Positions 1 through 64,000 of a stretch of 64,000 nucleotides of DNA are shown here, piece after piece. Each line of letters starts with the position of its first letter. The first letter of the stretch is position 1. Source of the stretch: Theocolax elegans (lineage: Eukaryota > Arthropoda > Insecta > Hymenoptera > Cerocephalidae); assembly GCA_026168455.1 (NCBI GenBank), contig CM047427.1:16939201-17003200 (forward strand), read 5' to 3'. The notes under the pieces were generated by a model. It ran no database searches and was not told the DNA's origin. It worked only from the letters and a program-made list of their open reading frames with translations. The translations under genes were made by a program, and so were the position numbers.

Positions 1-3000
1 TTTGCATAGTTCTATAAATAAACAATTTTATGCTAAAATTTTTAAAAACTTATTTTAGGCGCGTACTTTATAAAATTCAATTAAATTATTAACTATATCG
101 TTAAACAGGAGTGCAGCATTAATAGATTTTCTCTTTTTTATACATGTTTTTATAATATTATTTATAACAGTATTCATTAAATTTTAATATATTTACATAA
201 AAAACCACAAAATCTATGAACTTATATTAAGAAATTATAATTATAATTTGTATAATTTTTAATTTAATATTTTTAAGTAAAATATAGGTCACATTTTTTT
301 CTTTTGCAATGCTTAAGGTTGAGAAAGTAGTTATCTTAGATAAGTGTTATCAAACCATTATTATAGAATTTATTGCACTTCTTTATAAAATTTATTTATT
401 ATATTACATTGTAAATTATTTTGTATTGGTGACAATTGTATCAATTTTATGTATCTCGTCTCCATAAATAGAACGTACCAATCAATATTCATAATTAAAT
501 CTTTACTATAATTTAAATTTTTAAGCTAATAATTTATCCTTCCGTTTAAGAAAACAATACTCCTTTAGTCTATAAAGTTCAAGAAAATAATGAATTTATA
601 TACAAATATTCAGTATACCGCATTAATAAAGGAAATAATTGTCGATTTAGAATAAATAAACAAACAAAAGGTTAATATCTAATGTTACTATGCGATATTT
701 ACAAAATTGATATATTGAATAACCATCTAATACGTAAAAAATTTGGTCACCGTCGACTTCGTGGATGCTTGGGATGAAATGAAGAGCTGCTCGTAAAATA
801 TGAAGTTTAACGTAGTAATGAGGCCAGTTACTTAATGGTTCTTAGACCCTCTAAAAGTCTACGTAGGCCTCCTTGTAAAATGAAGAAATATATTTCGAAT
901 TGCTTTGAGAAAATATGTATAGCATCATGAATTTTAAGGATATGATGAAAATTAAATATCTTTAACATCTATTTGTCTAATAGCTGTAACATTTTATATT
1001 TTAAATTTGCAGTTAGCTAATTTTAAGTAACTTATTCGGAAAAGTAACTCTCGAGTCGGTTCGCGTTCCAAATAAAGCAGTATCGTAGAGTGTGTGTTCT
1101 CAGAAAATTAATTTTCGATCAGCGGTTACTGCGGAATCTTGCGCGTCGTGAGCAAAAACCATGTCTCGAAGTGCCGTAAAGTAAACTTAGTTCTCCCATG
1201 GGGAGCGGACCAAAATAGAGCTGCTAAGTGGCAAAAACTTGGTAATCAAGTTACAAGAGCAAAAACTCAAAGTATGTACTATCAATAGAATTATTTTGTA
1301 CGGAGACAAATTCATATAGGAAAAGTAATTAATAGAAACTAATTTCTGAATAATTAACGAAAACAAAAAATAACTCATTTGAAACTTTTTTCTTATTATT
1401 ATATTTACTGTTATAGTACTACTTACTTTATTGTATACTTGCACTCGAATTATAAAGAATCAGTTAGAGAATTTACTGTAGGAACTAAAAGAAACAAAGA
1501 TAATGAAAAACTGTTGGTATTATATTTCTACTTACGAGATAATAATCAGAACTATATATAAATTAAATTTCTTTCACATCGACGTATGTAATTTGAAAAA
1601 GCAATTTCGCAGTTTATCTTATAATGGCTGTCTGTGACCTAATTTCTATTAATATTATAATTTATACTCGAAAAAAAATTATTCAAATCGATTCTGATTG
1701 ACAATTATCTTTAATTAAAATAATCGTTACATTATCATGAAAATATTCGTCAAGCTGGTTGAAACAAAAATTTCGTCATTTTATGAATGCCCGGGATTAT
1801 ACCACGAGAATGACATACAAAACTCGACGAACATTAATTGTCAGACTTATGTTCTCCATCGGTTAATTTCATGTAGAAACCGCGCATTTGCATGCGAATG
1901 AATGAAAAAATTTTAAAGAAAGAAGATGGCATTTATATCAATTTTTTTATTTCCTTAACTTTTCTCCAGCCGTAAGTTATTTTCGGTCGGTAACTCGAAG
2001 GAAAGCAATTTCCTGAAAATCTTATCAATCGCTTCTCCTTTTAGAAATCTTCGATTAAATTGAAAAATGTTCTATTACTTATCTCAAGATGCGCGTGAGA
2101 AAGAAAGTTTATTATTTAGTTAAACTTTCCGTGGATCTAGAATTAAGAAGTACCTTTTTATTAAATGCTAGTGTAATTGTAAGTTCGTATTCAATGCACG
2201 TTATTGAAAAATTTATATATATTCTTTACGTATATAAATTACGGAAAGTTATGCAAGAGATATATATACAATAAGTTTCATAATTTCAATTTTGAATACT
2301 CCGAAAGTATGTTGAAACAATTTATCTAAATAATATGTTTATGATAACTTTTGGTAATAACATGTTAATGTATTGTTCAATAATTATTTTGGTAAAGTTT
2401 GTTACTTAATTTGTTTCTTTAACGGTGTGTTTTGTTATTATTGAAATTGTATACGACTTTTAAAAGTATGACATACATTTTGACAAGTTTTCATTCAATT
2501 GAATAAATTCTAGTAATTATACTATTACACGAAAAAGTACATATTTTAAATTATAAAGTTAGGGTTAAAAATGTTAAAAATAATAATATTAAAAATATTT
2601 ATAATATAATTAAAAAACTTGATCGATCGATCCCGGACGATGATATTTTTAAAGATATCCAATAAATTTTCTTTATAAAAAAAATTTGAATAAATTTACT
2701 TTTAGAAATAAATGTGCTTTTAAGAATTGATAAAATATTCAATTTGAACAATTAAATACAATTATAAAATATTTATTTCAATATATTTGTCACAAATATA
2801 CATATTTTAACAATTATGAAATAACCGCTAACTTATGTAAGTAAATGGCCTAAGAGTATTTTCAAGGCCAAAATCTTGGTCATAAAAATTTAGTCATTTT
2901 CATAATATATTTGTCGCGTCACAATATTATTTATTTAAATACATTTCTTTAAATACAATTCATGTTTTTTTTTGTGAACGATACTTTTGTGTACTCTCTT

Positions 3001-4039
3001 TCCGGAAAGCGTCTTGATCACGATAAAAATAGTCATCCTATGAATAGGCGTGTTCATTTATTACTAACGCAGTCAAAGAACATAACTTTCGTACAATCTA
3101 AAAAGAGACGTTATGAAGCCGAGCACTGCTTATAACAGTTAATAATATTCTTAATATTAAAGTATCAAACATAATTTATATGGAAAATTAATATAGTGAA
3201 ATTAATTTTCCAAAACATGTTAATCCACAATCTATAATTATAAGTAACATGTGTCTGCAGATGCATTGTTAATTATGAGCAGTACTTTATGGTGGTTAAA
3301 TTAGTACTAATGTTTTGACTAATAGTTCACAAGCATCATGAACTAAAAGTGTTTGCAACGAAACGCATCGTTTTATCAAGAATTGGTCATTGCTTCGTAC
3401 ATACTATTATTCTGCAAATTATTTCCGAGTTTGAGAAAGTAAACTGGATAATTAAGATATTGGTACAAGATCGTCAAAAGACAGCAAATAAATCTTCTAC
3501 TTATTAATATTTATAACTTAATATATTCAATCGTCATTTAATTGTTGTTTATTCTTCTTAATATGTATTTTTAAATTATAAAATTTATATTGTTTACTAA
3601 TAATGATCAAGCTTTAAGTACCGATACATAAATTATAAATCATAAAAAATTAATTATAGTTCGAATAATTTACAGCTTCAATTTTAAAGTCTTCCAAGCA
3701 TGTTCTATGTGAAAGGACATTGTGTACAAGAAACACAATTCCTGAAAGAACATTCTACGAAACCTATATAATCATAACAGGACCGCGCAAAGGAGTGCAA
3801 ATCGAACATTTTTCGGGGAGAAGAAAATTCTGCATGTGTATAACATCACAGGTATTGCTGCGTGACTTTATCGATATAACACAGATTAACTATAATTAAT
3901 GGAAGCAGTTCATTGCATCGCAGATGAAAATCCATGTATTTGAATATTGTTGTCCGTTTTTTTCCGGTCCTCGTGGAGAAAACAAAATAGCTCAAATTGA
4001 TAGGTAGACAGTGAGTTTCGATGTAGAATTATTGGTCTA
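1..4039. other. AT-rich non-coding flank
   Basis: No gene, repeat or RNA could be supported here. The open frames are short, rich in Ile, Lys, Tyr and Phe, and look like chance frames in AT-rich DNA. A somewhat GC-richer island at about 1,040-1,210 might be regulatory or exonic, but has no recognisable coding pattern. Confidence 0.5.
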
Positions 4040-4687
4040 ACAAGGAGAATTCACACCCTTTGAGAAACGGATCCTTACCAAATTCTTGGACATGATTTCT
4101 AATATAAAAATATGAAGGAAGCCGGAGTTTTAAATTCCAACGCCCTTCTTTATGATAGATATGAGTAAATAACAAAAAATCTCACAAAAAAAAATCCATG
4201 ATTTTGATTGTTTATAACTCGAAGACAAGTAAAGATATACATTCAACCCAAATTTTAAAAGAAAAAAAGATCAAATATATTAATTTAGTCAAAAGTTATG
4301 GAAGAAATAAGAATTAGACGAAATTTTGGCCTAAAGAAATCATTAAATTGTATTGCTAAATTTTCGATAAAAATTCGTGTAATTTTTATTTCTTCTATAA
4401 CTTTTGACTAAATTAAGATATTTGATCTTCTTTTTTTCAAAACGTATATATAGTCGATCAGCTGTCTTTTAAAGTTTGGTTTGATTCGTACATCTTTAAT
4501 TGTTTCTGAGTTATAATCGATCAAATGCAAGGATTTTTTCGGCGAGATTTTTCGTTATTTGCTTATATCTATCGTAAAAAAGGGCGTTGGACTGTAAAAT
4601 TCCGGCTTTTTTCATATTTTTATAGTAGAAATCATATCCTAGAGTTTGGTAAGGATCCGTTTCCCAAAGGGTGTGGACTTTTCTTGT
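4040..4687. mobile_element. Foldback MITE, copy 1 (hairpin type)
   Basis: The two halves are inverted copies of each other around a centre near 4,350. The ends read ACAAGGAGAATTCACACCC and, inverted, ACAAGAAAAGTCCACACCC. No coding capacity is visible. A second copy lies at 52,095-52,720, which shows that this is a dispersed element and not a local palindrome. Target duplications are not clear. The superfamily is unknown to me. Confidence 0.8.
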
Positions 4688-4737
4688 AAGTCAACTATTT
4701 CGAAGCACTGCATCTATAAGCACTAAATATTGCTTAT

Positions 4738-5950
4738 TTAAGGGGACAAGCCAGTGTTAAGCATATAAAAAAAATTTGTAGGTTTTTGGACTACAAAATT
4801 TAATTGAAATATTATATATTTCTAGTATTTTGGGACATAAAAATACTTACAAAAGTCAGCATTTTAAGCCGTATAAGACTTTGAAATTCTCGTTTTTACC
4901 TTAGTTATACGTACTTTACTTTACTACCTACACTGAAAAAACGATTCTTTCATTCAAAGAAACCATAAATTTCGTAGCGTAAAATTTTATTTCATTTGTA
5001 CCAAACATCGATTTCTTAATGTTTAAGAAATATTCCTTTACTTTTACAAACTTTTTTTTATAAAAGAAAAATATTCATTATCTTATATGAAGTACATAAT
5101 TCTAAATAGTTAGAGAATATGATGATTTGAAAGACTTGAATTGCAAGGAAAACACTTATTTGATATAAATTATAATACAAATAAATGATTATTTACAGAT
5201 ATGTAAAAATTTAATCTTAATTTATTTATTCTTATTAATTTTCTTTAATATAATCATATTTACGTTAAATTTGATACATGTCAATTGTGAAAACTGCTTA
5301 ATAAATTGAACTTATCTTTAAATTAATATGTGCACCTTGCCATGGCAAGTCATGTGCCTTCGCCGTATTTCAATGCACATTTCTTAACAGTTAAGCAAGA
5401 CTCTTTCTCCAAAAGAATTACTTTTCTAAGTGTACTTTACCCATTGTTGCACTCTATCTCCAGATCAGATCATCGGATTGAGATGTGTTGGGGCTCATTT
5501 TCAAGCTAATTAAATTACTTATCGTCTCAGTGAAATAGAATTTCAAAAATGTCAACAAAAAAATTGGTTCCAAAATAGCTGATTTTTATAAAAATTTAAA
5601 ATTTTTGACATACCTTTGGAGTCAATTTTTTCTGTGTTAACATTTTTGATATTCTATTCCACTCAGACGATAAGTTATTTAATTAGCTTGGCAAATGAGA
5701 CTCAGCACATCTCAATCCAATGATCTGGTCTGGAGATATAGAGTGCGATAATGGGTAGAATAGATAGTAAAGTAAAGTACGTATAACAAAGGTAAAATGA
5801 GAATTCAAGGTCTAAAACGGCTTAAAATGCTGACTTTTATAAGTATTTTTATGTCCCAAAATACTAGAAATATACAATATTTCAATTAAATTTTGTAGCC
5901 CAAAAACTAACAAATTTTTTTACACGATTAACACTGGCTTGTCCCCTTAA
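4738..5950. mobile_element. TTAA-flanked palindromic DNA element
   Basis: The element starts GGGGACAAGCC and ends GGCTTGTCCCC, and each end is bordered by TTAA (4,738-4,741 and 5,947-5,950). Inverted arms of about 190 bp (4,742-4,930 against 5,762-5,946) continue into an inner palindrome at about 5,440-5,760. The TTAA borders resemble a non-autonomous piggyBac-type element, but no transposase is present to confirm this. The palindrome is interrupted by a nested MITE at 4,931-5,432; removing that insert restores the left arm. A relative sits at 34,914-35,322. Confidence 0.8.
4931..5432. mobile_element. Nested CACTA-like MITE
   Basis: A 502-bp insert inside the left arm of the TTAA-flanked palindrome. 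It begins CACTGAAAAAACGATTCTTT and its other end, inverted, begins CACTTAGAAAAGTAATTCTT. A 2-bp duplication, TA, lies at 4,929-4,930 and 5,433-5,434. Short CACT ends with a 2-bp duplication match the autonomous CACTA-like element at 23,183-30,819 and the MITEs at 58 and 59 kb. No coding sequence is seen. Confidence 0.72.
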
Positions 5951-6257
5951 ATAACAAAAATGTTACGGTGATTCATAAATTATAAAGTTACCTGAAGAAA
6001 TTGCACTGTAATTAAAATGTTCATCTATTATGTATTAATGTATTGATATATTCCCATAATATTATTACTGTATAATCTATAGGAAATTATATGTTCTTGT
6101 ATTTGTTTATTTGAGCGTATACCTATATATAGTATGCTTTAACTATTTACATCTATCAAACAAAGTTTTCCTGTTTTAAGTATAGTTATCTTATACTTTT
6201 CCGTGCTCACTTTTTTAAACGTTACAGTATTTACATGTTAGAAAATAATTACGTTTG

Positions 6258-6473
6258 ATTTTTTTTTTTTATTATTTTAACGTCGTTCTTTTTATGCTCC
6301 CAAATCGGTGCTAATCAGCGGCGGAGGTCGTACGATGTCTTGGTAAAGAAAGCACTTGTTGAAAATACATTCGCCAGTGGTGCTTGTATCAATCGGCCGG
6401 GGCCGGGAATCGAACCTGGGACCTCCAGATTACGAGCCCGACGCTCTACCGACCTGAGCCATGGCAGGCCTCA
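6258..6473 (-). mobile_element. tRNA-derived SINE, short form
   Basis: Read on the minus strand, this has a tRNA-like head at about 6,400-6,473 with A-box-like and B-box (GGTTCGATTCC) promoter motifs. A body and a 3' tail follow, ending in an A-rich run that appears as T's at 6,259-6,270. The anticodon-like loop CTCGTAA would read CGT (Thr), one transition from Met CAT. Body and tail match the copies at 9,038 and 53,192. Target duplications are degraded at best. The open frame crossing it on the plus strand is spurious. Confidence 0.8.
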
Positions 6474-7786
6474 TCACGTTTTATTTGATCACGGTAACTG
6501 TCAATTTTTCGAACTTTTAAAAACTATTTGCGTTTTTGTACAATTGTCTACAAGATAAGAATAAACGTTTTTTCACTTTAGTCAAAATTTACTTATAATT
6601 TCTGTTGGAATATTTTATCTATTAATAAACAGTGCATTTAACTTCTACTGAAACACGTATTCATTGAGTTTCTATCTGTATACTTAATCTTCGATTTAAA
6701 GTCTATCATTAATTTTCTATATGGTACAACCTGTTAAAGCGCTGAAATTGACATTGATTCTACAGATTATTTAGACAAATGAGTTGATATTCGACGCGTA
6801 GAATTGGTGTACATATATATAAAAGATGTATGTATTCTGAACTTTTATCCTTATAGCTACAAAAAAACAAAACTTGTAGTTTGACACAGTATAAATACAA
6901 CACTCTGAAATAAAAAATGGAATCAAAAAAAAATTTTTTAGTGATTGCTTTGATTCACGAAAGGAATAACAAAATATAAATACGGTTATTACTGTATAGT
7001 TGACCGACAGCTCATCTGTCGAGGAAAATTATTAAGAAATTTCGATTATTTTTCCCGATGCGGATGAACTTACTGGATCTTACGAGTAGCATATACGCCT
7101 TCTCCATAGCTGGTAAAAATATCCATCCGATATATCGAGTCGACTCACCGCAAAAGAAACCTGTTGCAGAAACAAACCCAACCGCAAAGCTGCCACGGGG
7201 ATTTTCGACAAATCGAAAGAGGCATTGATTCTATTTATCGAAGGGGTGGATTTTTCGGCATTTGTCGAAATTTCTTTATTTTTGAAAAACGTGTAATATA
7301 GAGCAAGGGTAGAAACGTACACATATATTTACTGGGTTATTGGCGATTTTGAAATTGAATTTGGTGCTAGACGGTAGATGGTTTTTCTAACAAACTTGTT
7401 GAGGATCGAATAATAAAGTTGACGTTTTCATCATTGTATACGTAATAAAGAAACGTGTTTCTTTTTCAAAAAGATTGTTTAACATTATGATGATATTGTA
7501 CATATACGTTATTTACTAATTTCATTTATTCGCTCAATTTTAATCATATTACAGATTATTTTGCATTTATTTGCTTATAATTATATATACCTACCATCTG
7601 TATTTCATTTTGTTTACTAATTTAATATTCACACTATTAATAAGAAAATCGTAGATAGTATACTCTTAACCAATCATTTTAATACACTGAAAAATAGAAA
7701 CTTTTTGATTTTATTATCTTTACCCTGGTTGAAATCGAGAACATTTAACAGTCATTTCCTATAGGTGTAATACATTTGTAAAAGGT
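6474..7786. other. No feature seen between SINE and solo LTR
   Basis: AT-rich DNA. The 80-codon minus frame at 7,080-7,322 has no recognisable domain and no splice context, and I treat it as chance. Confidence 0.4.
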
Positions 7787-8734
7787 TGTGACGTGGTAAT
7801 CGCGAACCCGAATTAATTTAAATAATAGTTATAGTTATTATTACTATATTTATTCGTTGGGCCGCGTTGCCCTATACCGCGTACACAATTAATTTATTAA
7901 TAGCGAAGATGCCGGCAAGTGTCGCCAGGAACAAGTTCGCTGGGACTGCACGGTGTAGCGGATTCGGGCAATTCTCCTTGTCTCGACGCGATCTAAATTA
8001 AATATTTTATATGTCGGCGGAAGCGGGGAGAACTAATAATAACACCAGCGTAAATTAAAATAAAAGAAATTCAAACATTTATTTTAATAGTTACAAAAAT
8101 GGCCATCCATCCTGGCCTTGGCTGTTCGGGTACCGGCGAACCCCAACACATTCCCGAGTATCTGACTCACTCATATACTCAAGCGGGGTCACGGTAATAT
8201 ATAAACAACTTACCGGTTGACGCCCCGAAGATGGCCCAACCGATCTCGGTCCCGGTGATCTCCTAGGCAACGGAGACCCTTGTCGGCTGTGGTGTTGAAG
8301 CAGGCGGCCCAATGCCGCGGCGAGCACTTCACGGTCCGCGTTAGCACTCACTCACGACCCCGTCCTTTCACTTCACATACTTAGTCACTCATGGATAAAC
8401 ACTCACATGAGGTTAATCCTGGTGTCGATGGCCGGTAGGCCTTACGTGCCTTGGCTCGACCACACTCACGAAAACGATTCGTTGCACTCGGGAAGTTTAT
8501 CCGCCTTGATCGGCGGATCGGGACATACTACTTAGGCAGTTGCCTAATTTCCCGAAAAAGGGACGAGAGTGGTAAAACACACACACACACTCGCGTTCTC
8601 ATCCCTACGTTTTAACGAAATAAACAATTGTCATCGATTGGCCTTGACATACCAAAGACTCCAACGGCTTACGATTGTCGTCAATTTAAATATTCTATTC
8701 GTTATGAATAGATTGTGTGACGATTTCCATCACA
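7787..8734. mobile_element. Solo LTR, probably Ty3/gypsy-like
   Basis: A 948-bp GC-richer block with TG...CA termini in a short inverted repeat (TGTGACGTGG at the left, CCATCACA at the right). It is bordered by the 4-bp direct repeat AGGT at 7,783-7,786 and 8,735-8,738. A 4-bp duplication and TGTGAC ends are typical of insect Ty3/gypsy LTRs. No internal region or second LTR is in the window, so it looks like a solo LTR left by recombination. The orientation is undetermined, and the minus-strand frame inside it is not convincing. Confidence 0.62.
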
Positions 8735-9037
8735 AGGTATAAACAAAATAATAAAAATTCCGAATTTTGACTATTTGATAACATAATTGTTCTCGCATTT
8801 TTGTTGGATATTACACTTAGATTGGAGGCTTTTCACCAAGCAGTTAACAAGTAGGAAAAATGCTTGCAGAAAAAAATGCCCAAACAGCGGTGTCATTGTG
8901 GGAATTCCGTATATTATATGTATTGAAATCGGTTTTTTTTAATCAATTTATTTGTTTAGTTTTTGTCAGTTTAAGTTATAAATATTTTTAATTCTGTAAA
9001 TTTTGAATACCTAGTTACTACCAGACTAAACATTTTT

Positions 9038-9249
9038 TTTATTATTATTATTTTAACGTCGCTCTTTTTATGCTCCCGAATCGGCTAATCAGCGACGGAG
9101 GTCATACAATATCTTTGTTATGAAAGCATTTGTTGAAAATACATTCCCCAGTGGTGCTTGTATCAATCGGTCGGGGCCAGGAATCGAACCTGATGGGACC
9201 TCCAGATTACGAGCCCGATGCCCTACCGACCGAGCCATCGCAGGCTTCA
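9038..9249 (-). mobile_element. tRNA-derived SINE, short form, with target duplications
   Basis: Second copy of the SINE at 6,258. On the minus strand it shows the tRNA-like head, B-box, the GCACCACTG body motif and an A-rich tail with an ATT-repeat feel. It is bordered by direct repeats ACTAAACATTTTT at about 9,025-9,037 and 9,250-9,262, which fits target-primed retrotransposition. A 4-bp insertion in the head (GATG near 9,191) shows it is an old or variant copy. Confidence 0.85.
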
Positions 9250-9263
9250 ACTAAACATTTTTT

Positions 9264-10950
9264 ATTTTTTTGATTTCTACATAGGGTATCAACGCAGTTT
9301 TTAAATCATTGAAAAAAGAGATATTTGCATTGTGTAGGCCATTGCATGTAAACTCTATTATTATTAATATCCCATACTACCATTAGAATCATTTATCGAC
9401 TCCAAAAAAGTTTTTTACATAAGGTATTAATTGATAGAATCTCGTGAAGATTGTAGATTGCTATAGTGCAATATGTACTTGTGAAAAGTTTTAAAATGAT
9501 TAATACATTAATTTACGAGATTAATTAGAACTGAACGGATTAAAATTTTAAAATACTAAATTTAATAAACTACTGTATCCATCATCGAAACTCCATACTT
9601 TGAAATGTTGTTATGTAATATTTTATAAAAATTAATATAACATTTTAAAATTTGTAAATATTATATTCATTACAAAATTAAACATTCTTGGATGATTAGC
9701 ATATACAAAATAAGAAACTCTATACCATAATTATTGATTACTAATTAATTATTATTTATTATACGTAATTAAAAATTTAACTTTAAAATTTATATAACAG
9801 TATAATATTTTACCATGAATATGCAGTGGAGTAAATAATTAGATATATTTTTTATAAATAAATAAATAACAATTATAGTGAACAAATATTTTTAGAATTA
9901 TGGTGACTACATTTAACAATGAGAAAGTATTTGGATACTTCTTTACTCTGTTAGATAGGGATCTTTCTGAAGCGTTCACGGATCCATTTTTCAGAGTGTG
10001 ACGTCGTCCTCAACCTTATTCTCCTCGTGACGAATCAACATAAATTTGTAAACTACTTTTTTAGTTTTCCGTCCCTCTTAGTCAAATGAGAGTGGTTAGA
10101 CCTTAATCCGATAAAACGTCGTTGAGATAGAGTACAACAACCACTGAACATGACTTTCATGTAATCAAGATTAAATTACTGATTTTTATAGAGAAAGAAT
10201 AAAAAAGAGCAACTAATTTAAGGGCATGACCTCTCAAACCTTGTCTACAATTTAAATTTTTTACATTCAAAATTATTTATTTGTAGACGTACTATTATAC
10301 GAAAGCTAATATTTTACATAAAGTAAAATAACAAGATATTTCAACATTTTAAATTTTATTATGATTAATGCGGTAGTTTATTAAAATAATTATTTAAAAA
10401 GATTAAGTCGCTTTCTGTACTGATGTCTAAAAATTTTAAAACACATTATATAGTAATGTTATTGTATCTATACCAATCACCTTAAAATACTGCACAATCA
10501 TAAATTGAGTTGTAACTAAAAGCAAAATTTTTGTAGCTTTCTTAAAACATTAATATAAAGTATTAATATTTATAAAAATAATCCTTCTAAGACGATTGTT
10601 TTAAGCGCAGAAAATTTGAAAGGTTCATCGTGTTAAATAGCACTTTAAGTATTATAGATTTCCATTTGAAAAATTAATTAACTTCTCTATATTATTTAAG
10701 ATTTAAAGCATGACACCGAAAATTCAGGATAATCGAGCATGTATTAAATAACGCATCAAACGCAATATTTAAAACAATTAACATTTAATGTATTCTAAAG
10801 GAACGTAAGCGCAAAAAATATGAAACACGCACTGAATTTCATTGAACTCGTTAAATAAAGCATTATACAGGATAGTTGCGTGGCTGCTCGATAATCCGAA
10901 AAAAACGTTTATGCCAAAATGATGTACAATATCGTGACAGTTCGGTTTAA
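9264..10950. other. AT-rich non-coding stretch
   Basis: Nothing could be supported: no tRNA, no inverted ends, no coding-like frame. Confidence 0.4.

Positions 10951-10951
<1 letters not shown>

Positions 10952-11038
<87 letters not shown>
10952..11038. repeat. (GA)n microsatellite
   Basis: A nearly pure GA dinucleotide run of about 85 bp. It creates an artificial Arg-Glu open frame on the plus strand that should not be called a gene. Confidence 0.97.
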
Positions 11039-11040
<2 letters not shown>

Positions 11041-12026
11041 AATGATAAAAAAAGGAAAGGAAATACACAGAAATGCTTTATTCAACAACGCGTCGGAATA
11101 TCATTTTGCGGTAGACCCCCTTCTCCCCAGTTTTAAATTCCCGTGAGCAAATTTTATAAAATATGTGAAATTCTTGTCGGCGCGCGAAATCTGTGAAAGC
11201 CCGTGAAATTCTGTTTAATCCTATAAAATGCTTGAAATGTTGAAATACGACATACATTATTTTCAACAGAGGTTAAACCGCGTAGCAGATCTGTAGGTCA
11301 CTATACTCGCTCAAGAGTCTAATGCCATCTCCGGTGGGGATATGAAAAAATAAAAAAGTAAAAAAATACTACCTAGGTTCTGGGGCAAATAAATAGGAGG
11401 AGATACGCAAGACGATCTCCTCGTGATTCAAAGGAAAGAAAAAGGAAACTTATTTACAATACATCGTCTACAAGGGGACTCGAGCCCAGATTACCTTGAA
11501 TCCTTTAAACTTCTCATACCATATTTTCCGTCTCTTTCTTTTTATCGCTGCAATTTATAATTTGAATTGGAGGAATTTTCTCCTTTATTCCAAGTATTAT
11601 TACAAATTGCTAAAGCTTTGCGGAATAATTTCTTTTAATTTTAAATTATTTTAAGCTATTGATTTGACGAAAATAAGAACGAAAGATAAAGTATGAAATA
11701 TTTAAGACATGTTACCAATATGTATATCTAAAATTAAATTGAAAATCAAATTATTGTAAAATAAAATGTTCTATCGGTAAAGATTTACTACAATATTTAT
11801 AAAAATTTATTCAAATTTTGTGTACAATTATTTTGGATATTTTTTAATAAATACGAAGCTGTAAAATGGATCTCTATAAAAATAATTTACTTATAGTTAT
11901 AATTTCCAAACATATCGCCATTATTGAAAAAGTCATACCTCAAAGAGATGAAAACAGAAGACGTAACTCGGATAGCTTGAAAATAAAGGTGTATGTTGAA
12001 GATGATTTAAAAAAAAAACGTATCTT
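11039..12026. other. Unremarkable flank of the MULE insertion
   Basis: AT-rich DNA up to the left target-site duplication. No gene was found. A slightly GC-richer patch at 11,100-11,520 has short frames but no recognisable protein. Confidence 0.4.
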
Positions 12027-12034
12027 ATAGCGAA
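12027..12034. repeat. Left target-site duplication of the MULE
   Basis: ATAGCGAA directly abuts the left inverted repeat and is repeated exactly at 39,927-39,934. Confidence 0.92.
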
Positions 12035-12145
12035 GACAAGGTACGGTTTATCCACATAAAAATTGAACACGCAATTTTTTTTACACAAAAATAATTATAC
12101 AATAGTTTGTACACAGAGTGAATTTTTTTCTTACACTGTGTATAA
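12035..12145 (+). repeat. Left terminal inverted repeat of the MULE
   Basis: 111 bp matching the inverse of 39,816-39,926 at 109 positions. The inner part has spaced GTGTA/TACAC motifs (for example TTTGTACACAGAG and TTACACTGTGTA), plausible transposase-binding sites. The match ends sharply inside 12,145. Confidence 0.95.
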
Positions 12146-12343
12146 CTACAACACATTCTAATTTTTTGTGTACTAATACATTGTGAAGTAGGGCGGTATT
12201 AATATAACCATTTTTCAACAATATTTATTTATACAGACGTAAAATAGCTTACTTTTTATTAAATAGAATAAACTGTACAAATACTGAAAAAGTAAAAAGA
12301 CATTGATTAGTATATTATTATTATAAACATAACATCCTTCTAT

Positions 12344-12349
12344 TTTATT
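12344..12349 (-). terminator. Polyadenylation signal of the MULE gene
   Basis: AATAAA on the minus strand 52 nt after the stop codon and about 200 bp inside the left inverted repeat, so the transcript would end within the element. Confidence 0.65.
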
Positions 12350-12401
12350 TCGTAAACAATGTAAATACATTTTCTTAAGAACCAATTAACATTATTTTTT
12401 C

Positions 12402-12559
12402 CTATCTATCCATCATAACCTGTGGAAGGTATGAGTCAATCTTAACAGCACATTCTGGGCAAGCAGTTAACCTCTGATTCACAATACAGGGAATGCAAGC
12501 CCGATGGTGGCAGGGTCTTAATTTCTGGACACGTGATTTACTGCCACACTGAGCGCAAC
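12402..12559 (-). CDS. MULE gene exon 18: C3HC4 RING finger
   Basis: Residues 899-950 and the stop. The spacing C900-x2-C903-x11-C915-x-H917-x2-C920-x2-C923-x8-C932-x2-C935 is a complete RING-HC finger; the last pair is CPEC. RING-HC fingers usually bind E2 enzymes, so ubiquitin ligase activity is possible, not shown. The exon is entered in phase 1 from exon 17 through acceptor GAGTAG. The stop is followed by a polyadenylation signal. On its own the exon is too short to have been noticed as a gene. Confidence 0.87.
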
Positions 12560-15500
12560 CTACTCAACAATAAAATATAGACAACATCTTTTATTTTAAC
12601 ATTAACATAAATTTTTATATTATGAGATTCCTTGAACACACTGTATAAGTATAGATATACTGTATAAACTTATAAGACAACTCCTATAATAAAACAACAG
12701 TATTACGCAATAAATACTAGACATACACCTTAATTAACCTATGATAAATCTAATTTTTTAAGCTATTTTTTGAAGAACCACTTTTTAAAGGAATTGCACG
12801 TTCCTGCATGTACTCTTGAGAAAAATGGAGTTGTGGAATGGTTCATTTTCAACTCTGTGCGATTCAAGTATTTAAAAATCATTGTATTAACCTAACACCC
12901 CTTTTTCAAAGGAATTCCACGTTCGTGCACGTTCCTTTGACAAAGATCGGGTTGTAGTATGGTCTATTTTCAAACATTATATGTTTAAGGAATTTAAAAA
13001 TAATTGATTTAACCTAACACCGATTCTCAAAGCAATTGCACGTTCGTGCATGTTCCTTTGATAAAGATCGGATTGTAGTGTTGTTCATTTTGAACTCTGT
13101 GTGTTACAAGTATTTTAAAATCATTGAATTAACTGAACACCACTTTTCAAAGGAATTGCACGTTCGTGCATCTTCGTTTGACAAAGATTGGGTCGAAGTG
13201 TGGTTCATTATCGGCGCTGAGCGTTACTAGTATTTGAAAGAATATTGGATTAACTCGTCAGTTCTTCTCTAAGGAATTGCACGTTCGTGCACGTTCCTTT
13301 GAGAAAGATCGGGTTGTAGTATGGTCTATTTTCGAACATTATATGTTTCAAGAATTTAAAAATAATTGATTTAACCAAACACCGATTCTCAAAGCAATTG
13401 CACGTTCGTGCATGTTTCTTTGATAAAGATCGGATTGTAGTGTTGTTCATTTTCAACTCTGTGCGTTTCAAGTATTTAAAAAACATTGAATTAACCTAAC
13501 CCCCTTTTTCAAAGGAATTGCACGATCGTGCATGTTTCTTTGAGAAAGATCGGGTTATAGTATGGTCTATTTTCGAACATTATATGTTACAAAAATTTAA
13601 AAATAATTGATTTAACCTAACACCGATTCTCAAAGCAATTGCACGTTCGTGCATGTTCCTTTGATAAAAATCGGATTGTAGTGTTGTTCATTTTGAACTC
13701 TGTGTGTTACAAGTATTTTAAAATCATTGAATTAACTGAACACCGCTTTTCAAAGGAATTGCACGTTCGTGCATCTTCCTTTGACAAAGATTGGGTTAAA
13801 GAGTGGTTCATTATCAGCGCTGAGCGATAGTAGTATTTGAAAGAATATTGGACTAACTCGTCATTTCTTCTCAAAGGAATTGCACGTTCGTGCACGTTCC
13901 TTTGAGAAAGATCGGGTTGTAGTATGGTCTATTTTCAAACATTATATGTTTCAAGAATTTAAAAATAATTGATTTAACCTAACACCGATTCACAAAGCAA
14001 TTGCACGTTCGTGCATGTTCCTTTGATAAAGATCGGATTGTAGTATTGTTCATTTTCAACTCTGTGTGTTACAAGTATTTTAAAATCATTGAATTAACTG
14101 AACACCGCTTTTCAAAGGAATTGCACGTTCGTGCATCTTCCTTTGACAAAGATTGGGTTGAAGATTGGTTCATTATCAGCGCTAAGCGTTACTAGAATTT
14201 GAAAAAATATTGTATTAACTCGTCAGTTCTTCTCAAAGGAATTGCACGTTCGTGCATGTTCCTTTGATATAGATCGGATTTTAGTGTTGTACATTTTCAA
14301 CTCTGTGCGTTTCAAGTATTTAAAAATCATTGAATTTACCTAACCCCCTTTTTCAAAGCATTTGCACGTTCGTGCACGTTCCTTTGAGAAAGATCGGGTT
14401 GTAGTATGGTCTATTTTCAAACATTATATGTTTCAAGAATTTAAAAATAATTGATTTAACCTAACACCGATTCTCAAAGCAATTGCACGTTCGTGCATGT
14501 TCCTTTGATAAAGATCGGATTGTAGTGTTGTTCATTTTCAACTCTGTGTGTTACAAATATTTAAAAATCATTGAATTAATTTAACACCGCTTTTCAAAGG
14601 AATTGCACGTTCGTGCATGTTCCTTTGACAATCATCGGGTTGAAGAGTGGTTCATTATCAGCGCTGAGCGTTACTAGTATTTGAAAGAATATGTGATTAA
14701 CCCGTCATTTCTTCTCTAAGGAATTGCACGTTCGTGCACGTTCCTTTGAGAAAAATCGGGTTGTAGTATTGTCTATTTTCAAACATTATATGTTTCAAGA
14801 ATTTAAAAATAATTGATTTAACCTAACACCGATTCTCAAAGCAATTGCACGTTCGTGCATGTTTCTTTGATAAAGATCGGATTGTAGTGTTGTTCATTTT
14901 GAACTCTGTGTGTTACAAGTATTTTAAAATCATTGAATTAACTGAACACCGCTTTTCAAAGGAATTGCACGTTCGTGCATCTTTCTTCGACAAAGATCGG
15001 GTTGAAGAGTGGTTCATTATCAGCGCTGAGCGTTATTAGAATTTTAAAAAATATTGGATTAACTCGTCATTTCTTCTCAAAGCAATTGCACGTTCGTGCA
15101 TGTTCCTTTGAGAAAGATCGGGTTGTAGTATGGTCTATCTTCGAACATTATATGTTTCAAGAATTTAAAAATAATTGATTTAACCTAACACCGATTCTCA
15201 AAGCAATTGCACGTTCGTGCATGTTTCTTTGATAAAGATCGGATTGTAGTGTTGTTCATTTTGAACTCTGTGTGTTACAAGTATTTTAAAATCATTGAAT
15301 TAACTGAACACCGCTTTTCAAAGGAATTGCACGTTCGTGCATCTTTCTTCGACAAAGATCGGGTTGAAGAGTGGTTCATTATCAGCGCTAAGCATTACTA
15401 GAATTTGAAAAAATATTGGATTAACTCGCCAGTTCTTCTCAAAGCAATTGCACGTTCGTGCATGTTCCTTTGAGAAAGATCGGGTTGTAGTATGGTCTAT

Positions 15501-18500
15501 CTTCGAACATTATATGTTTCAAGAATTTAAAAATAATTGATTTAACCTAACACCGATTCTCAAAGCAATTGCACGTTCGTGCATGTTTCTTTGATAAAGA
15601 TCGGATTGTAGTGTTGTTCATTTTCAACTCTGTGTGTTACAAGTATTTTAAAATCATTGAATTAACTGAACACCGCTTTTCAAAGGAATTGCACGTTCGT
15701 GCATCTTTCTTCGACAAAGATCGGGTTGAAGAGTGGTTCATTATCAGCGCTAAGCGTTACTAGAATTTGAAAAAATATTGGATTAACTCGCCAGTTCTTC
15801 TCAAAGCAATTGCACGTTCGTGCATGTTCCTTTGAGAAAGATCGGGTTGTAGTATGGTCTATCTTCGAACATTATATGTTTCAAGAATTTAAAAATAATT
15901 GATTTAACCTAACACCGATTCTCAAAGCAATTGCACGTTCGTGCATGTTCCTTTGATAAAGATCGGATTGTAGTGTTGTTCATTTTCAACTCTGTGTGTT
16001 ACAAATATTTAAAAATCATTGAATTAATTTAACACCGCTTTTCAAAGGAATTGCACGTTCGTGCATGTTCCTTTGACAATCATCGGGTTGAAGAGTGGTT
16101 CATTATCAGCGCTGAGCGTTACTAGTATTTGAAAGAATATGTGATTAACCCGTCATTTCTTCTCTAAGGAATTGCACGTTCGTGCACGTTCCTTTGAGAA
16201 AGATCGGGTTGTAGTATGGTCTATTTTCAAACATTATATGTTTCAAGAATTTAAAAATAATTTATTTAACTTAACACCGATTCTCAAAGCAATTGCACGT
16301 TCGTGCATGTTTCTTTGATAAAGATCGGATTGTAGTGTTGCTCATTTTCAACTCTGTGTGTTACAAGTATTTTAAAATCATTGAATTAACTGAACACCGC
16401 TTTTCAAAGGAATTGCACGTTCGTGCATCTTCCTTTGACAAAGATTGGGTTGAAGATTGGTTCATTATCAGCGCTAAGCGTTACTAGAATTTGTAAAAAT
16501 ATTGTATTAACTCGTCAGTTCTTCTCAAAGGAATTGCACGTTCGTGCATGTTCCTTTGAGAAAGATCGGGTTGTAGTATGGTCTATTTTCAAATATTATA
16601 TGTTTAAGGAATTTAAAAATAATTGATTTAACCTAACACCGATTCTCAAAGCAATTGCACGTTCGTGCATGTTTCTTTGATAAAGATCGGATTGTAGTGT
16701 TGTTCATTTTGAACTCTGTGTGTTACAAGTATTTTAAAATCATTGAATTAACTGAACACCGCTTTTCAAAGGAATTGCACGTTCGTGCATCTTTCTTCGA
16801 CAAAGATCGGGTTGAAGAGTGGTTCATTATCAGCGCTAAGCGTTACTAGAATTTGAAAAAATATTGGATTAACTCGCCAGTTCTTCTCAAAGCAATTGCA
16901 CGTTCGTGCATGTTCCTTTGAGAAAGATCGGGTTGTAGTATGGTCTATCTTCGGACATTATATGTTTCAAGTATTTAAAAATAATTGATATAACCTAATA
17001 CCGATTCTCAAAGCAATTGCACGTTCGTGCAAGTTCCTTTGATGTAGATCGAATTGTAGTATTGTTCATTTTCAACTCTGTGCGTTTCAAGTATTTAAAA
17101 ATCATTTAATTAACCTAACCCCCTTTTTCAAAGGAATTCCACGTTCGTGCATATTCCTTTGAGAAAGATCGGGTTGTAGTATGGTGTATTTTCAATACTG
17201 TGTGTTACATGTATTTAAAAATCATTGATTTAACCTAACACCGCATTTCAAAAGATTTGCACATCCATGCGTGTTCCTTTGATAAAGATCTGTTTGAAGA
17301 ATGGTTCATTTTCAATCTCTGTGCGTTATAAGTGTTTAAAATACTTTGAATAAACTTGAGATCGCTTTTGCAAGGAATTGCACGTTCCTTTGAGTAAGAT
17401 TGGCGAATAGTTTGGTTCGTTTTCAGCTTACTTCTAATCGCTTGCATGATCATATATACTATAGTATAGTATATTGCGGCACTAGTGCGAGAAAGTAGAT
17501 TGCCGTGTTGTTTGCGGCCAAGCAAAGCGAGAATCTTTTTCTCGCAGTTGTATTATACGGTATTTTTTAATATGTGTGGAGAGGTCAATTTTGAGCACTT
17601 TTTTTGTTGACTTGGTAGAATTTACCCTTTTGGGACCGAGGATCAAAAATGATTTATAGTAATCAGATTTAGATTTACATGTATGAGGCTGGGAATGTAC
17701 TTACGTGACTTTTTACCACCACGATGAGTCTTTTTAACTTTTTTATCTATTGTAGTTTCTGTAAATTAAACATAATCCTTTAGTATCTCATTAGTAAAGA
17801 AATTGGTTTAGATTAAATTTGTATTAATACAATCGTCTACTGAACCGATTAATGTGAAAGAAATTGAATTCTTATATTACCCTGACAGTGCTTTACGTTG
17901 TCTACATCTTTGACACGAAATATCGATCTCTCGGAATCCACCGATTTAGTAGTACCTTGTGCTTCTACAGTTAGCTCTAGCTGACTCGCAGCTATTGGAT
18001 TTTGTTCGACAACTGTCAAATATATTTAACATTAATGAATAATAAATTTGATTACATATGTTTCGACGCAAAGGTTTATACAGTTATGTAAATAAAAAAA
18101 TATTTGTTATAATAGTTTTGCATCATAAGATATAATAGTTCTATAATAATAATATGCAAGGGGTTACCAAAGCCAAATTTTATCCTTCCTATCTTATCAA
18201 CCTGAAAAGAGACAGAAAGTTAGTTATAATTAAAGAAGGACGACAATTTACACAAATTGATAACAGTGCCCTTCCTTTATTAATAATCTATCGCAGTTCA
18301 AAATTTGAAGCAAAAATATCAATTGGTTTCGGCGTAATCCCTTACCAAATATTACGATAATTTCGTGCAATTTTAGGTTATACGCTCGTCGAATTAAACA
18401 CATGTGATGACTTTTGGTAAGGGATTTCTAGAAAACTAGTCAATATTTTTGCTTCAAATTTTAAAGACAGGTTAATTATTAATAAAGGAAGGGCACTGTT

Positions 18501-21500
18501 CTTCTCGATTTTCGTATGTTAACTTGCTTTTTTAATTGTAATTAATTTTATATGATTTTCGATGTCGGTAATGTAGGGAGGATGAAACGTGACTTTGGCA
18601 CTCCGTTAAGGGTAGAGTATGGTCAAAAATGATAGAAAAATCAATTTTTTTTAAATTTAGAAACAAGTTCTAAAATGTTATGTAGAATGTGCGTAAATAA
18701 TTTTTAATATTATAAAGCTTATGTGTCTACATAATTGCAGCATGACATAATATTCATTTAATGAGATGTCGGATTCAGAAATAGCCACTTTTAATATTTT
18801 TTTATAAATAAAAGAATGAATTTTTGAAAAAATCCTGTCCATCAGGTCCTCAGACATGTTTTCTACTAATTTTTTAAGATTTTTAAATCGATATTTTAAT
18901 TACGATATTTAGGTTGGAAGTTTATGCCTTTTACCGACCGAAAATTGTTTATTTAATTATTATTAAAAAAATTATTTTTTCTTAAAAAATCGATCCTTCA
19001 AGCCCTTCCTTATATTTTAAGTTTATCCTTATGAATTTTTTCAGATTTTTAAATGGATGTTATAGTTATAATTTTTGGGTTGAAAGATGTAGATTCCTGT
19101 CCGACATTTGGGTCCGACATTTCCGTAATGCAATAAGTCATTTATTTTAAACTTTAAAGCTGAATAACTCCAAAACTATTTTTTATACCTTCAAAAGATT
19201 CCTTGCGGGATAATTTTTTAATGAAAAACATTACAATTTTGAAACAATTACAGAGTCCTTTTCCCCCTAATTCACTATAATTTGTATTTTATGAGTAAAA
19301 AATCACTATTTTAGTGATAACAAATTAAATAATCTTGGTACAAGTTGAAAACAAAAAATCACTTTCAATTTGACGAATGATACTTTATTCGAAGGGAAAA
19401 ACGGAATTATTCGAAAAAAAACATGGATTAATATATTATTTAACTGATTAATGTATTAGTGGAGAAATAAATTGTATTCATAGATTACCGTTGTTGTGCT
19501 TATCTTTGACTACATCTTCGATATGAATTATTACCGATCTATCGGAAGTCAATAAAGTAGTAGACACTTGTGATTCTACGATTTGTTCTGGTTGGTCAGC
19601 AACAATCGGATATTGTTCGAGAACTGTAAAATATGATTATTATTAATGAATAACTATTCGCTCCTTAATATTTCGCCCATAGAGATCGAGTTTTTTTCAA
19701 AATTTCGAGATCGAGTTCAAATTTTGAGAGCCTCCAACGTTATTTTTATATTATTAATTTATTTATTTATAAATGTTATTATTTTGTATTATTGATATTA
19801 TTTTATATTATTTCTTATTACTTATGTTTTTTGAAATCGCAATTATAGAGATGAAGAAAATTACATTCAATGTGAGACATTTCTTATTTTCCTGGCCAAG
19901 GTATATACTATATACTATAGTCATAGGGATTTAAATTTCCACCCGAACCGAAGTCTCGAAGACAAATATTTTACCTCCCGTGGAATCAGTACTATTTTTT
20001 TCAAAAAACGAGATTGAAAATACAACTTTGAGATTCGACACCGAGAGCCAAAGTGGTACTTTCGGCCTATTATGTACGAAAAATATTTACCGTTGATTTT
20101 ATTATCGTCCACTGTATCTTCCTGTTCAGATTGCAGGATCTCAAAAGTTGCAAGTGTCTCGGAGGCTAATTGATCCATCATTTCTGGCTGGGGATTACTA
20201 ACTACAAGCGTAAAACATTATAAGATAATATAAAAAAATTCATTTTACGTAAAGAAAATTTTAGAATAAAAATTGGATACTATTGAATTTAACTAATTAT
20301 GTAACGATGTTGACTATATAAGGGCAAATCTACAATAGTCTTTATGTAAGTAATATGTGTAATTTTTTTAAGTCTGTAACTTGATTTTCTGAAAAAGCAC
20401 ACCATTGTGCTTGGGTTTTAATTTGTTTAGTTTGTTTATTGTTCGACTAACGAAACAGTCTGTTTTGAAAAAAGTATCTGAAACGGCACATATAGTATTT
20501 CCTTAGAAGTACAAAAACAATTGCGTTTGCTAGCGAAATAATGGAAAAAACAAGCAATTTTACGAGTTTTGTTTAATTTTTAACTGCGCCGATGTTCGAC
20601 GAATGAACGTTCGATGAAATCACATAATAATAACAGAACATAATTCTTGAATTTGAAACAAAAAATTTAAGCACCGGTAGGGTTGTGTGACTTCATCGGA
20701 ATTGTTTTAATAATGCTTCAAAGTTATAATGTTATTAACTAGTAAAATTTGAAATATCTCACATTTTAAATAGGGCACTCAACCCTACTCGAGCTCAAAT
20801 TTTTTGTTTTAAAGTTAAGTATCATGTCCTATTATTATTATGTGATTACATCGAACATCGCAACAAAAAATTAAATACAGCTCCTAAAATTTCAAGTTTT
20901 TTCTAATTATTTCGCTAAAAAACGTAACTGTTTTTGTATTTTCAAGGAAATATCTTCTGTGCTGTTTCAAATACTTTTTCCAAAATAGACAACTGTTTCA
21001 TTGGCCGTACAACAATCAAATTAAAACCCAAGTACAATGGTGTGCTTTTTGACGAAACCAAGATACAGATTTTAAAATTATAGATTTGCCTACAGCTATG
21101 TAATAATTTAAGTTAGCCATAATAATATTGTACTAAACACAAATTTAAATATTACCATTATCGCAATTCTTATCAGCACCTCCATCTTTTTTGCCAGCAA
21201 TCAAGCTGTCGGAAAATGAAGTTATTGGCACATTTATATCCTCTACATAGATTACATCAACTGGCATCTTCTCATTAACTGTAAATTATACATAATATTT
21301 TTTAATTAAAGAGTAAAGTGGATTATTAATTTAAGGGTCGAAGCGGTTCATGCTTTTAAAATTGTACATATTTTACTTCATCAAGTTAAAAGTCAACTGA
21401 AAACTCAGTGTAATTGATAATATAGAAAGTTTTTAAAATAGTATTTCAATAATATAATATTAAAAACAAATAAAATAATTTACCGTTCAGGCTATTATCA

Positions 21501-24500
21501 TCACCTCTACTTTCCATCTGAAACATCGATATCTCGAATGGTGACAATTCCATGGAAGCTGATTGATAAAAATTTTCCGAAATGCGATAGACAGCTGCAG
21601 ATATAAAATAGTATTAAAATATAATAATGCAATTTTATATAAACAAATTCTATATTACATTAAACTTGAATGAATATAATAGCGCAATAATAATTTTTTA
21701 ATTTATAAATAGGTCGCTTCAATTTCTATCTGCTCATTAATAGTTAATCTTAATATTTTGTTACAAAATATTTGACGGCATAATAAAAGAAATTTTACAT
21801 TTTTTGCTGATTGTACGTATTTTACTCAACCAAATTGTTATTGGCATTACATAAAAAAGTTTCCTCTAATATCAATAGACAACAATAGTTACAAATGAAT
21901 ATATACAATTCTAATAAAAATAATTTATCTCAGAATGGTATTAAGTTACCATTCTGAGATAAATTATTTTTATTAGAATTGTAGATATTCATTTGTAACT
22001 ATTGTTGTCTATTGATATTAGAGGAAACTTTTTTATGTAATGCCAATAACAATTTGGTTGAGTAAAATACGTACAATCAGCAAAAAATGTAAAATTTCTT
22101 TTATTATGCCGTCAAATATTTTGTAACAAAATATTAATGCTTAAAGCTGTCATGTTGCGATCAGAAAGTTTACCGTTTAAACTATCGTCACCTTCATCTT
22201 CCTGCTCAGAAATCAGAACCTCAAAAGGAGAAAGTCGTATGGAAGCTGTTTGATACAGATCTTCTGGAACGCGATCGCTTGCTACAAATGTATTGAAATA
22301 TTAATAATGTTTTACCTTACAGATTAAAAACGCTAGAAGAAAAAGTGAGATTAGTTAGGATTATAATTCCAACTTAATTTGTGACGAGAATTTGTGATAT
22401 ATATATATGTATGGGGTATTCCACGTGAAGTGGTCCGATCAAAATTGTAAAATGCACCAAATTTTGGGTACACATTGCAAATGTTTTTCAGAATACAGAA
22501 AAAAATTTTTAGGTACTGGTATTTATTAGCTCAAAAGTTATTCTAACCTCAAAAAGTGAGCTTTTTCCAGTTTTTTTCAACACCAGCTGGGTTCATCGCT
22601 AAGAAAGACAAAAAATTCACAAAAATTAACATGGTATTTCCCATTTAAATTTTTTAAAAAATTTGGTGTTTCTTTAAATTATCATAACTTTTTACAGATT
22701 TGAAGGCCATAAAAATGCTACAGACCATTTGAAAGGTATTGCTCCAAGCTTTCTTTTAGACTTTCGGATAAAAATATCAATGGTGGCGAACTTACACTTT
22801 TTTTAAGTTGAATATTGACATGTAGTTTATGTAACATTGACCTTGAGATTAGGAATTCTAACCCAGAAGGATAAATTCTACACATAATTAGCAACGAATG
22901 TTACATATAATGTTGTATAGTAAAAGTTAATAGATTTTGAGTTAAATAGCGATGAACCCAGCTGGTGTTGAAAAAAACTGGAAAACGTTCACTTTTTGAG
23001 GTTAGAATAACTTTAATAAAAAAAAATTACCATCGTATTTCTCAGCGTCGCCTTGATGGATTTTGCCAGTAATTAAATTTGAAGATGCAGCACCGGTTAC
23101 ATGAATGTCCTCTGATTGGTTGGCGTTTAATGACCCCTGATCAGTAGCTGATAATCATAATAATATTACTAAATATATAAAGCACGGAGAAAAAAAAAAA
23201 GCAAAAGTTACGGGAGAGTCAAGCAATTTTTACCCTATTACTCCGGTAAGGCGTAAAAAGCTACAGTTACTTAACTTAGTCAAGCAATTTTTGCTTGAGT
23301 AAGTCCGGCAATATTAAACTGACTCTATACCGTATAAATTAACGTAGTTTTCAAGTAAGGATTGCTCAAGTGTTTCAATAACTATTTAGTATATATGTAT
23401 AATAATCGAAATTGTTTTCAATACAATTTACAAATAAATAAATATTTATTTGTTTTAATGAAATAAACATTAAATATTTGACATACTTGACTACTATTGA
23501 ACAATGTTTAGAACATTCATATAACTATAGAGCTGCCTTAAATAGTAAACCACTTGACATATACTTGGAATTGAAAATCTGTAATTTTTTACGAATTTCA
23601 GATACATTGTCTTATTACTAAAAGAATTTAGTAATTTATCTAATACAATTTCATTATTTTAGATAACTACTGGAAAAGTATTTTGCATAAAAAACATAGT
23701 ACAGGGTTTAAAAATAATATTTTATTCTTTCAACATAATGGCTGGATATATATAATATACATAAAAACAGTTTATAATGAATATTTTGTTGCAATGTAAA
23801 TATTTTCATTGCGTTTTACCATTATACAAGGAGATACATCCAATAATTCATTAACATCTTTTAAAACAAATGTTTTAGATTCATGAACGCAATAAGCATG
23901 CACATGTACATCGAAATATATGTTTATAAAACCTTGCATACGCAGAAAAATATTTGTACCTTTAATATATATATCAGTGATTTTTCCGAAATTAATTAAT
24001 TCATTTTCATCCATTTTTTCCACGAGAAACATGCCGATGGTATACTGCACACCCTTATATTTTATCCAATCAGTTGACAATATTTCCTCTGCAACGTCAC
24101 TGTCTGAAAATAGCCTTCTTCGAGTGCTTAAATCAATTACTTCATTCGTCTCGTATATTATTTCCGTTAAATCCGTTTTTTTTAATAGTTTGATGTATGC
24201 CATCCTAAGTTGGTTTCTCAAAGCTATAGTTTTGATGATATTCATTCGATTACTCGATGAAATGCAATGTAATTTTAAATTTCTATGATTTGACTCATAT
24301 CGCATGGACCAAAAATGGACTAATGGACCGTTCTTCATAATGGTTCGCGGAATGTGAAGCATGTTATGAAATTTATATTTTAAAGGTCCATATAAATCTT
24401 TGTACGCACTTAAAAAGTCTTCTATTAATTATTTTAGTACAAGTACTTGCGCCTCAGTACAATGCGGTGATGTTACTATGCCTATGATTTTTCTAAGCAA

Positions 24501-27500
24501 TAAATATAAAAACCATGCAGAATTGTCATCTGATATTTTATCGCCTACGAGCAATCCAAAATACCTACTAAAATTAAGCATTTCTGCAGCGGACATTTTA
24601 ATTTTTTTTTTTGTTTGAATATGCTCTTTTTTTAAAAGAGGAATTTTATTCGATATTTTTTTCTGGCTTTTCTGAAATTCTTCTATTCTATTATTTAAAA
24701 AATCTAATGAGAATAGTTTTTGTTTATATATGAGGTCATTGCAAATCTCCACTAATACATAATTCGCAGTACCCTCTAACATATCATGCATGAGATCCAA
24801 TGAAATATTTTCTGTTACATGAAACCCGTTTACTGTATGAAACACACATTTTTCTTTTATGCCGGTTTCAGAAGGACAGTTATCTTGTACGTCCTTATCG
24901 TAAGATTCGACGGTTCTTAAAATAGTTGCATCTTCCACAGTTAAAGTTTTTATTTGGTTTATATTACTTCTGCATATCCTACAAGGTCGGCCAAAAGCAA
25001 AACTTTCTACGAAACCTAATATTTCGTTTAAACCTAAATTATCGCCTAAAATTAAACATAACTGAAAATAAACGGTCTGTGGTTTATTGTCAACGTTTAT
25101 TATTAAACCCTCTTCTCGTAGATCATTTAATTCTTCGATTAATTTGGTAAATATTTTTTTGTTACCAAAAGTTTTTCTGTCTTTTGAAAAAAATAATGCA
25201 GTTAATATTATATTACTAAGTTGTGTTGTTATATGTGGAGGGTAACATGGTATTGATGTATATAGTCCACCTAATTTATTTTTCCCTGCATTCGATCCAA
25301 GAGCATTTCCTGTTTCAAAATCGTCACAAAAAATAAATAAAGGGATTGCAAATTTTCCGACGAAATGTTGACGTTTCTTTTTCCACAGATCGCCCTGAAT
25401 AAAATTAGTAATTACGATTTCTTTTTCTAATTTGTCCATGTAATCTTTTAATAAATTAAAAGAGCCCGGAATTTCGAGCATTAACCTTAAACTCCATTTT
25501 AATGGAATGTATTGTAAGCACACGTTTTCATTTTCTAAACAAATTTTTTTATCGCCGCATTTATCTACAACAAGCTCCTGAATTACATGTTCTTCTGGCT
25601 TTTTTAAAAGACAATTTTTTTCATAAATTAAAAATCTTTTGTACTCCGTTGAGAATTCATTTAATATCTTTTTTGAAGACTCCAATAAATATTTTACATC
25701 GTTTACCATTTTTTTGTCATAATTAGACGAATTAAAGTCGATGCACTGATCTAAATAACTCAAAAATGAATTATTTGTAAATTTTATAATTTCATCTACA
25801 AAAACTTGAACTACGTTTCGCGGTATAACTGAATTACTATACAAGTATAGCGTTAATTTTAGCATTTCGGCTCTTAAATCAATAACTTTTGTCGACATTT
25901 TTAGCTACAATGCAATAAAATTATTGTGCAATAATAATTAATTAATAAAACCTTTTATTTTGTGTATTCTTTTTTACACTTTATTACTTAATCGATTTAA
26001 CGCTTCGCACAACTTGTGGATAACAGAATAAATTTTTAATTTATCAACGCCGTTTTTATATAATCGCACTTGCAAAAACATCCACAAATGTTTACATTCA
26101 GCAGAAAAATCTGCGTGTAACGCAAAAAAAGATTTATAGCAATAATCGACGGCATCGATCAATTTATTTGACGCAATCTTAAAATTTATATTATTTATCA
26201 CAATAAAAATATCAATGTCTTTATCTTCTTCGCCCTCATCTATAAGTTCACCGATTACTACCGCGTAGGGGCCAATTTTTTCAGCTGAACTATTTTGGCT
26301 TCTTCTTAATTTATGTTCGGAAAGTTCATCTACAGACTGCAACAAAAATAAAAGATACTTGTTCAATGAATGAAAAAGAGGCACAAAAAACTAAGAAATT
26401 TATAAGTTAAGACAGAACGCAATTAAAACGATATATACAGATTAAAAGTAACGAGTAAGGTTTGCGCTTTCCAAATTTGTTAATAAATGCTATTCTTTTT
26501 GCTACAAATAAAGTAAACATAATACCCCTTATAATGTATATATATATAAAATAAGGCATTACCTTTACGTTCAGAATAAAAGACTTTGTCACCTCTTCAA
26601 TAGTCGAACCATAAGGACTTTCACATTGTTTCCGTTTGCGTATCACGGTACCTAGAATTCTTGGAAGCAAAAAAAGCGCTGCAATACTTTCCTTTTCTAA
26701 AAACAGTATATTTAATACAGATATTAAACTGTATACATGAATACGTTAAGAACAATAATCTTAATTAAAACAAAAATTATCTACAAATATTCTTATTCCT
26801 TTCATTTTTCTTACAAACAAAAAAAAATGCTTTTTTAAAAAAAAAAACTTTCCATCGGATCATCTTACTTGATTTAATTCATATGACTGATTTTTTCGCG
26901 TTTCAAAATCGATATTTTAAATTTAATTTTATTTGATTTAAAGTTAAGTATGCATGTTATTTAAAAACGACATTCCCTTAAACAGATGTCAGACTCAGAA
27001 TTGAAAATTTTTAATATTTATTCATAAACAGACGAATTAAGTTTTTTTTAATCCTATCCATCAGGCCCTCAGGCATGTTTTCAATAATACACACAAAATT
27101 TTCCAGATTTTGAAATCCATTTTTAAACTAATAATTACCGACCAAAAATTGTTTATTCAATTATTATTAAAAAATTTTTGGGTTGAAAGGTGTTGATCCC
27201 TGTAATCTGGGTCCGACATCCCCTTAATGTAGCGAGACTAATATAATTAATAGATAATGAATTTTTTAAAAGATTTTATTGTCTGCAAAATGAATAAAAT
27301 AAGATATATTTTATGTTATAACTTTATTTTATGTGTAAATCTGAACTTACGTGCTGTAATTAACGATTCATGTAACGGTGTTAGCAGTTTTTTTGTTTTA
27401 GCGTACTCAATAATTACAAGGGCTTCTTTTGGCCAATTAAGCAAAAGATTTGAATCGAAGCCTGGATATTGTTTAGAAAAATCGTGAGATAGCTGTTAAA

Positions 27501-30500
27501 TCAATAATAATTATTGCATTAATAAATTTATAAATTAAATTTCTTAGTCGTATAATATTAATAAATTTACCAGCATAGGCGTGCACGAGGAATGCAAACA
27601 TTTATATTGCTGGAAATATAATTTAACATTTTTGCAAGGTTCTCTTAATTGAAAAGATCTTATCCACTTTTCTATAATTGTATTGTCCGGTGAATCGTTT
27701 ATTTGAAGCCATTTGACATCGTCTTCATCATCAAGTAAACCATCAGATTCTAAACAAACATGTTGTATATTTAATTTTTTTACTCTTTGTAAATTAGTAT
27801 ATAGTTATATTATTTATTACAAATTAATTTAATATTTATAAACATCTTTTAATTAAAGTATCAGTTTACAGTTGCTTTGTTTTTAATAAACTGTTTTATT
27901 TTAGTAATTAATTCAATTATGAAAAATTATTATTTTTTATTAAACTAATTTAAACTATATAAGATATTTATTACAATAATATACCTTGTAAGACTTTTTC
28001 TTTACTCACTACATTTCGTGCAATTAGTTTTTTCCGCAATGCTAAATAATAATCATATAATACTCCTCCAGTATTAATTTTTTTTTGAAATTTCGTCGCA
28101 CTTTGGAACGGAAAATAGAAAAATTTTGCAGTTGCATCCGGTGGTCTATCTTCTGTAGCGAATATATTTCCTAATTGACTAGAAAGATCAAGAAATCTTT
28201 CTTTACTTATACTGAAAATAAATTTTTTTAAATTTATAATTAAAGCATGCATAGAGACATATCTATATGAGAATATACCAATTATATCAATATATATTAA
28301 TATTAATTGCAATACCTATACATTTTATTATAATCAAACTCATAATGAATAACTAGATCACATATAGAGTGACTATCAACTTTACGTTCTAATTTGAATA
28401 ATTGCGTTATTAATAAACCTTTTGTTGTAGAATTCAATAATTCAGTAACAGTCTTTCTTGGCTCAGCTATAGTTGTACAAAAAAAATTATACGGAAATAT
28501 TTTAAATAATTGTTGTAGTATATTATAATATTATATTCTATTACAAATAAAAAAATTTAATTGATTGTTTCAATCCAATTATATTTAGGTACAAAAACAA
28601 AAATATTTAACAAATTTTTTCAATGTTCAAGTTGCAATATTGAAAATTAGTTATTTAACTTTAAAGCAGTATTTTCAATTTCGATTTTAATATGTACAGC
28701 TTTTCTTACACTTATACCTAAACATACAAGACGAAATGTTTATTTGTTATATGTATTCACAATACATAGGAAAGCTTCATTGGGTGCAGGTAATCAAAAA
28801 CTAAAACATTTTTTGTGACATCCATATATCTGATAAACTTTATAACCAATAATCCGTCTTATCAAATATAATGCACAATAAAGCTATATAGTCAAGAGAC
28901 AACTGTTAGAAAAAAAGAATCATTGATTATAAAGTATATCAGACATACTTATGACATAAAAAGGTATTTTAGTTTTTGGATATCTGTACCCGCTGTAAAT
29001 TTGTGTACCAAAGTCTACATATTGTATGTACTTAAATTATACATTGGAAAGCTTCAGCGGGTAAAGGTTTTGAAAAACTAAATTAGTTTTTTGTGACATT
29101 TATACTTCTGAAAAACTTTTCAACCAATGATCCTTCTTATCGAATAGCTATTTCTGGAGTGGATCTTGTTCTGTGCAATTATATAATGCACAATAAAGCT
29201 ATATAGTCAAGAGTCAACTGTTAGAAAAAAAGAATCATTGATTATAAAGTATATCAGACATACTTATGACATAAAAAGGTATTTTAGTTTTGGATATCTG
29301 TACCCGCTGTAAATTTGTGTACCAAAGTCTACATATTGTATGTACTTAAATTATACATTGGAAAGCTTCAGCGGGTAAAGGTTTTGAAAAACTAAATTAG
29401 TTTTTTGTGACATTTATACTTCTGAAAAACTTTTCAACCAATGATCCTTCTTATCGAATAGCTATTTCTGGAGTGGATCTTGTTCTGTGCAATTATATAA
29501 TGCACAATAAAGCTATATAGTCAAGAGTCAACTGTTAGAAAAAAAGAATCATTGATTATAAAGTATATCAGACATACTTGTGACATAAAGTGACATTTAT
29601 ACTTCTGAAAAACTTTTCAACCAATGATCCTTCTTATCGAATAGCTATTTCTGGAGTGGATCTTGTTCTGTGCAATTATATAATGCACAATAAAGCTATA
29701 TAGTCAAGAGTCAACTGTTAGAAAAAAAGAATCATTGATTATAAAGTATATCAGACATACTTATGACATAAAAAGGTATTTTAGTTTTTGGATATCTGTA
29801 TCCGCTGTAAATTTGTGTACCAAAGTCTACATATTGTATGCATTTAAATTATACATTGGAAAGCTTCAGCGGGTAAAGGTTTTAAAAACTAAATTAATTT
29901 TTTGTGACATTTATACTTCTGAAAAACTTTTCAACCAATGATTCTTCTTATCGAATAGCTATTTCTGGAGTGGATCTTGATTTGTGCAATTGTACACAAT
30001 GCATTAGAATCAAGTTAATTTTCAAAATAACAAACAAACATAAAACTGTACAATAACTGTACAAATGTACACATACGTATCACAGATAGTATACTGATTG
30101 TCGAGTTACTCAAATTATTTTCCATATCCACATCAGATACACAAATACTTTCATTCTGCAGATCATTCTCATTCATCACATCAACTAATGTACTATTTAA
30201 TGAATCTTTTGGTCTATCATTTAACAAAGAATTGTTAGTATGGGAATCTTGGGTTTGTGTTTCATGCAGTATTCCATTATCACACTTATTTTCATGTTCT
30301 TTCTTCCACACGTCATATTTACAGACAAATCGTTTTTTAAAGCCACATTCATTCTTGTGGAAAATATCATTCAACAAATCGCTATCAATTTGATAAAAAA
30401 CAAATTCATCCACACCTGAAACTACAATTTAATACATGAAACGGTGCAAAAAAAAACGATCTTAATTTTAGGTTATAAAACTTACCTTTAAAGCGTTCTA

Positions 30501-33500
30501 CAAAGCTCTCCAGTCCCCAGGATTTTAATATGTTATCAACAAACTCACTTCCCATTATAAATAAACAAATTTTAATTAAGTATTAATAACAAATGTTTAA
30601 TAACTTCTGAGTACACGCAGATCACATCGCATTACCGAAGTTGATCAAGCAAAATTTATTTGATAATATCACTTCGTTGGGAAACCTGATTGATTGAGCA
30701 GGGATTGACGGAGAGTCAAGCAATTTTTGCTTGACTACTCAAGTATATGAACCTTATTGTCAATTAAGCAAATATTGCTTGACTCGACAAGCAAATTTTG
30801 CTTTTTTTTTTTCTCAGTGAGTACATTAACAATATAAGAGAAAGAGAGATTATTTTTGTTAATTTCTTAAATACTATTATATAGTTACTGAAATTTAGAT
30901 TTTTGTATTAAATTTGAAAATAATGCTTACGCAAGCAAGAACATTATTGTCTGTTTGTTATTGACCGGTTTAAACAATTACAAACGATGTTTTGTAATAA
31001 CTATATTTCTTGAAGCCCGAATCTCTAGAGGACCCATTCGTCCCTGAATGCGACTACTTTCGTGTAGCTAGCTTCAGCTTCAGCTTTACAAAGCGAGTGA
31101 AAAGTTGAAAATATCAAGCAAGGTATAAAACACCCCCAACAACAACCTTATACGATATTTCATAGCATGGTAACTTCAAAATTTGAAATGAAATTGGTCT
31201 TTCGAGGTTGGCATGCTATAAAATTATTTTGTCTTTGTACCTACCACTTTTTAGCTGTTTTTTCGGCCGACCTCTACGTTTGATGCTGCCTGTATTGGAA
31301 GTGGAAGCTTCGACCGCATTACTTTTAATCTCGATTCGTACATTCGGTTTAGTTTTACGTGGGCGACCTCTTTTTCTAGGCTCAGCATTATTCTCCTTGT
31401 CTACTTCCTTGCTTTTGCGCTTTCGACCTTTTGTGACAGGAGTCTGCATGTTGCTTTCATGAAGCCTTTCCGGGTTGGCCACAACTGCTGCTTCAGGAGT
31501 CCGAACTAAAAAATTTATTATAAACGTTATCGTTTACCATCAAATGGGTGGGGTCCAATTTGTCGAAGACTCATTCAAATTATGTGCGATATTTCGAATT
31601 TTAAAAATTAGAATCGCTTTGTTGTTATTTCAAACCAAGAAACGTAGAATGATCATTCTTTCGAAAGTAATACAATCTTCAGGTATTTTGTATTTGATTT
31701 AATAGTTCAAATTCCAAATAGTAGATAAATAATTTTCTATATTATTATCTGTTATCTAACTGGCAATAGATAAGTATTATAAAAGTTATTTATCTGTAAA
31801 TTTCGAATCTTTAAAGTACGAATTTTTGGACCATATATATAAAAACTGAAGAATTCATGACTTTTGAAATAATGATCATTCTATTACTCTTGGTTCTAAA
31901 TAATAAAAATGCATTTCTAATTTTTGACATTCGAAATAATGCACATATTTTGAATGAGTCTTCGACAAATCGGACCCCACCCCCATCAAATATTTGGAAA
32001 TGAAAAATCGACAACAATACCTATATATGTACGGTTTCTCTTCTTAACCAGTTGCTCGTTTTCAAAAGCACCTCCTGGGCCGCCATCTGCTGTAAGCGTT
32101 TCATTTAGAAATTGCACATCTCCTGCAGATTCGTTCTCTTCTGGTTCATCTGAACGTGCAACACTCTCATTATGACTGTAGACTACAAAGATATCAAAAA
32201 GAAATATAATAATTATAAAAAATAATTTTACTATCGTAATTTGAATGATGATACATACTTCTCGAATATTCAAACCTTCTTTGAGCTGCTATATTTGTAA
32301 TAAATTCTTCTACCGTCATTCTGTATCATATGAATAAACTTAATAATAAATTTATAAAAAAACATAGATCCTGTAGCAAATTAACTTACTTTCCTAGTAG
32401 TAAGTCTTCCTCTGCAAGTTGAACTTGGTAATCTGCGGCTTGCAAATGTATAGGCCTTATTACAGAAAGGCGAATACCTCTCTCCGCTTCTTTAAAATCA
32501 CTGCTTACTTTCTCCATGATTTTCTGCATGTCATCTACAATTTAATGTATAATTTTTTTATATTTAAGGGGTACCAAAGTCAAATTTTATGCTCCCTACC
32601 TTACTAACTTGAAAAGTAACAGAAAATTAGTTAAAAAAGGACGATAATTTACGCAAATAAAGGAGGAAGTGCCCTTTCTTTATTAATAATCTATCTCTGT
32701 TCAAAATTTGAAGCGAAAATATTAATTGGTTTTCGCGTAATCCCGTACTAATTAAAAGGAACGTCAATATTTTTGTGCAATAAAAGATTTCAAAATTTTA
32801 TTCAGGTATAACTTACTAAGCATTTTCCAGATGCAAGGTCTAGTGCCCATAGTTTTTGCTGCGTGTAGATGAAAATTTTCACACGTGTTATTAGTTTTTA
32901 CTGGGTTTTGGAACACAGAAAAAATATTTGCCAATGGTAGCCAATAGCTTCGAATATAATAGCTAAAATTTTGAAGCTTATTAGCTAATCCGTCATTTTT
33001 TTGACACACGTCATCTATCAGTCGAGTGATATAAGCTACACCTTGCTCCATTTTTGAAGCTGGCAAATGAGCCAACGCATAAGTCTTCTCAACTATGTAT
33101 TCCAGCTCAATAGGCAATTTTAATTTGCTCCAACGCTTTATAATTGCCTAAAATATATTAGTGAAATAAATTTTATCAACAAAAGTCGTCGTTAGTAATC
33201 AAATTTGTGACTAACAGAAATTCATAAGAAATATGAAAATAGAAAATAGTATATTACGATTTAAGTACGTGAAACAGACGATGCACGCATACCTGACTTC
33301 GCTCCAGCGACAAATATGACGAGTGCATGAATCAACTACACCATGCATGTTTATAGTACACTAGTTTTTAACACTTCGTGACCGAAACACGATTATCTTT
33401 AAGAGGACGTCGAACAGGCATGCTTACCGACATTTGCAGAAAAAAATGTTTTTGAAACACTGTGGGCGAAATGCCATTTTTAATGCCAGTACAATGCATG

Positions 33501-36500
33501 TGAAATAACACATTCTCGCACTAGTGTGCGAAATTCGCGCATGCGCAATGGATAATTTAGGAAGCAGATGTACTGGTCGTCGCACTTACGAATACTAGCA
33601 CATCTGCTAAATGCTTTGTTAAATGTAAACGTGCTAGTCTTTGTGCGACACTACTATAGATTGTTTAGTAAACACAAGATAGACGATCCCCTACTTTTTA
33701 TGAATTAAAAATTGATTAAAATTGGCATTAAAAAATGTCATTCCGCACATAGTGGTTCAAAAAATAGTATACGGTACAAGTGTGCTCAAGTTATTCAAGC
33801 ACTCGTCTTTTTGCCTGCGACTCATGCGTGAATCGCCTATTTCAGACACTAGTATTTTACTGTACTATTAAATTTAAATTTAGGCTAATAAAGCACACAT
33901 GAAACTTTAATATAAGAACTACATGAACCGCTTTGAGAATTAAACATTAGAAACGAATATTCAATTGAGGGAATAATTTTTATATACAATGTAATATAAA
34001 ATAACAGAGGGATAGTACATATATTATTGTTATTACAAATCAATTTGCAAGTATAAAAGGATGCCTATTTGATTGTTGCGTTTACAATAACTTAACAGGA
34101 TGTCAGACCTAAATTACAGGAATCTACACCTTTCAACCCAAAAATTATACCGAAAATATTGCATTCAAAATGTAAAAAAATTCATACGGGTAGGTTGGAA
34201 CATAAGGGAGGATCTAATGTTTTGATTTTGTAAGCAAAATAATTTTTTAAATAATATTTAAATAAACAATTTTTGGTCGGTAATTATTAGTCAAAAAAAG
34301 GCATAATTTTTCAACCCAAACATCGTAATTAAATTATCGATTTCAAAATGTGGCAAAATTTCGAAACATTGTTTAAAAAATTTGTTCATTTGTTTATAAA
34401 ATATCATTATTACCGTATCACTAATGGTAAAAATTAGAAGCACGGCCCCCAAACTAGGTATGGCCCGTTACGTCGAGTCATTTTAAATTATATTTTTTTT
34501 TATTATAATAAGAAATAAAATCAACTTACTTGTTTATAATGAAAAAGGCAGCCGCATATTTTGGCTTGAGGAAAATTCTTTTGAGCACTGTTAATTTGAG
34601 CTCTCTCAAAATCGCTGCTCACTGTACGTACATTATTTTGCAGTTCAGGTACAAGTGAGAATATGTGTGTCCAAACGGCATCGTACATTGCTTCAGTCCT
34701 GCTACTAGTAAGAGCAAAAATTGCAGGAAACCCCTAAAGTTAAATTTGATTTGATGATATTGTCTAAATTGTATTAATGTTTAACGCTATTACAAAATAA
34801 CACGTGAAATCTCACATGCAATCTCATGCCAATATCTCATCTCATATTTCAATTGCGCCGCTTAAACTTAATAATAATATACAAATTTCTGAGCATGGTG
34901 AGTCACTTGTTAAGGGGACAAGCCTGGGTTAACTCGATAAAAATCAAAAAATTTTCAACACTGTTTCGAAAAACGTCTTTGTTGTTCAAATTAAAGACAA
35001 AGACGTTTTTCAAAAAAGAGTTCCACTTAAGTTTTAGTACTTGTAAAAACGAAAAAAACGCGAGTGATTAGGTTCGATTTGATGAAGAAAAACGTGAGCA
35101 ATCGTGGACCGCGCAAAGCCCTTTGCGAAAATAAGGTGTCAGCATAGGATTTTTTTTGGAGTCTAGAATTAATGTATAAAGGTTTAGTTACTTAACTATC
35201 TTAAATCGAACCCCACAGTAGGTACTTTATCGTCGAATTTTTTTTATGTATATAGCTTTATAAGGAAACTTTTAAGAGCTGAATGAAAATTTTTTGATTT
35301 TTTTCGAGTTAACCCAGGATTTCCGATTTTTAGCAATTTCTAACGTGAAGTTTCGTGCGTGAACACAAGAGTATCTCACGTGAGAGAATCAAAAAAAAAG
35401 TTGAATGATATTACCCTTTTTTAGAACTTAAGATGATCTTAAATGTTAACTAGAAATGTCAATGTCAAGTTGAAATCTTACCGAAGTCATTTTCCTAAAA
35501 TGAATAATATACACTTGAGAGCATAATGGCTTCTCGGGTCGTATCTGCAAATAAAAAAATATATTACTATTATAACGGGCACGCATTTTCAAATTCGCAA
35601 GCGCCCGTGCACACAAAAATCGCATAATCACGCGTTATTTGAACAAGCCAATATTGAGATTAAAGTTAAATCGTGCCTAAAGAATAATAAATACCTGAGT
35701 TATATAAATTTTGCCTAAACACCCCTAGGAGAAATGCGAAAATTTAAAATGGCTAGAATTCTAGTCAATGGATTCGAAAATTGTACCGAGTTTTAATAGG
35801 TAAAAAGTGTACATGGATGACAAAAAATGACATGGAATTATATTTTATTTAAGTGAATCCAAAAAACTTAAAAAGCTTGTGAATTGCTTATATTATAGAT
35901 ATATATAAGTAAAGCGGATGTTGATTTTATCTCGTTATATTACACTCAAAAATATAACTTTCAAATTTGATGGTTAGGTTTCTTGAATACTTATTATTTA
36001 CCTACTTATTAACTAATAAAACTAGAAATAAATTGTAACTAATAGGAGCCGCTGAGAAATGTTAAAAAGTGTTTCCTTTAGTACTTAAAAATGGATAAGA
36101 AAAGTACCTATGTAGTAGTAAACGGAAACGGATACGCTATTTAATACCGTATAAAACGTTTTGCATTTTTACTAGTGACCTTCTTCTCCGATAGATTGTT
36201 TCGAAAAACACACATGTCTACCCTTAGACTCTTTCGGCAAAAAAGAGACATACTGATCAAGTTCTTTTGGTCACATACTAACAAAGATACATGAATAACT
36301 CATATTTTAATATTGAATAAATTACACAGTATGCGATGTAATTATAAACTAACAAATAAATAAGTTACAATGCAGTACAGCGTGCATTAATATTGTAATA
36401 ACGCGAATCGTTAGTTATGTGATCTCCTAGCGTTTCCCGCACCTACCTTGCAAGACGAACTTTGTTCATTTATTAATAATTAAATATTCCGCTTGGTTTA

Positions 36501-37497
36501 TTCCATAAACCCCGTACTAAATTCCAGTTAACGTGTATTTCGAGCGACGGGCACAAGCACTGTAAGGATTATTGATAGAGTATGACTCGCACGGTTTGAG
36601 TCTTCATGCGGCGGAGAATCACAGTCCGTATCACGTAAGACCGATTGCACGGCTAAGCCAATCGACGCATTCCCCGACCGTGCTCGACGAAAAACGGAAC
36701 CACAAACTGCTCTATTAAACTAAAAAACTAAGCAAATTAATAATAAATACTTACCCTAAAGGTACCATCGCAGAAAAGTTGTGTACAGTTAGCGAGTCCA
36801 ACAAGCATCGAGTCATGAATGAATAATAAAGCAATCGAACCATCTTTCGCTGTAACGCAACCTTTATAGATATCTTCGACTGTTTTTAAATCTGTTAACG
36901 CTTCTGCTAAATCCGATAGTGTTTCTGGAATTGGTGGAACGTTGTTTCTCCGAGCTTTCTGCATTTTGCCATCGAAGTTTTGAAACTGCACCTTATTCTT
37001 TATTTCTTCATACCTAGGATCAATACATTTTTTAGTTAATTTATTAACTTAAAAATTTTATTACGTTATTCATTATAGGTTAATAAACTAAAATTAAATT
37101 GCAGTTCATTTTAAAAACTTATTAAAGGTTAAAAAACGTATCAACAAATACCTTGTTAAAAATATATAAATTCTACTTACTCTGGTTTTGCTCGTACGAT
37201 TTCGTAAATAGAACGCAATTTTTCAAAAGTCGTTTGGGCGAGAACTAACAACTCCTCTTCAAATCTTTCTTTTTTTAAAAGAAGGTGATCTGGATAGTGG
37301 CCTTTGTGCACTCCTTCAACAGTCAACTCTTGCTTCTCAAGATCTTGCAGGGTGTTGACTCTGATACAAGCCGAACATCCCGACTTTCTCACAGCACATC
37401 GGAAAGTTCTGCCGGGTGGACGGCTATCCAAATAATAAATAAAACCTTCGTGATAATACCTTACGGTATTATTTTGCTTACCGCACAATCTAAACAT
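12402..37497 (-). CDS. FLYWCH-MULE transposase-AT-hook-RING protein, 18 exons, about 950 residues
   Basis: Exons in coding order: 37497-37181, 37013-36755, 35544-35482, 34733-34530, 33147-32817, 32534-32390, 32320-32259, 32182-32021, 31505-31245, 23147-23031, 22281-22174, 21594-21484, 21278-21156, 20201-20091, 19623-19489, 18012-17881, 17758-17705, 12559-12402. All 17 introns are GT-AG and the phases agree at every join; the sum is 2,853 nt, 951 codons including the stop. Domains: FLYWCH finger (about residues 1-70), DDE core with D188, D254, E371 and a C-x-F-H near 275-278, AT-hooks near 561 and 593, duplicated acidic exons (602-880), a basic stretch (881-898) and a RING (900-935). By family knowledge it should cut and move the surrounding element in the nucleus; a ubiquitin-ligase role for the RING is inference. 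The ATG is chosen because an in-frame TGA lies 24 nt upstream with no acceptor between. Intron 9 hosts the CACTA-like element. Exon joins are my reading and need transcript support. Confidence 0.85.
12770..17410. repeat. Satellite array with trimeric higher-order repeat
   Basis: About 38 head-to-tail monomers of 120-121 bp. Neighbouring monomers differ, while every third one is nearly identical, giving a 362-bp higher-order unit (for example near-copies starting at 14,845, 15,207 and 15,569). Each monomer contains a dyad: TCAAAGGAA, then GCACGTTCGTGC (itself palindromic), then TTCCTTTGA. Edge monomers are more divergent, as expected of an array that is homogenised in its centre. It fills most of intron 17 of the MULE gene. 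The repeated 64-67-codon frames are by-products: neither 121 nor 362 is a multiple of three. Confidence 0.97.
17705..17758 (-). CDS. MULE gene exon 17: basic, NLS-like
   Basis: 18 codons, phase 1-1, reading IDKKVKKTHRGGKKS: a likely nuclear localisation signal. Acceptor TACAG, donor GTAAGT. The following 5.1-kb intron holds the satellite. Confidence 0.75.
17881..18012 (-). CDS. MULE gene exon 16: acidic repeat, type B
   Basis: 44 codons, phase 1-1, with VVEQNPIAA, TVEAQGTT and SERSIF in the same places as exon 15. Donor GTAATA. Confidence 0.8.
18158..18605. mobile_element. Foldback MITE in intron 15
   Basis: Inverted halves starting AAGGGGTTACCAAAGCC and, from the other side, CGGAGTGCCAAAGTCACG; the inner arms share a TTCAAAATTTGAAGCAAAAATAT-like core. 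The 68-codon frame inside is not a gene. A half-length relative lies at 32,564-32,753. Confidence 0.7.
18755..19135. mobile_element. MITE of the GATGTCGGAC family, copy 1
   Basis: AT-rich element whose ends read GATGTCGGAT and GTCCGACATT and which contains CCGACCGAAAATTGTTTATT. Related copies lie at 26,985-27,236 and, inverted, 34,097-34,410. Confidence 0.6.
19489..19623 (-). CDS. MULE gene exon 15: acidic repeat, type B
   Basis: 45 codons, phase 1-1. It opens V-L-E-Q-Y-P-I and matches exon 16 across most of its length. Acceptor TACAG, donor GTAATC. Confidence 0.8.
20091..20201 (-). CDS. MULE gene exon 14: acidic repeat, type A
   Basis: 37 codons, phase 1-1. The ASETLATFEIL and SEQEDTVDDNKIN segments resemble exons 11 and 12. 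Donor GTAAAT. Confidence 0.78.
20323..21090. mobile_element. Foldback MITE in intron 13
   Basis: A 768-bp palindromic element with ends GGCAAATCTA and TAGATTTGCC. Both halves share CACACCATTGTGCTTGGGTTT (inverted) and an AGGGTTG core near the centre. The arms are imperfect. It occupies almost the whole intron between exons 13 and 14. Confidence 0.78.
21156..21278 (-). CDS. MULE gene exon 13: acidic repeat, type C
   Basis: 41 codons, phase 1-1. It aligns with exon 10 (VEDINV, SLIAGKKDGG). Acceptor TACAG, donor GTAATA. Confidence 0.78.
21484..21594 (-). CDS. MULE gene exon 12: acidic repeat, type A
   Basis: 37 codons, phase 1-1. YQSASMELSPFE and the DDNSLN ending align with exon 11 almost end to end, including the exon borders. 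Donor GTAAAT. Confidence 0.8.
21751..22136. repeat. Near-perfect 386-bp palindrome
   Basis: Two arms of about 190 bp around a centre of a few bases near 21,943 (GGTATTAAGTTACC). By eye I found one mismatch between the arms. It lies in intron 11. It may be a young foldback element, a hairpin-RNA source or an assembly artefact. Confidence 0.93.
22174..22281 (-). CDS. MULE gene exon 11: acidic repeat, type A
   Basis: 36 codons, phase 1-1. The core YQTASIRLSPFE and a DDSLN end match exon 12 and, more weakly, exon 14. Donor GTAAAC. Confidence 0.8.
22415..23013. mobile_element. Inverted-repeat element in intron 10
   Basis: The segment at about 22,536-22,607 (AACACCAGCTGGGTTCATCG and a TATTCTAACCTCAAAAAGTG core) recurs inverted at about 22,948-23,013. 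The left side continues with GGGTATTCCACGTGAAGTGG, with no partner on the right, so the right end looks truncated. Confidence 0.6.
23031..23147 (-). CDS. MULE gene exon 10: acidic repeat, type C
   Basis: 39 codons, phase 1-1. It shares the EDI.V....S.LI.GK..G.A.K..D pattern with exon 13. It is the first exon after the intron that contains the CACTA-like element. Acceptor ATCAG, donor GTAATT. Confidence 0.78.
23772..25898 (-). pseudogene. CACTA-like element gene 2: transposase with one in-frame stop
   Basis: One frame of 709 codons starting at ATG 25,898 and broken only by TAA at 24,429-24,431; the second part continues in the same frame to 23,772. Residues about 304-309 form a C-x-x-C knuckle (PCRICR), and about 366-375 read LDLMHDMLEG, the D-x-x-H...EG motif found in CACTA-type transposases and relatives. 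After the stop the family-like GPLVHFWSMRYE and SSSNRMNIIKT segments follow, so the stop cuts a conserved region. It could be a recent nonsense change or, less likely, be read through. Excision and insertion of CACTA-type elements is the expected role of an intact protein. It starts 76 nt after gene 1 ends. Confidence 0.82.
25974..30555 (-). CDS. CACTA-like element gene 1: SAM-like N-terminal protein, 8 exons, 534 residues
   Basis: Exons: 30555-30486, 30415-30077, 28466-28316, 28211-27985, 27749-27571, 27492-27351, 26696-26563, 26336-25974. All introns are GT-AG, phases agree, and the total of 1,605 nt is open to the stop. Residues 1-45 (ILKSWGLESFVERFKG, then VDEFVFYQIDSDLL) look like a SAM domain, a protein-interaction fold. 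Residues 46-140 are Asn/Asp-rich and probably disordered. The rest is a charged alpha-type protein I cannot assign. In CACTA elements a second gene often encodes a DNA-binding accessory protein, so that role is plausible here. Intron 2 is 1.6 kb long and filled by a 314-bp tandem repeat. Confidence 0.78.
26985..27236. mobile_element. MITE of the GATGTCGGAC family, copy 2
   Basis: Ends CAGATGTCAGACTC and GGGTCCGACATCC bordered by CCTTAA. The interior includes the CATCAGGCCCTCAGGCATG stretch that matches 18,840-18,860. It sits in an intron of the CACTA-like gene 1, so the family has moved since that element arrived. Confidence 0.65.
28735..30000. repeat. 314-bp tandem repeat inside the CACTA-like element
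   Basis: Landmark ATGCACAATAAAGC occurs at 28,871, 29,186, 29,500 and 29,683, with a decayed copy near 29,998; the spacing is 314-315 bp except for one shortened unit of 183 bp. A diverged unit precedes the array. The copies are nearly identical. The array sits in intron 2 of gene 1. Confidence 0.93.
31245..31505 (-). CDS. MULE gene exon 9: two AT-hooks
   Basis: Residues 515-601. Two AT-hooks, KRGRPRK (559-565) and KRRGRPKK (590-597), lie in a strongly basic, Lys/Arg-rich context that would bind the minor groove of AT-rich DNA and serve as a nuclear signal. The exon leaves through a phase 1 donor GTAGGT. If that donor is not used, the frame runs nine more codons to TAG at 31,216-31,218, giving a 610-residue form without the C-terminal half. 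Either form keeps the whole catalytic core. Confidence 0.85.
31541..31990. mobile_element. Foldback MITE in intron 8
   Basis: Inverted halves starting ATCAAATGGGTGGGGTCC; both contain TTTGTCGAAGACTCATTCAA and a GAATGATCATTCT palindrome further in. No coding capacity. Confidence 0.8.
32021..32182 (-). CDS. MULE gene exon 8: acidic linker
   Basis: Residues 461-514, a symmetric phase 1-1 exon rich in Glu, Asp, Asn and Gly (SDEPEENESAGD). Low complexity, probably disordered. Donor GTATTG. Confidence 0.78.
32259..32320 (-). CDS. MULE gene exon 7 (62 nt)
   Basis: Residues 440-460 plus one base; acceptor ACAG, donor GTATGT. Intron 7 after it is phase 1, and all later introns are also phase 1. Confidence 0.78.
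32390..32534 (-). CDS. MULE gene exon 6
   Basis: Residues 392-439 plus two bases; helical, charged sequence (a KIMEKVSSDFKEAERG-like stretch). Acceptor TGTAG, donor GTAAGT. No domain is recognised. Confidence 0.8.
32564..32753. mobile_element. Half MITE in intron 5
   Basis: Starts TTAAGGGGTACCAAAGTC and resembles the left half of the element at 18,158-18,605. The inverted second half is missing. Confidence 0.6.
32817..33147 (-). CDS. MULE gene exon 5: catalytic Glu
   Basis: Residues 282-391 plus one base. It contains KTNNTCENFH, where E371 is the expected third catalytic residue (TNN..E in the family). No methionine is needed because the exon is entered from exon 4 in phase 0. Confidence 0.92.
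33290..33850. repeat. GC-richer repeat with CTAGTGCGAGA motifs, copy 1
   Basis: CpG-rich block in intron 4 containing CTCGCACTAGTGTGCGA. Segments such as GACGATCCCCTACTT recur inverted in the block at 38,450-38,950. It has no coding frame. It probably belongs to an unnamed non-autonomous family. Confidence 0.55.
34097..34410. mobile_element. MITE of the GATGTCGGAC family, copy 3 (inverted)
   Basis: Contains GGATGTCAGACCTAAATTAC, ACACCTTTCAACCCAAAAAT and CAATTTTTGGTCGGTAATTA, in inverse order to copies 1 and 2. In intron 4. Confidence 0.62.
34530..34733 (-). CDS. MULE gene exon 4: second catalytic Asp
   Basis: Residues 214-281. The order FPAIFALTSSRTEAMY, then SSDFERA (D254, second catalytic Asp), then KICGCLFHYKQ is the hallmark of MULE transposases. 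The donor is CAA|GTAAGT, phase 0. The exon is too short to stand out as an open frame by itself. Confidence 0.93.
34910..35322. mobile_element. TTAA-type palindromic element, right end truncated
   Basis: TTAA then GGGGACAAGCCTGGGTTAA at the left, with the inverted partner CGAGTTAACCCAGG at about 35,309-35,322. The expected final CTTGTCCCC is lost. A relative of the element at 4,738. In intron 3. Confidence 0.68.
35482..35544 (-). CDS. MULE gene exon 3 (21 codons)
   Basis: A 63-nt exon for residues 193-213, in phase on both sides (acceptor TTTGCAG, donor GTAAGA). It carries the hydrophobic strand after the DGTF motif (SQVYIIHF), as expected in the RNase-H-like fold. Confidence 0.85.
35550..36750. 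other. Intron 2 of the MULE gene
   Basis: AT-rich with a GC-richer patch at 36,410-36,720 that has many CpG but no long frame and no recognisable product. Confidence 0.4.
36755..37013 (-). CDS. MULE gene exon 2: first catalytic Asp
   Basis: Residues 106-192. It ends in the QLFCDGTFR motif, where D188 is the first acidic residue of the MULE DDE triad. The acceptor is CCTAG and the donor GTAAGT (phase 0). Upstream residues form a leucine- and acid-rich linker. Confidence 0.9.
37181..37497 (-). CDS. MULE gene exon 1: FLYWCH-type zinc finger
   Basis: Residues 1-105 plus two bases of codon 106; phase 2 donor GTAAGT. Aromatic residues in the YYHEGFIYY stretch, then C34, C41 and C44, and H64 and H67 in the HKGHYPDH motif follow the FLYWCH layout. 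The usual Trp before the first Cys is Phe here. FLYWCH fingers are common DNA-binding partners of MULE transposases in animals. Confidence 0.88.
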
Positions 37498-38440
37498 TTT
37501 TCGAATGTACCGCGTTAATCACGATTTGATGGTTAAGATACGTCACAGAAAAATTATTCATCTCGGGTTACCAGGGTAACGCATTCTTTATTGTTTAATA
37601 ACAACATATGCTTTGAAGGGAGCGCCGAGAACGATTTTAAATTATTTAATGCACCTTATAATTTATAATTGCAGATGAACAAATATTTCAGTTATGCGCG
37701 ATTGATAAATAGAATTCAAAATAATGGTTTTGTTAAATATATTATATACTAACGTAACCAAAAAATAGTAACTGTTTTTGTTACTTATTTAAGCAAGAAA
37801 AATTTTTGAAAAGCTTCAATTTGAGAAAAAAAATAATATTAAAGCTCTTAATTAATTTTGATTATATGTAATGTAATTTTATTCACATATTTGAATTGGG
37901 AGGGTCAGAATGTTTAAAATCGTGCTTCTTTATATAAATCCAAAATTTTTATTTTTCGTAACTTTCTTTAATCGACTGAGCGAAGCGAAGGTTCTCTACT
38001 ACAGAATTATAACTTCTTGTGGGTCCGATTTCTTGGTTATATTGAAACTGATCACGCTGAAAATTTGTAGGTATGTTAGGGATGTTCTAAAGATATGCCG
38101 AATAAATTTTTGTGAGAAACCGTTGATTTTTATATGTTATTTGTAACATTATTATACACAATACATGCATACGTATCTGAACACTAACACTTACTTTTTA
38201 TGCGTATACACTATACACACGCATGCAGACACACATACACGCACGCACGTCGCACACACACACATACTCAAACACGTGATGTATACATGTATTGTTTATA
38301 ACAATGCTTCAAATAATTTTTTTTAAAATCATCAGATTCTCATAAAAATTTATACAGCACATCTTTAGTATATCTGTAACATGCCTACAAACTTGTGTAA
38401 ATTAATTACAAAATTGTTACGAATATTTTGTAATTAACTG
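37498..38440. other. 5' region of the MULE gene
   Basis: AT-rich sequence upstream of the start codon. A CA-rich microsatellite-like patch (CACACGCACG type) lies at 38,215-38,275. I could not pin down a promoter. Confidence 0.4.
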
Positions 38441-38449
38441 ACATGCAAT

Positions 38450-38950
38450 TCACGAACGAGTCGCATTCGCATTTGCCGCCCAACCGAAGCGAGGGAGGCA
38501 AAACGACAAGTGCTCGATTCGACTGACCACTCTCGCATCGTATACTATTTTTTAAAACACTGTGAGCGAAATGTCGTTATTGTATGTCGTTATTGTATAG
38601 AGTTAGAAATACGTTTATGTTCTGGAAATTTAAATATATCACATTTCAGAATTTATAATAATTATTTTATTTTTCTTGCATGTAATATTGAAGGTAGCAT
38701 TAAGTAGGGGATCGTCTTGCTTAAGTTTACTAAATGATCTATGTAAACATTCTATTGCGCATTCGCGAATTTCGAACACTAGTGCGAGAACCTGGTATTT
38801 CACGCACGCTGTACAGGCATTCAAAATGGCATGATAACACAGTGTTGCACAAAATAGTACGTTTCGTTACTAGTGCGAGAATATGATTTCTTCCTTGCGG
38901 GGCAATTTGCGAAAGTCACGCATAAATAGGCCTATTTTGCAACTTCAAGT
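38450..38950. repeat. GC-richer repeat with CTAGTGCGAGA motifs, copy 2
   Basis: Shares CACTAGTGCGAGA and the AGTAGGGGATCGTCTTG stretch (inverted) with 33,290-33,850. It lies between the right end of the MULE and exon 1, so it could influence transcription of the gene. Confidence 0.55.
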
Positions 38951-39549
38951 GTATCTATATGAGTGGAAAATTTTTCGGGGGCTCAAATTTTGGGAAGTCT
39001 TATTTTAGAAAATTTAGAAATATACTTCAGTTGAAGCCAAATAAAAAATTCACGTTCGCACGGTTTTTTAAAAAATTCAATATTTTGACCTATTATATAT
39101 CCCCACATTATATAGCAGTAAGAAAATTGAAACTCATTCCCTCATGCTCATACCTCCACCGCTCCTCCCATCCCTCCTTCACAGATTTTTCAAAATTTTG
39201 CCCGTTATTTATATGGTCTAATTATCATTCCTCCTCCGTTACTCCTCCGTCACTCTTGAAAATCACACGGAGAAGGGATGAGGAGGGATATGTATATAAT
39301 ATATATATGAGTAAGAATATTAATCTTTACATTGAACTTATACTAGTTTTTATAGTACATCAATTAGTTAAAGTTCTCTGTAGACACTCATGGGTCCGAT
39401 GAAGAAAATGAAAGCTAATTAATTACGCTATATTATATAAAAAAGGTCTTTATTAATTTTTATGTTATTGTTAAACAATAAAAGGAACACATTCTCATTA
39501 GTCAAATCATGTACACATGATACAGATTTAATCGTTAGTAATAATAATG

Positions 39550-39712
39550 AGATGTTTATATTTCCACCCTGATAAGCAGGCATGGATCCTTTCTTTAGAA
39601 TAAAAAAGATTGACAGTTTTCCAAAATTTTAATAACATTGTTCCATCCTCGAATGTATAAGGCGTGAGCCAAGCCTGCAATTCGTCGTCATCATAGCCTT
39701 CAGTTTTTATTT
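39550..39712 (-). other. Possible orphan exon near the right end of the MULE
   Basis: The minus frame reads EGYDDDELQAWLTPYTFEDG and continues through LLKFWKTVNLFYSKE to SGWKYKHL, about 50 residues with a normal amino-acid mix and higher GC than its surroundings. There is no ATG in a sensible place and no clear acceptor, and I recognise no family. It may be a remnant of a second gene carried by the element. Confidence 0.3.
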
Positions 39713-39815
39713 ATGCCTATGTAATTAATTAATTTTTTAAAATAATAATCTTATATGTATAACTTCATATTAAGTGACCTATCAATTGTACACAAAGAAT
39801 TTGTGATCATTTAAA

Positions 39816-39926
39816 TTGTACACAGTGTAAGAAAAAAATTCACTCTGTGTACAAACTATTGTACAATTATTTTTGTGTAAAAAAAATTGCGTGTTCAATT
39901 TTTATGTGGATAAACCGTACCTTGTC
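39816..39926 (-). repeat. Right terminal inverted repeat of the MULE
   Basis: Inverse of 12,035-12,145 with two substitutions. Just inside it (about 39,785-39,800) is another TTGTACACA copy, so the GTGTAC motif continues subterminally on this side, as it does on the left near 12,165-12,172. Confidence 0.95.
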
Positions 39927-39934
39927 ATAGCGAA
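39927..39934. repeat. Right target-site duplication of the MULE
   Basis: ATAGCGAA, an exact copy of 12,027-12,034. Confidence 0.92.
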
Positions 39935-40250
39935 ACAAAGAAAGTGATAAAAACTTTAATTAAGTCAGACGCAATAATTATTTCACACTAACAATGTGCT
40001 TTTATCTTACATTTTTATCTGGCACAAATAAGCACTTTCTATTAAGAACACGTCGAAATCTGGAAATACACATTCTTAGTATTCATTACTTAGATATTTG
40101 TAATAACGGAATATTATTAAACTTTACATACAATACAATGACTTTACAATCATGATTCAGTGGATCACGTTTTTGGCCTTTTACTTATAAAAAAATATGT
40201 TAAAGAAATGCTATAGAGCTAGATTAAAGTAAAATCAAAACATTGTTTGT

Positions 40251-40960
40251 GTAAAGGGGGCCAGCTAATGTTAACATTAAAAAAAAGCTATTCAATATTA
40301 ACAATTAATAATTTTTTTATATAACAATTCAAAACATTTCTTAATTTTTTAAGCAAATTATATTATTATTAACTCATATTTAAATTTTTTTATCCAATTT
40401 TTGGGTCACATAGCAATTTTAATTAATTATGAGACTCCGTACTCTGATTTTTTTTCCCTAAAGAATAGGCTGAAATTTGAACAGTAACTTTTAAAAAACT
40501 TTTAAATTGTTTTTTTAAATATGATTTTAATCAAGTTGAACGGAACAGACTGTGTTAACATTGTAATAAAAAAATTATTATTAAAAAAAAATTGAAAAAT
40601 TATATAAAAAACAGCTAAGTAATGTTTTTATGTAAACATTTAGACTTTTATTGAAATTCTGTTCCGCTTTCGTGGATTAAAACCATATGTAAAAGTTACT
40701 GTTAATATTTCAGCCTATTTGATGAAATGGTTCCTGAGGTATCCTGCGGTAAGTCCATTATGGAAAACAATCAGAGTACGCAGTTTCATAATAAATTAAA
40801 ATAGTTGTGTGACATAAATCGACTAAAAAAATTTAAATAAAAGTTAATAATAATATAATTTGTTTAAAAAATTAAGAAATGTTTTCAATTATTAGGAAAA
40901 AATATTAATTATTAATATTGAATAGCTTTTTTCAATTTTAACAATGGCTAATCCCTTTAA
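40251..40960. mobile_element. Palindromic MITE with TTAA-like border
   Basis: Left end AAAGGGGGCCAGCTAATGTT, right end inverted AAAGGGATTAGCCATTGTT; the arms share AAGCTATTCAATATTAA. The right border has TTAA (40,957-40,960) and the left has GTAA, which may be a mutated copy. A degraded relative of its centre (GTTACTGTTAA, then GATGAAAT) appears at about 50,570-50,630. Confidence 0.72.
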
Positions 40961-42327
40961 ATAATAAATTGACTTATTAAGTGTCGCTTTAAAGAACTCT
41001 GAAACTCCGGGAAACGAAATCGAGAAATATGAGTATTTGATACCAAAAAAATTGGTTCATATCTCAGGGTTTTGTTCGATGAACCTCAAGGATAAATGTA
41101 TAGCCTACTTTTTTATCTTTACTACCTTTTTCAACAAATCTAGAGGAAAACAGGTTTTACAAACATTTAAGTAACATTAATTGTAACACATTACAAAAAT
41201 GCTAAATATTAGAATAAAAAATCAATTGAAGGATCAAATATTATAGATATTGAGATCATGTACCTTTTTTAATTTTAAGATCAGATTACAAGTTTATAAG
41301 AATGGTAGCTGTTTTCAATTTGCGTAAAATCTATTTTCTCCAAACTTTTCAAAGATCTTGTATATCTTTGTCTCTAGGGTCTCGTTGGCGAAAACCTTGA
41401 GACTCGGGTACATTTTTATGGCCCAAAGAATCATATTCCGTAAATTAGAAAAAATCATTTCTCGAATTTGAGTTCTCTTCTGTTAATTGAATTTTTTTTA
41501 ACTTTTTTCTCTACGAGGTGTGCCTCTTTGAATATGACAAATCAATATATTGAAATAATTGCACCTGCAAATCGATGTTGCGTAATGGTATAATTTCCTG
41601 GAATCATTTATAACGTAAATTTATTGCTGCAGGAAATCATCGCGTAGTTACACTATTATAGATATTTAATTACGGTTAAATAATCGCACTTGCGAATCAA
41701 AATTATTATTGCAAATTACAATCTACTAAAATTAAGGGAAAAGTATAGTCATAAATCAAATTTTTATTTTTATTTGAATATGTTCTAATAGTTTTGTGTC
41801 ATTAGTGTACTAAACTACAATTTTTCGATAAACATAATTGTTGTATGGAATTATATTTATAACAAAGTTATCAAATAAAGTGTGGCGATATTAGTGTAAA
41901 CAAATGTAAGAATAATTTCCCAATAAGATTAAATTAGTACATTATCAGGGTTTCGTGAAAAAATTCTTGAATTAAAAGATATAAAGTAATAGCTACAAAA
42001 TTTGTTATTCTTTTTTCCGTATAGGTCGATTATATAATGATTCTTAATTGTTTATCTAGTGAAAACGACATACTAAACCGCTTTCATTTTAAATCTATTT
42101 TCAGATTTTGAATTAAATATAAAGTTCCTGCCGGCAAGTTGAAGCGAACAATTAATTTTCTAAATGTCTATGCTAGAATGAATTTGAGATTTAAAAAAAT
42201 CTGATTAGTTAGGTCTAGTTTGAAACATTTAACATAGTTTTAGTAGACGCAAAATCAATCGATCTTCCAATGTTCGTTTACTTTTCGAGAAATAATTTAA
42301 TTCCTTACATTTAAAGTTGGGTAGAAG
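40961..42327. other. AT-rich non-coding stretch
   Basis: No feature supported. Confidence 0.4.
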
Positions 42328-42737
42328 ATGAACTATCCAGCGAGTCCATTCAACGAATTTAAAACAAAAAGAAATACTCGAAAATCAGGGTTGTCTAAAG
42401 AAAAAATTCGGCCACCAGACAAGTGGACAAAAGCATGCAATTACGTTCTCCGAAAAGCAAGCAACCGACGATTCATCACGCGGAAAAGCCCCGCAGCGTG
42501 GCAACTCAGAAAAAAGAGCATCTTCATCGATCACGGGAAGGCACCGAAGTCGCCCAAAAACCCCAACGATTTTTCATCTCACCGAATGTTGATTATCGAG
42601 GAACCGAAAGTTCCTCGTCCTCCTGTTGCGCGGTAAACTCACGGGATCCTCCTCCGCACTCGAATAATGAAGGGTTAAACTCGCGTGAGTGGCCAACTTT
42701 TGTGGTCTCTGGTAGACGCGAACTATTCGACTGACCC
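42328..42737 (+). other. GC-richer island with two overlapping small frames
   Basis: Two overlapping plus frames (42,328-42,636, 102 residues; 42,423-42,734, 103 residues), both rich in Lys, Arg, Pro and Ser. They cannot both be real, and neither has a domain I recognise. The raised GC and CpG content suggests an exon, a 5' untranslated region or conserved non-coding DNA of a host gene. Confidence 0.3.
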
Positions 42738-42779
42738 TTGATTAACCTCTGTCTGTTTACTTGAGAACCAATGAAATGA

Positions 42780-43632
42780 ACTTTTCGCCCCTTTTCCTTT
42801 TTCGCTGAAAATAGCGATGTTCTTTTTGTCTCTTTGTTTTCCTAGTAATCGATACTTGCATTTTGTTATAGATAAAAACAATCTAAAGATTCGACGATAA
42901 TTAAACGTTACAGAATTTTCTAACCAAAATTCTTAAAAACTAATCTTTAAATTTTTTTCGCAATTTCGTACTTTTGCATGATAAATATCAAATTCCCCCA
43001 AAAAATGGAATATTTAACGTTGATTAAAATTATTGTTTGCAATATAAACTAAAGTTTCAGTCACACCCAACGCCGAAAATTTTTCGAATATATGAGTGAC
43101 CTAAATTGAATGTAGAAAGATTTATTTTCTTTATTCTTAGTAATCGATATTTCATTTCCGGTCGAATGAGAAAAATTTAAGAAATTTTAAATTATACGAT
43201 GGCAACCCAAAAATTGGAAATCTAATAAAACCGTCCTTGTCACTCAAGCAAAGTTTATTACGCTTCTTCATATATATACATACTATTGAAGATTATAAAT
43301 AAGCCAATGTAAGTCAGATGACGTAAATATTAATATATATTTTTTGAATATTTATTACCATTTCGTGTAGTCGTATTGACTCGTACCAATGTCAATGCAA
43401 ATAAATTTTTATGAATTACATTATTTATTCAAAAATATTATCATGTATGATAAGTACTTATGAAATATTAATAAATAATAATTATTGTTATGCACAAGAT
43501 CAAAACTTTAGATAAGAATTTTAGTAATATATCCGAAACACAGCAATTATCGCTTTTAGGTAGATGTTTGTCAATTGGACATCCATTTTCGCGAAGCATT
43601 CTAATACGTTTAATAGTAACAGAAAAAAAATT
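42780..43632. other. AT-rich non-coding stretch
   Basis: No feature supported. Confidence 0.4.
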
Positions 43633-43635
43633 TTA

Positions 43636-43757
43636 AACACATTTTGAAATTTTAATAAGAAAAATCGTCTTGGCCCGGACTTCAATCGGGAACTCCAGCT
43701 TCTCCGGGTCCTTACCAGTTTCGCGACCGAGGACCTCAGCTGTTCCTTTCACTGAAA
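43636..43757 (-). pseudogene. Protein-coding fragment of unknown origin
   Basis: A minus frame preceded by an acceptor-like ATTTCAG reads ETGKDPEKLEFPIEVRAKT and ends ISKCV then a stop. GC content is well above that of the neighbours. A diverged match (RLEFPVKAQTKV) occurs on the plus strand at 48,510-48,572. I do not recognise the family; it could be a last exon or a retrocopy remnant. Confidence 0.35.
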
Positions 43758-43830
43758 TGTTAATTAACACCCACCAACTGTAATGATAGGTCAACATCGT
43801 TTCAGGGGTAGTTTTTATTATTTGTTTCAA

Positions 43831-46800
43831 ATAAAAATTTTAGCCGACATGTCCGAAACACTTGTAATGACTTGATACTATAAGTTTCAAAACCATACGA
43901 ATAGAGGAAACTTTCGAAAAAAAGAGAGGGGGAGACTCTGCAAGCAGACTGATTAAGGGCAGCCTACTAGGAGCACATGGCTTATTCCAAAATTGTATTG
44001 CTCTCTTATTGGAGACACATCAACCGTTGATTTAAATTACAAAACATGTCTTAGTGCAAAACTACTATTTCAAGTTTATTACAATGCCTGATAAAACATA
44101 ATTATATTATTATTTAAAAATCGAACCCGGATTTAATTAAAGAAAGAAGTAAGATAAGTAGCAGTAAGAAGAGGGGCAAGTGTAAATGTTTAAGTGTGTA
44201 TATAGAATTGTTAAGCAAGTCAATGTTGTTCCAATAAATTGTAATCGATATTATCATTTTTAATTTTTTTGTTATTTTATTGATTCTTATATTAAACACC
44301 CTTTTCGCGAAATATCACATCTTCGTGAAAAATCTCGTTCGAGCAGTAAACCAACCCGTGGGAAAAATCTTCACTTTCGTCCCATGTTGCGTAATTTATT
44401 ATTTCACGACGCCTTTAAAATATCTATGAAAGTATATCGGATCATAAGATAAGATAATTATCGGGACATAAGATAATTGATATTATACAATATAGTGTAT
44501 TGAAAACAATAAAATAATCAATGCCTTGCGTAGGTTGTATGTTAAAAATTTGACTTGAACAGCTGTAATGGGCGAAGCTGGTCTTTAACCAAATTACAGT
44601 AACAACAAACTAGACCATGTAGTAGGACCGACATTTTCGGACAGGCTGACAAGAGTGTTTCTGTTGTGGTCAACTACTGGTGCTGGCCACATCTCTCATA
44701 TATCATTAATTTATCCCATTAAATCAATACATTTTATTGTTTACAAGAAATTGCTTTTATAAAATAAAGTTTTTGCAACTTTTATACATCATTTTAATAA
44801 TATTTCATATAACTTGAGTTTAAGCAACTACGATGGCACAGTGTGGTATTTTTATATTTATTTTATTTAATCAAATTAATAATTAGATAAATAATAATTA
44901 TCTATAAATAACTTTATTTATTAATGCATAATTGCATAAACTAGATGTGACTATTCATAATATTCTTCTGAAAATTTGTTACGTATAACGTAATAAACGT
45001 TTACTAAAAACGATGAATAAGTCTGTAATTAATGGTAAAAAATGATTTTAATTAATTAAAAAATGCTCAATTTCTGATATGAAAATAAAATTGACATATC
45101 AAATACAAAAGACTACCCATGCAGGTTTCTCTATTTGACGTACATAAACTAAAAATCCGAATCTAAAAGGTGCTCTTGGTCTTGAATACGAACGAGGTAA
45201 AAGAAGATTGTAGTCCTAAAACGTAAAGCTACAAGTCACTGTAAAATAAAACGGCGACATAACAACGGATGGGCAAACAAACCGGATTACGGACCATTAA
45301 CGGGAAATGTTCTAGTCACCAATATATATATGTATATACATGTATGTAACATCTACCTCTAATGGAGCTATTGGATTTCGAATTACCAGATAATCAGTTA
45401 ATTAAATATAACGTAATGCGGAGGATAGGCTATAGAAGAGGACTTGGGTTGACCGTTCATTTCGGTCAGCCTCCTACCATTAAAATTCGTTCGCAATCAA
45501 TCGCCGGTATTCCGTCATTTTCGATTCTGTTGCGTGGACTGTGTGAAACCCATTATTCTAATCTGTAAAATGTACGCGCGTTAAACTGCAATTCCGAGGT
45601 ATTTTTCATTTTTACCACCACTGCAGATTCGATCCTATTAATTTAAACCTCAGCGCTGTTTAATGGATCGGCGAATTATTAAGATCGAGCTTGGACGTAT
45701 TAAATGTTTGCTAATGAAATAATGTATTGTAAATCGTCGAAATTATATTTGGCATAACGTAGGTACATAGTTGTGGCTAAAGTATTCGTAACGCCATACG
45801 TTGGAATTAAATTTAATGAACGTGCACCGCGGGTTCGTAGACAGGATTTGCAAGATTTATTTATAATTTAATGGATTTAATAATGTTTTATCTTGTTAAA
45901 GTAATATTTATAACAATTTAAAATGAAAAATATTTTCCAAAGTATGGTTTAAAAAATAAAACGTACACTTATTTAAAAAAAATCAAATATCAACCTCGGC
46001 ATCTGGATGGAAAAGTATATTGAAATTTTACAAATAGATTGTGTTAAACATTACTTAAATAGAGTTTATGTAAAACAATAACCCTTTCCAATACCCTTTC
46101 AATTTGCAGGTAGTATTATTCCGCAAAATCTTATATATCATTTCATATATCATGTTCATGGAAATTTAATATGATACAATAAAAATAACAACTTTTTTAC
46201 ATTTATTTTTGTATAACATAATTAAAGTTAAATGTAAAATAAAATTTTAATTGATCAAATTCATAAAATAATCCAATTAACTGTAGGTTGCATGAAATTA
46301 TAAATATTATAATTATACAACAAACTGAAACATTTTATTTTTAATGACTTTAATTGATGCCATCCATTTACATTAATAGAATGATATGTATGTATGCATA
46401 TTTAATTAAAACTTTATTTTCAAATCGTATTTAATCGTTATCTTATTGAATAATTTACTAAAATGATTATACTACTAAATATAGTTTATTATTTAAAAAA
46501 ATCTAATAGTTTGGTCACAACATAAATCAATTAACGGACAAAAAATTATAACATTATTACGGAGAAACTATAGGAATTAGATAGCAATTAAATTAGACGT
46601 TGGAATGAGCGTGCTGTGATGTGATGAATAACGAGTGGATGTATCTTTATATAGTATCTACTATTATTACTTATATTTAAAATATTACTTATAATTGTCA
46701 TATACATAATTGACATATAAATTGCATTTTCCATATCCTATTTATGATGTTCAATAAAATGGTTTTCTTGGCATTAAGGAGGTTGCATTGCACTCCCTAA

Positions 46801-48500
46801 TGTTGTCGAAAATACGTACACACAGTTTTTAAGAACGCTTGTATTTTGTTTATTTTAAGTATAAATATATAGATTCTTTTTGTGAAACGCTACTTTTCTT
46901 TAATAATTTTGTCTAATTATACCTTACAGGAAATTAATGATTGCAAGGTTTGGTAAAATCATTTGTTGGATACGAATCATGGATTTATTCGTTATTTTTT
47001 GTTAAATTGTCATGATTTCTACTGCAGTACCTCTTGTAACTTACAAGTTTGAAAAATTCTATTTGTTGCGTATATTTTATGTACACATCATCAAACGCAG
47101 AAAACATATGAAATCTTTCTATATTATGTGAAATATAAGTATAACATAATTTTAAATTTTGACTCTAATAAGTATAACATAGTTTACTAAGAAAGAATGT
47201 CTGAACTTTTTCTTTATATTGATTCATTTAAGTACAGCAAGTTAAAAATTAATTTGGTCAAAAAAGATATAAGACAAATGTTTTAATTAGTACGCAATAT
47301 ATTACCAGTGAAATGAGTATTATTCATTTAGTATACTTACGAGTTATTAAAGATTAACAACATCAAGTAAGAAAGTACACAAGCATTGGTGATTGATAAT
47401 CCAACGAAAATACAAAACCATGCGTGCAACAACAATACATTAATGAAGTTATCACACGGTCGGTAAAGTCGCACGGGTGAAACTTTGGACAATAGCGCAT
47501 TCATTCGACCGCAATAACCCAACAAATAAATTAGAAATTGAGCGCGCATTTGAAAACGGCACCAATTGTTAGCATCGAAACGATTTATCCCCAGAGGTAT
47601 AAAAAATCGATAATCATTATTACATTCATCCATCCGTGAAATCGTGACAATTTAATCAACGTAACATTCCGCGCTCGCGATAATTATCCTACAAAATTTG
47701 CAATTTTCCCACCTTAACGGGGAATACGACAATACGCCTTCGTTACAAACGCTCGATTTATTATTGCGAATTGTTGCTCTTCAGCGCGAAATACCACGAA
47801 TTAACGAGGCGCTTCTTGTTTCGTGCAAACTTTGAAAATACCTTTGGAAAAGTTGGCTGATTACGAGACGCGTTATTATTCGCCTCTAGGGAAAAAGTTT
47901 CGACGAATTCTTCGTGCAATCTTCCGCGTGCGACATTTTCGTAAAAAAAGAATATTTGCCCGAGGTGAGTAATCAACGCGTGTGCTTCAGTTACCTGTGT
48001 TAAAGTGGCGCGTGAAACTTTTTCATCGTTGTTTGTGTAATATTAAAAAAAAAAAACATCGTTGTATAGTCCTTTATTTGACAGGATGACCGGCTATATC
48101 GTGATTGAATGGAAGTATTAATTTTCTCGGCGGGTTTAGGCCATCGGATGAAATCGAGGGGCTTTTGGTTCAAAAATATTTGTCAAATAATTTTTAATTT
48201 GAAATGATTTCAACATTTATTAGGAATATCAGACATTATTTCAAATACATATATTTTTAAACTAAATTAATCTGCTTATCGATATATAATAAAAAAATAC
48301 AAAAAAAAAATATATGGTTCCAATTTTGTACAATTTTTGGAAACAGTATACAAAATATTTTACAAACATTTCGTTTAAAATTAGTTTCACACCAGTTCCA
48401 TGGAGAAAAATTCACAAAAACAATTTATTTTCACAAGAAAATACTATTTAATACATATAAAATATATTCTTTAATTTATTATATAAATAAAGAGTAGCTA
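43831..48500. other. AT-rich stretch with GC-richer islands
   Basis: Islands at about 45,240-45,620 and 47,380-47,990 contain moderate open frames on both strands, none with a recognisable domain. The frame at 47,337-47,633 ends at a GTAAGT-like donor, but its sequence (many Cys, Asn and Leu in no pattern) is not convincing. No RNA gene was seen. Confidence 0.35.
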
Positions 48501-48509
48501 AAATCTTCC

Positions 48510-48572
48510 AAAAGATTGGAGTTCCCAGTTAAAGCCCAAACCAAGGTTGGTATTTTGCATAAAAAATTTTAA
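48510..48572 (+). pseudogene. Diverged copy of the 43.7-kb coding fragment
   Basis: The plus frame contains RLEFPVKAQTKV before running into a stop. The nucleotide match to the inverse of 43,670-43,700 begins GGAGTTCCC. Short, so tentative. Confidence 0.3.
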
Positions 48573-51500
48573 TTAATTTTTTATATACTTTCTAATAGTA
48601 AATTCTTCATAGTAATGTCAAATTAATATGTATAAAAGAAAGCCAAGTATTCTGGGACAAAATCAAAGAAAAACTTAAATTTTAATATTTAGAATATTGT
48701 TATGATATTTAAACTTAAATGGTAAATGAAATTTAAAACTAATAATATAATTTGAATAGTTTAAAGATGATTTCAAGTATTTCAATTCGTAAATGAAAAG
48801 AATTTTGTAATAAAAATTTTATTGATTGTACGATAAATTTGGGACATTCGATAAGAATGACTGGGATAGTACGATAATACGACCAAACTTTAACTTTTAT
48901 TATAAAATTCTCTCCGTGTACCAATTGGTAGTCATAATGTGATATCAATTTTCGTAAAATCCGTACTTATATTTTTAAACATATCATGTATAGCCTTTCA
49001 TGTGGATATATTTTCAATACTGTTAGAAAAAAGATTTCTTGCGTTATTGTTTAAAAAAATGAATTGTTAGAATAAATTAATAAAGTCTTCAAAAATGTAT
49101 CTGAGTAATACAAGACTTATTAATTTGATTCCAGCGAGAGATTAATTAGACTTTTACCAACTTTTAGTTGAGGCAATATTCTTTTTATTTGCCAAGGCGG
49201 TTTATTTTTTTTTAATTATGTAACCTAATATATCGTGCGTTCAATGTTTAATAATTTTGAAGTGAGGAAACTACAAGTAAGAAGAAAGTAAAGCTTCTTG
49301 GGCGTACACCTAATAAAGAAAGGTAGTGTATATGTGTTCATATCAGAAAATGAGGAGCGTCGATATTACTCGAGTATATTTAATAAAGGAAAGTCTAATA
49401 ACTTAAATTTATGATCTAATTAACTACGTTTCTATGAAAATACATAAGAGAATACGTGTATGATTTTCTGTTTCATCTAGGCAGAGGAATTTGTAATGGT
49501 AATAATGAAGAGGAAAAGAGGCTTTTCGCGGGTATGCATTATACGACCAGCTCGATGCTTAAACACTTCGCACATTTAAACTTTGGAATTTCGTTTCACC
49601 AAAACGAAACCTTTTTACATTGATGCTAAAGGCAAATACGAGATTACAATGTTTATTGTGATTTACTTGGAGAAATTGTTTTACATATACGCAGGAAACT
49701 AGAACGCGATGAGTCATCTCAACTTTAAGGCTGCTTTTCCCTCCAGTGTGTATACAAACTTCATTTCCAAAGTAAATATGGTATTTTACCTGCTTTTTCT
49801 CTCGGCAAACATAATATGGTGAATTTATCTGTGTTAACGTTTTCTTTTTTTAACCTTTCTCGTTTAGAAATACAAGATTTGAGTCACATTTTTCTGTTTC
49901 GAGCAAATGCAATTACGTTACACAAAAAATTATTTGATTGTTTGTTCACTTCGTTTATAGAATATACGGTGTGTAACTTTACAGGTTGAAGAATGAGTCG
50001 ACTAATATTTTGTCAGGCGTTTTCTCTACGCAAATAAACATTTATTCTAACTTAGAAATATTAATTTCTCCAAAATTTAACCATGTTGACATTTTATTGC
50101 AATGCCGACTTATACAGGGTTAAAATATTTTCACAAAATGCAAATACAGTTTGTTTGAAGTAACGATGATTTAAACTTCGAGTTATTGTATTACATTGTT
50201 AGACTCCTTCGTTCACTTTTTGACTAACTTTGTAATCTAAGAATGTTGAAGCTCCGTTTGCTGATATATTTTAGTCTGCATCATATTATAGATAATACGT
50301 AACAATTATAAGGTTCTTATATAAATATTTTTAAAAAATTTCAGTTTCACTCGCAATCATTTATTGAGGAGACGTGCATGGTTACAAGTTAGAAAAAATT
50401 ATTTATAATGTAAAATATTTAATAATTTCTTAAATAAATTGTATTGTGTTGTTATCCTTTTTTTATCTAAATAATTTAGTTAATTTTTTTGCAAAATAAA
50501 TCCTTTACCATTTGATTTTTTACTACTGCATATTACCTATTTGATTTTTTAGCATAATGCACTTTTTATTACAGTTACTGTTAAAGTTGCAGTCCATTCG
50601 ATGAAATAGTTGTTGACATATCCTGTACTGTTGCAAAAATATTAACAAAAATTTATTAATAAAATTTGACAATAACACTATTTGTTTAAATACATATGAT
50701 TATATTAACTTATTGCATAATGAATTATTTTTTCTAAATTTTAACGCAAGCTTATCGTCTTGAAGTATTATTTGACGTTATTATGTTAATATTGTATATT
50801 AATATTGTATTAAATTAGTTAAATATTTAAAAGTACATATTACGCATCCAACGAATAATTGAAATAAATTAAATCAGCTTTCGCATTTGTAAGAATAAGA
50901 TAAACAGTTGGAGTGTAAATTAAAACGAACCATATCAATTAAATAAGAACCGAGCCACCAGTGAGGATCCCTTTCAAAGACGGGAAATTCAACGACTGTA
51001 TTAATTTAGCAACAAAGCAACCACGTGCAAAAAGGTTTAACCAGGACTGTGTGTATAGCAATTAAAACGGAGGCTTGGGAAAAGAAAAGAAAACAAATAG
51101 CCCATTCAAATTTAATGGTAAAAAGTGGAAACCCATTGGTAGTATCGTTTTTCTCGGGCGCTATCGAGTCATGCACATACACGCGGAGAGAAAAGAACGA
51201 TCTCGCAGTGCATTACACGGAAGAGCGGCTTCGGCTCTCGGTGCAAAAACGCGCCGGCCAGGCGAACTTTGACCCTCGACCAAAGAGTTATTTGTCGAGC
51301 TTTCGGACCATTACTTACAAGTGTATTTTCCCGTGGGTGCTTTACAAGCCCGGATAAATTTAATATTTACTTCCGTCCTTATTCTTGAAGAAAAGAATGA
51401 CGCGCGACAATTAATTCTACCTCTCTGCGCGCGTGTATCGGAAAGTTATGTATCTTCGGCCCATAAAATCCGCGATGTATATCTACGGAAATCGAAACGA

Positions 51501-52094
51501 ATGTATTGATAACGATTGGAAAATAATCGACTTCGATACTTCATAATTTTAAATGCATATTTATTAAATTAATTATCTTTCAATAGAAATGTATATAATC
51601 GTACATTGCAAAATGTAACGTTTCCAATTCGCAGTAACTTGAATTTAATTTTATTCGATGTATATATTAAATTATAAAATTGCACGTAATACGCAACTGG
51701 ATAATAATAAAAATTAGGCTCGTTATAAACTTTTCTACTATATCGAGGCGTAAATATACTAAAAAACAGAAAACAATATTAACTCAGCTACATTTTCGAA
51801 ACGAAACGGCAAACTGTACACACCTTTATCGTTTGATACAATAAATAAAACTATTTTATACTCTCGGTTTGTTTTTCAAATAAATTTTCAGAAAACTGTT
51901 AGAGTTATAAATAAAAATATCCTTGTAGCGAAAGGTTCTGTTATAGGAGTTTCCTGTTAAATTCTCGAACTTTGAAGTTGTACGTTGTGAAAATGGAACA
52001 CCTGAGTTTTTCAAATTTTATATTAATGTTAACGATATTGTTATAACATTTATTACAATAATAATGTTATTTAAAATTATATCAAATTGATCTT
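48573..52094. other. AT-rich stretch with one GC-richer island
   Basis: The island at 50,950-51,520 holds overlapping plus frames (51,025-51,357 and others) in different phases. They share no family and look like chance frames in a GC-richer region. A degraded MITE trace lies at about 50,570-50,630. Confidence 0.35.
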
Positions 52095-52720
52095 ACAGGG
52101 AGAGGTCACATCCTCTGGAAAACGAATCCTTACCAAACTGTAGAATATGATTTCTACTATACAAATATGAAGGAAGCCGGAGATTTAGTGTTCAATGCCT
52201 TTTTTTACGATAGATATAAGCAAATAACGAAAAATCTCGCCAAAAAACCCTTAACTTTGATTGCTTGTAACTCGGAAACAATTAAAGATATACTTTCAAA
52301 CCAAATTTTTAAAAAAAAAGCTGAGATCAAGTAGATACATTTTAGTAGGCAAAAGTTATGGAAGAAATAAGAATTACACGAAATTTTTGCCTAAATAAAT
52401 TTTCGATAAAAATTCGTTTAATTTTATTTCTTCTATAACTTTTAATTAAATTAAAATATTTGATCTCCTTTTTTTCAAAACGTATCTAGTCAATCTCAGT
52501 TTTCTTTTAATATTTGGTTTGATTGTACATCTTTAATTGTTTCTGAGTTATAAGCGATCAAAACCAAGGATTTTTTCGGCAAGGTTTTCGTTATTTGCTT
52601 ATTTCTATCGTAAAAATAGGTATTGGACTTTAAAACCCCGGCTTCATATTTTTATAGTAGAAATCACATCCTAGAGTTTGATAATGATCTATTTTCCCAA
52701 AAGGTGTGGACTTTCCTTGT
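52095..52720. mobile_element. Foldback MITE, copy 2 (hairpin type)
   Basis: A full-length relative of 4,040-4,687 in the same layout. Shared stretches include AAAAGTTATGGAAGAAATAAG in one arm and TATTTCTTCTATAACTTTT in the other. Clearly diverged from copy 1, with deletions near the centre. Confidence 0.8.
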
Positions 52721-53179
52721 TAATCAAATTGATAAGTTTTAAGAAGTAATAGGTGAAAAGGATGACAGAACCAATCAATAATTCGAATTTTCTACTTTTA
52801 AATGTATCGACTGAGAAAAAATCTCCTTAAAAATAATTAATATTTTATATAAAAGTTCAAGTGAAACCACAAGAAAAATTAAATGTTCGAAGTTTTAAGG
52901 TGATACGGATACACGTTAAGCACGTGTATATATGTATAACCAATATATTGAGAAGCAAAAAGTGGATTTTTTGAAAATAACTATCGATTAGGGATGTGAT
53001 ATACTAATTCATATAAAAATAAACTGCCTACAAAATCATACTTGGAATCAGCTGAACCCAATACTTGAACTATATTGTAACAGATGTTAGAGACACATTA
53101 ATGGGTAACCTTATTTGTGAGATTGCACCTCAAAAATAATACAAACTGTTACACTGTTATTATCTCTATTTATAACATA

Positions 53180-53656
53180 AATAATCTGATTGGAGCCGCG
53201 GTGGCTCATGGGTAGAGCTCCCGACTCTCACACCGAGGGTCGTGGGTTCGATCCCAGACGTGTACCTCTGAAAATTTTTTCATGTGCATTTTTCGAACAC
53301 CGCGACTCAGTGGCTCGGCGTGTCACTATAATGTGACGCCAGTTCAGGTGCGCGTGCGTTTCGTGCATTTGTCAGTGCATGAGAGGCACGGGCATCTGAA
53401 CTATAGGGAACGTTAGGGACGCGAAGATGTAAAGAGGATCGCGGTGGTTCCATCGGGAGGACAGGAAACTGTAATTATTAGACTAATTACAGTGACCGAT
53501 GATATCTTCCGATGGACACAAGCACCACTGTTTCAACTACATGTGCTTTGTATACAGACACACCGTTCACCTCCGTCGCTGATTAGCCCTGGCAGCATAA
53601 ATAGAGCGACGTTAAATAACATAAAAAAAAAAAAAAAAAAAAAAAATAATCTGATT
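53180..53656 (+). mobile_element. tRNA-Glu-like SINE, long form, with target duplications
   Basis: The element (53,192-53,644) begins with a tRNA-like head: A-box region GTGGCTCATGGGTAGAGC, anticodon-like loop CTCTCAC (CTC, Glu) and B-box GGTTCGATCCC. A body of about 370 bp follows, then a 3' tail shared with the two short SINEs (CGTCGCTGATTAGC, CGACGTTAAATAA) and poly(A). The direct repeat AATAATCTGATT lies at 53,180-53,191 and 53,645-53,656. The intact poly(A) and exact duplication suggest a young insertion. Confidence 0.93.
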
Positions 53657-56329
53657 ACATAATAAACATTATTATCGTATTTAGATTCAACAATACTTAT
53701 TTACTGCTATCTAAGTATCGCTCCAAATTAGTACTTTATCTAAATATTGTGTACTTTACCGTAACCCTTAAAGTCACAACATCTTCTTGGGAGGACAGAT
53801 AATTGGAGGTCATTATAATGTATTTTTTTAACTTAATCTTGATATATTTTTTAATAGATTATTGATTATTTAATTCAGTAAATCGTCTTAAAATGCATAT
53901 GCGTATGCAATAAAAATTCTAAATTTGTTTTTTTTCTTCTAATTTGTAATAGATGAATGAATTTTATTATTCTTAGGTAAAAACAGTAAATTTCATAAAC
54001 TATTGCATCAACCACATCGAAATAATACACAATTACAGTTGCATTTTTGAAAGAAATAATCTTACGATAACATTGTTTGAAATTTTGTAAAGATATATTT
54101 TATGCAAAGACAGCGCTTCTCTATCAGTAAATTACTAGGATGGTAATACATAACGAGATTGTTATCCCATTAAATTCGTTGCACGTAGCCTCAAAATTGA
54201 GAAAAAGACGCGCACAGTGATACAATCAATAAGAATTTTTTCCCACTATTTGCACCGTGACAAATGGGTTAGTCAGACTAATTCTTCGCGAGGAAAAGGA
54301 AAGAATCCCGGCTGATTTATAGGTAATAGGTATGCATTGTTTCTGATTCGATCGGTGAATCTGCCGGAATTGCTTTGCCCGCGGGTTTATCCGAGTGTAA
54401 AACATCCCTGTATTATTGATTCCTCCATGCATATGCATGATTTATATACGTTTATCGCCGATGAGTGCTTATCATTTCAAGGTTAACTTATGTCATATCC
54501 TAGTCGAACACGCGTAATTACCGGTAACAATACTATTTACAGGTTATTTAATTAACGATATGTGCAGATAAAATATATATACTGGAACTTACGGCTATTA
54601 TACTTTTATTCTGTTTGAACGTTGTGATTAAACAGAGGTATATTAACCGGAGTTTACTTTGGCATGTACTAACATTAATTAGGTCACTCGCATTGTTGTT
54701 AATTAGCGCTCCAACTAAATCATGAAATACAGGTGCACTTATTTTTGAAAAAAACCTATAGGTATTCGGTACGAAAGTTATCAGCACATAAATAACCTTT
54801 CGAATTTTACGTTATTTTTTAGTTAAAAGAGACAGTAAATTTATTTAAATGTGTGTACATGTGCGCTTGTGTGAGTGCGTGCGTTGTCTATATGCATGTT
54901 GACGTGCGTGTCGTATATACGTAAAATTTTGTAAATGAAAAGTGGGAATTAAAATATGTATGAATGTTTAATACGATCCAATTCCAATTTCATTAGGGCA
55001 CGTGTCGTGTATCTGCACTCAAATATTTTATGTATATTACATATTGCTGGATAAATGAACATAATTGAAATGCAGTATTCATTTATAAATATGAAAATCA
55101 ATCTATAAAAATGCAAACAATTCTAATATGCAAGTAATATATTTTTGACGTGAAGGTATTTAGTGGTTATCAGGTAATGACGACTATAGTTGGGTTCTCT
55201 TGTTAATGAAATATCAGTACTGGTGAAATAATTTAATCCTAAATTTAGATACGACTAAAATGATAGAAGGCACACGAAGGCGATAAAAAGCAAACACCAC
55301 GCTGACGACGTACTGGCTCGTAGTTCTTTGGTAGTCCATCCGATATTCAATTCAAAAGATCTAATTGTCGTTATATGGTAAATTCAAAATTTACTCAACT
55401 GGATAAATAACGGTTTAAAAGAAATGTACCTTATTAAAATGGAAAAAATGTGACACGATAACACGTCACATCTGATACTACAACGTTGCTATCTTAATAC
55501 AAGTCAATCATCATTTAGAACTATAATTCGATTTAATTTAAATACTCGGAAGCTTTTGAGGTAAACACTACATTTACATTATATTATTAGCAAATAGGAA
55601 AAATAAAGACATAAAACAAAAAAAAATAAATGTAAATAATAAATTAGAAACTTAGTTATTAATATACAACTTTATGTATAATTTATGTCTGCGACATGTA
55701 TTATAATAAATACCATTGCTCGGTAAATAATGCATATTATTTCGAAATTAATGTCGGGTAAAAAATGTAAAAAGATTTCTGTAAATCTATACATGGAAAT
55801 ATAATAAAGAATTCTATATATATATACATTATATATTCATTAAAAAGTTAAAAATGACATATATATTATACAAGTACGTAACTAATTGTAAGATTAATTT
55901 ACAAAGCTCGACCTCACTCGAGACTGGTGTACAATGGTTGAAGCCATTTCCCCGAATCTCTCCTGGTTGACAGTATGATAATTCTATATACGTTAATACT
56001 AAATGACAGTAATCAGCTGCGGTCACCAATCAGCAAGATACGTCCAGAGTTATGCTTTCCATGTAGGATCTCATGCGAGAGAGAGCAAGTTTAATACGAA
56101 TTGATAAGTAAAAGTTCCTCTACCCCTATCCTTACTACTTTCTTTTCATTTATTATTTCAAGTTGCATCCACTTTGTAAGGTATTAGAGACAATTACGTT
56201 TACATTAATTATTTACAGCTATTATTATAATACAAATACTTTTTTTACATTTAATTTATTTACATCTTATTATATTCTAATACTATTTTACATTGAGTCT
56301 TGTTATTTAACATATATCAAGGATGTTTT
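53657..56329. other. AT-rich non-coding stretch
   Basis: No gene supported. A GT-rich patch at 54,850-54,915 is microsatellite-like. The GC-richer patch at 54,180-54,480 has only short frames. Confidence 0.4.
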
Positions 56330-56545
56330 TTAGGTTTAAATCTTTTTGTCTTTTTTCGTAATGTTGACATTTTATTAACAGGTGATCTATAGTTATTTCA
56401 CTTTTGCAATGGTGGCATTCTTTTAGTTATTTTTTTACAAATTAAGTGTCGGTGAGTTAATTGTGTATGTCTTAAACGTCGTCTAGTAATAATTATTTGG
56501 TTACTTCTTTCGAGTTTGATTTGTATCTTATATTAAAGCTTTGAT
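56330..56545 (-). pseudogene. Degraded 3' end of a non-LTR retrotransposon ORF2
   Basis: On the minus strand one frame reads RSNQIIITRRRLRHTQLTHR followed by HLICKK; after a frameshift another reads ECHHCKSEITIDHLLIKCQH then YEKR. This is the RLRIGHT-LTH ... C-x2-C ... H-x4-C tail found after the RNase H or reverse transcriptase region of Jockey/I/R1-type LINEs. Only about 70 codons survive, so it is dead on arrival or heavily decayed. The clade cannot be fixed from this piece. Confidence 0.72.
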
Positions 56546-56559
56546 TTGATATCATTGAG

Positions 56560-58050
56560 TATGTTTCATTTCTCTTTACAAAATGTGTTCCAAAGTTTTT
56601 TAATCTTTATATTTACTTGTTCATATAATTCCACTGTGTTTAATATATTATGTTGGCTATCGTATTGTAAGCAACACGCAATTTCCAACTATTTCCTTAT
56701 AGCTACATAGCTATATAGGTACATCGATATGTATTTTACACTATTATACATTTCATTAAATCCTTAATGTAGAAAAATTCATCCAATAAAATAAAACATA
56801 TAATATGCTTTCTATTTCTGAAAAATTTGATTTTATCTGTTTATCTCTATCATAGACAATAAACATTTGGAATTTTAGATTTTATTAGTATTTTTGTAAA
56901 TACAAACCTTGGAGTCGAGAAATCTTCGCTTTTGGATACCGAAACGCAGAATTGCGATCTAGGATTTTTCTAAAAAAAAGTTATAACGATTTAACAAAAG
57001 AAAATTTTACATTTTTTAACAAACACGTCGAAGTTTAAACACGAAAAGTAGATACTAATCATTGCAACTACCATAAAGTATTCAATTTTCATCTAATCTG
57101 TGAAATGCTATTGAATTTTATTCGTGATTGCAAAGCTTAAATGGCGCTTTAAAAGTGAAAATATTATAAAAATACAGTTGAAAGTATGATAATCAAACGT
57201 AACCGAACAATAAAATATTCAGGAAATGCAGTACTTATAAAGAAATGTGCGAAACAGATAAAAATTCCACGATTTATAGTGTATACAATGATTACGCTCT
57301 AGTTTTCGGTTTAAAAATTCAACATGGCTAATAAAAATGTAGAAAACGAGTCACTCGTATATTTAATGTAAGCTACACATCGTCTTCAAAACAATCTTTC
57401 TGAAGATGCGTATATAAATATCCAAGCTAAAATTCCAACAATTTTTATCTCGTTTTAATATAGATTATTCTTTTGGTTCTGATTTACTCGATGAAAGCCA
57501 GTTTTGAAAGGGTGATATTTATTTGTATATCTTGACATGTAACATGGGGGAATACGGTGGAAAAAATCGTTTTATCGCAAAAACGAAATTGAAAACATTT
57601 TATACCATTTTTTATTCAAAATTACTACTCTATAGTTAATAAGTGAAACTAAATTCCATCATAATTATCGTACGCTTGTTACACTGAAATACGATAGTGC
57701 ATTAATTGATTTCATAAATGCAAAATCCCTATAGTAATCAAATACGTGTACCCGTAGTAATTCGTACTTTCACTCTATATCGGAAAAGTGTATAACGGTG
57801 TGTATAAAAACTACATGGCTATAACCAAACGAAATAAATTAATCTGATAATAAGTAAATTATGCATTAATTTCATATGTTTGAGAATAAACTTCATACAT
57901 TGCAAATATAATTAAATTTTAAATTGCAAATACATGTAATATCGAGGAGGAATTATTAAATCATACAATCCATGAATTAAATTACATTATTATCTTCGAA
58001 TTATTTGCCGCCGAAATTCATAAGTACACATCTATTTGATCACGTGAACT
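56560..58050. other. AT-rich non-coding stretch
   Basis: No feature supported. Confidence 0.4.
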
Positions 58051-58053
58051 ATA

Positions 58054-58733
58054 CACGGAGAGAAATATTTAGTAAATATTACAAAGCAGTTTGGTAAAAA
58101 TTCCTAAACTCCCAAGTAATGTGGTCACAGACCGAAAAAACCAAAAAAATTACCAAACTGCTAAGTAAAATTTACAGTAAATGTAGTAAAATTTACTCTA
58201 AATGTAGTAAAATTTGTGGAGTTAACGTATTAAATTTTACAATTAAGCTTGTAAATTTTATTAACTCTGATTTTTTCCTATACTGTTTACGAAATTCTAT
58301 AAACAACAGTACAGCACGAGATACCGAAAAGAAGCGATAAATAAAATTTTTATTGGAATCGCGTCGTTCGTTTGTTTACTTTAAAAGGACGATTCGATGG
58401 AACACATGCAAGTGACGCGGTGGCGCAATGGTAAGGACTTGGATTCTCAACCCAAACTTCGCAGGTTCGATTCCCATGACATCCAGAATTTTTTTCACTA
58501 ATTAAATTTCATTTAAATATTTAAAATATCCATAACACTCGAATAATATACATAAACTCAAAAATAAATAATATGGGAGAAATAAAATTTTTTTTCTGAT
58601 GTTAAAAAAAAAATTAAAATTACATTTAGTCTAGTAAAAATTACGAGATTCGCAGTTTGTTACCACATTACTTGAGAGTTTAGGAATTTTTACCAAACTG
58701 CTTTGTAATATTTACTAATTATTTCTCTCCGTG
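58054..58733 (+). mobile_element. CACTA-like MITE carrying a tRNA-like segment, copy 1
   Basis: Both ends read CACGGAGAGAAATA (inverted at the right). It is bordered by a 2-bp duplication TA at 58,052-58,053 and 58,734-58,735. The motif TTACCAAACTGC recurs subterminally in both orientations. The ends resemble CACGGAGAAAAA of the 7.6-kb CACTA-like element, so it may be moved by a related transposase. The 73-codon frame in it is spurious. Confidence 0.88.
58412..58484 (+). other. tRNA-Glu-like segment inside MITE copy 1
   Basis: A-box-like GTGGCGCAATGG, an anticodon-like loop TTCTCAA (CTC, Glu) in a mostly paired stem, and B-box GGTTCGATTCC. The acceptor stem does not pair, so I do not call a working tRNA. 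An internal polymerase III promoter could still be active. Confidence 0.7.
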
Positions 58734-59403
58734 TATGGTTTTATTATTTTTTTTTATCTACGTCAAAGGTCAACATTATTAAAAGTCAAAACTGGGGAAG
58801 TTTCTCGTGTAGTTACAAAGTTAGTATCACCTCTTCGACAAATAACAGTGCAGTCAGGTGAATTGCTGTGAAATGAGTACACGGACAAGGCAACCATTTT
58901 CAATTGCGCTCCAAACTTGATTCCTAACAATGCCCCCTTTCATTTTTATGCTCAATTACATTTACAAACAAAATTTCCAAAGTTGACAACGTATTCTGAG
59001 CTCAAGTAGAAATCACCGACTTATTACGGTGACTTGATAAGTAACTTTAAAAGTTTTAAATCTTTGTTTGTTGATAATAATTAGAATGCAAACAGATTAC
59101 TTCAACAAGCATACTATTTGGGTTTTATTTATAATTTTGGATTCTATGTTTATCAATTATTTATATATTTACGTCAATTAATAATATGCAGATTAAATAA
59201 TATTAAAGAATCTGACGAAGTGAATTATTCGTAGTAGTTAATTTTAACTTAATTAATAATAAGCAATGATTTATCGTCGGTTACGATTAAATATAAAACC
59301 GAACTTTGCGGCTACCCTAATATTTCATTAGAGATACAAGTTATTGAAAAAATGTGAGAACGATATTTCAAAGCAATAAGCCATATAATATAACGTAAAC
59401 ATG

Positions 59404-60085
59404 CACGGAGAGAAATAATTTGTAAATATTACAAAGCAGTTTGGTAAAAATTCCTAAACTCTCAAGTAATGTGGTAACAAACTGCGAATCTCGTAATTTT
59501 TACCAAACTAAATTGTAATTTTAATTTTTTTTTTAACATCAGAAAAAAAATTTTATTCCTCCGCATATTATTTATTTTTGAGTTTATGTATATTATTCGA
59601 GTGTTATGGAAATTTTAAATATTTAAATGAAATTTAATTAGTGAAAAAAATTCTGGATGTCATCGGGATCGAACCTGCGAAGTTTGGGTTGAGAATCCAA
59701 GTCCTTACCATTGCGCCACCGCGTCACTTGCATGTGTTTCATCGAATCGTCCTTTTAAAGTAAACAAACGAACGACGCGATTCCAATAAAAATTTTATTT
59801 ATCGCTTCTTTTCGGTATCTCGTGCTGTACTGTTGTTTATAGCATTTCGTAAACAGTATAGGAAAAAATCAGAGTTAATAAAATTTACAAGCTTAATTGT
59901 AAAATTTAGTACGCTAACTCCACAAATTTTACTACATTTAGAGTAAATTTTACTACATTTACTGTAAATTTTACTTAGCAGTTTGGTAATTTTTTCGGTT
60001 TTTTCGGTCTGTTACCACATTACTTGGGAGTTTGAGAATTTTTACCAAACTCCTTTGTAATATTTTCTAAATATTTCTCTCCGTG
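59404..60085 (-). mobile_element. CACTA-like MITE carrying a tRNA-like segment, copy 2 (inverted)
   Basis: A 682-bp inverse copy of 58,054-58,733 with only scattered differences. It has its own 2-bp duplication, TG, at 59,402-59,403 and 60,086-60,087, so it is a separate insertion and not a local inversion. Confidence 0.9.
59655..59727 (-). other. tRNA-Glu-like segment inside MITE copy 2
   Basis: Inverse copy of 58,412-58,484 with the same loop and A-box. The B-box region reads TTCGATCCCG instead of TTCGATTCCC. Confidence 0.7.
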
Positions 60086-60087
60086 TG

Positions 60088-63000
60088 GTTTTAAAAGAGC
60101 GAATCTATAGCTATTTAAAAATTAAATACGAGATATTAATTTTTAGGTATTGCTACATCTTCTTATAAAGAAATTTTAGTGTTCTAAAGATATATAGTGA
60201 TACATTGCTATTAAGATATTTTTAATAAACCAGAGAATTAATTAATTATTCAAGTCTATAATAAAAAATGCGTCATCTTTACAACCCAGAGTAAAAGAAG
60301 TAACATAAAACTTGTAAAAAGTTTTATGCTGGTTGATTGTACAGATGCTGTTACTTTCTGATCAGTAAGTCGATGTGAAGTTCAGTAATTTTTTCTTTTT
60401 TATATTAACACAATTTTCCACTTTCTATCTAATGATTCAGAGATAAGATTAATAATTGGCGTGGAGAAAACTTAGGAATAATCCATAATTATCTTTGTAA
60501 ACTTCATGAAATATGTAAATAGGTTAAAGAATAAAACAACTGTAAATTATGAAACAACTTTATGTCTATGAAAAACTTTTGTTGGTTATATTCTTCAAGC
60601 TTGAACGTTCACAAGGGCTCTGAAGTATGAAATTCAAAACTTTTTGTAAGCTACGTAAATACTGTATACTGTTTAAATATTTTGCAAAATTCTCGTCTAG
60701 AATTAATAATTAAATGTTTCTTCATTAAAAGTCACTAATTTTCTTGTTTTGCGATAAAAATTTAACGTGGAAATTTCTTGGATACTCTAAAGCATCTATT
60801 GTTTTCTTATAATATTTAATGCATTTTCTTTCGTCGTCACTTTAAGTTCAAATATTGAAAGATAAATATAAGTAGAGTATTACAAAATGCATATAATAAT
60901 GAAAAATATTTACTTTTTTGCGGTGATTTGTTTTATTAATAAAGATTTTCATGTCTATATTTTGGTATATAAACGTCAAGCTTTTAGAGACTGTTCGCTC
61001 TAATTAATCGATGAAATTTAAGGATATATTAAAAGTAATCTAAAGCAAATCAATTTACTTCTACGCGTGATTAAAAAAAATAAATATTAATTGTAAATAA
61101 CAAGATACTACAATTTTTTTTCTAAATTTCATTTTCTAATCGTTCTATGTATAGAGTTATAAATATCAGTACGTGTGTTTGTCTGGTACATGTCATGTCG
61201 ACATTTCAAAGAAATATTTACCATTCAAAATTTATTAAAAATGATTTTGAAAAATATTTCGAATGAATAGCAAAAGTTTACTACTTTACCACTCCACCAA
61301 GTTGTATATAAAATCATCACGTTATTTTTACGAATACATCATTTCCAGATTCCGAGCTGTACATCACATAAAAAAAAAGTTGCACAATATTTCCAACGTT
61401 ATCTTCAACCGTGTGAAATGGAGACATACAATATCTCGGTTAAATTACAACATATACGCGTTAAACATTTCGCATACACAGTCTTGTGCGAAAATCAATA
61501 CATTGCGCACTTTGACGTAATGGTTTGTTGATTGGAACTATATGACGGCATATATTCCGATGCGGCTTTCAATTTCTCATTGAAATGTTAAAATTTCACT
61601 GCGCGTAGTATTAGTTAGGTTTTTACAGCAAATTTTATTACTGTGAGCTTTGAGACTTTTAATATTAATCAATTCAAGGGTATCATTCCGTGTAGAGTAA
61701 TGCGATATGTTTACAATTTCGGAAATACAAATTGAACGTGGATTTTGTATAATTTACATATTTCTATTTTAAATAATTCTATTTAAAGATGATAGTGTCA
61801 CGTGCAAATTAACTACATTAAATTGTTAATGAGTATGGGTAATATTCAATTATATCAACATGACTGTGAACTATTAAGGCATTAATTATTCTGCCACGGA
61901 TATTAAATCAATTTATTGAAGAAATAATTTTCATTGTCAAATCACCGAGGTTTCTGGATTCGATATCGAGTTTGAGTGTGTTTCGAAACTTTTCCTTTTT
62001 TTTATATACACGCCAATATGAAATTTGATATACCGAATTGACAGGCAAGTGAAAGGTGAAAAATAACATGTATACTCAAATATTTTGGTGAGAGAATTTT
62101 TTCGATATCTTTTTTGGTGTGTTGTCTTGTTATGGTACAAATACTGTCAAATTTATAAAATGTATTATTAGTACTTTCTGTACTTATAGATTTCTACGGG
62201 AATAAAGCGTTGGTATGGATTGATAAATTATGTCTTATAAAACCTCTAAATGATCTACATTACAAAGTAGAAGTATAAATTAACCATTTTCAACATGGCG
62301 TATTAGTTACCTAAATGTACAAAGTTTATCGGAGACGATTTCATTAAAGCCAGTTGTTGCACAATTGATTATATGAGTAAATAAATAATAAAAAAGAACG
62401 TCTTCTTCGATTGACTTAATAATTTCTGGTCAGAAATTCAAAATTCAACTCAGCGAATTCAAAATACAGGCTAGAAACTCGAAAATCCCTAAAATCCATC
62501 TTAAATTATGCATATGTATGGATTTTTGAATTTACAGGATACGAATATGTAATCTGCAACAAAGTAGAGAAATTTTCTAAATTTACAACGGCAAATTTTT
62601 GAAAATATAAAAATTTACCGAATTTTGCTGAAATTATGTATACATATGGGTTTATGAGGTCTCTGATCTTAAATCAGAAATTTCCTTGCTCTAGGATTTT
62701 GGTATCTATGCAAAATTTTTAGTTGAATATTTATTGCGCTTTCAAATATGTATTTTGAATTTTTACAGATTACACTCGCTGGCTCAAATACTCACAGGCT
62801 AAATTTGCTACTGACTTCCAAATTATCGGGTGATCGTTAAGTTTTATAACGAATGTTTATAGCAAATTGCAATTTTTTTTGTCTTAAAACTCTAGAAAAA
62901 AGATATGTGAATTATTTACATAAACACAGTATATTCACTAATTTTCAATTAAAATAAATTTTTTTTTGTTGGTCTTTATTGATTCTAATTAGGAGCTTAA

Positions 63001-64000
63001 TGTTTCATTTAATTGCAACTGAAAAATAGCTAAATAGCAACTGCTTTTCTCGCTTTTATCATTAAACTTTAATTATGGGATACAGCATTGCATTGTTGTG
63101 GTACTTTACTTGTAATATGATATCGAGTAAAGACAACTTTTCCATGTCAGAAATAACGTTCTAATGGCAGGATAACGTAATTGTGAAACTGTTTTTAGGA
63201 CATTTTTTAGCAAAACAAAATTATTTTTCATCAATCGTTTTTATTACTAATATTCATTTATCACTTGTATTCGACGCATAAGACATCTCGTATAACTTCG
63301 AAATATATGGATGAAATTTCTGATAATCCTATAGTCAATTCGAATCTATCACATGAGTTCTATGCTGTTAATGATATCGTGAATGATTATATCAAATGTA
63401 ATAGTGAAATCTTCATGAAGATTATCCTTATATGAAGAGTTTTCTTATAATTATAATATAGAAATTGACATTATTGATTTTACATAGGAATATAAAAAAA
63501 CAAGCCAAAATAATATATTACTATTTATTAAATTTCGTCCAAATATTATAGAAGATATTACCGTATGTTAAGACATATCTGTAAATTTATTTATGTATGA
63601 TTTTATAGTTTTATTTGTTGTTATTAATTTCATGGTCGCATCGAAAATATCAAAATTCAGTATTTGTACGTCATATGATCCTGCTCATTCACCTAAAGAA
63701 AAGTAGTACACAAAATCTTAGTAAAATTCCGGAATTTTCCAGTACTGGTTGTTCTTTTCAATCTAGTTTTGTAATTTAATTAATTAATTTGATTAGTAAA
63801 AAGTGACACAAAAGACCACCTGTAAATAATTTGCAACAAAACTGCAAAATGTTCCCACTTTTTCGCCGGAATATAGGATTTTTAAAATCTAAATTCGGAT
63901 TCGTAATCAGAGGCCCAAATAAGTTTCTACACGTAATTTTTACGGATAACCATTCACCTGAAAAATGTATGACCGAAAGAGTTAAAAAATAAAACAAAAT
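60088..64000. other. AT-rich non-coding right flank
   Basis: No gene, RNA or repeat with supportable ends was found. Short frames at 61,263-61,520, 61,937-62,140 and 63,776-63,997 have no recognisable domain. Confidence 0.4.

Follow-up and report, generated by a model that had tools for sequence, protein, structure and literature searches.

An intron-rich, apparently autonomous MULE of Theocolax elegans with a predicted RING-tailed transposase

Among the described systems most similar to the element reported here are the MULEs of Aedes mosquitoes (Muta1 of Aedes aegypti, Phantom group), which resemble it in their DDE core, target-site duplications (TSDs) of 8–9 bp and, in 12 of 14 families, terminal inverted repeats (TIRs) longer than 100 bp, and of which 13 of 14 families have a FLYWCH-type N-terminus, to be compared with the FLYWCH-like one here (PMC5225508). 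Their transposases have 416–554 residues, however, and the accessible text of that report mentions no RING, whereas the protein described here has 950 residues, AT-hooks and a RING. Excision of Muta1 has been assayed in laboratory yeast (PMC5225508). Arthropod MULEs have been reported at 1.4–10.0 kb, in a paper in whose main text the word RING was not found (PMC13359780); two full-length copies of the present element, with 18 exons, reach 17.8–19.6 kb. According to the accessible part of another account (PMC6446971), aphid Phantom elements carry a minisatellite after the transposase ORF, the present element having one within intron 17, Rehavkus combines a PHD finger with a minisatellite, a Phytophthora MULE has a C3HC4 RING, and the Ghost MULE of Myzus cerasi has a RING zinc finger. 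In Ghost, which we compared by description only, the RING resides in its own 420-bp ORF, the transposase is truncated and, in that account, no TIR or TSD was found. The claim of the initial annotation that no MULE ending in a RING is known thus has to be narrowed: RINGs are on record for the Ghost and Phytophthora MULEs (PMC6446971), but the largely subscription-free literature searched showed no MULE transposase that has a RING fused to its C-terminus.

The window, by which we mean the whole 64,000-nucleotide stretch of the T. elegans genome that was analysed, carries on its minus strand a gene that had been read as 18 in-phase exons encoding about 950 residues. We rebuilt this model from the sequence and tested it by script. 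Running from 37497 to 12402, it comprises 2853 nt and 950 amino acids with a single terminal stop; all 17 introns have GT..AG borders, and exons 8–17 and the acceptor of exon 18 share phase 1, all joining in frame. Exon 1 (37181..37497) encodes an N-terminus that we call FLYWCH-like. This is weaker than the FLYWCH label of the initial annotation: the window protein itself gave no Pfam match to FLYWCH, and the label derives from sub-threshold matches in two relatives, P0001 of Trichogramma kaykai (19.4 bits) and the locus L050 (19.7 bits), against a cut-off of 23.6. Exon 2 (36755..37013) contains D188 (36769-36767), exons 3 (35482..35544) and 4 (34530..34733) belong to the MULE domain, the latter with D254 (34613-34611), and exon 5 (32817..33147) encodes the C-terminal part of the catalytic core with E371 (32880-32878). 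These three residues, which lie where they had been placed, form the putative catalytic triad, and the window protein scored 39.8 bits against the Pfam MULE model PF10551, above the cut-off of 27.6. The spacing between D188 and D254 is 66 positions, compared with 84 as the criterion for Ghost and 60–76 in other clades (PMC13359780), although the paper counts alignment gaps, so that the two measures differ.

Downstream of the core, exons 6 (32390..32534) and 7 (32259..32320) are followed by exon 8 (32021..32182), an acidic linker with a similar stretch in P0001, and by exon 9 (31245..31505), which encodes the two AT-hooks already annotated; their RGRP cores (31371-31360 and 31275-31264) start at residues 560 and 592. 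The next exons are 10 (23031..23147), 11 (22174..22281), 12 (21484..21594), 13 (21156..21278), 14 (20091..20201), 15 (19489..19623) and 16 (17881..18012), in which exons 11, 12 and 14 are mutual repeats and exons 15 and 16 represent a second repeat type. Exons 10 and 13 were also considered as mutual repeats and rejected, their score falling within the range of shuffled sequences. Exon 17 (17705..17758) encodes a basic stretch, and exon 18 (12402..12559) encodes the C-terminal C3HC4 RING, which begins at residue 900, and the stop. We regard the anatomy of the gene and its element, as described here and below, as very probably correct.

The gene sits wholly inside a transposon, which the first reading of the DNA had not seen. 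The whole element occupies 12035..39926 on the minus strand (27,892 bp including inserts) and ends in TIRs of 108 bp, at 39819..39926 (5′) and 12035..12142 (3′), which are identical at 107 of 108 positions; outside them lies the 8-bp TSD TTCGCTAT, at 39927..39934 on the 5′ side and 12027..12034 on the 3′ side. We compared the window copy (copy A) with six close copies, B to G, from the same 658-Mb genome. Homology in copies B (contig C3, 79.6 Mb), C (contig C4, 16.3 Mb) and D (contig C7, 35.5 Mb) starts at window position 39926 and ends at 12035, so that the exact ends are common to all four. Both ends were examined in these four copies, and three have a TSD of 8 bp, where the criterion for MULEs is 8–11 bp; the duplications all differ (TTCGCTAT in A, ACATAAGC in B and GGTTGTTA in C), and none was found at copy D. 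The element is therefore a MULE by its DDE core, TIRs and TSDs.

Copies B and C, which are full length at 17,764 and 19,589 bp, have every one of the 18 exons, free of indels and of early stops, which places the gene model beyond chance. Copy E has exons 1–17 without a stop, but with GG at the acceptor of exon 17, and the fetched stretch contained no exon 18; copy D lacks exons 3–10, and copies F and G are partial, exon 18 again being absent. The exons of A and B differ at 8 of 2853 positions and their introns at 18 of 4011 and 17 of 4597; for A and C, the figures are 7 of 2853 in exons and 11 of 4008 and 10 of 4576 in introns. Synonymous to nonsynonymous differences stand at 1:7 (A-B) and 1:6 (A-C), a lean towards nonsynonymous changes in numbers too small for a test of selection. 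Because the close copies differ so little, any argument from conservation of the RING rests on diverged loci. We conclude that the element is an intact, young and recently mobile DNA transposon, apparently autonomous.

The window copy owes its greater length in intron 9 to a 7.6-kb DNA transposon that entered later (23183..30819, minus strand), with CACTG.. ends and a 2-bp duplication, CT. This nested element is missing from copies B, C and E, in which the sequences flanking 30819 and 23183 meet at a single clean junction and intron 9 measures only about 0.46 kb. It contains a long frame (25904-24429 plus 24428-23772) with no Pfam match above cut-off, and a first exon near 30555 on the same strand, which to us looks SAM-like; the exon next to the latter had no Pfam match. 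An inserted sequence of some 340 bp in intron 11 (21772-22115), which has long inverted halves, is a foldback-type small element; it is unaligned in copies B, C, D and E. Within intron 17 lies a minisatellite with a 121-bp unit (12787..17387), whose length varies among the transposon copies from 8.5 units in D through 18.1 in B and 38.1 in the window to 39.1 in C. Its unit holds a palindrome-like core, GCACGAACGTGC; the array might provide internal binding sites or be a freely expanding repeat.

We then considered whether the RING belongs to the transposase. The RING exon lies inside the TIRs, near the 3′ TIR, in copies A, B, C and D, in a fragment on contig C976 and in a diverged copy at 24.11 Mb of contig C3. 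An upstream exon of the family on the same strand within 40 kb accompanied 16 of 29 RING hits, against a chance expectation of about 0.13% each, although some of these 16 are nearly identical copies and two of the RINGs have a single MULE cluster in common. The other 13 had no such exon; for one of them, family exons lie solely on the opposite side. Two hits, L028 (contig C1045, 32.4 kb) and L031 (contig C2, 24.09 Mb), carry near-identical RINGs that are more distant in type. No MULE exon of the family is listed within 40 kb of either, and they could be part of a different element or of host genes. In 14 of 15 RING loci, which represent about ten distinct sequences, an acceptor AG stands two bases before the codon of the first zinc cysteine, the sole exception being a damaged fragment, and in 14 of 15 the stretch from the nearest upstream stop to this codon lacks an ATG in frame. 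A degenerate copy, on contig C581, preserves the order of FLYWCH-like, MULE, AT-hook and RING stretches.

When 5.8 billion proteins were searched, two matched, each of them a T. kaykai protein with a MULE and a RING: TKK_0012513 (P0001) and TKK_0015697 (P0002), the kind of single hypothetical protein with both domains that the initial annotation had proposed to look for. P0002 exceeded the Pfam cut-offs for MULE and RING (zf-C3HC4, 22.5 against 21 bits). P0001 exceeded neither, but it aligns along the core, is named in its source as a RING-type domain protein and has four RGRP cores between its two domains. When the alignment of the three sequences was used as the query, a second protein search found no further species and only P0003, a T. 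kaykai BEN-domain protein that matches 20% of the query at 100%; the stretch is identical with one in P0002, and P0003 may represent a gene model that was fused with this transposon. A scan of viral contigs gave 25 pattern matches and no confirmed relative.

Two readings would take the transposase, or its RING, out of this picture. One is that the MULE and the RING are two neighbouring genes in one transposon, for which the long introns 9 and 17 of the window copy speak, as does the description of the RING of an aphid Ghost MULE as a separate ORF (PMC6446971). We consider this very improbable, given the short intron 9 of the copies that lack the nested element, the single phase common to exons 8–18, the fixed acceptor and missing start codon of the RING exons, and the two annotated T. 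kaykai proteins that unite both domains. Transcripts that stop after exon 9 without joining exon 10 and an independent promoter and start before exon 10, which the initial annotation had named as signs of two genes, are both made unlikely by the short intron 9 and the missing start codon; its proposal of a single protein is supported by gene order, the fixed acceptor, the intact copies and the T. kaykai pair. The other reading, a host gene domesticated from a MULE, could appeal to eighteen exons with an intact frame, yet it has next to no probability in the face of near-perfect TIRs, three different 8-bp TSDs, partial copies, and TIR matches (17 genome-wide, of which 13 at 95% or more) spread over contigs C2, C3, C4, C6 and C7 and small contigs. 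The TIRs, TSDs and dispersed copies show that the element is a transposon and not a host gene, in agreement with the original transposase reading. The evidence supports the prediction, made from sequence, that in several lineages the RING is the last exon of the same gene as the MULE domain; the 18 exons are presumably spliced together in vivo.

Our best explanation, to which we assign a probability of about 0.6, is an apparently autonomous intron-rich MULE with a RING-tailed transposase, the likeliest role of the RING being that of an E3. The FLYWCH-like N-terminus and the AT-hooks would let the transposase bind DNA, probably the ends of its own element, and the MULE DDE core would cut and paste the element. 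The terminal RING would fold as a two-zinc cross-brace and could recruit an E2 and serve as an E3 ligase whose substrates would be the transposase or the chromatin proteins of the transposon, by analogy with RAG1, a recombinase from another transposase superfamily in which the RING is a ligase. This last step is moderately likely for the family and less so for the window copy. More tentatively, an insect MULE lineage may possess its own DNA-targeted ubiquitin ligase, positioned on transposon DNA by the AT-hooks and the N-terminal finger, with the RING acting on the transposase or on silencing or repair proteins. The RING would then have been overlooked because its exon sits past a minisatellite that resembles the end of a gene, and what has been described as a minisatellite after the ORF in aphid Phantom elements and as a RING in its own ORF in Ghost might be misreadings of this architecture.

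Eight zinc ligands with RING spacing are present in the window copy. Of 13 aligned RINGs, 11 likewise have all eight, and two, the diverged RING exons L022 (contig C5, 49.91 Mb) and L023 (contig C371, 46.6 kb), have a stop codon exactly at the second ligand, one a TGA and one a TAG. In P0001, the first ligand pair is C-x4-C. The "perfect C3HC4 RING" of the initial annotation holds for the ligands, all of which are there, but not for the profile scores, as the window RING scores below the cut-off of every Pfam RING model that lists it (18.4 against a cut-off of 21 and 16.6 against 27). A second look at the Foldseek matches found none named piggyBac or PHD among the 50 entries listed, which excludes nothing. 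Tandem SUMO-interacting motifs of the RNF4 type ahead of the RING, in the repeat exons, were sought with a pattern that we take to represent the motif: the window protein had 3 matches against 1.87 in shuffles (P 0.28), showing no enrichment, and P0001 had 1 against 0.72 (P 0.53).

The RING could instead be a structural zinc module that binds the transposon ends or pairs transposase subunits and is no ligase, as in piggyBac, whose C-terminal cysteine-rich domain is likewise a cross-brace zinc domain and recognises a motif in the ends of its transposon (PMC8086355). Its C-terminal position and the basic exon 17 directly ahead of it would fit such a role, as would the retention in the window RING of all zinc ligands but of only one of four alignment positions that we take to be E2-contact residues. 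We find this account the less probable one: in L020, L027, L029 and L030, each of the four positions is of the active type, the three of these that were tested exceed the zf-C3HC4_3 cut-off of 27 bits (L020, 33.0; L029, 34.8; L030, 35.9), the RING profile is closest to E3 RINGs, and DNA binding would already be provided for by the FLYWCH-like region and the AT-hooks. The piggyBac domain, moreover, is PHD-like and DNA-binding (PMC8086355), whereas the present one is a C3HC4 RING with E3-type relatives by profile. As for the E3 role itself, the chances of a ubiquitin ligase in the family appear evenly balanced, and such an activity in the window copy is doubtful.

These RING-bearing relatives, some with and some without the E2-contact residues, form a set for asking about ubiquitin control, and the element may influence the host or itself by protein tagging besides cutting DNA, the RING being a zinc-binding domain that most often belongs to ubiquitin-tagging enzymes. 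Its structure also suggests that genes of this kind may escape surveys that demand one open frame.

The nearest proteins are the two of T. kaykai, with 53% (TKK_0012513) and 59% (TKK_0015697) identity over the trimmed MULE core and a RING at or near the end. P0001 shares the AT-hook cores but differs in its first ligand pair and longer tail, and P0002 has no linker between core and RING; both are annotated as hypothetical proteins. In joining a DDE recombinase to a RING, the element resembles RAG1 and Chapaev, and in RAG1 the RING is an active ubiquitin ligase (PMC4411706). The initial suggestion of a new form of transposon-host control loses force, as RAG1 is already transposase-derived with a RING ligase (PMC4411706), and the window RING keeps only the single contact position. 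The fusion is new in its present form as far as searched, while the joining of a transposase to a RING was known from RAG1 and Chapaev; according to the accessible text of a 2015 paper, RING and Chapa domains were found in no other known transposable elements (PMC4411706). Those proteins have a Transib or Chapaev core with the RING N-terminal to it, whereas here the core is that of a MULE and the RING is C-terminal; since the core differs and the RING lies at the opposite end, MULE and RING were probably joined independently. Here a different transposase superfamily has a RING partner at the protein's opposite end, and the element is so young that intact copies exist; it would thus allow one to ask, independently of RAG1 and Chapaev, whether transposases profit from ubiquitin control.
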